Shown piece after piece: positions 1 through 41,474 of a stretch of 41,474 bases of DNA. Position numbers and translations under genes: made by a program. Under the pieces are notes generated by a model. It ran no database searches, had not been told where the DNA came from, and saw nothing but the letters and a program-made list of their open reading frames with translations. The DNA comes from Parvularculaceae bacterium (GTDB taxonomy: Bacteria > Pseudomonadota > Alphaproteobacteria > Caulobacterales > Parvularculaceae), in assembly GCA_021776435.1 (NCBI GenBank), contig JAJFFW010000111.1, positions 1 through 41,474 of the forward strand. Reading direction: 5' to 3'. The stretch's first letter is position 1; each line of letters opens with the position of its first letter.

Positions 1-140
1 ACATTATGCAGCACGCTCAAGACGAACTTCGGATTCGATAAGGACACTAGCAAGTTTATGATTCTAGTGTGGTTTTGGATTTGAAGTTCGTTGTGAGCAA
101 GCTGCGAATTATGTAACGAACTTCAAATCCACCACACTAG
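1..140. repeat. Three-armed inverted repeat, cut by the window start
   Basis: Positions 1-50 and 64-114 form a long imperfect inverted repeat around a 13-nt loop (51-63). The inner part of the second arm (64-92) also pairs almost perfectly with a third arm at 115-140, differing by one 3-nt gap. The middle arm can therefore fold with either neighbour, giving two mutually exclusive hairpins. The shared core reads ACGAACTTC...ACACTAG. The third arm ends inside the TAG stop codon (137-139) of the AraC-family gene. No T-run follows, so it is not an obvious intrinsic terminator. It may be a REP/MITE-like element or a 3'-end structure. The left boundary may lie outside the window. Confidence 0.7.
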
Positions 141-1210
141 AGGGTATCGGCCCCGTCAGAAATTGATTTAGCAAAGGCACTTGGCGTCATGCCATTCCAT
201 TGCTTAAAGGCGCGCGAAAAGCTGCGACAATCCGAAAAACCGAGTTCGTGGGCGACATCACTGGCGTGCCTACTGCGCCGTAATAGGGTTTGTGCTCGAT
301 TGTTCAGAGTGCAATGACGCAACTCACGATAGCTTACACCTTCCGCAGCAAGATAGCGCCGCAATGTTGCCACGCTAAATCCAAGGCGGTTGGCGATTAA
401 ACTCTGGTTGATAATTCCGGCTTCAAGCGCATTTATAACTTCGGTTGCTGTACTGATTGGTCTCGCGTCAACGCATTCTTTTAGGGAAATCATGTTAGCA
501 GCAATTTCATACACCTCCCCGGAGGAGAAAATGTCATTATCAGTAAACCGAATAGGTATTTCACTTGCCATCGAATCGTAGAGGATGCCGTAATGGCTTG
601 AGTTGCATTGAACGGGCGAATTCCAAAATTTAAGAAAGGAATCTGATGACCGCATTCGCGATCGCTTCGTGTAAATCTTTCGGACGCAGCCGAACAGATC
701 TTTACCGGTTGCGTGTGACAACAACGCGTGGACAAGAATCAAGATACTTTCCATTAAAGAATATGTAAACTCCCCCCGCTCATCAAAGGAGAAAGGAAAG
801 TCCTTATCATCAATTATGTAGACAATTCCATTGCGTCTTTTTTCTACTCTGTTGTAATCACCTCCGTGAACGAGATTATATGATCTTGCGATATGTTTCA
901 TCGCGTTATGCAGATCGGAGTTATTTGTGAGTGTGGAGAGAACGAAGTTCGTAGTTCCTGGTTTCAATGGACGTAACGATAATTGACAGGCCTCATCTTT
1001 AGAGGCCGCCGATATTCTTCCAAGAATTCGAAAATAATCTTTTAGGTGCGTTTGACTTGAATTGCTGTCATTAAGCAAATCATCAGATGAGTTCATGCTG
1101 TTTAATAACGATGTGAAGTCGAGGCCCGCATTTTCTGCCAATACCTTTAACGGCGCAATATCTTCGGCGGCGACCATTATTGGCCCGAGGGATTTTGAAA
1201 GATTCGCCAT
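137..1210 (-). CDS. AraC-family transcriptional regulator (Arabinose_bd-like N-terminus, HTH_18 C-terminus)
   Basis: This 357-residue protein looks like a DNA-binding regulator with an N-terminal effector/dimerisation domain of the Arabinose_bd type (about residues 15-205). The C-terminal AraC double helix-turn-helix spans about residues 250-347. The last part carries typical family features: LIANRLGFSVATLRRYL for the first HTH, then DVAHELGFSD and SRAFKQWNGMTPSAF for the second. Length fits the OruR/ArgR-like subgroup. The ATG at 1210 is preceded only by a weak GGG element. The gene lies on the same strand as the deo genes, but 332 bases separate them, so it is probably a separate unit. Its base composition looks more AT-rich than the neighbouring genes, a possible sign of transfer. 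The effector cannot be read from sequence. Confidence 0.9.
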   Translation of the reverse strand: MANLSKSLGPIMVAAEDIAPLKVLAENAGLDFTSLLNSMNSSDDLLNDSNSSQTHLKDYFRILGRISAASKDEACQLSLRPLKPGTTNFVLSTLTNNSDLHNAMKHIARSYNLVHGGDYNRVEKRRNGIVYIIDDKDFPFSFDERGEFTYSLMESILILVHALLSHATGKDLFGCVRKIYTKRSRMRSSDSFLKFWNSPVQCNSSHYGILYDSMASEIPIRFTDNDIFSSGEVYEIAANMISLKECVDARPISTATEVINALEAGIINQSLIANRLGFSVATLRRYLAAEGVSYRELRHCTLNNRAQTLLRRSRHASDVAHELGFSDCRSFSRAFKQWNGMTPSAFAKSISDGADTL

Positions 1211-1542
1211 TCGCCCAGCTAACTTGAGTCATTAATGCCGAACATTTTGAGACGAATACTGATATGTGACAAGTATAAACATTCACGCACCTAGCGTTAG
1301 ATGCTGCTTCTCAATGTATGACTAGTATTTAATTCACTTCACTTTTTTGAGAGAACTTCGGAAGTGTTAATGCATAAGTTTAGTGAAGACAGAAATAATG
1401 GCCATTCGTAATGGCCACCCGGACCTCTTAGGCAGACTGCAAGATAGAGTTTACGCCCGACACGAACGAAACTTATCCCTATTAGCCTTTATAGGGCTGA
1501 GGATACTGACTTAATTTAGGCAGAATGCAATATCAACAAAGG
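1211..1542. other. Intergenic region between the aldehyde dehydrogenase and the AraC gene
   Basis: No convincing gene is seen in these 332 bases. A short stem, CCCTAT (1477-1482) with ATAGGG (1491-1496), lies just downstream of the dehydrogenase stop on the minus strand. It has no clear U-tract, so I only note it as a weak transcription-end candidate. The promoter of the AraC gene is expected near 1211-1330. That part is AT-rich, but I see no box I would assign with confidence. Confidence 0.4.
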
Positions 1543-3936
1543 TCAGTCGCCGTATGGCAACCAGATGTTTTTGACCTCGCAGGAGCGACGCAGGAATTCA
1601 CGCCCTTCTCCCGTCCTTGCAGATATCCAGTCACGACCACGCCCACCATTCGTCCATGTTCGTTTCAGATTTGAGGCTGATAATTCCTCAACCATTCTCG
1701 AGCCGACTTCGGAGCCGTGATACCAAATCGCATCGACCTGGTCGTGTTCGGCCAGTGTTTTCGAAAGAACATCGCGTTCGCCGGTGACGATATTGATGAC
1801 GCCCGCTGGCATGTCCGAGGTTTCAAGGATTTGATAGAAATCCGTCGCCAGAAGCGGAAAGCGTTCAGACGGTACAATAACGCAACGATTGCCCATCGCT
1901 ACGGCTGGGGCCCAAAGCGAAATGAAAGACAAAAGCGGTGCTGCATCGGGGCATACAATACCGACGATGCCGATCGGTTCGTTGAGGGCGAGCACGACAT
2001 TGCGTTGAGGGGGGGAGTGGGCAAGACCGTCATATTTGTCAGCCCAGGCGCCGTAAGCGAACAGACGTGAGATGGTGGCCTCTACTTCCGCCCGCGCTTT
2101 CGATTTTCTGGCGCCAGTCAGCGCCGTTAATCTTCTAGTGAATTCATCTTTGCGCGTACTGAAATTTTCGGCAATGAAATAAAGAATTTGCGCACGCGTG
2201 TGCCCTGTTGTCGCCGCCCAGCTCTCTGCTTTAAAAGCGGCCTCGACGGCGTCACGTATGTCTTTTCGGTTGCCCAGCGCGACACGCCCCTCATTGCGTC
2301 CGTCGTGAGAAGCAACGGGAATGGTGCGGCCCCAGTCAGGACGTTTTTGCTTACCGCCGATAAATTGTTTCGGTGTCAGGTCAATTTCAACGATTTTATC
2401 TGTATCGATGTGATCTGTAGCGGTTAGCTCAGGTGCGCTGACAATTGCCGGTTCATCACGCCATTCATCGCGGAACTTGATATATTCGAAGATACCTTCT
2501 CGGCCGCCTTCGCGTCCGAAACCGGACTCGCGATAGCCGCCAAAGCCACACGCGGCATCAAATGCATTCGTGGTGTTGATCCAAACGACTCCGGCCTTCA
2601 TCAGGCTGGCCGCTTCAAGCGCGCGGTTGATGTTTTCTGACCAGATTGTCGCCGCCAAACCATAGCGCGTATTATTGGCGAGTTCGACGGCTTCTTTCAG
2701 GGTTCGGAACGACATTGCAGCCAAGACGGGACCGAAGATTTCTTCCTGCACGGCGCTATTGCTCGGGGCGAGATTGCTCATGAGGGTCGGCGGATAAAAA
2801 CAGCCGTTCTCGGGCATTGGTATATCGGGTTGCCAGACTTCAGCGCCTTCGGCTTCGCCCTTCTTTACAATGGAATCGATTTGGGCGCGTTGAATGGGGT
2901 CGACGATCGCACCCATATCGACCGCTTTGTCGAGAGGATCGCCTATACGGAAGGATTGCAGGCGGTGTTTGATTTTCTCAATCAGCTGATCGGCGACACT
3001 TTCTTCGACGAGCAGGCGAGATCCTGCGCAACAAACTTGACCTTGGTTAAACCAGATGGCGTCGACCAGTCCTTCAACGGCGCCGTCGAGGTCAGCGTCT
3101 TCGAAAACGATAAAGGGTGATTTTCCACCGAGTTCTAAAGATAACTTCTTGCTAGATCCCGCGGTGTGTTTCCGGATTATTCGACCGACGTCGGTAGAGC
3201 CGGTGAAGGCGATTTTGGCGATGTCTGGGTGATCGACAATCATCGCGCCAGTATCTCCTTCACCAGTGATGATGTTGACAACACCAGGTGGTAACTGAGC
3301 TTCTCTGCAGAGTTCAGCGAAATATAGGGCGGTGAGGCTGGTATATTCCGCTGGTTTTAGAACCACGCAATTACCGGTTGCGATCGCTGGCGCAATTTTC
3401 CAAGCCAACATGAGTAAAGGAAAGTTCCAAGGAATGACCTGCCCGATGACACCGAGCGGTTCGTGGTCTGGAAACTCCTGGTCTTGCAGCTGCGCCCATC
3501 CGGCGTGATGGTAAAAATGGCGTGCGACCAGGGGTATGTCGATGTCGCGGGATTCCCGAATAGGTTTGCCGTTGTCAAGGCTTTCAAGAACGGCGAGAAA
3601 ACGGCTGTTCTTTTGAACGAGGCGGGCGAGGGCATATAAATAACGCGCTCGTTCATGACCGCTTAGTTTTGACCAAGCTGGAAAGGCTGTTTTTGCCGCG
3701 TTAACAGCATCATTGACGTCTTCCTGCCCGGCTGAAGCAATTGTCGCCAGTTTCTTTCCATTGGCTGGATTGTGGCTGGCAAACGATCTTTCTTTATCCC
3801 GTGCAGGGACGAATTCGCCATTGATGAAGAGGTTGAATCCGCCCTTGTGTTCGGCAAGCCAAGAATGGACATAACTGGTTTCTTCTGGAGCGGGGCCATA
3901 TTCCATGGAGTCAAAAATTTCTGCAATATTGGACAC
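1543..3936 (-). CDS. Two-domain aldehyde dehydrogenase (ALDH16-like)
   Basis: This 797-residue protein is about 1.6 times the usual ALDH length and carries two ALDH-fold modules, the ALDH16 layout. The N-terminal module (about 20-490) is complete: PWNFPL near 169, E268 in LELGGKSP and catalytic C302 in GQVCCAG, the classic ALDH2 positions. The C-terminal module (about 510-797) keeps the NAD-fold look (GIVGIVCPDAAP, VINIVTGE) but shows no Cys/Glu catalytic pair, as known for ALDH16 C-domains. The start is a GTG at 3936, six bases after the deoC stop, so it is co-transcribed and probably translationally coupled. Its likely job here is NAD-dependent oxidation of the acetaldehyde released by DeoC to acetate. 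The substrate is inferred from context. Confidence 0.9.
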   Translation of the reverse strand: MSNIAEIFDSMEYGPAPEETSYVHSWLAEHKGGFNLFINGEFVPARDKERSFASHNPANGKKLATIASAGQEDVNDAVNAAKTAFPAWSKLSGHERARYLYALARLVQKNSRFLAVLESLDNGKPIRESRDIDIPLVARHFYHHAGWAQLQDQEFPDHEPLGVIGQVIPWNFPLLMLAWKIAPAIATGNCVVLKPAEYTSLTALYFAELCREAQLPPGVVNIITGEGDTGAMIVDHPDIAKIAFTGSTDVGRIIRKHTAGSSKKLSLELGGKSPFIVFEDADLDGAVEGLVDAIWFNQGQVCCAGSRLLVEESVADQLIEKIKHRLQSFRIGDPLDKAVDMGAIVDPIQRAQIDSIVKKGEAEGAEVWQPDIPMPENGCFYPPTLMSNLAPSNSAVQEEIFGPVLAAMSFRTLKEAVELANNTRYGLAATIWSENINRALEAASLMKAGVVWINTTNAFDAACGFGGYRESGFGREGGREGIFEYIKFRDEWRDEPAIVSAPELTATDHIDTDKIVEIDLTPKQFIGGKQKRPDWGRTIPVASHDGRNEGRVALGNRKDIRDAVEAAFKAESWAATTGHTRAQILYFIAENFSTRKDEFTRRLTALTGARKSKARAEVEATISRLFAYGAWADKYDGLAHSPPQRNVVLALNEPIGIVGIVCPDAAPLLSFISLWAPAVAMGNRCVIVPSERFPLLATDFYQILETSDMPAGVINIVTGERDVLSKTLAEHDQVDAIWYHGSEVGSRMVEELSASNLKRTWTNGGRGRDWISARTGEGREFLRRSCEVKNIWLPYGD

Positions 3937-3942
3937 GGATGA

Positions 3943-4962
3943 TTATCCCATTGGGTGACGGTTTGCCGCTGAATAGCGACCGGTTGCGAAATGTTCAAGC
4001 TGGCGTTCAATATCACCTAGCAGGCGTGATGCGCCAAATCGGAAAAGCTTCGGTGTTAGCCAGTCATCACCTAACTCTTCTTTCAACAAGGCGATATATT
4101 GAAGCGCGGTCTTTGCGTTAGAGATGCCGCCAGCGGGTTTGAAGCCGACCTTGTAGCCGGTGCGCTGGTGGTAATCACGGATCATGCGCATCATGACCAG
4201 GCTTACAGGCAAAGTTGCGTTAACTGATTCCATGCCTGTTGAGGTCTTAATGAAATCAGCGCCCGCCATCATGCACACCATCGACGCTTTGCCGACTTTT
4301 GTGATGGAGCCGAGCTCGCCAGTTGCGATAATTGATTTTAAATGCGCCTCTCCGCATGCCTCGCGAAACGCTTTCACTTCTTCATAGAGGGCGCGCCAAT
4401 TGGCGGTGAGTACATGTCGACGGCTCACAACGATATCGATTTCTGTCGCGCCGGCTTTGACGGACGCTTCGATCTCCTGAATTCTTGTTTCAAAAGGGGC
4501 ATGGCCTGCCGGAAATCCCGTCGATACAGCGGCGACTTGGATGTTGGTTCCTTTAAGGGCGTCAACGGCCGTTTCTACGAATGCGTGATAAACGCAAACG
4601 GCGCCGACGGTAACGCCCAGCTCATCAATGCCCAAGTCATGCAAAACATCAGTGCGAACCGGCTGTTTTGCTTTGGCGCAGAGGCGGCGCACGCGCCCCT
4701 CGGTGTCGTCACCCGCGAGAGTCGTCAAATCCATGAAGGATATTGCTTTTAGAAGCCAAGCGGCCTGCCAGGCTTTTTTCACGGTGCGTCTACCGGAAAG
4801 TGTAGCGATGCGCCGTTCCGCCGCCGATAAGTTGACCCTGACGTTCTCTACCCAATCGGGCTCGAATTGGGCGCCGGGATTGCGGACATCGATTTCTTTG
4901 CGCTCGGAATTTGATCGCGCTGCTGCGTGACCACCCAGTTCCATGACATTTGTTTGATTCAT
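3943..4962 (-). CDS. deoC: Deoxyribose-phosphate aldolase
   Basis: This 339-residue class I aldolase cleaves 2-deoxyribose-5-phosphate into acetaldehyde and glyceraldehyde-3-phosphate in the cytoplasm. The Schiff-base lysine lies in GADFIKTSTG, and the second active-site lysine lies in VGFKPAGGI. It is longer than the 259-residue E. coli enzyme, with about 80 extra N-terminal residues, as in the long animal-like DERA group. The ATG at 4962 is preceded by a GAAGAG-type Shine-Dalgarno. The gene is 26 bases downstream of deoB and six bases upstream of the aldehyde dehydrogenase, so the three form one operon. Confidence 0.95.
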   Translation of the reverse strand: MNQTNVMELGGHAAARSNSERKEIDVRNPGAQFEPDWVENVRVNLSAAERRIATLSGRRTVKKAWQAAWLLKAISFMDLTTLAGDDTEGRVRRLCAKAKQPVRTDVLHDLGIDELGVTVGAVCVYHAFVETAVDALKGTNIQVAAVSTGFPAGHAPFETRIQEIEASVKAGATEIDIVVSRRHVLTANWRALYEEVKAFREACGEAHLKSIIATGELGSITKVGKASMVCMMAGADFIKTSTGMESVNATLPVSLVMMRMIRDYHQRTGYKVGFKPAGGISNAKTALQYIALLKEELGDDWLTPKLFRFGASRLLGDIERQLEHFATGRYSAANRHPMG

Positions 4963-4988
4963 TGTGCGTGCTCTTCAATAATGAATTT

Positions 4989-6206
4989 TTATAAAAACGA
5001 TTGCCCCGCCGAAAGTGGAGCGAGTCCTAAATGGCTAGCAAGCGATTGGCCAATATCTGCGAAAGTTTCCCTTCGGCCAAGCGATCCCGGGCGCACTTTA
5101 GGCCCAAATGCGATGATAGGGACATATTCCCGAGTATGATCTGACCCTGGCCAAGTCGGATCGCAGCCGTGATCAGCAGTCAGGATGACCACATCATCGT
5201 CGCGAAGCCGATCGTAAATTTCAGGAAGCCTCTCATCAAAGGCTTCGAGCGCGGCTGCATAACCTGCCACGTCTCGACGGTGACCGTAGAGCATATCAAA
5301 ATCGACAAAATTTGCGAAGATGATTGCATGGTCAGAGGCGTTCTCAATTTCGTCGAGCCAGGCGTCGAATAATGCGTTATTGCCATCAGCTTTTACTGAT
5401 TTTGTGACGCCTTTATAGGCGAAAATATCACCGATTTTTCCAATCCCGATAACTGGCCGCCCTTGGTCAGCATAAAGATCTAATAAGGTGGGCGCATGAG
5501 GTGGGGTCGCGAGATCGCGACGATTGGCTGTGCGTTTGAACTCACCCTTGCGTTCGCCGACAAAAGGGCGTGCGATAACGCGACCTACGTCATATGCGTC
5601 AACCAGAGTACGGGCAACCGCACAGATCTCATAGAGTCGATCAAGTCCGAAGTGGGTTTCGTGGGCGGCAATCTGAAAGACCGAATCCGCCGAAGTGTAG
5701 ACGATCGGTTTTCCTGTACGGATATGGTCTTCTCCCAGCTCTTCGATGATCTGCGTTCCGGAGGCATGACAATCGCCAAGGACGCCGGGTAAATTGGTTT
5801 CCTCAATTAGCGCTTCAATCAATGATGGCGGAAAACTTGGCGGCCCTTTTGGAAAATACCCCCAGTCGTATTCGACGGGGAGCCCCATCATTTCCCAATG
5901 CCCGCTTGGGGTGTCTTTTCCGTAGCTCTTTTCAGCCGCGAAACCAAAAGCTCCAGAATAGGTCTCGGGTTCAGTTAAAGAAAGATTGGGGGCGCCAGCT
6001 TCACGGGTTAACTGTCCGAGCCCCAGCGCCAGTAAATTGGGTATTTGTAACGGCCCATTTCTCAAGTTGGCGACATTGGCTTTTCCGGCAGCGCAAGCCT
6101 CTACGATGTGGGCGAATGTATTCGCCCCCTCATCACCAAAATTTACGGCGTCATCTGTGGCTCCTACGCCAAAAGAATCGAGAACGCCAACAATTGCACG
6201 CGCCAT
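4989..6206 (-). CDS. deoB: Phosphopentomutase
   Basis: This 405-residue enzyme (E. coli DeoB has 407) interconverts (deoxy)ribose-1-phosphate and (deoxy)ribose-5-phosphate. It is a metal-dependent member of the alkaline phosphatase superfamily. Visible signatures are the metal Asp in VLDSFGVGA at the N-terminus, the phosphorylated Thr in [12 protein letters not shown], and the metal-binding C-terminal stretch [18 protein letters not shown]. The ATG at 6206 has a good AGAAGGG Shine-Dalgarno. It is the first gene of the minus-strand deo operon. Nucleoside phosphorylases (deoA, deoD) are not in the window, so the incoming deoxyribose-1-phosphate must be made elsewhere. Confidence 0.97.
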
Positions 6207-6380
6207 TTAATGGCCCTTCTAACCTGTGGAACATAAAGCCCAGGATAATTCTCAGATCGCAATTTCCGGGGCTGTGAATCCGGTAAAGCAAGATCCGTGC
6301 GCTCTAGTTGTTCAGCGGCGTCAATATCTGCCGGGGAGGATCCAAAAAACGCTTGACGATATTAGCAAGACTGAGCCGCC

Positions 6381-6426
6381 AGACCAACCATTTTGTCCCA
6401 TTTTATTCGGAATATAAGGTTGGTCT
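6381..6426. promoter_or_regulatory. Perfect 9-bp inverted repeat between deoB and the TetR gene
   Basis: AGACCAACC (6381-6389) and GGTTGGTCT (6418-6426) are exact reverse complements separated by 28 bases. They lie in the divergent control region. The half-sites contain GACCA and TGGTC, which also occur in the known RutR box (TTGACCA-n2-TGGTCAA), but here they are far apart rather than 2 bp apart. It could be a pair of regulator half-sites or an RNA hairpin in the deoB leader. The repeat itself is seen; its function is inferred. Confidence 0.45.
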
Positions 6427-6484
6427 TCCCTAAAAACAGATTAGCGGCCAGAAACCTTAACTTAGTGAGCCGGATGGCCAGATG

Positions 6485-6533
6485 CGTATTTGTCACTTCT
6501 CGTGGTGATACACGAATACGTTGTATCGCTCAC
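6485..6533. promoter_or_regulatory. Nested inverted repeats, candidate TetR operator
   Basis: GATACA (6507-6512) and TGTATC (6522-6527) frame a short imperfect palindrome of about 21 bp, the size typical for TetR-family operators. A second overlapping repeat pairs CGTATTTGTCAC (6485-6496) with 6505-6520. The cluster sits between the divergent deoB and TetR genes, where an autoregulatory operator would be expected. Assignment to this regulator is inference. Confidence 0.35.
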
Positions 6534-6695
6534 TTGAGATTGCTTCCGACGGCGGCTAGCCTGTGCCAGACAGCACTTTCATTATGTGAGCCGCGTTGAA
6601 TGACGGATTCCTCTGAGAACGCCTGTGAGTTATCAAAACCAACCGATACGTCCTCTTCGGCGTCATTAGAGGTGCAGGTGCGGCAAGGGTCGATA

Positions 6696-7343
6696 ATGAA
6701 AGATGCTCACGGCTCAGCACGGAAAAGAACGCGGATCACCGTCAAAAACGAAAAGAAAATACTCGACGCGGCGCAAAAAGTTATTGCCGAATATGGCTTC
6801 CACGGCGCGACTATCGACCTGCTTGCTGAAGCTGCAGGTATGTCGAAGCCAAATCTCCACTATTATTTCAAAACAAAGACGGATCTTTACAAAGCCGTAC
6901 TCTGGAGCACTCTCGATACATGGCTTGATTCTTTTGCGAAGCTCGATCCCGATGGAGACCCTGAAGCAGAACTTACAGCCTATATTAGAGAAAAAGTAGA
7001 ATTGGCGCGGCAACACCCGAATGCTTCGCGTGTTTTCGCAAATGAAATCTTGCGTGGCGCCCCTCTCTTGCAGGACTATTTGCGCCTTGATCTCAAAAAG
7101 CTGGTCGATCAAAAAGTGCGCGTGATAGAACTCTGGATCGAGCAGGGTAAGCTTTTACCTGTAGAGCCCGTACATTTGATTTTTTTGATCTGGGCGGCAA
7201 CGCAACATTATGCGGATTTCCAACCTCAGGTGAAAGCGGTGCTTGGTGTGAAAGACATCTCACCGCAACAATTCAAAAAGATTGAGCGATCACTTGTCCA
7301 GATAATTTTGGGAGGCGTGCTGCCGGGTGGGCTGAAGGGTTAA
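6696..7343 (+). CDS. TetR-family regulator, RutR-like
   Basis: From the ATG at 6696 this is a 215-residue TetR-family repressor, close to the 212 residues of E. coli RutR. The N-terminal HTH reads ILDAAQKVIAEYGFHGATI through AAGMSKPNLHYYFKTK. The ligand domain has RutR-like stretches such as RGAPLLQDYL, VDQKVRVIELWIEQGKL and HLIFLIWAATQHYADFQPQV. I chose 6696 because AAGGG stands about 7 bases upstream; the in-frame ATG at 6600 would add 32 low-complexity residues and lacks a good Shine-Dalgarno. RutR of E. coli senses pyrimidines. Here the gene is divergent from deoBC-aldehyde dehydrogenase, so it probably senses a nucleoside or base and controls that operon. Specificity is inferred from neighbourhood and resemblance only. 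Confidence 0.88.
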   Translation: MKDAHGSARKRTRITVKNEKKILDAAQKVIAEYGFHGATIDLLAEAAGMSKPNLHYYFKTKTDLYKAVLWSTLDTWLDSFAKLDPDGDPEAELTAYIREKVELARQHPNASRVFANEILRGAPLLQDYLRLDLKKLVDQKVRVIELWIEQGKLLPVEPVHLIFLIWAATQHYADFQPQVKAVLGVKDISPQQFKKIERSLVQIILGGVLPGGLKG

Positions 7344-7925
7344 GGCCTCCACAGTCTATTTGAGTGCGAATGATGCGGGTGGTAGTACCGTCACGGCTTA
7401 ACGCTAAAGCAGGTCCACGATGTAATTCGATAATCCGCATCGCGCCAAAGACGGCGCGATCGATCGAAGAAATTGCGAAGAGCCTATCTTGGCGCGTGAT
7501 GCTGGTGCGGAGAGTGAAGATAAAACCCGCGAGCACGGCGGTTGATTCAAAGCCCGGGTTTGGTTGGCGACTTACATAAATATTTGTCTCGAACATCTTG
7601 CAACGGCAAAATTAGTTGCAATTGAAACGATGCACTCAATCGGAAAAGTCAACGACCGAATATTCGGTGGAATTCAGTGTTTTCGCAGTTTTGTATCGGG
7701 TGATGATCCTCATGAGGCAAACCTTCATTCCGCCATAGGATAAACCGCAAGTGTCTGCTATTGTTAGTAAATCTGGCCCATCGGGGTGTGATAGTGAGGC
7801 CTTGTTAAGGATATAAGTCATTGTGGCGTATAGGGGTATTGCATACCGCCGATCTGGCGTTTTTGAGCAGGCAATTCCGGGTTATCATGCGTCACGCCTT
7901 GCCGGGGTGCGACATGAGGTAAGAA
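7344..7925. other. 582-base region without a convincing gene, containing two hairpins
   Basis: Only short, unconvincing reading frames occur here. Two exact stem-loops are visible: ATCGCGCC (7439-7446) with GGCGCGAT (7453-7460), and TTGCAAC (7598-7604) with GTTGCAA (7615-7621). Neither is followed by a clear T-run. The right end must carry the promoter and leader of the T2SS operon. A strong Shine-Dalgarno GAGGT (7916-7920) precedes the GTG start of gspC. The region could be a gene remnant or a long leader. Confidence 0.45.
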
Positions 7926-8843
7926 GTGGCGGGGGATAAGGGTAACAATTTAGAAAATCGCTCGACACCGTTGCTCGAGTTTGGCGCCCTATGCAGTCGT
8001 ACCGCCGTGAGCGTTCGGAGTGCTGTATTCGGACGTTTTCTCGTGCCGACCATTGAACTGGCGGTCACGGGTCTGATCGGCATCGCGCTCGCTTTTCTAT
8101 TTTGGGTGATGTTTGCACCACTGTCTTTGCAAATGAATGCGCCTGGCGCCGCCGCTCAGCGATCAGCGCCGGTGCTGGCCGATGAGGCGATAAACCCGTT
8201 CTCGCAACCAACGGACGGGCAGGGGATTGAAGGTGGAACGCGGCCAATCGAGACTATAGAAGAAACGTCTCTTGATCTCATCTTATACGGCACCTGGACA
8301 GCCCGTGGCGGCGGCGCCGCCTTTATTGGAATAGGTGACAATGATCAAAAACGCTACAGCGTCGGCGACAAGATAACGACCGGCGTTAAGCTTGAGCGGA
8401 TCGAAAACGATCGCGTAACGATCAGTCGCGCGGGTGTATTGGAAACCCTGCGCCTAAAAAACCGGAAACCGATTAAGCGAACCGGAGAACAATTAAACGA
8501 CGGGCAACGAACGCCGAATGTATCAGGTCACGAAACTGACATCGCCGGCATCATACGTTTATCGATGACGGATAATGGGGTGGGAGCGATGAAGATGCGT
8601 ATTCATCCGGGCCGTAATCTGGAAATGTTTGAAGCATTTGGATTTAAGGATGGTGATGTCCTCGTCGCAGTCGATGGCGCCCCAATCGATAAGCAGACCC
8701 TGACGCCTAAGGATGTCATCAGTCTTTTAACGTCAAAACCGTCGGCGCGTCTGATCGTTGATCGTGGCGGCGTTGAAGTGCCGTTGGAGGTAGATTTGAA
8801 ATCCATTATGATGGTTGATGATGCGGATGACGATGATGCGTAA
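7926..8843 (+). CDS. gspC: Type II secretion system protein C
   Basis: This 305-residue inner-membrane protein links the T2SS platform to the secretin. A short cytoplasmic N-terminus is followed by one membrane helix (about 43-66, GLIGIALAFLFWVMF). A homology-region domain follows (about 115-180, DLILYGTWTARGG, AFIGIGDNDQKRYSVGD), then a C-terminal PDZ-like domain (about 205-295, LEMFEAFGFKDGDVLVAVDG). The GTG start at 7926 is supported by GAGGT five bases upstream. It is the first gene of the operon and its end overlaps gspD. The low-similarity N-terminus is normal for GspC. Confidence 0.93.
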   Translation: MAGDKGNNLENRSTPLLEFGALCSRTAVSVRSAVFGRFLVPTIELAVTGLIGIALAFLFWVMFAPLSLQMNAPGAAAQRSAPVLADEAINPFSQPTDGQGIEGGTRPIETIEETSLDLILYGTWTARGGGAAFIGIGDNDQKRYSVGDKITTGVKLERIENDRVTISRAGVLETLRLKNRKPIKRTGEQLNDGQRTPNVSGHETDIAGIIRLSMTDNGVGAMKMRIHPGRNLEMFEAFGFKDGDVLVAVDGAPIDKQTLTPKDVISLLTSKPSARLIVDRGGVEVPLEVDLKSIMMVDDADDDDA

Positions 8844-10794
8844 GTTTTGCGCGATAGTGTTCTCAGTAGTAATCGCTGCGCAACTCATCGGCCGCAGTGC
8901 AAGCGCACAGGAGAATTGCGGTGCAGCTCTTAATCTTGAAGACGCGGATATTCGCGAGGTCGTTGATGAGATTGCCTTGCGGAGCGGTCGGAAGTTCGTT
9001 CTTGATCCACGCGTGCAGGGTCGCGTCACCATCAAATCAGGTACAGAAACGGGGCTATGTGCTGACGAGGCGTGGGAGCTCTTTCAGGCGGCGCTTCGAG
9101 CTGTCGGCTTCACGGCTGCACCAATTAGCGGCAATAGTTATCGTATTGTCCCGGTGCAGGAGGGGGCCCGGACAGGTGGTGCTGTCGGTGAGGGGGAAAG
9201 CGGCGATATCGTTACGGAAATTGTGCGCCTAAGACATATAGACGCCCGTGAAGCGGCGGCGAACCTGTCGCAAATTATGGGGGAGCGTGGCGTCGTCGCA
9301 CCAGTTCGTAGTGGGAATGCAGTCATACTTGTTGATACGTCTGAAAATATCGTGCGTCTACGGAATGTATTGAAGGAGATCGACCGTGACACATCGATCT
9401 TCCGAACGATCCCGCTTAATCATGCTTCTGCCGCTGAGGTGGCGCATGTTCTATCCGGACTGGCTCAGGAATTGTCCGAGGAGGGCGGGCAGCGCGCACG
9501 CGTGAGCATTGTGCCGGTCGAGGCGTCAAACAGTATCTTGTTGCGCGCCGAACCGGTGATGGTCAATCGCCTTACAGATGTGGTGGGAGAACTTGACCGT
9601 ATCGGTGAAGCGAAATCGGATCTATCTGTCATATATTTGAACCATTCGGATGCGGAAGAGATGGCGGTATTGCTACGCGAGTTGGCCACCGCAAACGAAA
9701 ATGATGAGGTGGCGTTGCGGCGGCAGGCGTCGATCTCTTTTCATAAACCCACCAATTCGATAATCATCAGCGGCGATGCGACGACGCAACGTATGTTGGA
9801 GAGTGTCGTATTGCAGCTTGATGTTCGCCGCGCGCAGGTTCTTGTTGAGGCGATCATTGTTGAAGTCTCAGAAAGCACGGCCAGCGAACTCGGGATCCAG
9901 TATTTTATTTCCGGCAGTGAAGGCAGCCGGGTTCCTTTCTCAACCACGAATTTCGCGAGCGCCCGACCGAATATTCTCGCAGCTGCTGGTGCGGCGATCT
10001 TGGATGGCCGAGACGAGGATTCCCCGATTGGCCAGGCCGGAGAGACTCTTGCAGATGCTGCGTTGAGTTCTCTTCTAGGGATTAATGGATTTGGATTAGG
10101 TGGGGCCGGAAGAACTAGTGACGGAACGTTGTTCGGCGCGATACTTACCGCCATCAAGCAGGACGATACGTCCAATGTTCTGTCGACGCCCTCGGTCGTC
10201 ACGCTCGATAATCAGCTTGCGACGCTTTCGGTCGGACAGGAGATTCCGATTACAACGGGTGAAGCGGTTGGTGATAATTTTTCTAACGCTTTTCGGACAG
10301 TCTCGCGTGAAAATGTCGGCGTCATTCTTGAGGTCACTCCGCAAATTAATGAGGGAGGCACGGTCACTCTTGAAATCAGGCAGGAGACATCAAGCGTTGA
10401 TAGACAGATTATCTCAACGTCCACCGATCTCATCACCAATAAACGTGAGATCCAAACCACGGCGCTTGTGGATGACGGTGATATATTGGTGATCGGTGGT
10501 TTGATCGATGATCAACGATTTAATCGCGAAGACAAGGTGCCGGTGCTTGGCGACATACCGATTGTTGGAAACCTTTTTAAAACAACGGCGCGCTCGAAGG
10601 ATCGCAGAAACCTGATGGTTTTTATTCGCCCAACGATCCTTCGCGACCGAGAAAGCGCGGCAGCCGCGACGCGCAAAAAATTAGATTATATCCGGGCGCG
10701 CGAGATACTCTATTATGGCAATCCTGCTTCTGAGCTTGATCGCCTCATCGATCAGGTGACAGGAGCCGACAACGTCGATGAGGGCGGCCAATGA
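8818..10794 (+). CDS. gspD: Type II secretion system secretin GspD
   Basis: This outer-membrane secretin of about 658 residues forms the exit pore. A signal peptide (ending around SASAQ) is followed by the N0 domain (CGAALNLEDADIREVVDEI), N1-N3 repeats (IVRLRHIDAREAAANLSQIM, TIPLNHASAAEVAHVLSGL, VIYLNHSDAEEMAVLL) and the C-terminal secretin domain. The latter ends with the signature VPVLGDIPIVGNLFKTTA...NLMVFIRPTI. Several ATG codons (8818, 8821, 8827, 8833, 8836) precede the hydrophobic core. All lie inside the 3' end of gspC, so translation is probably coupled and the exact start is uncertain. No pilotin-binding S-domain tail is obvious. Confidence 0.96.
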   Translation: MMRMTMMRKFCAIVFSVVIAAQLIGRSASAQENCGAALNLEDADIREVVDEIALRSGRKFVLDPRVQGRVTIKSGTETGLCADEAWELFQAALRAVGFTAAPISGNSYRIVPVQEGARTGGAVGEGESGDIVTEIVRLRHIDAREAAANLSQIMGERGVVAPVRSGNAVILVDTSENIVRLRNVLKEIDRDTSIFRTIPLNHASAAEVAHVLSGLAQELSEEGGQRARVSIVPVEASNSILLRAEPVMVNRLTDVVGELDRIGEAKSDLSVIYLNHSDAEEMAVLLRELATANENDEVALRRQASISFHKPTNSIIISGDATTQRMLESVVLQLDVRRAQVLVEAIIVEVSESTASELGIQYFISGSEGSRVPFSTTNFASARPNILAAAGAAILDGRDEDSPIGQAGETLADAALSSLLGINGFGLGGAGRTSDGTLFGAILTAIKQDDTSNVLSTPSVVTLDNQLATLSVGQEIPITTGEAVGDNFSNAFRTVSRENVGVILEVTPQINEGGTVTLEIRQETSSVDRQIISTSTDLITNKREIQTTALVDDGDILVIGGLIDDQRFNREDKVPVLGDIPIVGNLFKTTARSKDRRNLMVFIRPTILRDRESAAAATRKKLDYIRAREILYYGNPASELDRLIDQVTGADNVDEGGQ

Positions 10795-12296
10795 GCGAGG
10801 CAAGCACCACAACACACCGGCGGCTGACCTATAGTTTTGCCAAGGAGCACGGGTTGATCGTGCTGGATGACACGGCGCATCCCGCGGTGATTGGCGCCCG
10901 TGGAGAACCCGATCCATGGGCGCTTATCGAAGCGCGCCGGGTTGTCGATGCTCCGATCGTTGTGGAGGAAATGCCCGGTGACGCGTTTGAAAGACGGCTT
11001 TCGGAAATCTACGCGGTCAGCGGAATCGATGCGGATGCTTTAGGGCTGGCGAATGAAGAGATTGACCTCGCCTCGCTTGCGGAAGGGTTACCGCAGACGG
11101 CTGATCTACTCGATTCGCAGGATGACGCGCCGGTCATTCGGCTCATTAACGCGATGATCGCTGAGGCTGTTAAATTAAAAGCTTCCGACATCCACATAGA
11201 GCCCTTTGAAAAAGTGCTTTCCATTCGATTGCGTATTGATGGCGTGCTTCGAGAGGTTCTTGCTCTGCCATCGCGTATGACGCCTGTATTAACCTCGCGC
11301 GTGAAAGTCATGGCGCGACTGGATATCGCAGAAAAGCGTATTCCGCAGGATGGTCGTATCTCTCTCTCCTTCGGCGCAAAAACCGTCGATGTACGAGTAT
11401 CGACCCTGCCGTCACGCTTCGGTGAACGCGTGGTAATGCGTATTCTTGATAAAGAGGAAGCACACCTCGACCTCGATGCGCTTGGCATGCCTGCGCAAAC
11501 GCTTATTCGTTTCCGTCAAGTATTGAAGCGATCAAACGGCGTCATTCTTATCACTGGGCCCACTGGTTCAGGAAAAACCACGACGTTATATGCGGCGTTA
11601 AGCCTGTTGAATGATCCCGGTAGGAATATTTTGACCGTCGAAGATCCGGTCGAATACGCCATCGGCGGGATAGGCCAAACCCAGATTAATCCGAAAGTGG
11701 GAATGACTTTCGCAGCAGGTCTTCGCGCCATTCTGCGACAAGATCCCGATGTGGTTATGGTCGGTGAAATCCGTGACGGCGAGACGGCTGAAATCGCTAT
11801 ACAAGCGGCGCTGACGGGCCATCTTGTGCTGTCGACGGTACATACGAATTCTGCTGTTGGCGCGGTCACTCGTTTACGGGATATGGGGGCTGAACCGTTT
11901 CTTCTGTCGTCAACAATTACCGGTGTGCTTGCTCAACGGCTCGTTCGCCGTCTGTGTCCTGCGTGTAAAATCTCAGCCCAAGCAACGGAGGGAGAATGTA
12001 AGGTCATGGGTGTGTCATCCCAAGCGCCCATAATCATCTATCACCCCAAAGGGTGCGGGCGATGCGGACAATCTGGTTATGAAGGGCGTATGGGAATCTA
12101 TGAGTTGATTGTCAGCGACGATAAATTGAAATCCTGCATCCATGATGACGCGAGTGAAAAAACGCTTGCAGAACATGCCTTTCGTGATGCCGACACTCTT
12201 GCAGTTTGTGGTTTTCAGCGTGTCCGTGAAGGATTAACGTCGATTGAAGAGGTGCTGCGAGTCGTTTGCCAGGAGGAGGAAGATGCCCTCCTTTGA
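10791..12296 (+). CDS. gspE: Type II secretion system ATPase GspE
   Basis: This 501-residue cytoplasmic hexameric ATPase drives pseudopilus assembly. It has Walker A GPTGSGKTTT, an Asp box, Walker B in DPDVVMVGEIRDGETA and the His box LSTVHTNSA. A tetracysteine zinc motif is present (CPAC about 60 residues from CGRC). An N1E-like domain occupies the first 100 residues. Start ATG overlaps the gspD stop by four bases (ATGA). Its length matches the family. Acts with GspF and GspL at the inner membrane. Confidence 0.97.
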   Translation: MSEASTTTHRRLTYSFAKEHGLIVLDDTAHPAVIGARGEPDPWALIEARRVVDAPIVVEEMPGDAFERRLSEIYAVSGIDADALGLANEEIDLASLAEGLPQTADLLDSQDDAPVIRLINAMIAEAVKLKASDIHIEPFEKVLSIRLRIDGVLREVLALPSRMTPVLTSRVKVMARLDIAEKRIPQDGRISLSFGAKTVDVRVSTLPSRFGERVVMRILDKEEAHLDLDALGMPAQTLIRFRQVLKRSNGVILITGPTGSGKTTTLYAALSLLNDPGRNILTVEDPVEYAIGGIGQTQINPKVGMTFAAGLRAILRQDPDVVMVGEIRDGETAEIAIQAALTGHLVLSTVHTNSAVGAVTRLRDMGAEPFLLSSTITGVLAQRLVRRLCPACKISAQATEGECKVMGVSSQAPIIIYHPKGCGRCGQSGYEGRMGIYELIVSDDKLKSCIHDDASEKTLAEHAFRDADTLAVCGFQRVREGLTSIEEVLRVVCQEEEDALL

Positions 12297-13497
12297 ATAT
12301 GATGCGCTCGATGCTCGAGGCCGCGTACGTCGCGGCATGATCACGGCGGAGACAGCCCGTTCGGCGCGGCAGGAACTGCGTCGGCTGAAGCTGACGCCAG
12401 TTGATATTTCTTCTCCCCGGCAGGAAACCACCGGAGTGAAGAACGCAGGCCGCGTAAGCCGTATCTCCAGTGGCGCATTGGTCTCGACGACTCGTCAGCT
12501 CGCGGTTCTGATCGGTGCATCAACGCCCCTGGAAGAGGCGTTGAGCGTAGTGGCGCTGCAGTCAGAAAATGTGAATGTTAGAAAAAGGTTACTCATTGTT
12601 CGTGAACGCGTTATGGAAGGTTGGCAGTTGTCTGACGCTCTCGGCGAGGATCCGCATTCTTTTTCGGAACTTTATCGTGCAGTCGTGGCGGCGGGCGAAT
12701 CTTCTGGCGACCTCGCCGGGGTCTTGGATCGTCTGGCGACAATGCTGGAGAAAAACCGGTCAATGCAAAATAAGGCCATTGGCGCGCTTGTATATCCAGC
12801 GGCCTTGATCTTGATTGCAGGCGGAGTAGTTACCGCGTTGATGACGCAGGTCGTACCGAGGATCATAGAACAGTTTAACTCCTTCGGCGCCGAACTGCCG
12901 CTCATCACCAGAATTGTTGTTTCAATCTCTGATTTCCTTGGCGCTTACGGAATCTATTTGTTGATATGTCTTTTTGCGCTCACTGCGCTTTTCTGGTGGT
13001 CGATGAAACTTCCGGCAACCAAGCGAGAAATCGACCGGCGCCTACTCGGTCTTCCCTTGATGGGAAAACTTTTGCGCGGTCTTGATGGGGCGCGTTTTGC
13101 GCGTACGCTTTCTACATTATTTTCAGGTGGCGCGCCTTTGCTTGAGAGTCTTGAGGGTGCGCGCCGAACGATTGCGAACAGCTACATGCGCGATAAACTC
13201 GGCGGGACAATTTCTATGGTGCGTGAGGGCGCGTCGGTCTCAGCCGCACTCAAACGCACGGGGGTCCTGCCGCCGATGATGGCGCCTATGATTGCCGCGG
13301 GCGAGCGGAGCGGCGTCATGCCGTCTATGCTCGATAAAACGGCGCTGCAGCTTGAAGAAGAGTTCGACGCAGCTTCCACCATCGTACTCCGCCTGCTTGA
13401 GCCAGCGATTATAATCATGATGGGCGGCGTTATACTTGTTATCGTGGTTTCAATTCTTTTGCCGATTCTACAGCTTAACAGTCTCGCCGCGGGCTGA
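12283..13497 (+). CDS. gspF: Type II secretion system inner-membrane platform protein GspF
   Basis: This 404-residue polytopic membrane protein has two repeated T2SSF domains (about 70-195 and 275-395). Its three membrane segments are near 170-195 (ALVYPAALILIAGGVVTALM), 220-245 and 375-400 (IIIMMGGVILVIVVSILLPI). The ATG at 12283 was chosen because AGGAGG lies seven bases upstream and the protein then begins with the canonical MPSFEYDALDARGR. It overlaps the end of gspE by 14 bases. Works with the GspE ATPase as the assembly platform. Confidence 0.96.
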   Translation: MPSFEYDALDARGRVRRGMITAETARSARQELRRLKLTPVDISSPRQETTGVKNAGRVSRISSGALVSTTRQLAVLIGASTPLEEALSVVALQSENVNVRKRLLIVRERVMEGWQLSDALGEDPHSFSELYRAVVAAGESSGDLAGVLDRLATMLEKNRSMQNKAIGALVYPAALILIAGGVVTALMTQVVPRIIEQFNSFGAELPLITRIVVSISDFLGAYGIYLLICLFALTALFWWSMKLPATKREIDRRLLGLPLMGKLLRGLDGARFARTLSTLFSGGAPLLESLEGARRTIANSYMRDKLGGTISMVREGASVSAALKRTGVLPPMMAPMIAAGERSGVMPSMLDKTALQLEEEFDAASTIVLRLLEPAIIIMMGGVILVIVVSILLPILQLNSLAAG

Positions 13498-13512
13498 ACC
13501 TGGAGCATCAAA

Positions 13513-13980
13513 ATGTGTGAACACGATCGAATAATTACGCGAGAAAAACAATCGCAACGGGGAGTTACGCTGGTTGAGTTACTTGTCGTGCTGGCGATCC
13601 TCGCCTTCATTTCGGCGATCGTGGTGGTCAATATTTTACCTGAGCGAGATCGGGCGGCTGTGCGAAAGGCGCGTATCGATGTTGGTATTATTGAGAGCGC
13701 CCTAGATCAGTATAGATTGGATATGATGGTTTATCCGACAACAGAGCAAGGCCTTCAGGCGTTAGTGAGCGCCCCAGCGAATACGCCGAGGATAGATTGG
13801 TACCGTCCCGGTGGATATTTCCGCGGCAGTGTTCCGCTAGATCCCTGGGGTGCGCCTTACCAATACCGTTATCCGGGTGAACGAGGCGTTGTGGATGTTT
13901 TCTCTTATGGCGCCGACGGCGAACAAGGCGGTGACGGACTGAATGCGGACATCGGAAATTGGCCAGAAAACGACTCATAA
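13513..13980 (+). CDS. gspG: Major pseudopilin GspG
   Basis: This 155-residue major pseudopilin carries the prepilin peptidase site G^VTLVE followed by a hydrophobic helix (LLVVLAILAFISAIVVVN). The +5 Glu is present. The C-terminal half has the conserved calcium-binding loop region, including DPWGAPYQYRYPG and the terminal GADGEQGGDGLNADIGNW. The unprocessed leader is a rather long hydrophilic 17-residue stretch. The ATG has a GGAG element upstream. Cleavage requires a GspO/PilD peptidase that is not encoded here. Confidence 0.97.
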   Translation: MCEHDRIITREKQSQRGVTLVELLVVLAILAFISAIVVVNILPERDRAAVRKARIDVGIIESALDQYRLDMMVYPTTEQGLQALVSAPANTPRIDWYRPGGYFRGSVPLDPWGAPYQYRYPGERGVVDVFSYGADGEQGGDGLNADIGNWPENDS

Positions 13981-14489
13981 CGGTATGGCGAGGGAGCGCG
14001 GGCTTTACTCTCATTGAGGTGCTGCTTGTGCTTGGCGTGCTCGCTATGACGGCGACGATCGTTGTACTGAATGCGCCCCCGAGCCGTAATGCCGCGCAAG
14101 AAGAGGCTGAAACTTTCGCCGCGCGTCTTCAAAAGGGGATGGATGACGCTCTTTTCTCGGGTAAGCCGATCCGTATGGAGATCGATTCGCAAGGTTATCG
14201 CTTTGCTCATTTCGAGAATCGAAGATGGCGCGTTAAAGATGATCCTGCTCTTCGGGAGGCGTCGTTTAAGGGTAGTGTTATTATCAAGATCGAAGCGGAG
14301 CAAGCGGCAATAAAGAATGTCCAGATGCTCGACGGCGATATGGTGGAGGCGCAGAAGAAACATTTTGTCCACCTTGATCCGATCGGTGTCTCAACACCGG
14401 TTACAGTACGCTTCGGAAACATTCCTGAGCAGGTGACCGTCGTTTTGTCTGGCAATGGCAAGATAAGGGTGGTGCGCGATGACAACTGA
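13959..14489 (+). CDS. gspH: Minor pseudopilin GspH
   Basis: This 176-residue minor pseudopilin has a peptidase site G^FTLIE after a 15-residue basic leader, then a hydrophobic helix (VLLVLGVLAMTATIVVL). The rest is a GspH-like globular domain. The start is a TTG at 13959, because no ATG or GTG in frame precedes the cleavage site. The start lies 22 bases inside gspG, suggesting coupled translation. Function: part of the pseudopilus tip complex. Confidence 0.9.
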   Translation: MARKRLITVWRGSAGFTLIEVLLVLGVLAMTATIVVLNAPPSRNAAQEEAETFAARLQKGMDDALFSGKPIRMEIDSQGYRFAHFENRRWRVKDDPALREASFKGSVIIKIEAEQAAIKNVQMLDGDMVEAQKKHFVHLDPIGVSTPVTVRFGNIPEQVTVVLSGNGKIRVVRDDN

Positions 14490-14850
14490 TGAGTATGCGC
14501 AGAAAGGAATGACTTTGGTGGAGGTGTTGGTCGCATTGGCCATACTCGGCCTCACTGTCGGTTCGGTGTTCCAACTGATAGGTCAAACGGCACGGTTCAT
14601 TTCCGTATCTGAAGAGCGACTTCTGGCGCGTATCATTGTCGATAACGTGATGGTGGAAACACTGGCGCATCACGAACGGATAGAAGAGACGCAAACCTTG
14701 GCAGAGCTTGAATTTGGCGGCCAGCAATGGACGTATGAGCGCGATTTCGTTGCAACCGGTGTCCAGGGCATTTTCAGAGTCGATGTGCGTGTGCGGCCGT
14801 ATAATCGAGATCAGGTTCTCGCACATGCAACGACGTTGAAAGCGCAATAG
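14479..14850 (+). CDS. gspI: Minor pseudopilin GspI
   Basis: This 123-residue protein has leader MTTDEYAQKG followed by G^MTLVEVLVALAILGL, the class III signal with +5 Glu, and a T2SSI-type C-terminal domain. Its size is typical of GspI. It overlaps gspH by 11 bases. GspI is known to nucleate the GspI-J-K tip complex. Confidence 0.95.
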   Translation: MTTDEYAQKGMTLVEVLVALAILGLTVGSVFQLIGQTARFISVSEERLLARIIVDNVMVETLAHHERIEETQTLAELEFGGQQWTYERDFVATGVQGIFRVDVRVRPYNRDQVLAHATTLKAQ

Positions 14851-14852
14851 GT

Positions 14853-15524
14853 ATGATCAAAATTGCGCAAAGAGGGTTTAGCTTACCGGAAGTTTTGGTG
14901 GCGCTGTTTATTTTCTCGACGCTTGCCGCCGTTGGAGTTTATGCGCTCCGTCTGAGTGTTGATGCTCGTGATCAACTCGTCATGGCGGATGATAGATTAA
15001 AAGAATTTGAAACCGCAAGAGCGATTATCAGAGAGGACATGGCGCAAATCGCTTTGCGCCCGGTGCGCGACTCGTTTGGAGCGTCTGCAGGTCCCGCCTT
15101 TCAAGGGGGAAGTTTCTTGGCTCAAAATCCGCGACGCATCAGCGAGGAACGGCTACTGACGTTTGTGCGGCGGGGTTGGACTAACCCGGAATGGAGCGCT
15201 CCGCGATCCTCTTTGCAATATGTGGAATACGTCTTGCTGGATAATGCGTTAATACGGCGAGTTCGTCCGTATCTTGATGATGCTAGAAACCAAGATAGAC
15301 TAGATCGAACTCTATTATCCGACGTGTCATCATTGAGGGTTACTTTCTTGTTAGGAGAAGTATCCGGACGACTTGACTGGGTGGGAGGGTGGCCACAGTC
15401 CGCCAGCTCTACATCGGCCCCAACAGCGATAGATATGGCGATTGAGACCCAGCGTTTCGGAAAATTGCATCATCTATTTTGGATCGGGGATGTCGACCCG
15501 TTTGGGGAGCCAGAGAATGACTGA
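14853..15524 (+). CDS. gspJ: Minor pseudopilin GspJ
   Basis: This 223-residue minor pseudopilin begins MIKIAQRG^FSLPEVLVALFIF with +5 Glu. A long periplasmic domain follows, containing the usual GspJ pattern (QIALRPVRD, LTFVRRGWTNP, LQYVEYVLLDNALIRRV). Two bases separate it from gspI, and its end overlaps gspK by eight bases. It forms the tip complex with GspI and GspK. Confidence 0.95.
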   Translation: MIKIAQRGFSLPEVLVALFIFSTLAAVGVYALRLSVDARDQLVMADDRLKEFETARAIIREDMAQIALRPVRDSFGASAGPAFQGGSFLAQNPRRISEERLLTFVRRGWTNPEWSAPRSSLQYVEYVLLDNALIRRVRPYLDDARNQDRLDRTLLSDVSSLRVTFLLGEVSGRLDWVGGWPQSASSTSAPTAIDMAIETQRFGKLHHLFWIGDVDPFGEPEND

Positions 15525-16512
15525 CATCGCAAATTCCAGGCGCCAAAAAGGCGCGGCGCTGATCATCGTTCTTCTCCTGGTCGCCACATTGGCTTTCATC
15601 GTTCTCGCGATCAGCCAACAAACTGCGATTGCGACGCGGCGCAGTCTAAATGCTGATGCGCGAAGTGAGCTTTTTTGGCGTGAAATTGGTGTGGAAGCGT
15701 TGACGGTTAGAATGCTGGAGACGGCGCTTGAATTAAACAGTCAAAAAGTCACGCTGGATAGCGAATTATTTACGACGCCGTTCCATCTTCCGATGGAAGA
15801 TGGGGCAGGTCGGATTCGGTTTGAAGATCTTACAACCTGCTTCAATGTAAATAGCCTCGTGGTGGAGGACGATACAGGACGGTTGAAGCGCAATGAAAAT
15901 TCCGAGTCCGAATTTACGGCATTGTTGGAAAGTATAAATCTGGGAGCTGGACGGTCGGCTTCGATTGCCGCCACAATCATCGATTGGATCGACAATGATG
16001 GGCAAACCTTGTCAGGCGGCGCGGAGGATGGTTTTTATACCGCTTTGCCCGCACCTTATCGTACCGGGGGAGCATTACTCGCTGATATTGGTGAAATGCG
16101 TGCGATGAAAGGTGTTGCGCAGAGTATTTTTGAGGACTTGCGTCCATTTCTCTGTGTGCTTCCCGATAGCGAACCATCGCGTATGAATATCAATCTTATG
16201 ACGCCTGCCCATGCGCCCCTGCTTGTGGGGCTGTTGGAAGGTGAAATCAATCGTAATGAAGCGTCCAACATAATCGCACAACGCCCACCTGGCGGATTCG
16301 GTTCCGAAGCCGATTTTATACAATCAGTTGAAAAACTGTCAGACAATCTCCCCGAAGGGTTCCAACAGAGAGTCGCATTGACATCACAATATTATAAAGC
16401 CGACGCAACGTTGACATATGGGTCTTCGCAGACGGAATTAACAATGAAGTTTCGTGTTGATGAGGGCGGCAAAGTGCGAATTTTTGCGCGTCATTTCGGA
16501 GTAGAACAATGA
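15517..16512 (+). CDS. gspK: Minor pseudopilin GspK
   Basis: This 331-residue large minor pseudopilin sits at the tip of the pseudopilus. The ATG at 15517 with GGGGAG upstream gives the short leader MTDIANSRRQKG and then AALIIVLLLVATLAFIVLA. As known for GspK, the +5 residue is not Glu (Ile here). The large helical domain shows the family pattern TCFNVNSLV, IIDWIDND and MNINLMTPA. Earlier in-frame start codons inside gspJ give no sensible leader and were rejected. Overlaps gspJ by eight bases. Confidence 0.95.
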   Translation: MTDIANSRRQKGAALIIVLLLVATLAFIVLAISQQTAIATRRSLNADARSELFWREIGVEALTVRMLETALELNSQKVTLDSELFTTPFHLPMEDGAGRIRFEDLTTCFNVNSLVVEDDTGRLKRNENSESEFTALLESINLGAGRSASIAATIIDWIDNDGQTLSGGAEDGFYTALPAPYRTGGALLADIGEMRAMKGVAQSIFEDLRPFLCVLPDSEPSRMNINLMTPAHAPLLVGLLEGEINRNEASNIIAQRPPGGFGSEADFIQSVEKLSDNLPEGFQQRVALTSQYYKADATLTYGSSQTELTMKFRVDEGGKVRIFARHFGVEQ

Positions 16513-17702
16513 CTGGAAGTTATTTTCTGCTCCTCGGTTGGTCTCCCGACGATTCCATCCGTTGGGCTAGTACAAGAGATGGCGCAGTTACTGAATCGGG
16601 CCAATATAAGAATGCGGAAGACCTTCTGTCCTTCCGCGCGCTACTGACCGATGGTGACAAGGTTGTTGCGATTCTGCCTGGTGAGCAGGTCGTTTCACGC
16701 TTAATCGCTTCGCCACCGCGGAATGTTCATAAATTTTTGGCGGCGGCAAAATACCTTCTTGAAGATAACCTCGGCGAGTCGCTGGATGAAATCCATATCG
16801 TCACTTCGATGATGGGAAAAAAAGGGGTGGTGGTCGCGACAAAAGACTGCGTAATGGAAAGATGGATCCAGACATTTAAACATCTTGATTTTATGCCCGA
16901 CGTTATTGCGCCGGACTATTTTTGCCTACCGATAAATGATGGGAAGCCAACACTGCTCTTTGATGAGGGCCGAATAAGTGTTGGATTCGGCGACCACGGA
17001 TTCTCCATTGAGAACAATCTCGCGAAGCGGGTTTTGCCACTTACTTTCGCGAAAGTATCTCTCGACGACATTAATGTCTTTGGTTCATGTGGGCCGAATG
17101 GAGAGGGCGTCGAATGGGTGGCGGGAATGAAGGAGCCACTCACAACTATGGAATTATTAGCGCTGTACGCGCGCGGTATACATCAGTCCCCCACAGTCAA
17201 TCTGTTGCAGGGGAAATATAAAACGCGCCGATCCTGGAGCGATGGTTTGGCTGTTTGGCGCAGGGCGGGAGCATTGGTTGCCTCTCTTCTGGTGCTCTTT
17301 CTCGCCTGGTTCGTTGCAGACGGCGTACGTGATCTCCGCGTAGCGGCAACACTAGAGTCCCGGGCGACGGCTCTGCATGCTAAAACGTTCCCCGATGCTG
17401 CGATTGACGATCCGCGCGCCCACGCACGCACGCTGTTAGCTGCAGATCGTCGCATGAGTTTCGTCATGCTTTCGACCCTGGCGACTGAAGCAATTGCGGA
17501 AGCGAAACACGTAAGAATTGAACGTCTCCGTTATGACAGGTCGCGCGGGCAATTCGTCATGAGTGTAAGGAGTTCACAAGACAATCACATTGAGACGTTT
17601 CGTGAGGCGCTTCTGGCGCGTGGCGTTACGGCGGTAGACAGTGGGGGCTATCGTCGCGCTGGAGAGGATTGGGTTGGTGATATGGTGGTGAGACTGCCAT
17701 GA
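16509..17702 (+). CDS. gspL: Type II secretion system protein GspL
   Basis: This 397-residue bitopic inner-membrane protein recruits the GspE ATPase. A cytoplasmic actin-like domain (about 1-245) is followed by one membrane helix (about 255-277, GALVASLLVLFLAWFVADGV). A ferredoxin-like periplasmic domain (about 320-397) follows. Sequence similarity to model GspL proteins is weak, so the call leans on size, topology and its exact position between gspK and gspM. It overlaps both neighbours by four bases (ATGA). Confidence 0.9.
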   Translation: MTGSYFLLLGWSPDDSIRWASTRDGAVTESGQYKNAEDLLSFRALLTDGDKVVAILPGEQVVSRLIASPPRNVHKFLAAAKYLLEDNLGESLDEIHIVTSMMGKKGVVVATKDCVMERWIQTFKHLDFMPDVIAPDYFCLPINDGKPTLLFDEGRISVGFGDHGFSIENNLAKRVLPLTFAKVSLDDINVFGSCGPNGEGVEWVAGMKEPLTTMELLALYARGIHQSPTVNLLQGKYKTRRSWSDGLAVWRRAGALVASLLVLFLAWFVADGVRDLRVAATLESRATALHAKTFPDAAIDDPRAHARTLLAADRRMSFVMLSTLATEAIAEAKHVRIERLRYDRSRGQFVMSVRSSQDNHIETFREALLARGVTAVDSGGYRRAGEDWVGDMVVRLP

Positions 17703-18175
17703 AGGAATTTTGGGCTGAGCGTTCCGAGCGCGAACATATTTTGATAATACTTGCTCTCGTTGTTTTTACAGTGGGCGTTTGTTATTTCTTTATCATCACA
17801 CCTCTTGGGCAGTGGCGTGACGCCGCCGCAGGCAGGGAAGCACGCGCCGAAGCGTTCTATGCGCTTGTTGCGGAGGTCTCGGAATCCGGTATTAGCGAGA
17901 GGGAGGCGATTGGAGAACGAGAGAGAAATACACCTTTGCGAAATACGCTGATGCAAACAGCACGAACCAACGAAATCACTCTCAGCTTTGTCAATAGACG
18001 TACTGATGGATCAATTGAGGTCAGTGCAGAACAGAGTAATCCAGAAAATTTATTCTTATGGATGCGTGAGCTTGATGAGCGTTATGCAATTCAGATCATC
18101 ACTGCTGATATCGCACAAGCAAATGACCAAGGGTCACTTGTGCGTGCTCAGCTCGTATTTCAGCGAATGCAATGA
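17699..18175 (+). CDS. gspM: Type II secretion system protein GspM
   Basis: This 158-residue bitopic inner-membrane protein has a short cytoplasmic tail, one membrane helix (about 15-37, ILIILALVVFTVGVCYFFII) and a periplasmic domain with coiled and ferredoxin-like parts (LFLWMRELDERYAIQIITADIA). GspM pairs with GspL. The ATG overlaps the gspL stop by four bases and the end overlaps gspN in the same way. Confidence 0.92.
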   Translation: MKEFWAERSEREHILIILALVVFTVGVCYFFIITPLGQWRDAAAGREARAEAFYALVAEVSESGISEREAIGERERNTPLRNTLMQTARTNEITLSFVNRRTDGSIEVSAEQSNPENLFLWMRELDERYAIQIITADIAQANDQGSLVRAQLVFQRMQ

Positions 18176-18993
18176 CAACTCTTGAGAATACAGAATTGAA
18201 TTCTCCTGATCGTTTCGTCGACATACGGTTATCTGCGCGCGTGTTGGCAGTTGTAGGGGCGGTGACTTTTGTTGTTACTTTCGTCGTGTTTGTCGCATTT
18301 CTCCCTGTCTCCATTTTGGGTAACCTTCTTTACGGAAAGCAGATCGTAAATTTCGACTATGAAACTGTAGAAGGAACGATCTGGAACGGCGCAGCACACG
18401 ATCTTAATATCTCAGGTGTTTCAATAGGCGAGGCACGGATTGCGTTTCATCCATTGTCGTTATTGACTGGCAAGATAGCAGCGAATTTTCAGACTGAAGG
18501 CGGCGCCGTAGAGAGCCGCGGAGTTCTGGTTCTTGGTGTCGGCGGTTTTACAGCTTTGCGGAATGTGGAGGCGGTGATTGATCATTCGGCATTTGCCAAC
18601 AATTATATTATGGGTGTGCCGGTTGAGGGGCGAACACAGACGATGATTTCCCAGGTTGTGTTCACCAAAAAGGGCTGCGCCCTCGCAGAAGGCTCTCTTT
18701 GGACGGACGTGCTGAATGAACCGGCCCTGCTCTTCACCCAGCAGGCATTTGAACTTTCTGGAAACATCAGATGCGATTCAAGTGATATTTTGATTGACCT
18801 TAGCGGTTTTAATGACAGTGGAGACGCCCAGATATTGATGCGCTTGCGGACTGGGTTGTATTATGATCTTGCTGTTACGGCATCACCTGCGAACCAAGAC
18901 ACGGAGCAGGCGCTCATGGCTTTTGGTTTTGAAGACAAGAATGGGGCGTTGACTTATAACTTGGCCGGTGAACTGAAGGGATCTGGATTATGA
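18172..18993 (+). CDS. gspN: Type II secretion system protein GspN
   Basis: This 273-residue protein has an N-terminal membrane helix (about 25-50, VGAVTFVVTFVVFVAFLPVSIL) and a periplasmic beta-rich domain with the T2SSN pattern (VEGTIWNGAAHDL, IAFHPLSLLTGKI, CALAEGSLWTDVL). GspN is present only in some T2SSs and its exact role is not settled. It overlaps gspM and the following lipoprotein gene by four bases each, so it is part of one translationally coupled chain. Confidence 0.92.
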   Translation: MTTLENTELNSPDRFVDIRLSARVLAVVGAVTFVVTFVVFVAFLPVSILGNLLYGKQIVNFDYETVEGTIWNGAAHDLNISGVSIGEARIAFHPLSLLTGKIAANFQTEGGAVESRGVLVLGVGGFTALRNVEAVIDHSAFANNYIMGVPVEGRTQTMISQVVFTKKGCALAEGSLWTDVLNEPALLFTQQAFELSGNIRCDSSDILIDLSGFNDSGDAQILMRLRTGLYYDLAVTASPANQDTEQALMAFGFEDKNGALTYNLAGELKGSGL

Positions 18994-19478
18994 AAAATCA
19001 GGCTGCCGCACTCCTCGGTGTGATCCTGCTTATGGGGTGCGCCGCAAAACCAGCAAACATTTCCACCTCCGCCCCCAACCTTCGAGCAAATCAAGCGCTG
19101 AGTGGTCAGGAGCTTGCGCTTGGTGCGTTAATGGATACGGAGATTCCAAAAGGCGAATGCGGCATGATGCTCTGGACGCTTGATGCGGAAAGGCCAATCC
19201 TCGTTTTCCGGTTTGTGGCCAACGGACATGGAGAAGTGATGTTGGATGGCGTGGCGATGGACCTGACGCTTACGCAAGCTGAGGGTGCGAGTGGTTTCGG
19301 CATTTATGAAAACTTTGAATTCCAAGCGCCTGATGAAACAATCTTCAAAGTCTCCGTACGTTTCGGACAAGGGTTTGATAGAGGGTCATATCTGCAGCAA
19401 GGTCTGATTACGGTCGAGCGTTCCGATGGTTGGAAGAGCGTGACTCCGACGGCAGGTATCGCTGGCTGTCGAAGTTAA
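18990..19478 (+). CDS. Small predicted lipoprotein at the end of the T2SS operon
   Basis: I do not recognise this 162-residue protein. It starts with a clear lipoprotein signal: a short hydrophobic stretch and lipobox LLMGC with the lipidated Cys at position 17. Mature residues +2/+3 are Ala, so outer-membrane sorting is likely by the E. coli rule. The rest looks beta-rich, with two further cysteines (ECGMM and the C-terminal AGCRS) that could form a disulfide. It overlaps gspN by four bases, the last link of the operon. A pilotin or accessory role for the secretin is possible, but it does not resemble helical GspS or TPR-type pilotins. Confidence 0.8.
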   Translation: MKNQAAALLGVILLMGCAAKPANISTSAPNLRANQALSGQELALGALMDTEIPKGECGMMLWTLDAERPILVFRFVANGHGEVMLDGVAMDLTLTQAEGASGFGIYENFEFQAPDETIFKVSVRFGQGFDRGSYLQQGLITVERSDGWKSVTPTAGIAGCRS

Positions 19479-19482
19479 ACTG

Positions 19483-19494
19483 CACGACGTCGTG
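19483..19494. repeat. 12-bp perfect palindrome between convergent genes
   Basis: CACGACGTCGTG is self-complementary. It sits in the 30-base gap between the converging T2SS operon and the antiporter gene. It lacks a loop and a T-run, so it is not a standard terminator. It may still mark a transcription end or a protein site. Confidence 0.35.
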
Positions 19495-19508
19495 GCGTTC
19501 TAAGCGTG

Positions 19509-22025
19509 CTAAATATCGATCACCGTTCCAGCGCCGAGGCGCTCGATAGCCACGCGTTGGATACGCTCTCTTAGATCTGGATAGCGACGAATAAAGACCT
19601 TGAAGTCGCGTTTCTTCAGAACGAGAAGCGTACAGTATCCCAGTGCGTGGACATCAGCATTGCGGGGGTCGTTTGTTATCAGAGCCAACTCTCCAAAGAA
19701 ATCGCCTGTACCTAATACCACGTCTCCATCGGGCAGGATTACACGTATGGCGCCGCTCGAAATAAAATACATCTCCTCGCCGACTTCTCTGTGCTGGATA
19801 ATGACCTCTTCGGGAACAGCAAACCGGGTCTTTAGAAGGCGCGCAAGCCGTTTGCGCCGCCCTTTGTTAAGTTCAGCGAAGAAGGGGACTTTTGCAATCA
19901 ACGCTGACGGTTCGAGACGTAAATGCAAAGGCGGTAACTCATGTGTAGCAGACTCGGTTCCGCTAAGGCGTTTAATTAGGTCTGAATGGATCTCAGGTCC
20001 AATGACAGATTGCTCAAGCAATCGATCAAACGCGGCTTCTTCAAGACGCAAGCCCGCAAGCGTTAAATCACGGCGTTGGAGAGCCGCTGCATATTCGGGA
20101 TATTGTATCGAAAGCGCGTCGGCGCTGTCGTTGACAATTTGATAACGCTCTTCAAACAATTGCCGAAAGTGCGCCTGTGCTTTATCGGGCAATATTGCTT
20201 CGATCTCTGCGACGCCGGATTCGCGTTGTTCACGTAAAACCTGGCGCATGAGATTTAGGACGCCGAAACGGCGCGCCAGCGCACGGGCGAGAAATCCCGT
20301 CCACCCCAGTCTTCGTTGGGTTGTCAGCGCGTATCGAAACATACGCCGAAAGACGATGCTTTTGTGAGCTGCAGCGCCCCAATCAAGTGCGTTCAACTTT
20401 AGCGCATCGGAAACTTCATCAAGGCGAGCAAGGGCTTCGCGAAGTTGGTCAGGTGTTGTGAAGCCCTCTCCGAATTTTGTGAGATAGAGTTGGCGCTCCT
20501 GGGCGAGCGCCAAACCAAGGCCAATCACCACCCATTCGTCGTCGCTAAGGGCGCCAGCAACATCCGCTTTGTCACGCGCATCTGCGATTGCACTGGCGTA
20601 TCGTGCAGCGACGTCCTGGCGCTCCATATCGTCGACTTCGTGAAAAACCGCAAGACGATCGAGCTCCTCGCGCACGTGCTGCATCGCGTTCGCCACAGAC
20701 CTATCCCGCAACGCTTGATCGGCGCGCGGTAGTTTATCAAGACCGATCAGTTGCATAACGCCATGTATGGTTGTCGCCTGGAAGAGCAGCGTAAATAATA
20801 CGAAACTGGTGACCAATACGCCAACAAAGGCGCGCGCTTCCATATCAATGCCATCGGCTTCGAGCACAATCAGAGCCAGAGCAAGAGAGACAGCGCCCCG
20901 CAATCCTCCCCAGAACATTATTGTCTGATATGACCGGCTTACAGACTGCCCGGCGCCAAAGCGCGCAAGCACTGGCAGCATGACGTATATAATCAGAGCG
21001 CGTGCAAATGTTGCGGCAATTATTAGCGCCACAATTTCGCGCCAGTAGGTAAGGACGTTTTCGCCGAGCAATCGAGGGACAATCAAACCAACAAGAATAA
21101 ATATGAGCGACGTCGCCCAAAACCCAAGGTGATGCCAGGCGTGTTCAATTTCCGCAAAGACTTGCGGCGCCACCAGACGCCGGCCGACAGAGCCGACAAT
21201 TAAGCCGCTTGCGACAACCGCCATCACGCCCGAAACGTGAAGAAAATGTTCTGCAACAACGAATGCGATAAACGGTAATGCGACCGTGAGTGTAACAATG
21301 ATCAACGGATCGCGCCGCATTGCTCCCATCAACGATGCGGCCGGTCGGGCGATAGCAATTCCAACCAGAATACCGCCAAGGAAGACGACCAGGAAGTTCA
21401 TCAAGCTGGCGACGAAATCAAGATTGACGTCGAGCGTCAACATCGACAGGAAAATCGCCGAAATAACAATTGCTGTGGCGTCGTTGAACAGGCTCTCGCC
21501 TTCGACAAGCACCGCCAGACGCTTCGGGGCATTTAGATCTTTGAAAAGCGCGATAACCGCGACTGGGTCGGTAGCGGAAACGATGGCGCCAAGCAGCAGG
21601 CAAACAACAAGAGCAACGCCCGAAACAGCAGCGACAGTGACCCCGACGATAACAGTTGAAATAACAACGCCTATGATGGCCAAAAATAGAATCGAACGCA
21701 TTTCCGCCAACAACTTACGCAGATCAAGCGACAGCGCACTTTCGAACACGAGTGCGGGCAGAAATAGAAACAAGATAGCATCCGACGTAATACGCAATTG
21801 GGCTATGGCGCCGGTAATTTGGCGCCAAGCCGAGCTTTCCGTAGTGTGGCTGCCATGCGCCAGTTCGCCAGCGCTTACACCCAGATATTGCATAAAGAAT
21901 CCTAGGGCGACGCCGGCGACAGCGAGAATGACCGTATACGGTATACGGCTGCGTCGCGCTACAGGTAACATAAGGACCGCCAGCGCCAAAACAGTCGCTA
22001 GTCCGAAGACAGAACTCCACATCAT
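19509..22025 (-). CDS. CPA1-type Na+/H+ antiporter with C-terminal cyclic-nucleotide-binding domain
   Basis: This 838-residue membrane transporter exchanges Na+ (or K+) for H+. The N-terminal 420 residues contain about 12 membrane helices with CPA1 signatures: LPALVFESAL, the ion-site stretch VSATDPVAVIALFKD, VEGESLFNDATAI and GGLRGAVSLALAL. A long cytoplasmic linker (about 430-700) leads to a cyclic-nucleotide-binding domain (about 715-830) with FGELALITNDPRNADV, keeping the Glu and Arg that contact the ligand. This layout recalls sperm-type NHE exchangers. The ATG at 22025 is chosen for its AAAAAGGGGAC Shine-Dalgarno; a GTG 54 bases upstream would only add a hydrophilic tail. It follows the cytochrome gene on the same strand after 138 bases. 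Confidence 0.93.
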   Translation of the reverse strand: MMWSSVFGLATVLALAVLMLPVARRSRIPYTVILAVAGVALGFFMQYLGVSAGELAHGSHTTESSAWRQITGAIAQLRITSDAILFLFLPALVFESALSLDLRKLLAEMRSILFLAIIGVVISTVIVGVTVAAVSGVALVVCLLLGAIVSATDPVAVIALFKDLNAPKRLAVLVEGESLFNDATAIVISAIFLSMLTLDVNLDFVASLMNFLVVFLGGILVGIAIARPAASLMGAMRRDPLIIVTLTVALPFIAFVVAEHFLHVSGVMAVVASGLIVGSVGRRLVAPQVFAEIEHAWHHLGFWATSLIFILVGLIVPRLLGENVLTYWREIVALIIAATFARALIIYVMLPVLARFGAGQSVSRSYQTIMFWGGLRGAVSLALALIVLEADGIDMEARAFVGVLVTSFVLFTLLFQATTIHGVMQLIGLDKLPRADQALRDRSVANAMQHVREELDRLAVFHEVDDMERQDVAARYASAIADARDKADVAGALSDDEWVVIGLGLALAQERQLYLTKFGEGFTTPDQLREALARLDEVSDALKLNALDWGAAAHKSIVFRRMFRYALTTQRRLGWTGFLARALARRFGVLNLMRQVLREQRESGVAEIEAILPDKAQAHFRQLFEERYQIVNDSADALSIQYPEYAAALQRRDLTLAGLRLEEAAFDRLLEQSVIGPEIHSDLIKRLSGTESATHELPPLHLRLEPSALIAKVPFFAELNKGRRKRLARLLKTRFAVPEEVIIQHREVGEEMYFISSGAIRVILPDGDVVLGTGDFFGELALITNDPRNADVHALGYCTLLVLKKRDFKVFIRRYPDLRERIQRVAIERLGAGTVIDI

Positions 22026-22163
22026 ATGTCCCCTTTTTGGCCGACCGCATTGCGAGCGGGTTGCCACGCCCCAAACCACGTCCCAGTCATGCGCCTATTT
22101 TAAATCGCCGGCAGGCTCTCTTTCTCGTTCATTCCTTTGTGGCCATGTAAAATCAGCGCGGCG

Positions 22164-25100
22164 CTACTTATCGACCTGATCCGAGACGAAGTAAGGATCA
22201 CCGTTATCGTCGAGGAACAGCTGCTCCATTTCTGTCCTTTGGAATGGACGTGACCCGAAGCGTCCGAGAACGGCGATCTGATGACCTGTTTCATCAACGG
22301 CGCGATCGCGGTCAAGCCCTTTGGACAATGCAAGAGCTGGCTTCTTGGTTTTGCGCCACGCAATCAATTCCGGTTTTGGTTCGGCTGAAAAGCCATAGAA
22401 ATTAGGTTGCGATGCCGGACTGGTGAGTTGCAGCACCTTCAAGCCGTTGGCGCCGTCTGCGACATAGGCGAAGAGCGAAGCATTGGTCGTGCCGACAATG
22501 ACGTCACGGGCGTCATTGAGTGCGCCATCGAACGTCACCTTCTGATAGACAACCGGGTCTTCGGGGTTTTTGACATCGATGATCACGAGGCCTTCTTTCT
22601 TCGCTGCAACATAGGCGTAGGTGCGGGCCAAATAGATTTTCTGCGCGTCTGAGAGACGAATAAGCGCACCATCGACAAGTTTCGGCGCGTCCATCTTGGT
22701 GACATCAAAAACTTTCATGCCCTCGGCATCGGTCACAAATAGATAGCGGAATTGCAGCGCACTTGCGCGCATGTCGTTAAGGGGGATCACCGCGGTTGTT
22801 TTTGGTTTTAAAGGGTCATCGAGATCGAGAACGACAAGCCCCGCATCGACCGCCACGTAAGCATAATGCCCAGCGAGAGTGATATGCCGCGCCCCCGTCA
22901 GAACGCCGCCATCATTCCAGGTAAGGGCGCGTTTGAAAAAGTTATTGCGTGGCTCACCATCGGCAAGGGTGTTGATGTTGACTAGAATTAAACCCTCAAC
23001 CGCATCTGTAATAATCGCGTAATTATAGATCGGGTGGAACGCCTGCTCTCCGTTTGCCTTACGCATTGCCTCGGTGTTGCGTGCTGGATTGATGGGTTGG
23101 TTTGTCGGCAGGGCCATGCATGTCGCATTGGCTGTCTTGACGTGCATGTTTTGACCGAGCGGTGAAAGCGGCGCCGTGACGATCCGTTCCGAGAACGCTT
23201 TGTTACCGATATTCGCCACGTCATATGCTCGGAATCCACCCTTTCCTTGTGCTGTATACAGATATTCGCCGCGAAGTTGAAGGCAACGAACCGCCCCGCT
23301 GGTATCCTGCGCCACATTCGCAATTTCTTCCAGCGCGCCCGTCTCACCGGAAAACTCGTTATCACGGTCAAAGGTGTCGCCGCGCGTCCAGTTGATCAGT
23401 TCGCGATTATTTTGTTCAACATGCGCCTGATAATAGTCGGGATAAGCATATTTGTGCAGATAAGAACCAAACAGCGCCTGTGGCTCCTCCCATTCAGTTA
23501 CGCGCACGGCTTCGATTGCGCCATCAAGTCCGACCCAGGCGTGTAGCCCGATGAAATTAACGAAGTTCGTACCCAGCAATAAGAGCTGCGCCATTATGGC
23601 GTTGTTGTCATTATCTTTTGATAGATGACAGTCAGTACATGTCTTTGTTTCGGTCTTGCGAACGGTATGTGGAAAATGTGGTGCAAAGGCCTGGCTTGAA
23701 AACCCTATTGCGGAAATCGGCGGCTGTTGGACATAGATACGCTCGCGATTGACGTTTGTAGAGGACAATATAAGTGCTGATGATGACCGAACGGGAGCAA
23801 TTTTGTTATTTTTTGTGTCCTGATGTTTCCCTAGTTGGAACATTTGATCACGTGCAACTTGCGGGTTGTAAGTGGCAAAATTTCGCGTCGTTTCCCCATC
23901 ATAATGGTGTATCTCAGTTTTCCAGTTCGCTTCGATCGGTAGGTGGCATCCACCACATGACGTCGTCCACGACAGATGGCATGCGTAACACTCCATCTCA
24001 TCGCTCTTGTGAGCGAGATTGGACATATCAGCCTCAACACCCCATTTGAGTGCGCCTTCTGCGTTGCGCGACAAAAGTTTTGCGCGGGCGGATTTCGGAT
24101 TGTAGTTTGAGGATGACGGGTCAACGGAATCCTTGACCAGCGATAATTCCCATTCCAGGTTCGTGTCTATAATGGAGCGTTGAATGAGTTTGCGTTTGCC
24201 GGATCGGTTCACCCATTCAAACCGATACCGACCGTCCGGGTTGCGCAATACAGAAAGATCCCGACCAGCCGGCGAAGCCGCAGGTCCTGAGGTCTTCAGG
24301 GTCGGGTAATTCATTGCCGTGCCGTGACAATCTCGGCAACCGATTTCGACGGCGCTGGCAACTTCTCCATGTAGATAGCCGTTGCCGTGGCTATCTTGAG
24401 CGTAATGACAGTCTGCACACTGCATGCCCACCTCTGCGTGAATAGACATCATGTGAACGGTCTTACCGGGATTTTTACCGATAGAGACGAACTTCCCTTC
24501 GTCGGCTTTGCGCCATTTTTCGGGGTCGTCTGGCGCAACGATATTGTTTTCTGCGTCCAGGAGATTGCCTGCCTGGTCGCGCTTAAGAATGGCGCGGAAA
24601 TTCCAACCATGCCCATGATAGTCCGCAAACTGCGTGTCTTTAAGATCTGGATTCAAGTCATAAACATTACGGAGGAAGTCAAGATCCGCCCACTTGCCGC
24701 GAACCGACGCCTGTTCGGGGTTGCGATCCAATACAGCGCGCTGTTCTTCGATCGTCGGGTATTTCTGTTCTTTCGGCCACATATGCGGCGCGTCGGATTC
24801 GTAATCCCACATCGTGTATCCAAGAAATGAATTCAAAAACATATTCGGCTGATGCATGTGGCAAGCCATGCACTGGGATGTCGGAATCGCCCGCGAAAAG
24901 GCGTGCTTTATCGGATGCCCGGATTCGTTTTTCGGAATCGTCGGGTCGACAGTCGCGGTCTCACCGTCACGACCGAATTGCGTGTAAGTGAGCGCATGTC
25001 GCGGCTCGCGGTCATTGGCGTAAATGACATGGCAGGAGGCGCATCCCGACGACCGATAGTCACCTGGTTGATCGTTTGTGCCGAGAAACCACGTGAAGGG

Positions 25101-26099
25101 ATCGTTGAGCCGGGTCTTGTGAATATTGAGAACGGGGATCGCGACACGAAGGCCGGTGCCGGCGCCGCGGTTCGATTGATGGATATCCGGACGGCCCGGC
25201 TCTTCAAGTCGTTGCAATTGGCCGGTGGCGTTCGGCAGGCCAACCTCCGCGAATTGTGTCGCGATATTTCGACCGCCGCGTTCGAAGACGCGGAATATAT
25301 CCGCAGGGGGTAGAACATGCCAGGTCGGCATAGGGGCGAGAAACGGCAATACGCCTCGGGCGATAGCAGCAAGAGGGGGTGTGGTCGGGCAACCAACCGG
25401 AGAGTCTGTTGTCGGTTCGCCAGGGGAGCACAAAATCGCTGGCTCGCCGTCTCGTGTGTATGCTTCGCCGAGCACGTAGCGTTTGAACGGCAAAATGCCA
25501 TTGTTATAAGCAGCGCCGCCCCATAACATCGCACCCGTCGCCATCATTGAACGTTCGGCGGCGAGGATGTCGCGCATGTGACACGCGCCGCAAGACTCTC
25601 GCGCGACACGGTAATCCGATGGATTGACGAAACGAATGAACTCCGGCGACTCCTTGTTCAAGAGGGCGAAGCTGCGTTTCGGATTGGCGGAACTCGGGAA
25701 GTGCCAGCTTTCCGGGTATCGTGGTAATACGTGGGCTTTATCGCGTTCTTGAGCGTACTCAATGCTTTGTGTCGATAATCCCCTGGCGGAGAATACGGTC
25801 GCGTTACCGCCATGGCAGTCCGTACAACCCAACCGTATGTCGGCTGTGGGGTTATGCATCGTCGGGGCGTCGGTGGCGGTGTGGCAACTATGGCAGCCGG
25901 CGCTTTTCGCCTCAACCGCATTGCGATCCTGAAAGACAGGTGCAGGCGGCGCTGTGACACGCGTATAATCAATCTCGCGTGGTTTTTCTCCTTCCGACGC
26001 CAGAACAACGTTGCGCGTCAAAAACCCCAATACAAGCGCACCGGCGAGCGCCGCAAGGCGCGCCCAACGATAGAAGGATATGTTGCCTGCTTGTTTCAT
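22164..26099 (-). CDS. Exported decaheme cytochrome c with C-terminal LVIVD-repeat propeller
   Basis: This 1311-residue exported protein has an N-terminal hydrophobic signal (about 10-34, ending near VVLASEG). It carries ten CXXCH heme c motifs, with first cysteines at 69, 92, 170, 353, 410, 561, 588, 704, 715 and 821. After the last heme, from about residue 935 to 1245, come repeats of the LVIVD type (GLVVLDLDDP, GMKVFDVTKMDAP, GLVIIDVKNPEDP, GLKVLQLTSPA), predicted to form a beta-propeller. No lipobox or C-terminal anchor is seen. It starts four bases after the barrel gene stop, so it is co-translated with it. The probable role is the outermost electron carrier, with the propeller binding a partner, surface or substrate. 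It is not a recognised MtrC, OmcA or Omc homologue. Confidence 0.85.
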   Translation of the reverse strand: MKQAGNISFYRWARLAALAGALVLGFLTRNVVLASEGEKPREIDYTRVTAPPAPVFQDRNAVEAKSAGCHSCHTATDAPTMHNPTADIRLGCTDCHGGNATVFSARGLSTQSIEYAQERDKAHVLPRYPESWHFPSSANPKRSFALLNKESPEFIRFVNPSDYRVARESCGACHMRDILAAERSMMATGAMLWGGAAYNNGILPFKRYVLGEAYTRDGEPAILCSPGEPTTDSPVGCPTTPPLAAIARGVLPFLAPMPTWHVLPPADIFRVFERGGRNIATQFAEVGLPNATGQLQRLEEPGRPDIHQSNRGAGTGLRVAIPVLNIHKTRLNDPFTWFLGTNDQPGDYRSSGCASCHVIYANDREPRHALTYTQFGRDGETATVDPTIPKNESGHPIKHAFSRAIPTSQCMACHMHQPNMFLNSFLGYTMWDYESDAPHMWPKEQKYPTIEEQRAVLDRNPEQASVRGKWADLDFLRNVYDLNPDLKDTQFADYHGHGWNFRAILKRDQAGNLLDAENNIVAPDDPEKWRKADEGKFVSIGKNPGKTVHMMSIHAEVGMQCADCHYAQDSHGNGYLHGEVASAVEIGCRDCHGTAMNYPTLKTSGPAASPAGRDLSVLRNPDGRYRFEWVNRSGKRKLIQRSIIDTNLEWELSLVKDSVDPSSSNYNPKSARAKLLSRNAEGALKWGVEADMSNLAHKSDEMECYACHLSWTTSCGGCHLPIEANWKTEIHHYDGETTRNFATYNPQVARDQMFQLGKHQDTKNNKIAPVRSSSALILSSTNVNRERIYVQQPPISAIGFSSQAFAPHFPHTVRKTETKTCTDCHLSKDNDNNAIMAQLLLLGTNFVNFIGLHAWVGLDGAIEAVRVTEWEEPQALFGSYLHKYAYPDYYQAHVEQNNRELINWTRGDTFDRDNEFSGETGALEEIANVAQDTSGAVRCLQLRGEYLYTAQGKGGFRAYDVANIGNKAFSERIVTAPLSPLGQNMHVKTANATCMALPTNQPINPARNTEAMRKANGEQAFHPIYNYAIITDAVEGLILVNINTLADGEPRNNFFKRALTWNDGGVLTGARHITLAGHYAYVAVDAGLVVLDLDDPLKPKTTAVIPLNDMRASALQFRYLFVTDAEGMKVFDVTKMDAPKLVDGALIRLSDAQKIYLARTYAYVAAKKEGLVIIDVKNPEDPVVYQKVTFDGALNDARDVIVGTTNASLFAYVADGANGLKVLQLTSPASQPNFYGFSAEPKPELIAWRKTKKPALALSKGLDRDRAVDETGHQIAVLGRFGSRPFQRTEMEQLFLDDNGDPYFVSDQVDK

Positions 26100-26103
26100 C
26101 GCA

Positions 26104-27846
26104 TTAATAGGTCAACACCGCATTGAAAAGGACGGAATAATAAATTCCTCGTCTCTCATGATCGTCAAAAAGATCCTGAAACCCGTCGCCTGGCCGCAGG
26201 CCCGCACCGGACAGACGCAGTACAACATTTTGAATAAATCCGGGCCTGTAGATGACAGAGCCGGAGAAATCCCAGCCGATGTCTCTGTCGATATTTCCCT
26301 GGACGCGAAGCGCTTCCAATGTGTTCGTCTTGTGAAACCACAACCGGTTAGCATTAACGGAGATGCGCAGTGGCGCCATCACGTCAAAATCAGCGCCGAC
26401 ACCCGCAAGGATAATGCCTGGATTGTTGAAATTTGATTGGCCTTGTTCTTTCGACGATCTCAGATCTGGCAATACACCGTTGCGGCCCGAAACGCCGATG
26501 ACGCGACCACCACCGATAAATGGTATGGATTGCCGAACCCAGTAACTTGTATCGGCGCCGGCGAATTGCGGATTTTCTAAAATGGCGTCGAAGCCCCGTT
26601 CCGTATTGTCGTGCGGGTCGCCATCGCCACTTGCGAAAAGCCCCGACAGTCGAATCCGCATCCAATCCCGATCATAGGACGGCTCAATAGCAGCGAAAAA
26701 TGATCGTATATCTGCTGTTTTACCGGTGAAAATATTATTTCGATCTTCCCCCAACGCGTAATAGGCAGAGGTTGTAAGATTAAGCCGGCCAATTCGCCCG
26801 TCAGTATTGTAACCAAAATATACAATGTCGTAATTTCGGCCGCGCAAATTACCAATCAATGCCGGCCGCACCGGAAAGCCGTTTTTGTCGATCTCGATAT
26901 CGTCAGCTTCACGATTTAAATTGTAGGCGACAGTTATTTGACTGGTCAGCCCGGGAAACGGTAGATCTTGTCTGTAGAGATTGGCGAAAAAGACATAATC
27001 TTCGCGAGGGCTGGTCGTTATGTCGTTCAGCCCTGAATTTGTATCTTTTTCAAGGCGCGTGAAGGCGGCTAAATTGTATTGATACCGATTATTGTCACGG
27101 TTACCGAAAACCCGTACGCCAAGTTGGTTGTCCTGAAAGAGGAATCCTCTGAAGTCGCTCGAAAACGGCTGGATGCCGATGCGGACGGAATCGAAATCGT
27201 ATCGCTCAGAAACATTTCTGAGGTGGTAATCGACGAAAGCTTCTTGCAACCCGATAAAGCCGTCGTGGCGTTTGACACCTTCGGATGGCTCCACATGAAG
27301 AATGCGTAGCTCCTCCACCTGTGCGAAATTATAATTGAATACGGGCGTAAGGCGGAATTCGAGATCCTGCGGCTTATAGGCGGTTGATCCTTTGATCAAT
27401 GACAGGTTGGTGATCAGGTTTTGTGAAAAGAAGAAACTATCGGAGTCACCGAAGATATCGAGACTGTCAGGGCGCGACGTCGATTGAACGCCAACGGGCA
27501 GTGGAAATGAGCGTGGTTCCACGACGGTGTCCGAGATAAGAGAAGCGGCGAAAAACCAATCGTCCGTGCCAAAGATCGGTCTGTCGCCTTTCAACGTGTT
27601 TTGGTGATACGGATCCCACCATCGGGTTTTTAAAAGCCCTAGGCTTTCGGCGAGTCGCCATCGGTCCGGCACTGCGAGCATGCATTGTTCGAAAAGATCG
27701 TTTGGCGCACGACAATCTTTGTAATCGGATAGGCGCGGTGCTGGCACGGCGCCGCGATTGTTCGGCGTTTCTTCGGCCTCCTGCGCTGCACCAGAACTGA
27801 TCAAGGCGATGCTGGAGACGAGTGTCGAAAGGGTGATTGATCGCAT
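26104..27846 (-). CDS. Predicted outer-membrane beta-barrel protein
   Basis: This 580-residue protein has a signal peptide (MRSITLSTLVSSIALISSGAAQ). An N-terminal segment contains two cysteines (KDCRAPNDLFEQC) and the stretch WWDPYHQNTLKGDRPIFG. It then shows many alternating amphipathic strands ending in aromatic residues, and the C-terminus is VLFNAVLTY. This is the pattern of an outer-membrane barrel of perhaps 18-24 strands. I do not recognise a named family. The ATG at 27846 has AGGGGA upstream and lies four bases after the lipoprotein gene stop; longer starts would put the signal peptide inside. Packed directly before the decaheme gene, it is the best candidate for the sleeve or anchor carrying electrons across the outer membrane. 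Confidence 0.85.
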   Translation of the reverse strand: MRSITLSTLVSSIALISSGAAQEAEETPNNRGAVPAPRLSDYKDCRAPNDLFEQCMLAVPDRWRLAESLGLLKTRWWDPYHQNTLKGDRPIFGTDDWFFAASLISDTVVEPRSFPLPVGVQSTSRPDSLDIFGDSDSFFFSQNLITNLSLIKGSTAYKPQDLEFRLTPVFNYNFAQVEELRILHVEPSEGVKRHDGFIGLQEAFVDYHLRNVSERYDFDSVRIGIQPFSSDFRGFLFQDNQLGVRVFGNRDNNRYQYNLAAFTRLEKDTNSGLNDITTSPREDYVFFANLYRQDLPFPGLTSQITVAYNLNREADDIEIDKNGFPVRPALIGNLRGRNYDIVYFGYNTDGRIGRLNLTTSAYYALGEDRNNIFTGKTADIRSFFAAIEPSYDRDWMRIRLSGLFASGDGDPHDNTERGFDAILENPQFAGADTSYWVRQSIPFIGGGRVIGVSGRNGVLPDLRSSKEQGQSNFNNPGIILAGVGADFDVMAPLRISVNANRLWFHKTNTLEALRVQGNIDRDIGWDFSGSVIYRPGFIQNVVLRLSGAGLRPGDGFQDLFDDHERRGIYYSVLFNAVLTY

Positions 27847-27850
27847 CACT

Positions 27851-29863
27851 TCATTTCCCCTGACAGACATTTTGCTCATCTGAGTCCACAAAGGGCGAGA
27901 ACGGACAATTGATATAACGCAGGCGCACTTGTTTGCCGTTAACACTAATAACAATGCGGTCGGCGCGTATTCCGTTTAGCGCATTATTGATCGCGCCAAG
28001 TCGTTCGCCAGCGCGATCAACGCCGAGAAATGAGATCATGTCATCTTGATCGATGCCGTCGCCGGAAACGCCAATCCCCCCCACTAACACCGACCCGCGA
28101 TAGATCGGCACGCTGCCCGGAAAAATCTGAATGCCGTTCTGTAACCGATTTTGCATACCTCCTAGGCTCGCGATGTCGGGAAGGAAGGTGCATTGCGCAG
28201 GCGTATCGGCGCCGCCACCTAATGTATGCGTGATATGAATGAGAATATTCTCGATTATGAGTGACGCCTGGAGACCCGTCGCGAATGGACTCCATTGAGA
28301 GATCGGTAATGAGAATGGACCGTTCGGCGTTCCGACTTCACCGTCGGGGAAAAAAGGTCGAGAGAGATTGCCGCCAGCGCGGTCGGAAAAAGCAAAATCG
28401 CCTGTGAGGGCTGATGGGTCTGGGATAAAATTGCGTATGTCAGCAACGTAGCTTGCGGGCGATTTGGTAACGTTAGGGCTTGGAACCGCGGGCGGCGCCG
28501 TTGCAAGGAGATCAGAGGCCGCGATCGCGTTCGAAAAGAATGACGCTGTACGGGCTTTCTGTAGAGAGACATCGGTGCCGAAAATTGGTGCGTCCGGGCC
28601 GCGAACAATACCGAGAATGGCGCCGTTTGTATCGACCACTGATACGCTTACCTGAGCGCGACTGTCTAACGGTCTTCTGATCTGCGCCCGCGCCGCGGTC
28701 ATGACGGTGAATGCTTCTTCAAGGATGGTGCGAACCTCGGAAGCTGTTAGGGGTTGCGGCACGCCTGCGCCGTCCGTGCCGCCAGTGGGAGGGTATCGGT
28801 TATTGCCAGCGCCGTCGGTCAAAACGAACATGTCTGTGTTCGCATATTCCGTGACCGTCGCGGCGCGCATGCCCGAAGACTCAGCACCGTAGGCAACGCC
28901 TGCAATGACACCGCCCATAGTGGCGCCATCGAAATATGATGTTACGTCAACCAGGGCGCCGAAGACGCCGTTGACTGAAGCGAAGGATGCTGCTGCAGGG
29001 TCGGCGATCAGGTCGCTCGTTACAATATCGGAAAAGCGTAATGTGGCGCCGTCGACCGCGATGCGTTCGGCGCGAATTTCCGCCGGAGCTTCGAAACCTG
29101 TTGAGGCGGCCAGCGCGATCGCTTCTTCGTCACTGGCGTCAATGTCAAGTATGTTAAGGTCAAAGCCATAATCGCCGTCAGCGACGATGCCAATACCGCC
29201 AACGACAAAGCCATCCTTATAAAGAGGGAATCCGCCTGGGTCCGCCGCCAACCCTAATGGCGCACGGTGCGGGCCGATGCGTGCGCCGCCTGATATGAAG
29301 CGGGTAACAAGATCAGAACAGGGAAGTTGGCTAAACTGCACGCCAAAAAGTGGCCCGCTTTCCAGACCGGCTGTCGACGGGCTCGGTGGAAAATGTTGTT
29401 GAACGATCATGCTGGCGGTGCGGGTTGAAAAAGCATTGCCGCCGGACGAAAGATAAGCGCCGGTGATCGCTTTTGAAATCGCCGCAAGAGTCGCTGGCGC
29501 GGCCAGTCCCTGAAGTGCTGTGTTTGTTCCGGCGGGGCCGGCGCGCACAGTTGTCGTCGCCGAAGCGCCTGTCATCTGGAAGACGCCAAGCACGTTGCCG
29601 GCGCGATCGACGATGGCGATGGTAGCGGCCGTTTTGCGCGCGCGCGCTTCTTCTACGGCTTGCGCAATAATGCGTTCGACATCGCTGACAGTGAGATTAC
29701 GAAGCTCCGGTTTGAACAAAGGCGAAGCGCTAGGCGCCGGGGGTGGAGGCGGTGGCGCCGTTGGGGGAGGCAATATGGAGTTGCTGTCGCCTTCGCCCCC
29801 ACATCCGACGATAACGAAAAGTGCGGTCGCAAGCGCCGCCCATTGTCCCCACTTTTGCCTCAA
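27851..29863 (-). CDS. Lipoprotein with two GlcG/HbpS-like domains
   Basis: This 670-residue lipoprotein has the lipobox VIVGC with Cys21, followed by Gly-Gly and a proline-rich linker (32-47). Outer-membrane location is therefore likely. Two GlcG/HbpS-type domains (the family includes heme-binding HbpS) can be seen. The first, about 55-270, has LTVSDVERIIAQAVEEA, ATIAIVDRAGNVLGVF and FPLYKDGFVVGGIGI. The second, about 375-640, has LTASEVRTILEEAF, VSVVDTNGAILGIV and VPIYRGSVLVGGIGV. Both contain long insertions. The start is TTG at 29863 with GGGGG about nine bases upstream. It is packed four bases before the barrel gene. A role in heme or redox-partner binding at the outer membrane is inferred. 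Confidence 0.85.
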   Translation of the reverse strand: MRQKWGQWAALATALFVIVGCGGEGDSNSILPPPTAPPPPPPAPSASPLFKPELRNLTVSDVERIIAQAVEEARARKTAATIAIVDRAGNVLGVFQMTGASATTTVRAGPAGTNTALQGLAAPATLAAISKAITGAYLSSGGNAFSTRTASMIVQQHFPPSPSTAGLESGPLFGVQFSQLPCSDLVTRFISGGARIGPHRAPLGLAADPGGFPLYKDGFVVGGIGIVADGDYGFDLNILDIDASDEEAIALAASTGFEAPAEIRAERIAVDGATLRFSDIVTSDLIADPAAASFASVNGVFGALVDVTSYFDGATMGGVIAGVAYGAESSGMRAATVTEYANTDMFVLTDGAGNNRYPPTGGTDGAGVPQPLTASEVRTILEEAFTVMTAARAQIRRPLDSRAQVSVSVVDTNGAILGIVRGPDAPIFGTDVSLQKARTASFFSNAIAASDLLATAPPAVPSPNVTKSPASYVADIRNFIPDPSALTGDFAFSDRAGGNLSRPFFPDGEVGTPNGPFSLPISQWSPFATGLQASLIIENILIHITHTLGGGADTPAQCTFLPDIASLGGMQNRLQNGIQIFPGSVPIYRGSVLVGGIGVSGDGIDQDDMISFLGVDRAGERLGAINNALNGIRADRIVISVNGKQVRLRYINCPFSPFVDSDEQNVCQGK

Positions 29864-29930
29864 CGTTTTTTACCCCCTACGTCTCGCCGCGTCGCGATAC
29901 ATTCAATCGAATGCAGGTTCTCGTGGTTTG

Positions 29931-31433
29931 TTAAATATATCCGTGTGCTAACATTGCTTCGCCAACGCGGACAAAACTCGCTACATTGGCGCCCGTTTGA
30001 TAATCGGCGACACCGTTTACAACCGGGGCATATTCCACGCACTGCGTATGAATGGAGCGCATAATTCGCTCAAGTTCTTTTTCCACCTGGTCACGTGTCC
30101 AAACCAGGCGCATGGCGTTTTGCGCCTGCTCAAGGCCCGACACTCCAACACCTCCAGCATTTGCCGCCTTAGCCGGGCCGAATAAAACGTTGTTATGCTT
30201 TAAAACATGAATCGCCTCTGCGGTCAGAGGCATGTTAGCCCCTTCCGCCAGCACTTCGAGACCATTGCGGCACATGGTGTCAGCCATGCTTTCATCGATT
30301 TCATTTTGCGTTGCGCATGGAAGGCCAACCTGGCAGGGAACGGCCCACGGGCTCTTGCCAGCGTGGTAAGTTACGCCGTGCGCTTTATTGGCAAAAACGG
30401 AAAGCGATTCGCGGCGCACTTCCTTGACGTTTTGTAGAATCCTGAACGAGTCTTCGTTGAAGCCATCCTTAACATGTGCGAAGCCGCGACTGTCTGAGAC
30501 GGCGACGACTTTTGCACCCAACTGCATAGCGCGTTCGAGGGCGTAGAGAGCAACATTGCCGGCGCCGGAAACCACGACGGTCTTGTCTTTTATTGTTTTG
30601 TTGTGATGTTGCAGCATGTCTTCGGCGAAAACGACCGCGCCATAGCCGGTCGCCTCCTTGCGAATTTCACTGCCGCCGAAAGCGAGCCCCTTGCCAGTGA
30701 GAACGCCAGTGTAGCGATTGGCGAGCTGCTTATATTTACCGAATAGATAGCCGATCTCGCGTCCTCCGACGCCAATATCACCGGCTGGCACGTCGACGAC
30801 TTCGCCAATATGTCGGTATAACTCACTCATCATCGAATGACAGAAACGCATGATCTCTAGGTCCGAACGACCCTTCGGATTAAAGTTAGACCCACCTTTA
30901 CCACCACCCATCGGCAGGCGTGTCAAAGAGTTTTTGAAAGTTTGCTCAAAGCCTAAGAATTTCAGTATACTGAGAGTAACACTGGGGTTGAACCGTAAAC
31001 CGCCTTTATACGGACCGAGAGCACTGTTAAATTGAACGCGATAGCCTTTGTTCGCATGCGGTATGCCGTTATCATCTTCCCATACGACACGAAACATAAT
31101 GACCCTATCGGGCTCTGTCATACGTTCGAGGAGTCTCGCGTCGCGGTATCGATGATTATCAAGGTAAAAGGGCATCACCGTTTCGACGAACTCGAATACA
31201 GCCTGATGAAATTCCTGTTCATGCGGGTTGCGTCGTTTAAGACCGGCCATGAAGTCGTCGATCTCGCTTACGGCGCCGCGCCCGCCCGACCCGATGGCAA
31301 ATTTCGCGGTTGGCGCGCTGGGGTCTCTCGTGGGTGGGTTGGTCATGTTTTGATGCTCCGATTCAGATGATGACAGTTTGTCCGTGCGCTGCCCTGCCGC
31401 CGCTTGCGGATTGTGCTTCTTTCGCCAAAACAT
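29931..31433 (-). CDS. gdhA: NADP-specific glutamate dehydrogenase
   Basis: This 500-residue enzyme interconverts glutamate and 2-oxoglutarate plus ammonium with NADP(H). It matches the hexameric 450-residue E. coli GdhA family: YKGGLRFNPSV, the catalytic lysine loop LPMGGGKGGSNFNPKG, DIGVGGREIGYLFG and the dinucleotide site VVSGAGNVALYALE. The first about 50 residues are an extra hydrophilic extension. The ATG at 31433 has GGGAGA seven bases upstream. The internal ATG at 31346 (MTNPPTRDPS) has GGAG upstream and would give a standard length, so both starts are possible. It sits inside the cytochrome block, with 80 bases before and 67 after, an unexpected place for this housekeeping enzyme. 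Confidence 0.95.
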   Translation of the reverse strand: MFWRKKHNPQAAAGQRTDKLSSSESEHQNMTNPPTRDPSAPTAKFAIGSGGRGAVSEIDDFMAGLKRRNPHEQEFHQAVFEFVETVMPFYLDNHRYRDARLLERMTEPDRVIMFRVVWEDDNGIPHANKGYRVQFNSALGPYKGGLRFNPSVTLSILKFLGFEQTFKNSLTRLPMGGGKGGSNFNPKGRSDLEIMRFCHSMMSELYRHIGEVVDVPAGDIGVGGREIGYLFGKYKQLANRYTGVLTGKGLAFGGSEIRKEATGYGAVVFAEDMLQHHNKTIKDKTVVVSGAGNVALYALERAMQLGAKVVAVSDSRGFAHVKDGFNEDSFRILQNVKEVRRESLSVFANKAHGVTYHAGKSPWAVPCQVGLPCATQNEIDESMADTMCRNGLEVLAEGANMPLTAEAIHVLKHNNVLFGPAKAANAGGVGVSGLEQAQNAMRLVWTRDQVEKELERIMRSIHTQCVEYAPVVNGVADYQTGANVASFVRVGEAMLAHGYI

Positions 31434-31513
31434 GATATTTTCTCCCGATCATTCCCAAAGCGCAGTATGCGTAGTCTAAGCTGAGAAGCCGCTTTTGCCT
31501 ATCGTTCTCTCCT

Positions 31514-32851
31514 TCATTGTTCCAAAAACGTCTCGATTTTGCGCAGCGCGTCCCTAAATCTAATCTGGTCGTACGTAGAAGGGCTTTGAACATGATTGCT
31601 CGCCTGCTCAATAGCCGTTGTCATTTCTGTGGAATTCAATTCTAGGTCAGCTGATAGTCGTTGCACTGCAAAGAGCGCTTGCTCGGCGGCGGCGTAATTT
31701 GTGTACCGTTCCGCGAGCGAAGCATCGACGACTTCGCGAAGAATGGCGCGAACCATTGCAGGATCTGAGAAATCCGCAGAAAGAACGCGTGACGCCATTT
31801 CATCTGTCGTCGCGCGAAGAACGATCGCAGAACGACGAAATTGCTTACTGCTTTGTAAAGATGCAGCGTGCAAAGCTCGTCCGTTGTTTTCTAAACGTTC
31901 AGCGAGTACTGTATCAAGCCCTCGCGCCGCGGCGATTAACATGAAAAGATTGGCGTCGTTAAGAATAGGAACGCCGGGACCGAGCGGACGGAGCGGATTG
32001 GGCCGCCAGCTCAAATCCTTTAAACCGCTTGAAATTGGCTGGTGACAGGCGTGGCAGTCGAAAAAGAAAAGCTCAGGGAATGGACCTTCTCCGCTGATCT
32101 TTTTATCAAGCAACAGATCTAGTGTACGTTGTAAGGCGCTTACCTGGCCAATCGCCCAGACCTGGGCGCCCGGGGCGACCGTTTTACGTGTGCTATAGCC
32201 AGCGTCGGTGCGATGGTGCTGTTGAATGGTTGTATAAAGATCGAGCTCGAATTTAAGTCTCGGATGTCCGGCGCCCATGATCTTATGCGAGACGAATTGA
32301 TTTTTAGCGCCGGAACCAAGGTGACAGTTTAAGCACAGCTGAGCGCGTGCGGAGGGGTCTTCGGTCGGATACAATCCGGCCTCGACGTTCAGCGCATGGT
32401 CTGCGCTGCTACGGTGAAATGCGAGCCAGTCTTGTGCGCCTCCGTGACAGGCTTCACAACCGACTCCGTCACTGATCTGAAACCGTTCGCTGCGCAGCGT
32501 ATCGGGCACATTGTCAGCGTGACAGTCTAAACACTCGTCAGCCTTTTGCGCTGGGCCAATCCCCAAATTGCGAGCGATACGCTGAGCATGGGGCGTCAAC
32601 AAAACCTCATACGCGCGTGAGTGCGCGCCTGATTCACCGAACGCCCGCCAACGGAAGTATTCGTTTTGTCCGACGACAGGACCGGCGCCCGGTCCCGCCA
32701 CCTGATCGCCATGGCATCCGGCGGTCGCGCAGCTCGCAACGCCGGTATGATTATATCCGTCCATCAACGGCGCCGACGGCGCCTGCGCATACACGGACGC
32801 AAGGGTGCACAGCGCAAATGAAAAGATAGATATTATCACTGTTCGGAACAT
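31514..32851 (-). CDS. Periplasmic pentaheme cytochrome c (c554-like)
   Basis: This 445-residue protein has a cleavable signal peptide (MFRTVIISIFSFALCTLASVYA). Its first heme site is the unusual CX4CH (C41-C46-H47, CATAGCH). Four normal sites follow: CLDCH, CEACH, CLNCH and CHACH. The pattern of hemes in the N-terminal 260 residues resembles cytochrome c554-type multiheme proteins. The C-terminal 150 residues have no heme and are helical. The ATG at 32851 overlaps the upstream gene stop (TGATG). It probably shuttles electrons in the periplasm between the anchored decaheme protein and the outer membrane. An enzymatic role cannot be excluded. Confidence 0.85.
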   Translation of the reverse strand: MFRTVIISIFSFALCTLASVYAQAPSAPLMDGYNHTGVASCATAGCHGDQVAGPGAGPVVGQNEYFRWRAFGESGAHSRAYEVLLTPHAQRIARNLGIGPAQKADECLDCHADNVPDTLRSERFQISDGVGCEACHGGAQDWLAFHRSSADHALNVEAGLYPTEDPSARAQLCLNCHLGSGAKNQFVSHKIMGAGHPRLKFELDLYTTIQQHHRTDAGYSTRKTVAPGAQVWAIGQVSALQRTLDLLLDKKISGEGPFPELFFFDCHACHQPISSGLKDLSWRPNPLRPLGPGVPILNDANLFMLIAAARGLDTVLAERLENNGRALHAASLQSSKQFRRSAIVLRATTDEMASRVLSADFSDPAMVRAILREVVDASLAERYTNYAAAEQALFAVQRLSADLELNSTEMTTAIEQASNHVQSPSTYDQIRFRDALRKIETFLEQ

Positions 32852-34677
32852 CACTTCGCCCCATCACTGAATTTTACGACGGCGTTAGTCGATGTCATCA
32901 AGGGCGCGTTATTGCTATCGTCATGATAGCTGTGGCAGGTAAGACAATCCGAAGCGATCGCCTTTGTTCCGCTCGTATCATTATGGCAGGTGCGGCAGAC
33001 GGTGATGCTAGGCATTAGAACGTCCGAAGAGTGCGACGATGTTTCTGCGCGATGACAGTCGACGCAATCCGTGTTGCCGGCCATGTGCTGAGCATGGCTA
33101 AATTGAGCTTTCGGCAGATACCGGTTGGTGAGTTTTACGGGTTGCATGCGCGGCATCCCACTGTTGGCGCCGGAATCAATCGTCGTGTGGCATTTCTGAC
33201 AAATGCCGTCTTTGGAGAATATACGGGCGATCATATTTTGGGTGTTGGTGCGCGCGTCGACAAAAGCGCTGCTCTGCGATTGTGCGCGGCGCGCGCGCGC
33301 CTCAGCGCTCAACTGGCGCTCCAAGACACCCGACGGCCGATCGCCGAGCAATAACTCCGTCGCTTTGGCCAAATAAAAGTCCTCCAGCGTAGCGCGCACG
33401 TCTTCGGGGTCGCCATGGGGAAGGAATCTCACGTTAGCATTTTGCTCCGTGACGAATGCCAGCGAATGACAATCGCCGCAATGAAGCTCCATTTCAATTG
33501 GCGTGATAAATGCCCCCGCAGCGTCCACTTGATGACAATCGGCGCAGTCTAGCTTATCGCCGTAACGCGCCTGCGATACAGGTCCCAAAGTAGCAAGTTT
33601 GCGGATGACCTCTTTGTCTTTCAGATGAAAGTCATGGGGAAATTTAAGGCCGTTATTTTCCTTGGGATGCTCGACCAGCGAAATACGTTGCACAGAAAGA
33701 ATGTCAGGTTGTGGATCAAGAATGATTCTGGGTTTGAATTCCGGATGCCAATGGGAGAAGTTTATGACGTTGACAAGCGTTGTTTCGTCGAACCGTCTGT
33801 CCATGCTGCTATGGCACTCAACGCACATTGATGACGATGTCGGCGTGACGCCGTTCGCGCCATTGTGCTCGAAGTGACAGGAACCGCATCGCTCTTCCGG
33901 TATGTTGAGCTGGTTGTGCAAGCTGGATAGCCATCTTTCTCTGGTGGTTTTATCCGGTGCTGCAGCAACGAGTGATTGCGCAGGGGCGTGATTGCGCGTC
34001 TGGCTATGGCACGATAAACAAACGTCGTCTCGAACCCGCACAAAGGTTTGTTCATGGCATACCCGGCAGTTCGCACCAAGATTTGCATGAGCCGATGACA
34101 AGGCGCCGGAGAGCCAATTCTGATTGGCGATCGGTGATAGGTAATCAATTGTGCTACGTTGCTGTCTCGGTTCACCTGATTCATCTAGGTAAACAATGAG
34201 TGGAATAGCAAGAAAGACGGTAAAGACCAAAACGGTGACTGCCCACGCACTAATTCGTTTGTCCGGCGCGTAGCCTTTCATCGAGAAGATCTCGTCTTCA
34301 TCGCCGCTTTCGCCGACAGCCGTAGGAGCTTCAACAAGCTCTATTTCGATTAAGAGATCGGCGTCTGCATCTGCGGGTCCTAGAGTAATCTTGTAGGGCC
34401 CTATTCGAACGTCGGCGTCTTGATCAATAGAGAGGTCACGACGACGAATAAGTGCCCCATCTACTCGCACGCGGTAATCCGTGCTCGCTTCAATCCGAGC
34501 CTTTTCTGGAGTTCTACAAATGAGGCGTGCATGATGAAGTCCAACACGCAAATCCGGCAGATGCACATCGCAATCTGTCGCGCGCCCAAATGTGACATTG
34601 TCCTTATCGTAGATCGTCGGCCTGACAGTAATGCGACCGCCAGGACGTCGTCGAATGAATTCAACTCGTATCGCCAT
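32851..34677 (-). CDS. FHA domain - membrane helix - decaheme cytochrome c fusion
   Basis: From the ATG at 34677 this is 608 residues. Residues about 23-98 form an FHA fold (FGRATDCDVHLPDL, LHHARLIC). The FHA Arg32 and His49 are kept, but the usual phosphothreonine-contacting Ser is Gly46. An acidic linker leads to one membrane helix (142-164, SAWAVTVLVFTVFLAIPLIVYL), then a periplasmic part with ten CXXCH sites between residues 204 and 578. The basic KR before the helix supports a cytoplasmic FHA and a periplasmic cytochrome. It starts seven bases after the membrane b-type gene, and its stop overlaps the next ATG. Upstream in-frame starts add a non-FHA tail and were rejected. It likely receives electrons from the b hemes. 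I know of no described protein with this architecture. Confidence 0.85.
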   Translation of the reverse strand: MAIRVEFIRRRPGGRITVRPTIYDKDNVTFGRATDCDVHLPDLRVGLHHARLICRTPEKARIEASTDYRVRVDGALIRRRDLSIDQDADVRIGPYKITLGPADADADLLIEIELVEAPTAVGESGDEDEIFSMKGYAPDKRISAWAVTVLVFTVFLAIPLIVYLDESGEPRQQRSTIDYLSPIANQNWLSGALSSAHANLGANCRVCHEQTFVRVRDDVCLSCHSQTRNHAPAQSLVAAAPDKTTRERWLSSLHNQLNIPEERCGSCHFEHNGANGVTPTSSSMCVECHSSMDRRFDETTLVNVINFSHWHPEFKPRIILDPQPDILSVQRISLVEHPKENNGLKFPHDFHLKDKEVIRKLATLGPVSQARYGDKLDCADCHQVDAAGAFITPIEMELHCGDCHSLAFVTEQNANVRFLPHGDPEDVRATLEDFYLAKATELLLGDRPSGVLERQLSAEARARRAQSQSSAFVDARTNTQNMIARIFSKDGICQKCHTTIDSGANSGMPRMQPVKLTNRYLPKAQFSHAQHMAGNTDCVDCHRAETSSHSSDVLMPSITVCRTCHNDTSGTKAIASDCLTCHSYHDDSNNAPLMTSTNAVVKFSDGAK

Positions 34678-34684
34678 TACTGAA

Positions 34685-35560
34685 TCACCAGAAGAAGAAA
34701 ACGCTGACGATATGCGCAACGAGAGCGGCGAGAAGCGCAAAGGCCAGCGGAACGTGAAAGTGTAACCATAAACGAAGAAGGGTTGTAAAACGGATGTGCC
34801 TGCGAGTGCGCAACAACAGGGCGTTTTTGCGCTCCAGGATCGCCATTATGTCTTCAAGCGGGCGACGCATTTCTTCCGGCGCCGATGGCGCCGCATGGCG
34901 CAGACGTTTGAGGGCGTGGGTTGTGGCGCATCGCTTTTGCGTGGCGGAGATCGATGTGAATAGACCCGGACGTATCTTGGTTTTGCTGATGGCGCGTTTT
35001 ACTTCCCGCACATACGCCGGATCAAGGGGCTGGGCTGCTTCCCGCAATTGACGGTCGATGCTACGGATCGCCGTCAGCAGTTCAGCCTGGCTTCGTTGCG
35101 CGCGATTGTCGCTCATGCGCCGTGGCGTCGTCGCATAGAAATAAACGCCGTAGAAACCCGAAATGATCACGAACACCATCAGCGTATAGGCAAGAGTGTG
35201 CACATTGAGGCCGAATTGAAAACCGGTGTGCAATGTCGCCAACACCAACAGTGACGCCCCTAGATAAACATGCGCAGACGTCCATCCTTTCAGGTTCCAA
35301 TGACCAGGCGTTATTGCGCGTTTGCGCAAACCAATAAGCATTAGCCAGACGATCAAAAGGGTGGAGATTGTCCCGAGTGTATAGCCGTACCAGGTGCCGC
35401 CATTGTGTCGTGGTTCGACATCGACGAACAGATAAACAATGATGCTCACGATGCTGATAACCACAGCCGCCTTCAAGTAGCGATACCGTTTGTGGCGGAG
35501 AAAGCCTTCATGTCGGATGGGCGTATCCGAAGATTGGGTATGACTATCGAGCGCTGTCAT
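34685..35560 (-). CDS. Predicted di-heme b transmembrane electron-transfer protein
   Basis: This 291-residue membrane protein has five predicted helices (about 32-49, 59-78, 95-116, 123-144 and 264-291). Helix 3 carries H97 and H111 and helix 5 carries H269 and H283, each pair exactly 14 apart. That is the geometry used for two stacked b hemes in transmembrane cytochromes. Basic residues place the N-terminus and a 118-residue loop (145-262), rich in Arg and Lys, in the cytoplasm. The C-terminus then lies on the periplasmic side. I do not recognise a named family. It lies seven bases after the flavin/iron-sulfur gene and seven before the FHA-decaheme gene, so a role carrying electrons across the inner membrane between them is a natural inference. 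Confidence 0.82.
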   Translation of the reverse strand: MTALDSHTQSSDTPIRHEGFLRHKRYRYLKAAVVISIVSIIVYLFVDVEPRHNGGTWYGYTLGTISTLLIVWLMLIGLRKRAITPGHWNLKGWTSAHVYLGASLLVLATLHTGFQFGLNVHTLAYTLMVFVIISGFYGVYFYATTPRRMSDNRAQRSQAELLTAIRSIDRQLREAAQPLDPAYVREVKRAISKTKIRPGLFTSISATQKRCATTHALKRLRHAAPSAPEEMRRPLEDIMAILERKNALLLRTRRHIRFTTLLRLWLHFHVPLAFALLAALVAHIVSVFFFW

Positions 35561-35567
35561 AGTGTCT

Positions 35568-38078
35568 TTAATCCTGCGATCCGCTGGCGATCTGCAGATA
35601 ATCGTCGGGTGAGATTCGTATAGCCGCCCCTGTGGGGCACGCGCGTACGCATGCCGGCCCGCCTTTTATGCCGGCGCACATGTCGCATTTAACGGCGAGT
35701 TTCGGTGCGGTTTCGTCTTTTTTCTTGTGGCTATCGACCCATTCTCGTTTCGGTTCTCCGGGGCCTGGCCCGACGCCAAACGCCAGCCAAGAAAAAAGGC
35801 CGGGCTTTTTCGGCGGTACCGCTGCCATTTGAATCACACCGTACGGGCAGTTGCGTTCGCAATTACCGCACCCGATGCATTTATCGTCGATGAAGACTTC
35901 GCCGTCAGGACCGCGATGGATGGCGTCGGGAGGGCAATCGGTCATACAATGTGGATGTTCGCAATGACGACACGATGTCGGCACATGAAGATAAGCATAG
36001 GTGTTGCCCGCTTCCCGATCCAGTCGAGAGATCCCTTCGTGAATTTCTGCGCAAGCCACTTCGCAGTTGTCGCACCCTATGCAAAGAGTTTCATCAATAA
36101 CCAGGGCGTCAGTAGCTTCGCTCAATCCCTCCTGTTCCAAAAGGAATCTTGCGATCGAACTATGCATGTCAACGACAGATGAAAAACTTTCACGCTTCGC
36201 TTCGATATAGTCATTGACGCGACGGCGTTGTGCGACTTGTTTTTCGACGGTTTGACGAAATTCAGAATTTTCGGCTAATAGGCGTTCAAAAACCTCACCC
36301 GGCAATTTTACCACTTCCGATTTAATCGCTGCACGGACAGTAGCCGTCCTATAGCCATCGTAGAATAGCGACATTTCCCCGACATAATTGCCGGCGAGGA
36401 TATAAGACAGAAAAACGTCTTTTCCGCCGATTTGTTTTTCTACGACGGCGCTGCCGGAGCGAATGATGTAAATGTCCGTCGAGTGATCCCCCTCGTTGAT
36501 AAACGCCTCGCCGGCTCTAAGGGGGATGATCTCCGAGCGCGAGAGGATTTCACCAACATCGTGCGGCGTGAGTACGCGGCCGAAAATTTGTCCGATTTGC
36601 CGTTCCATCGACAGGCGTTCCATGCGCCGTTTCACGCCTGGTACGGATGCGATCAGTTTCAGGGTCGCATTGCGTGGAATTTCGAGCAGCATCGTCGGTT
36701 CGCCAGCGCGTACCGTGGCGGTGCGCCGTCGGCCGGATATTAAACCCAATTCACCGAAGATCGAGCCGGCTTCAATGGGCACTGTTTTTTTCTTATCATT
36801 GGGATCTATTTCAACGCGTACCGAGCCGTCAATGATGGCGAAAATCGACGAACCGATGTCATTTCGGTTGACGATCACCTCGCCGAGTCTTTTGTAATGC
36901 GTCATTGAAGTCAAAAGAAATTCACGCATCTGCAGTGGCGAGACGTCTTGAAGAATCTCTACGCCGGTGCGGATATAATCGAGCCACTCGTCGACGCTGC
37001 GGTGTACCGACGCTTTTTCGAAGAGCAGTTCGAGCAGCGGTGTGTCAGGCGGTTGCAGGTCAGTATTGCCAGCGATGAATTCGACGACGTCGTGGCCCTG
37101 GTTCATGCAGTGTTTGATCAGAGGAAAACCGGCAAGCGCGCCGATAATATATAGGCCGGGCACGCTGCTCTCATATTGGGCTGAGAGTATTGGAAACGCT
37201 TCTCGGTCAGGGCCAGTGAACTCGACGCCCGCCGCTTCGACGAATTTCCGCGGTGGGGCTGCGCCAAGTCGAGCGATGACGCGATCACAGGCGAGCCTTG
37301 CCTCGCCATCCTTGGTGTCGACAACGGCAACCCACGGATTTTCGCCAGATCCACCCTTTTCGATTCGGAGAAGTGAAGCCTGAGTAATAAAATCGAGGCG
37401 GCCGTCGTCACGCGCCTTATGAAGGGCTTGAACATTGGCTTCTTTGGCGCGCGGAAATCCGTCAGCGCGCTGAAGGAGCGTGACGAGGTTGCCTTGTTCG
37501 GGATCAGCGGCAAGGCCTAATGCATTCTCGATACCTGCATCGCCGCCGCCGATGACAACGATGTGCTCGTCGAAATATTCCTTTGGATCATCAAGTTGAT
37601 ACTGCACGAAAGGTAAATCGCCGCCAGGCTGAGAGACCTTGTTCGGGTTGCCTTGCACGCCAATCGCGAGAACGACAAAATCGGCGGTAATGGTTTCACC
37701 ATCGGCCAGGGTAAGCTGGAAATTCCCCTGCGATCCTTGGATCGATACAATATCAGAATTTAAACGCACATTGATTTTCAGGGCGTCGGCGCCATCGTCC
37801 CACCGGTCTATGATACTCTCGCGGGAACCGGCCTCAAATGCGACGTCGCTGCGTAGCGGCAGCTGATCCGGTGTCGCCATAATATATTTGCCGCGCTGAT
37901 ATTTATAGATCGTGTCGGAAAGGTGCGACGTCTTTTCCAAAAGAATGTGCGATATTCCACGAGCGGAGGCGCGCGCGGCGGCGCTCAACCCGGCAGGGCC
38001 TGAACCGACAATTGCGACTTTGAAACTCTCCAAAAGCCCTGTTCCCCCACCTGCCGCCGCCTTGATAATACCCGACAA
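35568..38078 (-). CDS. NAD(P)H/FAD oxidoreductase fused to two cyclic-nucleotide domains and a four-[4Fe-4S] domain
   Basis: This 836-residue soluble protein has no signal peptide. Residues 18-340 are a TrxB/YpdA-like two-dinucleotide fold with FAD site GSGPAG (25-30) and NAD(P) site GGGDAG (177-182); the thioredoxin-reductase CXXC is absent. Two cyclic-nucleotide-binding domains follow (about 385-470 and 510-600). Both keep the Glu and Arg of the phosphate cassette (FGELGLISGRRRTATV; VGEMSLFYDGYRTATV). Residues 660-820 are NrfC/DmsB-like with sixteen cysteines in four sets (666-676, 703-715, 734-744, 798-814), enough for four [4Fe-4S] clusters. The start is TTG at 38078; a TTG at 38033 with AGGG upstream is an alternative. 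Likely role: passing NAD(P)H electrons to the membrane b protein under second-messenger control. Confidence 0.88.
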   Translation of the reverse strand: MSGIIKAAAGGGTGLLESFKVAIVGSGPAGLSAAARASARGISHILLEKTSHLSDTIYKYQRGKYIMATPDQLPLRSDVAFEAGSRESIIDRWDDGADALKINVRLNSDIVSIQGSQGNFQLTLADGETITADFVVLAIGVQGNPNKVSQPGGDLPFVQYQLDDPKEYFDEHIVVIGGGDAGIENALGLAADPEQGNLVTLLQRADGFPRAKEANVQALHKARDDGRLDFITQASLLRIEKGGSGENPWVAVVDTKDGEARLACDRVIARLGAAPPRKFVEAAGVEFTGPDREAFPILSAQYESSVPGLYIIGALAGFPLIKHCMNQGHDVVEFIAGNTDLQPPDTPLLELLFEKASVHRSVDEWLDYIRTGVEILQDVSPLQMREFLLTSMTHYKRLGEVIVNRNDIGSSIFAIIDGSVRVEIDPNDKKKTVPIEAGSIFGELGLISGRRRTATVRAGEPTMLLEIPRNATLKLIASVPGVKRRMERLSMERQIGQIFGRVLTPHDVGEILSRSEIIPLRAGEAFINEGDHSTDIYIIRSGSAVVEKQIGGKDVFLSYILAGNYVGEMSLFYDGYRTATVRAAIKSEVVKLPGEVFERLLAENSEFRQTVEKQVAQRRRVNDYIEAKRESFSSVVDMHSSIARFLLEQEGLSEATDALVIDETLCIGCDNCEVACAEIHEGISRLDREAGNTYAYLHVPTSCRHCEHPHCMTDCPPDAIHRGPDGEVFIDDKCIGCGNCERNCPYGVIQMAAVPPKKPGLFSWLAFGVGPGPGEPKREWVDSHKKKDETAPKLAVKCDMCAGIKGGPACVRACPTGAAIRISPDDYLQIASGSQD

Positions 38079-38491
38079 ACGATATGCAATCTAGCATATG
38101 ACATTCATCTGTATTGGTAATATTAGCGGTCTTCGCGATGTGGATGATGTTATGGCCGCTTGTGTTGTTATTGTCGACAAAGATTAGATTCGGTCTTAGA
38201 TTTCTCACAATCCATTTGTGCCATTTGTGCGGTGCGTCATATATATTTATGTCCGCACCGAAATTTTTACCAATCCGTCTCCTCGATTAAGGTTGTGTTC
38301 TCGGCTTATCTTTTCCACAAGTAGCGGGCTTTGGTGATTGTGCTGCTTTCAAACTACGCTTAAAGTCCTGATATATTTGTTGGTCATGCAACCAGTTAGG
38401 GGAGACTTGTGTGAAAAACAACGCCTTGATTGTCGAGTGATTTCAAATCTTCAGGCGCCAAATCAACTCTTCAAATGAGATTTGAAAGATA
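38079..38491. other. Divergent intergenic region, probable promoter of the redox operon
   Basis: There is no convincing gene in these 413 bases. The region separates the minus-strand redox block from the plus-strand DUF3307 gene and should hold both promoters. It is AT-rich. A GTGCGG (38227-38232) with CCGCAC (38253-38258) stem encloses an AT-only centre and is followed by AAATTTTT. A separate 10-bp inverted repeat is described below. I see no clear FNR box. Confidence 0.5.
38442..38488. promoter_or_regulatory. 10-bp perfect inverted repeat just upstream of the DUF3307 gene
   Basis: TTTCAAATCT (38442-38451) and AGATTTGAAA (38479-38488) are exact reverse complements separated by 27 bases. A third copy of the core, TTCAAAT, lies at 38471-38477. 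The second arm ends three bases before the ATG, covering the place where a Shine-Dalgarno should be. It could be a regulator site or an RNA hairpin that hides the start codon region. Confidence 0.45.
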
Positions 38492-38887
38492 ATGATCCTG
38501 TCTGATATCCAATTTATATTTTTGTTGTTGATAATCTTTCAGCTCAAGCATTTCCTTGGTGATTATGTTTTCCAAACCGCTTGGATGGTGAAAGGTAAAT
38601 CGATCCCGGGGCTGGGTTTCGTTTTTCCTCTATCGGTGCATGTTTTCATACATGCCAGTCTAACACTGGTAATTGTGATTATTGTAGATATTAGTTTATG
38701 GTATCTCTTCCTTTTCGATTTTGTGGCGCATTTCGTACTGGATCGATTGAAATCCGGGCCGCGTTATTTTGGAAGGTTTACAGATTTCAATAAGCAATCA
38801 TTCTGGATACCGTTCGGTTTTGACCAAATGGGGCATCATCTCACCCATTATACAATTATTTTATGGATTTATTTGCATCGCTTCTAG
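38492..38887 (+). CDS. DUF3307-family small membrane protein
   Basis: This 131-residue protein has about three to four membrane helices. It shows the DUF3307 pattern of charged and His residues: LKHFLGDYVFQTAWM near the N-terminus, HVFIHASL, then FDFVAHFVLDRLKSG and FGFDQMGHHLTHY. The conserved His and Asp residues suggest metal or ligand binding within the membrane, but the family has no known function. No good Shine-Dalgarno is visible before the ATG; an inverted repeat overlaps that position. It stands alone, divergent from the redox block. Confidence 0.85.
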   Translation: MILSDIQFIFLLLIIFQLKHFLGDYVFQTAWMVKGKSIPGLGFVFPLSVHVFIHASLTLVIVIIVDISLWYLFLFDFVAHFVLDRLKSGPRYFGRFTDFNKQSFWIPFGFDQMGHHLTHYTIILWIYLHRF

Positions 38888-38902
38888 GCGCTCATTGCGT
38901 CG

Positions 38903-38927
38903 TTATATCCAGTCACGCTGGATGTAA
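38903..38927. terminator. Hairpin after the DUF3307 gene (terminator-like, no U-tract)
   Basis: TTATATCCAG (38903-38912) pairs with CTGGATGTAA (38918-38927) around the loop TCACG, with a single G-T wobble. It begins 16 bases after the stop codon. No T-run follows, so termination would have to be factor-assisted or the hairpin serves 3'-end stability. Confidence 0.35.
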
Positions 38928-39062
38928 TGGTTGATGCAGTTCGAGGGCTGAAGGAAAATAGTTGTGCCAATGGACACAAGCGTGCATATTCATTTTCTGA
39001 GTGCGTAAAGGAATTCTAACCTTGACTCAACACAGACGGGACAGGGCGCGTCGGTGCGAGCT

Positions 39063-39095
39063 AATTACACTCAGCGGTAAACTGAGTGCATAATT
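39063..39095. repeat. Hairpin upstream of the TPR/barrel gene
   Basis: CACTCAG (39068-39074) and CTGAGTG (39082-39088) form a perfect 7-bp stem with a 7-nt loop, and flanking AATT sequences extend it. It lies about 60 bases before the ATG at 39157, in the leader or promoter of the outer-membrane gene pair. It could be an operator or a leader hairpin. Confidence 0.4.
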
Positions 39096-39156
39096 CGAAT
39101 TGACCGAATTTGGGTAGAATTTTTACGTGCACTGCGGTCTGACCGTAGGGGGGATA

Positions 39157-40566
39157 ATGCTCGCTTTACGAAATTTGGGCCCATTTGCGGTCTTCAGCAT
39201 TTTCTGCATGGGCTTGTTGTTGAGTTCAAGCATTTCATTTGCCCAAGAGCCTGAGGAATCCGCACGGGAGGCAGTTGAGCGCGATTTACGGGCGGTTGAT
39301 GAGCGTGACGCTACGCAGGATGACCGTCTAGACTCTACAATTTCATTTGAGCGCGTCCTCGCCGCACCTGACGACGTGCAGCTCAATCTGGCTTATGCAC
39401 GCGAGCAGATCGCCGCCGGAGATCTTAAAGAGGGCAGTGCTACACTTGAGCGCGTGTTATTGCTGAATCCGGAACTCGGTCAGGTTCGTGTCCTTTACGG
39501 GCTTGTTCTTTACCGGTTGGGTCTGCTTGATCGTGCGCGCTTTGAACTTGAGACGGCGCTTAAAAACGGAGATCTATCAACGACGGTGCGCACCGAGGCG
39601 GAAGTCTATTTAAAGAAAATCAAACGCCAGCTGCGTACAACGCATGGATCGCTCATCGTTACAACTGGCGTTGAATGGGATCAGAATCGTAATCAAGCGC
39701 CTTCGAGCGGGCAAATCCTTTTTGTAGATATTCCCCTACCCGCAGGGGCGCGGAATGGGGATCTTGCATATATAACCTCTGTTCAGGGAAACATCAGCCA
39801 CGATCTTGGTTTTCAGGATGGCCATACGCTCAACGGTGAAGCCGCCTATTACCGGTCGAATAAAATAGAAGTTGACAGTCTCGATCTCGACGCTGTGACG
39901 GCGGCGTTCGGTGGAACATGGTATTCGGGACGAATGTCGGTCACGCCGCGGCTGCGCGCCGGACAGTTCTGGCTCGACGACAATGACTATTTGCGGACGT
40001 TAGGCGGTGAAGTTGAAGTCATTATGCGATGGCGCCAGGATCTAAACTTACATCTTGTTGTTCGCGGAGAAGACGAAGACTTTCGTGTCGTACCTAATTT
40101 CCTCGCGGCGGCATTGCGCTCTGGACGGCGAATAAGTACGCGTGCGGGCGTGACATGGCGCGTCAGCCCAACCCAGTCGATCCGGGTTGAAGGTCTTTAC
40201 ATGGACAAAAAGGGAGAAACCGGCTTCGAGTCATATGACCGATACGGCGGTTACGCACAGTATAGTCGATTGTACAGACGCGGAGCATTTACGCAGATCG
40301 GATTATGGGCTGAAAACTCTGACTATGACGCCAGTGACTCTTCTTTCGTAAGTGTTACCGAACGCAGTGAATGGCTTTATCGCGCGCGCGTTACGGCGGG
40401 CGCGCCACTATCTTTTTTTGCTCCCGGACTCAGCATGCCCAAGGCGGTTTCGGACATCAACCTGATCGCACAATATGAATATGAGACAGTAGATTCGAAT
40501 ATTACTAATTTCGATTACAACACACATAAAGTAAGTTTACTGCTTTCGAAGCGTATTGCGTTTTAA
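39157..40566 (+). CDS. Outer-membrane protein with N-terminal TPR segment and C-terminal beta-barrel
   Basis: This 469-residue protein starts at the ATG at 39157, which has a strong AGGGGGG Shine-Dalgarno; an in-frame upstream GTG was rejected. The signal peptide ends near SISFAQ. Residues about 65-150 form TPR-like helical repeats (VQLNLAYAREQIAAGDLKEGSATLERVLLLNPELGQVRVLYGLVLYRLG). From about 155 onward there are alternating strands, ending in the classic outer-membrane terminus LLLSKRIAF with C-terminal Phe. The layout resembles SLAM-like or DUF560-type barrels with a periplasmic TPR neck. It is followed after 11 bases by a FecR-domain gene, so the two probably work together at the outer membrane. 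Confidence 0.85.
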   Translation: MLALRNLGPFAVFSIFCMGLLLSSSISFAQEPEESAREAVERDLRAVDERDATQDDRLDSTISFERVLAAPDDVQLNLAYAREQIAAGDLKEGSATLERVLLLNPELGQVRVLYGLVLYRLGLLDRARFELETALKNGDLSTTVRTEAEVYLKKIKRQLRTTHGSLIVTTGVEWDQNRNQAPSSGQILFVDIPLPAGARNGDLAYITSVQGNISHDLGFQDGHTLNGEAAYYRSNKIEVDSLDLDAVTAAFGGTWYSGRMSVTPRLRAGQFWLDDNDYLRTLGGEVEVIMRWRQDLNLHLVVRGEDEDFRVVPNFLAAALRSGRRISTRAGVTWRVSPTQSIRVEGLYMDKKGETGFESYDRYGGYAQYSRLYRRGAFTQIGLWAENSDYDASDSSFVSVTERSEWLYRARVTAGAPLSFFAPGLSMPKAVSDINLIAQYEYETVDSNITNFDYNTHKVSLLLSKRIAF

Positions 40567-40577
40567 TGGGGGATACC

Positions 40578-41474
40578 ATGCTTCAGGTTACAGAGATTTT
40601 AAAAACTGGATTGAAGCAAGTCGGCGTTGCTTTGATCCTTGCTGTGACGTCCCTTGCGGCGCACGCGGCGGAATGTTTCGATCGGCAGACAGATGATCCA
40701 AAAGCTGGTGATGCAACTGCCGTTGTAGGTCCAAGCGTGGGTGTGCTTAGGGCGAGCACGGATGGATTCTTACGTCCTGACGCCGGGGATGATTTATTCA
40801 CCGGAGATCGTGTGCGCACTGGGGCGGATTCGCATCTTCAACTCAAATTGTGCGACTGGAGTACTTACACATTTTCCCCCGATAGCGAGTCGGATATCAG
40901 CGAGTTTTTCGATGAGGATGGCGTGGGCCGCCGACGTGTGATCAACTTTTTGCGGGGGGGATTCCGATTAGCCTCAGGTCGCGACACGGAGCCCGGCTCG
41001 ACCGAGGTGGAAATTCAAGAGTCCGGCGTCACCATGGGCGTGCGCGGTACAAATGTAATCCTGGTTGAACTCGACGGAGTCGTTTATGCCTTGCTGGAGG
41101 GGCCGGCGCGTGAAAATTCCGGTCTTTCACCACAAGGACTCGTTGATTTCTGGGAAGGTAACAGTGAAGCGATTATTTCGCGCTTGAAGCGGCCAGGGTA
41201 TGCGGTGCGAATTGATGCAGACGGCGTGTCTTCGCCGTTTCGTGCGGATAGAGAACTTTTGCAACGAATCTACGGGGCTTTCGTCGCTTTGAATCAGGAA
41301 ACCGATGGTGAATTGACCGACGGCGCTGGCGACCCATTAGATAATTCCGGGCAGGGCGGACAAGAGGGCGTCTTCTTTCAGCAGGTTGTGGTCAAGGAAG
41401 GTAATCAGAAAAACGAAAATACAGAAAATAACCCCGAACAACCGGTCCTAAATGGCATTACACTTGAAGAACTG
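40578..41474 (+). CDS. FecR-domain periplasmic protein (3' end beyond the window)
   Basis: An open frame of 299 codons runs from the ATG at 40578 to the window end without a stop. GGGGGATACC stands just before the start. The protein begins with a signal peptide (VGVALILAVTSLAAHAAE). It then shows a FecR fold: VVGPSVGVLRAS, a GDRVRTGADSHLQLKL segment, FLRGGFRLASG and VTMGVRGTNVILVEL. A Gln/Asn/Glu-rich low-complexity stretch follows near the cut. Stand-alone FecR proteins of this kind are usually periplasmic or surface scaffold proteins rather than sigma regulators. It is 11 bases after the TPR/barrel gene and in the same operon. Confidence 0.85.
   Translation, partial: MLQVTEILKTGLKQVGVALILAVTSLAAHAAECFDRQTDDPKAGDATAVVGPSVGVLRASTDGFLRPDAGDDLFTGDRVRTGADSHLQLKLCDWSTYTFSPDSESDISEFFDEDGVGRRRVINFLRGGFRLASGRDTEPGSTEVEIQESGVTMGVRGTNVILVELDGVVYALLEGPARENSGLSPQGLVDFWEGNSEAIISRLKRPGYAVRIDADGVSSPFRADRELLQRIYGAFVALNQETDGELTDGAGDPLDNSGQGGQEGVFFQQVVVKEGNQKNENTENNPEQPVLNGITLEEL

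Follow-up and report, generated by a model that had tools for sequence, protein, structure and literature searches.

A conserved gene cluster in a Parvularculaceae bacterium probably encodes a hitherto undescribed electron wire linking NAD(P)H to the outer membrane

INTRODUCTION

The question raised by contig JAJFFW010000111.1 of a Parvularculaceae bacterium (assembly GCA_021776435.1; the whole stretch of 41,474 nucleotides is the window referred to below) is whether a run of redox and envelope genes forms a single route for electrons across the cell envelope and, if so, whether that route is one already described. An initial annotation had proposed that eight redox or envelope genes, grouped with an antiporter, carry electrons from cytoplasmic NAD(P)H to the cell exterior, whereas Mtr and other established conduits are usually depicted as starting at the quinone pool. 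As read from its sequence, the cluster probably encodes a previously undescribed wire for electrons that links intracellular NAD(P)H with the outer membrane.

RESULTS

All nine open reading frames were found on the minus strand between positions 19509 and 38078 of the window (Table 1). If C and F start at their likely ATG codons (34677 and 27846), five of the eight junctions are 7 bp or shorter when the 4-bp overlap of C and D is included (A-B, 7 bp; B-C, 7 bp; E-F, 4 bp; F-G, 4 bp), in keeping with the gaps of mostly 1 to 7 bases first reported; the others measure 80 bp (D-GDH), 67 bp (GDH-E), and at least 84 bp (G-H). The genes of the proposed set are real, but the middle one, which the initial annotation had not named, is an NADP-specific glutamate dehydrogenase (GDH; 677.8 bits against a cut-off of 536). 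A type II secretion operon (window 7926-19478) is convergent with the cluster; it was rejected as an exporter, being beside the cluster elsewhere only as gspE-like hits in two loci (L070 and L072). Divergent from A lie a DUF3307 gene and a TPR/predicted barrel gene (window 38492-40566), an order repeated in one relative (G376, 62-63%); the TPR/barrel gene (39127-40566) was also considered as a Slam-like factor, a reading without Pfam support.

Table 1. Genes of the cluster, with positions in the window
Gene	Product	Position	Strand	Basis
A	NAD(P)H/FAD oxidoreductase (Pyr_redox) with two cyclic-nucleotide-binding domains and four [4Fe-4S] sites	35568..38078	-	
B	Membrane protein with two W-x3-H-x13-H motifs and SGxxG; predicted di-heme b	34685..35560	-	
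C	Cytoplasmic FHA-like domain, one TM helix, and periplasmic decaheme c	32851..34677	-	
D	Exported c554-like pentaheme cytochrome	31514..32854	-	
GDH	NADP-specific glutamate dehydrogenase	29931..31433	-	NCBIfam NF006929
E	Lipoprotein with HbpS-like (heme-binding/GlcG) repeats, predicted outer membrane	27851..29863	-	
F	Outer-membrane beta-barrel, 18 strands, AlgE/OprD-like, C-terminal Tyr	26104..27846	-	Predicted structure
G	Exported decaheme cytochrome (ExtM-like heme region) with C-terminal LVIVD beta-propeller	22164..26099	-	
H	CPA1 Na+/H+-type antiporter with C-terminal cyclic-nucleotide-binding domain	19509..22079	-	Pfam, NCBIfam

A scan of genome contigs with G returned 68 loci, 67 of them on contigs with clear G relatives; the 68th (L104, Ardenticatenia) has a weak G match of 29% and was left out of the members. 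Relatives from Alpha-, Beta-, and Gammaproteobacteria are about 56 to 80% identical to G, and those from two Verrucomicrobia MAGs 46%. Carriers include Parvularculaceae, Erythrobacteraceae/Sphingomonadaceae, Robiginitomaculum/Algimonas, Phenylobacterium, and Rhodospirillales-like MAGs, and further loci come from Limnobacter, Solimonas, Thalassotalea, Alcanivoracaceae, and Granulosicoccaceae. E, F, and G are contiguous in the same order in most proteobacterial loci, and A-B-C and D lie within about 10 kb, on either strand, in most loci with enough flank. Among 398 sampled genomes of the phylum, F is present in 12, and a close B relative (E < 1e-100) occurs in exactly these genomes; 11 of them also have G, and in the remaining one (G154) the contig stops right after F. 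Three genomes (G214, G349, and G396) have A/B/C far from G, yet all are retained, and three others (G001, G034, and G153) have A-B-C with no F or G match. The two Verrucomicrobia MAGs (L099 and L100) have G beside an E-like gene and an NHL/ScyF-like protein, and neither A-D nor F was seen on these contigs.

Because gene order is conserved and the genes co-occur, we conclude that A-G, kept together across three proteobacterial classes, are a conserved unit and that their arrangement is not due to chance. The opposite reading, that unrelated units happen to be adjacent, could draw on the three gaps of 67 to 84 bp and on the presence of GDH and the antiporter in the operon only in close relatives, but synteny, co-occurrence, and a fusion of A with B (below) refute it for A-G, and it stands partly for GDH and H; for the cluster as a whole we consider it highly improbable. 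GDH lies within the operon only in Parvularculaceae, and it is also near the cluster in three loci of the Erythrobacteraceae group (L045, L048, and L090) and in L060, L077, and G259; because of this proximity in other clades, we withdrew the view that GDH is purely a passenger. The antiporter gene H adjoins the cluster only in Parvularculaceae (L008/L171, L063, L080, and L097) and, judged by these neighborhoods, is part of the unit only in close relatives.

Protein A has an FAD/NAD(P) fold and an N-terminus with no hydrophobic stretch, and 16 Cys residues, invariant in 17 relatives, make up its four [4Fe-4S] sites, so that the NAD(P)/FAD and iron-sulfur motifs first noted in a protein with no signal peptide were borne out. 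It also matches PF13247 (40.8 bits). An invariant Arg in an NRRxEF-like motif resembles that of thioredoxin reductase; from this Arg and the nearby NADP-glutamate dehydrogenase, we infer that A uses NADPH rather than NADH. The initial annotation had missed that A matches the cyclic-nucleotide (cNMP)-binding family PF00027 in two stretches (118.9 bits). Within the phosphate-binding cassettes, Glu443/Arg452 and Arg577 are invariant and Glu568 is nearly so in 17 relatives; both cassettes keep Glu and Arg at a spacing of 9 in nearly all relatives, the second being lost in L077. The cyclic-nucleotide cassette of H is canonical (FGELALITNDPRNA). A therefore appears to be a cyclic-nucleotide-binding protein with both phosphate cassettes intact, and the donor of the system appears to be switchable by a cyclic-nucleotide signal.

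Genes that could make and remove such a signal recur beside the cluster, with adjacency taken as within about 10 kb and clades delimited manually. Six clades (Erythrobacteraceae/Sphingomonadaceae, Algimonas, Phenylobacterium, Limnobacter, Thalassotalea, and one Parvularculaceae locus) have a CHASE2-type class III cyclase gene there. Four (Erythrobacteraceae/Sphingomonadaceae, Robiginitomaculum/Algimonas, Phenylobacterium, and one unclassified alphaproteobacterial MAG) have a gene for a CpdA/SpdA-like class III phosphodiesterase that scores below curated cut-offs; in Erythrobacteraceae and Sphingobium, its place is immediately after C of A-B-C. On a guessed background of 2 to 5% per clade, the chance of finding the cyclase in 6 of 12 clades is 5e-8 to 1e-5, and that of finding the phosphodiesterase in 4 of 12 is 7e-5 to 2e-3. 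The host genome has two CHASE2 genes elsewhere, outside the window; since neither a cyclase nor a phosphodiesterase gene is present in the window, it is the domains alone that argue for gating in this host. A search of open-access papers on cNMP binding and EET returned no description of the present system.

In B, the two His-x13-His pairs reported at first hold up: W93/H97/H111, W265/H269/H283, and G135/G138 are invariant in the 18 relatives aligned, and Ser134 is present in most. Five TM helices are expected, and hydropathy gives five segments, with TM3 and TM4 not cleanly separated. No Pfam family scores above its cut-off (the best is Ni_hydr_CYTB, at 15 bits), and the PF01794 (Ferric_reduct) domain was not matched. 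In two of the genomes with no F or G match (G034 and G153), A and B are one polypeptide of 1118 to 1123 aa, accompanied by a C relative with 9 motifs; this Rosetta-stone link argues that A docks directly on B. The fusion genes lie at L149:7350-10706 and L150:3052-6423, each with a C-like gene.

The count of 25 heme c motifs in three proteins (10+5+10) was confirmed as 10 CXXCH in C, 4 CXXCH and 1 CX4CH in D, and 10 CXXCH in G, a total that requires CATAGCH (CX4CH) of D to be counted as a heme motif; what did not survive is the listing of C among exported proteins. C matches Pfam FHA (21.7 bits) and Cytochrome_C7 (54.9 bits), and a TM helix at residues 167 to 185 of the 629-aa open reading frame separates the FHA-like part from the ten hemes, so C is predicted to be membrane anchored and not a secreted soluble protein. 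Phosphothreonine signaling via the FHA domain is a weak candidate, as the domain lacks the usual phosphothreonine-binding Ser, which is not conserved, and is missing from the Limnobacter relatives. D, which has four CXXCH and the CATAGCH, matches Pfam Cytochrome_C554 (44 bits) and is itself conserved across loci. In three groups, the cluster has cytochrome-maturation genes as neighbors.

The outer-membrane lipoprotein and the barrel of the initial annotation were likewise upheld. E matches Pfam HbpS-like in 3 stretches (79.6 bits) and has a lipobox, read from the sequence as ...FVIVG followed by C; its outer-membrane location is predicted. F has no Pfam or NCBIfam match, but its AlphaFold2 model (19 sequences; pLDDT 66, pTM 0.66) is a barrel of 18 strands, with no confident prediction for the first 125 residues, and Foldseek gives AlgE (E 1e-16) and OprD-family porins as best matches. 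Folds of this type often serve solute or polymer transport, so that the 18-strand barrel modeled for F may hold no decaheme.

G (1311 aa) joins a decaheme region to LVIVD repeats that form a propeller at the C-terminus, and has no lipobox; its surface exposure is a prediction. The AlphaFold model of its heme region (pLDDT 34) was not used, and searching the PDB by sequence gave nothing useful for B, F, or G and no solved relative of G. A search of the open-access literature for LVIVD, multiheme, and extracellular electron did not return a description of the system. Distant solo 12-heme relatives of the heme region, of about 790 aa, were seen in four loci (L165-L168).

These features of G bear on a reading in which no electrons leave the cell: A-D would feed G as a dedicated redox enzyme outside the cytoplasm, such as a metalloid-oxyanion reductase, with F passing substrate or product and E anchoring or binding heme. 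At 61% mean column identity over 19 relatives, G is the most conserved part measured; the exposed parts of Geobacter conduits vary most (PMC6148476), and the conservation of G therefore supports an enzyme. The match of the heme region to ExtM of a selenite/tellurite operon, the solo 12-heme relatives, and the AlgE/OprD likeness of F point the same way. Yet G reaches only 64.3 bits against the curated ExtM cut-off of 800 (NF040943), which places it outside that family, the LVIVD propeller is not known to be catalytic, and the purified tellurite reductase of Erythromonas ursincola consists of subunits of 62 and 55 kDa (PMC5488091), unlike the 1311-aa G. We judge the enzyme reading rather unlikely.

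No close homologue of known function that would explain the cytochromes was found. MtrCAB, MtoAB, and PioAB work, as the present system might, with a barrel and multiheme cytochromes across the outer membrane, but F has 18 modeled strands and no MtrB/PioB Pfam match, whereas the MtrB barrel has 26 strands, and an MtrB-like identity for F was rejected. Among C, D, and G, only 28.5 and 21.7 bits were obtained for the DmsE-family decaheme (MtrA; cut-off 192 bits) and 17.9 bits for the OmcA/MtrC family (cut-off 209 bits). The Geobacter extHIJKLMNOPQS genes also combine a porin with multiheme cytochromes (a pentaheme and 10/12-heme cytochromes, with a membrane cytochrome b and a non-heme lipoprotein partner; PMC5877670, PMC6148476), and their ExtM resembles G; they differ in having Rieske/cytochrome b (bc-like) in place of an NAD(P)H flavoprotein, and no LVIVD domain is named there. 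NADPH oxidases and ferric reductases likewise feed two b hemes in a membrane protein from an NAD(P)H-flavin, but A is Pyr_redox plus 4Fe-4S, and the output here would be to c hemes. The Uet type, described from cathode-oxidizing Tenderiales (PMC10734462), was first suspected and then rejected: it too is a multiheme pathway with beta-propeller (NHL) proteins, but it has no A/B/C, and its undecaheme, trihemes, PPIase, and NHL proteins are absent from the present cluster. A separate Uet-type cluster lies on host contig C91 (L162:1026-19081), with an 11-heme cytochrome, NHL proteins, PPIase, tri- and tetrahemes, and a CRP-family regulator.

PCC3 and PCC4 are putative clusters proposed for iron oxidation, both with an inner-membrane protein of five TM helices, two WX3HX13H motifs, and SGXXG; PCC4 has a published heme set of 4/5/10 and a proposed quinone link, and "cyclic nucleotide" has 0 occurrences in the main text (He et al. 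2017, PMC5566968). B carries the two W-x3-H-x13-H motifs and the SGxxG of that protein, and the PF13247 match of A corresponds to an Fe-S (PF13247) gene upstream of the membrane protein in PCC4 subgroup II; PCC4 also shares an iron-sulfur/redox gene, a decaheme, a 4-heme relative of D, and a porin, but the hemes here are 10/5/10. At three PCC4-like loci (L151, L159, and L160), recognized by gene content and not by accession, profiles of A (147 to 195 bits), B (45 to 66), and D (50 to 67) all match, and that of C scores 52 and 69 bits, being below threshold in L160. These loci have no E, F, or G relatives at the threshold used, and the F profile had no match at E <= 1e-4 among the porin-position open reading frames of L151 and L159, whose porin identity is taken from position. 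PCC3 shares the inner-membrane motif (B profile, 44 to 49 bits at PCC3-like loci L152 and L154), but its cytochromes, extracellular and periplasmic, have about 21 to 34 hemes, against 10/5/10 in the present cluster, and none is like G. PCC3-like L154 has a Pyr_redox+Fer4 protein nearby, with no cNMP domain reported.

By these comparisons, A-D are distantly related to PCC4-like loci and E, F, and G are not: the inner half is related to PCC4, the outer half is distinct, and the donor has cyclic-nucleotide sites. The original statement that no protein looks like parts of established porin-cytochrome conduits thus holds only in part: A, B, C, and D match PCC4-like loci, B also has the PCC3/PCC4 motif, and the heme region of G resembles Geobacter ExtM below the cut-off. 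All three PCC4-like loci have a separate NAD_binding_1 plus Fer2 (2Fe-2S) protein as NAD(P)H module, with FAD_binding_6 detected in two, whereas the Pyr_redox domain is fused in A; they carry cNMP and polyferredoxin domains in one protein. An unrelated NAD(P)H flavoprotein combined with the same cNMP/polyferredoxin block favors NAD(P)H over the published quinone at PCC4-like loci and suggests that gating is part of a design shared with them. As far as searches of the open-access literature go, the cluster is an undescribed, conserved system of the porin-cytochrome kind; by gene content, it is not MtrCAB, PioAB, Uet, or PCC3.

DISCUSSION

We regard it as an even call that A-G form a trans-envelope conduit that is fed from cytoplasmic NADPH and has a cyclic nucleotide as its gate. 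The cofactor sites, predicted compartments, gene order, co-occurrence, and intact cyclic-nucleotide sites are established by sequence comparison; synteny and the predicted compartments uphold a trans-envelope unit. The mechanism that we infer, including the order of electron flow, the NADPH specificity, the gating, the export, and the contact of F with G, would run as follows. Electrons from NADPH would enter the FAD of A and pass through its four [4Fe-4S] sites to the two b hemes of B, which would carry them across the inner membrane to the ten c hemes of C and then the five hemes of D in the periplasm. D would reduce the decaheme/propeller G, which barrel F and lipoprotein E would keep at the outer membrane, and G would pass electrons to an external partner, for which Fe(III)/Mn(IV), metalloid oxyanions, humics, and O2 are candidates. 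A cyclic nucleotide (cAMP or cGMP) would switch A, and the cytoplasmic H+ left over would suit H as a co-regulated antiporter in Parvularculaceae. It speaks against this reading that GDH normally consumes NADPH.

Outward flow seems more likely than uptake because NADPH is a strong reductant and the inside-negative potential would drive electrons out through B, by the logic of NADPH oxidase. Run in reverse, the same conduit would be loaded from outside, by Fe(II), Mn(II), a cathode, or a partner cell, with electrons passing through G/F, D, C, and B to NADP+ or quinone. This is kept open by the separate Uet cluster of the host and by a near relative that is a MAG named Biocath_Alpha_06, and it would agree with the iron oxidation proposed for PCC3/PCC4. 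However, reduction of NADP+ from high-potential donors across B would run uphill and against the membrane potential, no RuBisCO match was found in the host genome, and most carriers of the cluster are aerobic heterotrophs; on these grounds we think uptake unlikely.

Parts resembling the inner-membrane half have already been proposed in iron-oxidizing bacteria; what is new here is a putative conduit that would start at an NAD(P)H flavoprotein with two cyclic-nucleotide-binding domains whose motifs are intact. For PCC4, this suggests a revised model with NAD(P)H, not quinone, and with cNMP gating. A broader reading, which we offer tentatively and think possible though doubtful, is that of a widespread, horizontally mobile conduit on the NADPH (not quinol) pool in aerobic heterotrophs, switched post-translationally by a dedicated cyclase/phosphodiesterase pair via the tandem cNMP domains, with the gating shared with PCC4 and its non-homologous NAD(P)H module. 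Such a conduit might help to explain the extracellular reduction of metals, metalloids, or oxygen by aerobic bacteria.

Cultivable carriers of the cluster are found among Erythrobacteraceae, Sphingobium, and Limnobacter. Plasmid pMSHV of Sphingobium herbicidovorans MH (L170, NZ_CP020539.1; 959 kb, typed conjugative) carries D-E-F-G and phosphodiesterase-C-B-A-TPR (the TPR gene in CcmI position) together in about 17.5 kb, and G is also on 12 other large Sphingobium/Sphingopyxis replicons. On pMSHV, ShlB/FhaC (TpsB) genes lie on both flanks of the cluster.

Follow-up and report, generated by a model that had tools for sequence, protein, structure and literature searches.

A decaheme cytochrome with a C-terminal LVIVD propeller as candidate terminal component of an NAD(P)H-linked trans-envelope electron conduit

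The protein P0001, encoded in a 41,474-nucleotide stretch of DNA from a Parvularculaceae bacterium (the window), is on balance probably the last cytochrome, associated with the outer membrane, in a trans-envelope electron conduit that is NAD(P)H-linked and controlled by cyclic nucleotides. Its membership of the conduit is likely, and we infer its exposure at the surface, the direction of electron flow and its substrate. Its gene is the last of a tight eight-gene operon on the minus strand, running from 38078 to 22164 in the order P0008, P0007, P0006, P0005, P0004 (gdhA), P0003, P0002, P0001. The relevant features are listed here, with the likely starts of P0006 and P0002 placed at the Met at residue 22 of ORF 32851-34740 and at residue 37 of ORF 26104-27954, respectively.

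35568..38078, minus: P0008, pyridine-nucleotide/FAD domain, two cNMP-binding domains and four [4Fe-4S] clusters
34685..35560, minus: P0007, di-heme b type protein of the inner membrane, carrying two WX3HX13H motifs and SGxxG
32851..34677, minus: P0006, FHA-domain protein with a single membrane span and ten CxxCH
31514..32854, minus: P0005, c554-like cytochrome with four CxxCH and one CX4CH
29931..31433, minus: P0004, NADP-type glutamate dehydrogenase (gdhA), within the operon but an optional neighbour
27851..29863, minus: P0003, lipoprotein with repeated HbpS-like domains (PF03928)
26104..27846, minus: P0002, outer-membrane beta-barrel, 18 strands in the model
22164..26099, minus: P0001, decaheme c-type cytochrome of 1311 aa ending in an LVIVD beta-propeller (from ORF, Pfam and motif count)
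25995..26099, minus: P0001 Sec-type signal peptide without lipobox, roughly residues 1-35 (cleavage site judged by eye)
23610..25904, minus: P0001 heme-bearing part (residues 66-830), with its ten CxxCH and a further 13 invariant His outside them
22419..23564, minus: P0001 beta-propeller of LVIVD repeats, about residues 846-1227, first blade of low confidence
7926..18993, plus: type II secretion (T2SS) operon, gspC to gspN (gspH by position only), a possible export route

The open reading frame of P0001 occupies exactly 22164-26099 on the minus strand, the sequence-only reading having named no strand; the plus strand there is full of stops. Its N-terminal hydrophobic segment peaks at residues 15-33, a motif scan places CxxCH at residues 69, 92, 170, 353, 410, 561, 588, 704, 715 and 821, and the Pfam LVIVD family (PF08309) scores 58.2 bits against a gathering cut-off of 20.2. 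The sequence-only reading, which had described an exported 1311-residue protein with ten hemes and an LVIVD end, is thus borne out. Since exactly ten CxxCH occur in every one of the 116 aligned homologs, the heme pattern is not due to chance (loci L004, L011 and L013, where the longest open reading frame is not the cytochrome, were left out of this alignment). The 13 histidines outside CxxCH that are invariant in the heme part of all 116 would be enough for bis-His ligation of all ten hemes. None of the 116 has a lipobox-like motif before the first heme.

LVIVD was matched in 19/19 aligned relatives. The AlphaFold2 model, which spans residues 44-1243 with a mean pLDDT of 51.5, is poor outside the propeller and mostly of good confidence within it (model residues 881-1180, protein residues 924-1223). 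The propeller had been put at about 300 residues of repeats; it is present, by both Pfam and AlphaFold2, but its size is nearer 380 residues, because structural alignments of the model extend N-terminally to about residue 846 and Pfam LVIVD covers only part of it. Cys939 in the propeller is invariant, and Cys994 near-invariant, among the 116 homologs. Structural matches to the model cover the propeller only, so that the lack of an MtrC-like chain among them carries no information on the heme part; they include hydrazine synthase (5c2v_B), from which no function was inferred because many unrelated propellers score alike. The long spacers, 170-353 and 410-561, had been proposed to form extra domains. 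They are real and conserved, with mean commonest-residue frequencies of 0.78 and 0.81 over the 116 homologs, but they fall mostly below pLDDT 50, and the model gives no reliable fold there. In the heme part the model is too unreliable for heme geometry to be taken from it, and neither phmmer nor profile searches against solved structures yielded a usable template there.

The gene neighbourhood argues for a functional link between P0001 and the barrel. Contig ends cut many of the 82 P0001 loci; across this set, P0002 is a neighbour in 78, P0003 in 70, P0005 in 67, P0006 in 59, P0007 in 55 and P0008 in 53, with gdhA present in 30. The run P0008-P0007-P0006-P0003-P0002-P0001 occurs in 11/11 alphaproteobacterial neighbourhoods, with some genes split over stretch ends, and recurs in the same order in another proteobacterial class where contigs are long enough. 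This conserved order supports the earlier suggestion that the exported decaheme-propeller protein works with the neighbouring barrel. In the class sample, P0001 was found in 20/289 genomes (in G007 as a fragment); the match in G112, an ExtM-like protein with 29% identity over 181 residues, was not counted as an ortholog, and G025 was counted as negative though its contig is cut and P0003 is present. The searches for P0008, gspD and the pentaheme discussed below used a slightly different sample of 278 genomes. P0008 is present in 20/20 of the P0001-bearing genomes and in only six others. More widely, at least 593 stretches match P0001 patterns, which is no gene count as two patterns can match one gene; 80 loci were kept from these. 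Carriers among the matches listed are sphingomonads, erythrobacters, Phenylobacterium and hyphomonads, several of them cultured strains such as Sphingobium herbicidovorans, and 13 records lie on plasmids. In the other proteobacterial class, 36 genomes match, 11 of them with full-length P0001 (G817 twice); G747 has a 430-aa partial match, and in the others the matches are short and involve one heme pair or propellers.

Within the set, P0001 shows the highest conservation, with a median identity of 67.5% compared with 54.3% for gdhA, and this conservation includes the spacers and the propeller. Its density, about 128 residues per heme, is well above the 60-70 given as typical in section 15 of He et al. 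(PMC5566968), and would make it more enzyme-like than wire-like. Together with the HbpS-like lipoprotein P0003 as partner, these features would suit a substrate-specific outer-membrane reductase or oxidase in which the conserved spacers form an active site. We regard this as somewhat unlikely, since a motif scan found no CxxCK in P0001, no NrfA- or HAO-type Pfam match appeared at E 0.1 or better, and the invariant histidines would already provide for ten bis-His hemes. The same searches go against a soluble catalytic enzyme, homology to which the sequence-only reading had named as the result that would overturn it; no known catalytic-heme family was found. Nor is P0001 a member of the ExtM family (NCBIfam NF040943, a selenite/tellurite operon cytochrome), to which its heme part bears a distant likeness at 64.3 bits against a curated cut-off of 800. 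The ExtM-like proteins found are about 800 aa long, with 11-12 hemes, and lack the conduit neighbours.

The fold model of P0002 has 18 long strands at a mean pLDDT of 72.5, with two unreliable stretches (1-46 and 406-452), and aligns to AlgE with a Z of 27.9, at 2.9 A over 365 residues. The Pfam alginate export porin family (PF13372) was not found in P0002, and matched weakly in 2/36 relatives (best E 6.6e-4). An MtrB-type porin was rejected: at E 0.1 Pfam gave P0002 no MtrB/PioB match, and at E 0.5 none was listed for any of the 36 relatives. By a geometric formula the barrel radius is about 16.5 A for 18 strands compared with 23.5 A for 26, so that the modelled barrel would be narrow for an MtrA-like wire. 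The AlgE/OprD-like model, the lack of a lipobox in P0001 and the four complete carriers without strong T2SS secretin matches (see below) would all fit a P0001 at the periplasmic side of the outer membrane that passes electrons to a periplasmic partner, with the barrel as an ordinary small-molecule porin. The almost constant linkage of barrel, lipoprotein and P0001, and the conserved Cys pair in the propeller, make this arrangement unlikely in our judgement.

Export by the T2SS could bring P0001 to the surface, as MtrC of Shewanella requires its T2SS (PMC12175506). The T2SS adjoins the conduit operon in the window and in six other genomes, but the adjacency is not universal; no gsp genes were found in the 82 loci, most flanks of which are 10 kb or less. 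Strong gspD is present in 15/20 P0001 carriers compared with 23/258 other genomes of the class sample, a contrast from which phylogeny is not removed. In a tree of 56 of the 116 sequences, the linked alphaproteobacteria sit in neighbouring clades, which implies few independent linkage events. In the window's family, gspD is matched in 35/35 genomes, 13 with and 22 without P0001, and the complete P0001-positive genomes G145, G244, G612 and G525 have weak secretin matches only, below the cut-off. On these two counts the T2SS is not obligatory; it was rejected as the general exporter of P0001 and supports export in some lineages only.

The partner of MtrCAB is quinol-linked, whereas the cytoplasmic partner here is NAD(P)H-linked. 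The present system also differs in the absence of a lipoprotein anchor on P0001 and the presence of a propeller, and in a barrel with no MtrB/PioB family match and 18 strands (in the model) rather than 26. A comparison with MtrC/OmcA had been suggested, but P0001 is not a family member: TIGR03507 is not listed at E 0.1, PF22113 gives 20.2 bits against 30, and a lipoprotein signal is present in 0/116. What the two systems would have in common, going by PMC7198977 on Shewanella, is a trans-envelope path of porin and ten-heme cytochromes with an exported terminal decaheme.

A closer likeness lies in PCC4, a porin-cytochrome cluster predicted by He et al. (2017, PMC5566968), in section 17 of which the inner-membrane protein of PCC3 and PCC4 is characterised by two WX3HX13H motifs with SGxxG. 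P0007 has these motifs at 93 and 265, with SGxxG at 134; both H motifs are kept in 52/53 relatives and SGxxG in 44/53, and His 97, 111, 269 and 283 are invariant (n=54). P0006 has ten CxxCH in 53/56 homologs, the three with six motifs being taken as truncated, and ten invariant spare His (n=53). The motif set of P0005 is present in 66/66 relatives, with five hemes kept (n=67), and P0008 has 16 invariant Cys (n=51), fitting four [4Fe-4S] clusters. An inner-membrane protein with this signature, a decaheme, a four-CxxCH cytochrome, a redox protein and a porin are common to both systems, and the inner four genes (P0008, P0007, P0006, P0005) appear on their motifs to match the predicted PCC4 conduit. 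The outer three (P0003, P0002, P0001) seem largely to replace the PCC4 outer parts, a PCC4-like pentaheme and porin giving way to the decaheme-propeller, the AlgE-like barrel and the HbpS-like lipoprotein, whose lipobox Cys21 is kept in 96% (n=70). With clusters L192 and L193 as stand-ins for the paper's own PCC4 sequences, sequence comparison detected no relation between the two porins (hhalign probability 0.3 for P0002 against a PCC4-like porin profile built from two sequences only) or between the two head cytochromes. The PCC4-like pentaheme has no match in the window's genome (98.58% complete) and is missing from 19/20 P0001-bearing genomes, and 5/6 genomes with the inner module but no P0001 have it. 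With this near-exclusive choice between two apparently unrelated heads for a single inner module, removing genes would be a direct test of head specificity.

He et al. (PMC5566968) drew PCC4 with electrons entering from outside and remarked on habitats that would suit Fe and Mn oxidisers. With the inner module common to both, the conduit could likewise run inward, taking electrons from an oxidisable donor outside the cell, for instance Fe(II) or Mn(II), and handing them to the inner-membrane protein. This we consider improbable, as P0008 is an NAD(P)H/FAD-type protein and most named carriers among the matches listed are sphingomonads, erythrobacters, Phenylobacterium and similar bacteria. These are known as aerobic heterotrophs.

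In the outward conduit that we favour, cytoplasmic NAD(P)H would pass electrons to P0008, with its FAD and [4Fe-4S] clusters, the electrons would cross the inner membrane via the two b hemes of P0007, and decaheme P0006 and five-heme P0005 would carry them through the periplasm to an outer-membrane head of P0002, P0003 and P0001, the last delivering them to the acceptor. That the parts form one complex, with P0001 facing outward and flow directed outward, we infer; the propeller may be a docking site for the barrel or the lipoprotein, or may bind the acceptor. In mostly aerobic carriers, the acceptor would most likely be soluble Fe(III), a quinone or O2. Cyclic nucleotide binding by P0008 would switch electron flow, a proposal that fits its two cNMP-binding domains, the nucleotide cyclase domain in 32/82 P0001 loci, and the Sphingobium locus, where a CHASE2 + cyclase protein is accompanied by an SpdA/CpdA-like phosphodiesterase. 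Against the conduit stand the residues per heme, the missing lipid anchor, the narrow barrel and a T2SS that is not obligatory, and, for its outward direction, the inward flow drawn for PCC4 (PMC5566968). No description of this cluster was found in the open-access literature, and the named terms searched for do not occur in PMC4245776 or PMC7005843.

Discussions of extracellular electron transfer usually centre on anaerobic metal reducers and iron oxidisers. The probable conduit described here, complete, tightly conserved and NAD(P)H-linked, occurs in sphingomonads, erythrobacters, Phenylobacterium, hyphomonads and another proteobacterial class, and with its decaheme-propeller head it is apparently an unstudied route by which common aerobic bacteria exchange electrons with the outside. 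Eukaryotic ferric reductases and NADPH oxidases rely on NAD(P)H, on FAD and on a pair of b hemes with HX13H motifs, all of which are common to the present system; here they are on separate polypeptides, and a c-heme relay takes electrons on to the outer membrane. A comparison with ferric reductases was made for the PCC inner-membrane protein in section 17 of PMC5566968, but no ferric-reductase Pfam match to P0007 was found at E 0.1. A counterpart of these enzymes in common aerobic bacteria, with a cyclic-nucleotide-gated NAD(P)H wire, a surface decaheme-propeller reducing Fe(III) or forming extracellular superoxide, and exchangeable heads on one inner module, is a long shot, and no paper supporting the superoxide idea was found in the open-access literature. 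If true, bacteria would swap heads, decaheme-propeller or PCC4 pentaheme, on a conserved inner module.

The 1311-residue open reading frame at 22164–26099, which lies on the minus strand, was borne out, as were the ten hemes ascribed to its product (P0001) by the sequence-only reading, counted here as ten CxxCH motifs. The export claimed for it fits a hydrophobic segment at the N-terminus, and the C-terminal propeller scores against LVIVD far higher than Pfam requires. Among curated families the closest are ExtM, whose cut-off is missed by a wide margin, and generic c-heme models. Exactly ten CxxCH motifs are present in all 116 aligned homologs, together with thirteen further invariant histidines in the heme part, which, judging from the alignment, would be enough for ten bis-His hemes. 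Propeller residue Cys939 is kept in 100% and Cys994 in 99% of these homologs, and in 0/116 does a lipobox-like motif precede the first heme. The long spacers between hemes are very probably functional, because their conservation across the same alignment roughly equals that of the heme-dense parts.

It had been supposed that these spacers might form extra domains. In the AF2 model of residues 44–1243, made with 35 sequences (mean pLDDT 51.5, pTM 0.47), the propeller is well modelled, and the rest of the chain, spacers included, comes out without a resolved fold. The propeller resembles known propellers, among them the YVTN domain of an archaeal surface-layer protein (1l0q; Z 25.0, 2.2 Å over 253 residues), which we take to be seven-bladed.

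The gene lies in a predicted conduit operon, with a secretion operon nearby:

38078 to 22164, minus strand: conduit operon, in the order P0008, P0007, P0006, P0005, gdhA, P0003, P0002, P0001
29931–31433, within that operon: NADP-type glutamate dehydrogenase (gdhA)
7926–18993, 3 kb from the P0001 end of the conduit operon: complete type II secretion operon gspC–N

Using likely Met starts for P0006 and P0002, picked by eye, neighbouring genes are separated or overlap by <10 bases at five of the seven joints; the two flanking gdhA measure about 80 and 67 bases. P0008 combines a pyridine-nucleotide/FAD part with a pair of cNMP-binding domains and with ferredoxin-type clusters, whose 16 cysteines are invariant (51 sequences). 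In the di-heme b membrane protein P0007, histidines 97, 111, 269 and 283 are invariant (54 sequences) and sit in two WX3HX13H motifs. P0006 has an FHA domain, one membrane span, and ten CxxCH motifs and ten spare histidines that are invariant among 53 sequences. P0005 retains four CxxCH plus one CX4CH. The lipoprotein P0003 contains HbpS-like domains, and gdhA is possibly linked to the NADPH pool. In its model the outer-membrane barrel P0002 has 18 long strands (pLDDT 72.5) and resembles AlgE (Z 27.9, 2.9 Å over 365 residues). The MtrB barrel has 26 strands, according to PMC7198977; by the standard barrel formula, with a shear of n+2 assumed, the computed radius would be ~16.5 Å for P0002 as modelled, against 23.5 Å for MtrB.

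The gene set recurs. We compared 82 loci, 80 among the matches listed by a genome scan for P0001 relatives plus two plasmid regions, many of them incomplete at contig ends. P0002 is found near P0001 relatives in 78 of the 82, P0003 in 70, P0005 in 67, P0006 in 59, P0007 in 55, P0008 in 53 and gdhA in 30. The run P0008-P0007-P0006-P0003-P0002-P0001 is present in all 11 alphaproteobacterial neighbourhoods compared, and is kept by relatives from another class (full-length P0001 matches in 11/274 genomes) wherever contigs extend far enough. The distribution of P0001 is patchy, with 20 orthologs in 289 alphaproteobacterial genomes, 14/60 genomes of the window's family and 11/398 across the phylum; thirteen plasmid records also carry relatives. 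One genome, G817, holds two separate gene sets (loci L170–L173, contigs 12 and 14). Relatives of P0001 have a median identity of 67.5% to the window's protein, those of P0002 62.7% and those of P0003 60.5%, followed by P0008 (58.2%), gdhA (54.3%), P0007 (49.8%), P0005 (40.3%) and P0006 (32.2%); the outer trio is thus under stronger constraint than the periplasmic wires. Five further loci (L184–L188), without porin or propeller, encode ExtM-like proteins of about 800 residues with 11 hemes, adjoining two small, apparently exported proteins.

P0005–P0008 match the inner part of PCC4, which He et al. 2017 (PMC5566968) predicted from 4-, 5- and 10-heme cytochromes, a porin, redox genes and an inner-membrane protein bearing two WX3HX13H and SGXXG. 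Six genomes of the alphaproteobacterial sample carry P0008 without detected P0001, at loci holding all or parts of P0005–P0008. Two of these loci (G060, G105) also encode a pentaheme together with a ~535-residue barrel, consistent with PCC4, and from gene content we infer that these are PCC4. The pentaheme occurs in five of these six genomes (the exception, G025, has a cut contig) and in 1/20 P0001 carriers; in a set of 23 genomes it occurs in 2/17 carriers (G160, G858). In G052, G120 and G258 pentaheme and P0008 are on different contigs. The pentaheme has other partners too, since fifteen further genomes carry a relative without this P0008, seven at ≤40% identity. No relation between the P0001-type and pentaheme-type heads was detectable by comparison. 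We read this as a single inner module with alternative outer heads. In G858 (contig 1, about 340–365 kb, L177/L178) a PCC4-like pentaheme and weak P0005, P0007 and P0008 relatives lie within a few kb of an entire P0001 operon. No description of the P0001 cluster was found in the open-access literature searched; we regard it as a variant of the predicted PCC4 or porin-cytochrome kind.

Besides the window's genome, gsp genes adjoin the conduit operon in six others (G029, G087, G157, G160, G200, G255). Type II export of P0001 is plausible in the window's case and is not general, because four complete P0001 carriers lack a strong GspD match and the six gsp-linked genomes fall in neighbouring clades of the tree. 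The window's genome has a second, weaker GspD match on another contig. Directly upstream of the Sphingobium operon (L031, 4524–12677) is a two-partner secretion pair with a 6.3-kb gene, possibly another export route. Beyond the operon start in the window (39127–40566) is a TPR and probable barrel protein, with similar proteins in few loci only.

A nucleotide cyclase domain is encoded in 32/82 loci. The Sphingobium protein joins CHASE2 to the cyclase, and the neighbour of P0006 in Sphingobium is a phosphodiesterase similar to SpdA/CpdA, with scores below cut-off; a CcmH-like TPR protein is encoded close by. Cyclase, phosphodiesterase and the cNMP domains of P0008 together suggest cyclic-nucleotide control of the conduit. 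A Na+/H+ antiporter that itself contains a cNMP-binding domain is encoded between the secretion operon and the P0001 gene (19509–22079); no match to this antiporter exceeded 42 bits when the 82 other loci were searched.

P0001 may be a specific enzyme, a reading for which its strong conservation and its ratio of about 128 residues to each heme leave room and which is compatible with a conduit. That P0001 belongs to an NAD(P)H-linked trans-envelope conduit we consider highly likely. Outward electron flow is probable, and exposure of P0001 at the surface is favoured a little less firmly. Our preferred picture, in which conduit membership weighs most and which we hold with fair rather than high confidence, is that NAD(P)H would feed the conduit, with P0001 as its terminal cytochrome and the propeller as a docking or binding surface.

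Follow-up and report, generated by a model that had tools for sequence, protein, structure and literature searches.

An FHA domain joined to a membrane-anchored decaheme cytochrome in Proteobacteria: a putative subunit of an NAD(P)H-linked electron conduit

We identified in the window (the whole 41,474-nt stretch of DNA analysed, JAJFFW010000111.1 of the Parvularculaceae bacterium GCA_021776435.1) a real, widely conserved and uncharacterised inner-membrane protein, in which a forkhead-associated (FHA) domain, one transmembrane (TM) helix and ten c-type haem sites make up a single polypeptide. The reading we prefer, to which we assign a probability of roughly 0.55, is that this FHA cytochrome serves as the decaheme subunit, seated in the inner membrane, of a conduit that carries electrons across the cell envelope and is linked to NAD(P)H, and that its FHA domain is a phospho-independent dock for a FAD-type front end.

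Architecture of the FHA-decaheme cytochrome

The protein and its parts are located as follows:

32851..34677, minus strand: FHA-TM-decaheme cytochrome, 608 amino acids (ATG at 34677 to TGA at 32851)
34333..34677, minus strand: N-terminal FHA domain, residues 1–115, predicted to be cytoplasmic (Pfam PF00498, AlphaFold2 model, Foldseek, VIA-align)
34186..34242, minus strand: single TM helix, residues 146–164 (hydropathy 2.64; AlphaFold2 helix at 139–166; invariant Arg141 ahead of it)
32851..34095, minus strand: periplasmic decaheme region, residues 195–608 (ten haem motifs and ten conserved His; Pfam c3 and c7)

The coordinates given by the original prediction hold, and the strand is the minus one, as shown by the single 608-aa ORF on the reverse complement; the plus strand of the same interval has many stops. 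Pfam matches comprise an FHA domain at residues 28–82 (PF00498, 21.8 bits against a cut-off of 20.7), a cytochrome c3 domain at 196–290 (55 bits) and a cytochrome c7 domain at 525–583 (47.8 bits), which, along with exactly ten CXXCH motifs and one hydrophobic segment, bears out the claim that an FHA domain and a membrane-anchored decaheme cytochrome occur in one protein.

The same design is found in all 25 proteobacterial sequences of our homologue alignment, i.e., the window protein and 24 proteins from other genomes, 24–61% identical to it. That two genes have been fused by a sequencing or assembly error, the eventuality against which the original prediction was to be judged and for which one could cite genome G056 (L038:16058-17042), where the FHA and haem parts are in different frames, is practically ruled out by these 24 further homologues with the identical joint, one of them on the closed plasmid of Sphingobium herbicidovorans. 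The frame break in G056 lies in the linker, near residues 109–121, and may be natural or due to misassembly of that metagenome-assembled genome (MAG).

In the AlphaFold2 model, computed from the alignment of the 25 natural homologues, residues 1–114 form a beta sandwich with a pLDDT of mostly 82–91 and a weaker block at residues 11–20. A Foldseek search with the FHA model returned FHA-containing chains in all 50 of the 50 rows listed, and VIA-align superposed the model on the FHA domain of Ki67 with a Z score of 10.4 (2.7 Å over 95 residues), the FHA domains of Ki67, EmbR, CT664, GarA and OdhI together ranking at Z 9.5–10.4 (2.7–2.9 Å). By these three approaches, the domain is an 11-strand beta sandwich resembling solved FHA domains, and PF00498 matches 21 of the 25 homologues at E ≤ 0.01. 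With Pfam in agreement, the proviso that residues 23–98 might not adopt an FHA fold falls away.

The phosphopeptide-binding face is another matter. Gly31 and Arg32 are invariant (25/25) and His49 is conserved in 23 of the 25 sequences; Ser occupies the phosphate-contact position 46 in five and the loop Asn position 73 in ten, with Gly46 and Asp73 in the window protein itself. Across the 25 sequences, the family thus lacks the conserved Arg, Ser, His and Asn of phosphothreonine-binding FHA domains. The original observation that Arg and His are kept and the usual Ser is replaced by Gly46 was correct, and so was the doubt it raised about phosphopeptide binding. Judged from the aligned sequences, the FHA fold is retained and the phosphothreonine face is not, and the domain may bind some phosphate or acidic ligand, given the conservation of Arg32 and His49.

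On the other side of the TM helix, ten haem sites (CXXCH or CX4CH) were found in all 25 sequences. Beyond the haem motifs, exactly ten periplasmic His residues (197, 230, 271, 311, 348, 351, 421, 528, 531 and 585) are conserved in 24–25 of the 25 sequences, which is the number required for ten bis-His haems. The matches to Pfam c3 and c7 and the ten predicted bis-His haems fit a class III/c7-type multihaem cytochrome. Profiles for named subfamilies scored far lower than their cut-offs, at 38.6 bits versus 180 for QrcA (NCBIfam NF041781) and 28.3 bits versus 192.2 for DmsE/MtrA-type decaheme cytochromes (NCBIfam TIGR03508). The AlphaFold2 confidence is lower for the haem part than for the FHA part. 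Attachment of c-type haem occurs in the periplasm and the helix is single; the haem part would therefore be periplasmic and the FHA part cytoplasmic, which supports the topology originally proposed.

Gene neighbourhood and phylogenetic distribution

The FHA cytochrome is encoded by the third gene of a four-gene minus-strand unit, with 7-base gaps and one 4-base overlap, in the order FAD/NAD(P)-2xcNMP-4x[4Fe-4S] oxidoreductase, putative b-type membrane cytochrome, FHA-decaheme cytochrome and pentaheme c554. Genes for glutamate dehydrogenase (GDH), an HbpS-like protein, a probable barrel and an LVIVD cytochrome all lie downstream of this unit. The features surrounding the FHA cytochrome, and a gene fusion in other genomes, are:

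35568..38078, minus strand: FAD/NAD(P) oxidoreductase with two cyclic-nucleotide-binding (CNB) domains and four [4Fe-4S] sites, 836 amino acids, start codon unsure
34685..35560, minus strand: putative b-type membrane cytochrome, 291 amino acids, adjoining the FHA cytochrome and always found with it
31514..32854, minus strand: cytochrome c554-like pentaheme (four CXXCH and one CX4CH), its start overlapping the FHA-cytochrome stop by 4 bases
29931..31433, minus strand: GDH; of the 21 carriers having one, 15 show it linked to the module
27851..29863, minus strand: HbpS-like exported protein, possibly lipid-anchored (PF03928), conserved in the cluster
26104..27954, minus strand: probable outer-membrane beta-barrel, judged from its sequence, without a Pfam match
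22164..26099, minus strand: LVIVD-repeat decaheme cytochrome, likely exported, co-occurring with the FHA cytochrome
L090:5843-9202 and L091:3046-6420: FAD-CNB-CNB-FeS/b cytochrome fusion

The 836-aa protein carries FAD and NAD(P) motifs and 16 Cys residues grouped into four sets of the kind that binds [4Fe-4S] clusters, and by eye both of its CNB domains retain the GE...R-T-A phosphate-binding motif. In the 291-aa family, His97/His111 and His269/His283 (H-x13-H twice) are invariant (25/25). Cytochrome b561 (PF01292) is matched by 24 of the 25 members, mostly weakly (best 2.4e-6; 15.2 bits for the window protein against a cut-off of 30.1), while a comparison with ferric reductase/NOX-type proteins yielded the two His pairs about 14 residues apart in 25/25 but PF01794 in only three of the 25, with a poor model (mean pLDDT 68) for which fold comparison returned only generic helical bundles. 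A profile of the family run against PDB sequences matched nothing but b subunits of ATP synthase (E about 0.06). The 291-aa protein is best read as a putative di-haem b cytochrome.

Two further loci lie next to the cluster. Just beyond the LVIVD cytochrome lies a type II secretion operon (7926-18993; GspC, D, E, F, G and L by Pfam); in Shewanella, type II secretion exports surface cytochromes. A Na+/H+ exchanger with a C-terminal CNB domain (19509-22079), present also in L033, is a second cNMP-linked protein at the locus.

Parvularculaceae, Sphingomonadaceae-type genomes and more distant members of the phylum share the three-gene core. In a sample of 398 genomes of the phylum, the profiles of the FHA cytochrome and the b cytochrome hit the identical 15 genomes, in adjacent genes (Fisher p about 2e-27, a value that overstates significance as the test ignores kinship). 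Of 100 relatives, 16 have an FHA cytochrome, and 15 of these also have the LVIVD cytochrome, the one exception (G018) having only a contig-end fragment; the LVIVD cytochrome is absent from the remaining 84. G010 has both, at distant positions on the contig. A single genus, with two genomes (G132 and G248), joins the FAD-CNB-FeS protein to the b cytochrome in a polypeptide of 1120–1125 amino acids, an argument for a physical complex. The module also occurs on plasmids: the operon of S. herbicidovorans MH is on the closed plasmid pMSHV (L095), and 12 Sphingobium records have the module on large plasmids, one of them typed as conjugative.

A profile search in Planctomycetota, followed by inspection of the neighbourhoods of 20 sampled loci, revealed the same module, lacking the FHA domain. 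There, the decaheme cytochrome has no FHA match at any of the 20 loci, and its TM-sized hydrophobic segment passes a strict threshold in about half of the proteins and looks weaker in the others. A CNB-CNB-FeS protein is found at 17 of the 20 loci, in no case with a FAD domain; NuoEF is nearby at six loci, and a NuoG-like N-terminal part is fused to the CNB-FeS protein in several cases. The b cytochrome and c554 are present, and often also the barrel and the LVIVD cytochrome, the latter at 44–47% identity. Apparent fusions of b cytochrome and decaheme at four loci (L137, L138, L140 and L142) were discarded: the N-termini of these long ORFs are out-of-frame read-through and the b cytochrome is a separate ORF. 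One planctomycete locus encodes a separate 202-aa FHA protein (L139:18502-19107, minus strand; 67.3 bits) about 7 kb from the FHA-less decaheme.

In Proteobacteria, the FHA domain and the FAD domain occur together at every locus with both genes in view. Being jointly present in this phylum and jointly absent in Planctomycetota, they indicate that the presence of the FHA domain goes with the kind of front end in the cytoplasm. This association separates two phyla and may reflect a single evolutionary event; as support for docking, it is suggestive.

A putative electron path and the competing readings

In the conduit that we propose, electrons would pass from NAD(P)H to FAD and on to the four [4Fe-4S] clusters within the cytoplasmic 836-aa protein, whose two CNB domains are a probable regulatory input, and then to the b haems of the 291-aa membrane protein, if the carriers act in that order. 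From there, they would reach the ten bis-His c haems of the FHA cytochrome, the pentaheme c554 and finally the LVIVD decaheme and the outer-membrane barrel, by which the path could extend to the outer surface; the co-occurrence of a barrel with exported multihaem proteins suggests such an extracellular conduit. The FHA domain would hold the FAD-type cytoplasmic front end, its putative binding partner, at the membrane with no need of phosphate. Precedents exist in GarA and OdhI, whose FHA domains act without phosphate and bind and regulate metabolic enzymes (PMC12321487; PMC9769921). More tentatively, one could see here a new class of complex for respiration or redox export, an NAD(P)H oxidoreductase gated by cyclic nucleotides, independent of quinones and wired via a b cytochrome to a periplasmic decaheme and the cell surface, in which the FHA dock was gained as Proteobacteria swapped a front end of the NuoEF(G) type, seen in Planctomycetota, for one of the FAD type.

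We favour outward electron flow, since it runs downhill and with the membrane potential. The same complex may instead run in reverse, with electrons from outside making NAD(P)H, although we hold this to be the less probable direction: from Fe(II) to NAD(P)H, the transfer is energetically uphill and opposed by the membrane potential, and neither Sphingobium nor most of the carriers are known as lithotrophs. The reversal would suit one relative, a biocathode MAG (L022), and a cluster of FHA proteins with ten haem motifs among iron oxidisers (PMC10734462).

It is unlikely, in our view, that the FHA domain instead has a structural or oligomerising role, like its counterpart in YscD/MxiG, which form the inner-membrane ring of type III secretion. 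The topology is identical and PF16697 (Yop-YscD_cpl) matches 23 of the 25 FHA-decaheme proteins; however, no ring-forming partner was seen at these loci, and a structural role alone leaves the joint absence of the FHA and FAD domains in Planctomycetota unaccounted for.

Somewhat more doubtful is a GarA-like role, whereby the FHA domain would tether or regulate the linked GDH, supplying NAD(P)H to the conduit. In those 15 of 21 carriers, which come from at least three families, no more than 15 kb separates the GDH gene from the FHA cytochrome, in differing order and orientation, and the FHA domains of GarA and OdhI are among the structural matches. These fold matches are, however, uninformative on the partner; four carriers have no such GDH, several Sphingomonadaceae-type genomes lack the linkage, and the window GDH belongs to a class different from the large mycobacterial enzyme.

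The original prediction had Ser/Thr-kinase signalling touch the electron carrier directly, the FHA domain reading phosphothreonine from a Hanks Ser/Thr kinase and so gating the cytochrome. This now appears very improbable. We surveyed the Pkinase family in the 25 carrier genomes; in the window genome, which is 98.6% complete, the profile search gave no Pkinase match over the cut-off, and hence no pair of Hanks kinase and FHA protein, the window protein being the only FHA match. The single weak Pkinase match of that genome is an ABC1/UbiB protein. The conserved Arg32 and His49 would agree with phosphothreonine reading, as would the presence of at least one Pkinase over the cut-off in 12 of the 25 carriers, but the other 13 (the window genome and 12 more) have neither a Pkinase nor another FHA domain over the cut-off. 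The scarcity of the phosphate-contact Ser and the loop Asn also tells against it, and four of the five homologues with that Ser come from kinase-less genomes. With no Hanks-type Ser/Thr kinase detected in its genome, the FHA-decaheme protein probably reads no kinase signals; phosphorylation by kinases outside the Pkinase family may occur. Judged by its gene neighbourhood, the protein looks more like a stoichiometric component of a redox complex than like a phospho-sensor.

Comparison with known systems

Membrane-linked multihaem subunits of the c3/c7 type are known in QrcA of the Qrc complex and ActA of Alternative Complex III, both of which work with quinones. QrcA and ActA show weak sequence matches to the window protein, and they lack an FHA domain. 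At inner-membrane entry points of the CymA/CbcL type, quinol is oxidised and electrons are passed to periplasmic multihaem carriers; whereas these use quinol, the partner in the window system is a FAD/NAD(P)-[4Fe-4S] protein with cNMP domains.

For the FHA side, YscD and MxiG share with the window protein a cytoplasmic FHA-like domain, one TM segment and a periplasmic part; unlike it, they carry no haem and form a secretion ring. GarA and OdhI use FHA as a metabolic protein–protein domain with an unphosphorylated partner (PMC12321487), as we propose for the window FHA domain, but they are small, soluble and under the control of PknB/PknG-type kinases, which are absent from the window genome.

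The combination itself had been tabulated. Our literature search on FHA domains with multiheme or decaheme cytochromes, or with Sideroxydans, found one paper, in which MMseqs2 cluster 403 of the Gallionellaceae, a "Forkhead-associated protein" with ten haem motifs, is listed for 27 of 87 iron-oxidiser genomes (PMC10734462, Table 1). Like the window protein, cluster 403 is annotated with FHA and ten haem motifs; it is known from that one table row, which gives no domain layout, operon or function, and going by this description, it is a probable homologue. The claim that no characterised protein has this design stands, in that none was found, while an FHA annotation together with ten haem motifs had been seen. 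A close counterpart occurs in S. herbicidovorans MH (plasmid pMSHV), where WP_037469325.1, 34% identical to the window protein over 99%, is encoded in the same gene trio with LVIVD, barrel, HbpS and c554 genes nearby, as in the window; it is uncharacterised and named "cytochrome c3 family protein", with no mention of FHA.

If our reading is right, this would be the first role of an FHA domain within an electron-transfer complex, and a kinase-independent one, on a path that links NAD(P)H to multihaem cytochromes of the periplasm and probably of the cell surface. This path would be shared by Planctomycetota and several lineages of Proteobacteria, among them a Sphingobium strain that can be cultivated, and is concealed by standard annotation as "cytochrome c3 family protein" and "hypothetical protein"; the swap of front ends would amount to a natural experiment in the re-plumbing of electron conduits. 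The pairing of FHA with ten haems has thus been seen before and not explained, and a conduit that combines an FHA dock with a front end of the NAD(P)H/cNMP type would add to the multihaem conduits already known.

Follow-up and report, generated by a model that had tools for sequence, protein, structure and literature searches.

The closest described systems to the locus reported here are the putative porin-cytochrome clusters PCC3 and PCC4. According to the sections of PMC5566968 devoted to them, these clusters encode an inner-membrane protein of about 300 amino acids, with two WX3HX13H motifs and an SGXXG motif, that is read as a di-haem cytochrome b. Inward electron flow in iron oxidisers is proposed for both clusters in the same sections. 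In PCC4 subgroup II, a pfam13247 Fe-S gene lies upstream of the inner-membrane protein and is one gene with it in the annotation of one species (PMC5566968).

The stretch of DNA analysed here (the window, 41,474 bp in total, from a Parvularculaceae genome) carries a flavoprotein gene, named A, with a membrane protein and multihaem cytochromes encoded next to it. A is probably the cytoplasmic entry of an NAD(P)H-driven transmembrane electron exporter gated by a cyclic nucleotide, of which cAMP is the most likely; from the sequence comparisons presented below, we put the probability of this reading at roughly 60%. The genes concerned are the following:

35568–38078, minus strand: A, flavoprotein with two successive cyclic-nucleotide-binding (CNB) domains and a four-cluster ferredoxin, 836 aa
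34685–35560, minus strand: B, membrane protein of 291 aa, b561/ferric-reductase-like, predicted di-haem cytochrome b
32851–34740, minus strand: C, cytoplasmic FHA/YscD-like domain, one transmembrane segment and a periplasmic decahaem cytochrome c (10 CXXCH)
31514–32854, minus strand: D, tetrahaem c554-like periplasmic cytochrome
27851–29863, minus strand: F, predicted lipoprotein with HbpS-like repeats
26104–27954, minus strand: G, predicted outer-membrane beta-barrel of about 18 strands with an AlgE-like fold
22164–26099, minus strand: H, decahaem cytochrome with a signal peptide and an LVIVD-repeat C-terminus
40566–41474, plus strand: first part of a FecR-domain gene that runs past the end of the window

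Compared with the PCC3 and PCC4 sections of PMC5566968, B carries the same two WX3HX13H motifs and SGXXG motif as the inner-membrane protein, and a porin (here G) likewise occurs together with multihaem cytochromes. A, too, matches PF13247, the comparison with the Fe-S gene of PCC4 subgroup II being by description only. The haem numbers differ, with 10 (C), 4 (D) and 10 (H) here versus 4, 5 and 10 in PCC4 and medians of 34 and 21 in PCC3. The main text of PMC5566968 lacks the words ‘cyclic’, ‘FHA’ and ‘ferredoxin’.

A is a single unbroken frame of 836 codons. The TTG at position 38078 was taken mechanically as the start; an in-frame TTG at residue 16 is a possible later start, and the alignment of the orthologues begins at about residue 12. 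This alignment holds 89 sequences, the window and 88 further loci, with identities down to about 44%. The domains of A are:

37089–38024, minus strand: YpdA/TrxR-like FAD and NAD(P)H domain, residues 19–330, with GSGPAG and GGGDAG motifs
36648–36887, minus strand: CNB domain 1, cassette E443 (codon 36750–36752) and R452 (codon 36723–36725)
36267–36521, minus strand: CNB domain 2, cassette E568 (codon 36375–36377) and R577 (codon 36348–36350)
35604–36116, minus strand: HycB/DmsB-like ferredoxin domain, 16 invariant cysteines in four [4Fe-4S] motifs

Residues 19–328 matched Pyr_redox_2/3 in Pfam (E 3e-26 to 3e-30), and the nearest solved relatives of this domain are YpdA/Bdr. A shares the FAD/NAD(P)H domain family with these enzymes and with the low-molecular-weight thioredoxin reductases, but it is fused to CNB and Fe-S domains and reaches only 114.3 bits with the curated NCBIfam model of YpdA/Bdr, which requires 339.9. 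The conserved cysteine of YpdA (GGGPCG) is replaced by Ala29, and by Ala, Ser or Gly in the orthologues. As C264 and C324 are the sole cysteines besides the 16 of the Fe-S domain, A has no CXXC dithiol, as an earlier note on this DNA had observed. A function as thioredoxin reductase or bacillithiol reductase was ruled out on the lack of both the CXXC and the YpdA cysteine.

The CNB pair scored 118.9 bits with PF00027 (cNMP_binding, cut-off 27.5), in stretches at residues 398–477 and 520–604 approximately. The cassettes read FGELGLISGRRRTATV (E443/R452) and VGEMSLFYDGYRTATV (E568/R577). PKG and PKA regulatory chains were among the best PDB profile matches; A has the tandem CNB domains and canonical cassettes of the PKA regulatory subunit and PKG, but no kinase, and its CNB pair lies between redox modules. 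The residue following the cassette arginine is variable in the alignment (G/T/N/S in the first cassette and T/S/V/N in the second), so that a preference for cAMP or cGMP is not readable from it.

Several 4Fe-4S families of Pfam matched residues 655–825. The cysteines are located at positions 666, 669, 672, 676, 703, 706, 711, 715, 734, 737, 740, 744, 798, 801, 810 and 814, an arrangement of four [4Fe-4S] motifs like that of HycB, DmsB and FdhB. In A, however, it forms the C-terminal domain of a flavoprotein and not the partner of a molybdo-enzyme or hydrogenase.

All 16 cysteines as well as E443, R452, E568 and R577 are kept in 89/89 sequences. Mean conservation is lowest in the CNB domains (0.72 and 0.68), followed by the flavin domain (0.76) and the Fe-S domain (0.85). 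The four parts lie on a single chain in every full-length orthologue inspected; a few frames from the order-level search contain one in-frame stop. The combination of this architecture with invariant residues is far beyond chance, and since a single frame was found in all relatives, a frame artefact or two joined genes could be ruled out. The earlier note had placed a flavin module, two CNB domains with intact ligand Glu/Arg and sixteen Fe-S cysteines on one chain, all of which holds. It had named loss of the cassette residues among orthologues, or flavin and Fe-S domains occurring as separate proteins, as evidence to the contrary, and neither was seen.

A phylum-wide sample of 398 genomes contained 15 with A and an order-level sample of 299 contained 22; a species-level genome collection contained at least 563 stretches with relatives. 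Among the named carriers are Marinicaulis, Sphingomonas, Sphingobium, Novosphingobium, Erythrobacter, Phenylobacterium and Brevundimonas, and the window protein has its nearest named relatives in Parvularculaceae and Marinicaulis (78–80% identity). As some loci in the two collections probably come from one organism (e.g. L071 and G349), the counts of loci are not entirely independent. One close relative at this locus (L027) comes from a metagenome-assembled genome named ‘Biocath_Alpha_06’, which suggests a biocathode community.

A, B and C are consecutive and on the same strand in 74 of the 75 loci with enough downstream DNA. B contains the motifs W93x3H97x13H111, W265x3H269x13H283 and SG(134)xxG; both WX3HX13H motifs were present in 82/84 orthologues, and together with SGXXG in 78/84. 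The family of cytochrome b561 and Ni-hydrogenase cytochrome b was matched weakly by 47/54 B proteins (best E 6e-8) and Ferric_reduct by 8/54. A Foldseek comparison of the B model with the PDB gave no meaningful match, and the assignment of B thus rests on its motifs and these family matches. In two genomes of one genus (L107 and L108), A and B form one frame of 1118–1123 aa, which argues that they work together. Ten haem motifs were counted in 76/78 orthologues of C. In L107–L109, from other families, A-B-C is present and D, F, G and H are not nearby; along with the adjacency of C, this points to C as a direct partner.

NADPH oxidases and ferric reductases have a topology of NAD(P)H, FAD and two transmembrane b haems. 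A and B would share this order, and the few Ferric_reduct matches of B agree with it, but the flavin domain is of another family, an Fe-S wire would lie between flavin and haems and the electrons are predicted to go to a decahaem cytochrome.

Many genomes have an additional set, D, F, G and H, partly at the A locus. The G gene occurs in the window and at many loci, and its model is an AlgE-like barrel with a mean pLDDT of 64. H was found in 11/15 genomes with A and in 0/383 without A. Since H and A are on different contigs or hundreds of kilobases apart in some of these genomes, their link is more than adjacency. Neither H nor G had a sequence match in the PDB. With identities of 65–71% among most orthologues compared and 59% for the most distant one, H is unusually conserved and may have an enzymatic role instead of serving as a wire.

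Other genes were noted around this set. An NADP-specific glutamate dehydrogenase is encoded within the cytochrome cluster (29931–31433, minus strand); such a gene is near A in 25/88 loci, in varying orientation. A type II secretion operon (7926–18993, plus strand) lies near the cytochrome genes. Systems of this type export surface cytochromes in Shewanella, and by analogy the operon in the window might serve the secretion of H. At 19509–22079 (minus strand), a CPA1-type Na+/H+ antiporter has a C-terminal CNB domain with seemingly intact cassette Glu/Arg (FFGELALITNDPRNADV), and is a possible second cyclic-nucleotide effector in the window.

The right end of the window and contig C83 of this genome overlap in exactly 141 bases, and this overlap sequence is unique in the genome. 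C83 carries the rest of the FecR gene, followed by a CHASE2 class III cyclase and a CRP-type regulator. The cyclase begins at the equivalent of window position 43038, at a distance of about 5 kb from A. It passed the cut-off for both the CHASE2 (E 9e-53) and the cyclase domain (E 3e-20). Its motifs (VDKYMGDG and EYSMLGD) hold the substrate Lys and Ser, which we take to fit class IIIb adenylate cyclases. The run from 39127–41474 (plus strand) onto C83, comprising TPR/beta-barrel-like, FecR, CHASE2 cyclase and CRP-type genes, is divergent from A, and its order is kept in three other loci (L025–L027).

A class III cyclase was located within 25 kb of A in 13/21 genomes tested, mostly of the CHASE2 type. 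Random placement would give 0.62 for the 8/14 sampled genomes, 0.36 for the 5/7 left when one genome per family is taken, and 0.13 for the 5/7 further genomes of the order search with a cyclase within 10 kb; as the genomes are related, these chance figures are only indicative. No cyclase was present near A in G034, G153 and G154. Most cyclases examined were CHASE2-type and one was FIST-type, beside a second copy of A in G001. This copy (L110, contig C17 of G001, 1472–8962) adjoins the FIST-domain cyclase divergently; B and C were not detected with it.

A phosphodiesterase resembling CpdA and SpdA was found in 53/56 fully flanked loci (at least 9 kb on both sides of A), mostly directly following C, and a cyclase or phosphodiesterase in 55/56. 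In G127, G349 and G396 it is the sole match in the genome and lies a few kb from A. A search of the window genome and three close relatives did not find it. The catalytic motifs DxH, GD, GNHD and GHxH are present, with scores below the curated NCBIfam cut-offs of both CpdA (3',5'-cAMP; 90.6 vs 225) and SpdA (2',3'-cNMP; 129.7 vs 400). Locus L128 has cyclase, phosphodiesterase, A, B, C and CcmF on one strand. A scan of the window for CRP-type sites gave 20 matches with 14.7 expected and was not informative.

For the cofactors, ligand, gating, direction and acceptor we infer the following scheme. NAD(P)H would reduce FAD in the YpdA-like domain of A, from which electrons would pass to the four-cluster Fe-S domain, a flavin to Fe-S transfer that the earlier note had suggested and that finds support here. 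They would then cross the inner membrane through the two b haems of B to the decahaem C in the periplasm and, in many species, continue to D and the outer-membrane and surface set F, G and H. The CNB pair would act as a gate that switches the transfer between flavin and Fe-S modules; as it sits between them, the ligand could draw them together or apart. The signal would be made by the CHASE2 cyclase and removed by the CpdA/SpdA-type phosphodiesterase. The note's suggestion of a dehydrogenase gated by cAMP or cGMP gains from the recurrence of these genes at the locus, the gating itself being a reading of the sequences. Its dehydrogenase keeps the NAD(P)H/FAD domain and is revised in one respect: A would not stand alone but bring electrons from the cytoplasm into a transmembrane cytochrome system.

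The main alternative for the role of the cyclase is that cyclase and phosphodiesterase act only through the neighbouring CRP-type regulator, A being a constitutive NAD(P)H:cytochrome b oxidoreductase whose CNB domains are a scaffold or bind another ligand. CRP-family proteins can bind other ligands, and the window genome and L025–L027 have the regulator next to the cyclase. Nevertheless, this explanation is unlikely, as both cassette pairs are invariant in domains that are otherwise the least conserved of the chain, and in dozens of loci with a phosphodiesterase beside A-B-C the search used picked up no separate CRP gene, its matches there falling inside A.

A direct, post-translational second-messenger gate is given even odds. 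In it, cyclase, phosphodiesterase, A, B and C would form a self-contained cassette, and bound cAMP would switch the passage of electrons from cytoplasmic NAD(P)H to the periplasm or surface. The same estimate covers the spread of this cassette, which would be common among Alphaproteobacteria and extend to other families of Pseudomonadota.

For the direction, the main alternative to export is inward flow from periplasmic or extracellular donors through C and B to the Fe-S and flavin modules, to produce NAD(P)H or supply quinone, as has been proposed for PCC3/PCC4 in iron oxidisers. Many A-carrying genera are aerobic heterotrophs, which does not favour such a chain, and no energy-coupling subunit was seen to power the uphill step from c haems to NAD(P)+. 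The motifs that B shares with the PCC3/PCC4 proteins speak for it, as do the flow to the quinone pool drawn for similar proteins and the pfam13247 gene upstream of the inner-membrane protein in PCC4 subgroup II, yet the PCC3 and PCC4 sections of the same paper (PMC5566968) do not mention a flavin/NAD domain. On balance, inward flow seems improbable. A and B could also be a cyclic-nucleotide-controlled NAD(P)H:quinone oxidoreductase, with C and the other cytochromes downstream of the quinol pool. The b561/Ni-hydrogenase family that B resembles often has quinone-reactive members, but the near-constant adjacency of C and the A-B-C loci lacking D, F, G and H nearby (L107–L109) make this proposal just as doubtful.

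All domains of A are already known, and the part formed by B, C and the porin resembles PCC3/PCC4. New here are an input protein that joins flavin, tandem CNB and Fe-S domains, and the linkage of its gene to those for a cyclase and a phosphodiesterase. No description of the A architecture was found in the open-access literature searched, which does not prove that none exists, and the main text of a survey of outer-membrane multihaem cytochromes (PMC11475568) does not mention the A-carrying taxa. For a literature match in Magnetospirillum, no tie to A was established.

The gated exporter proposed here would differ from the usual use of the messenger. Bacterial cAMP is mostly known to act via transcription factors, and the cAMP control known for extracellular electron transfer, for example in Shewanella, is transcriptional. 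If the reading is correct, A would be a redox enzyme that reads cAMP directly, so that cells could switch electron disposal within seconds, and would represent a new class of cAMP effector. It would then also make electron flow in biofilms and on bioelectrodes accessible to genetic control. With this reading, an unannotated operon of hundreds of sequenced bacteria, many of them culturable sphingomonads, receives a function that can be tested.
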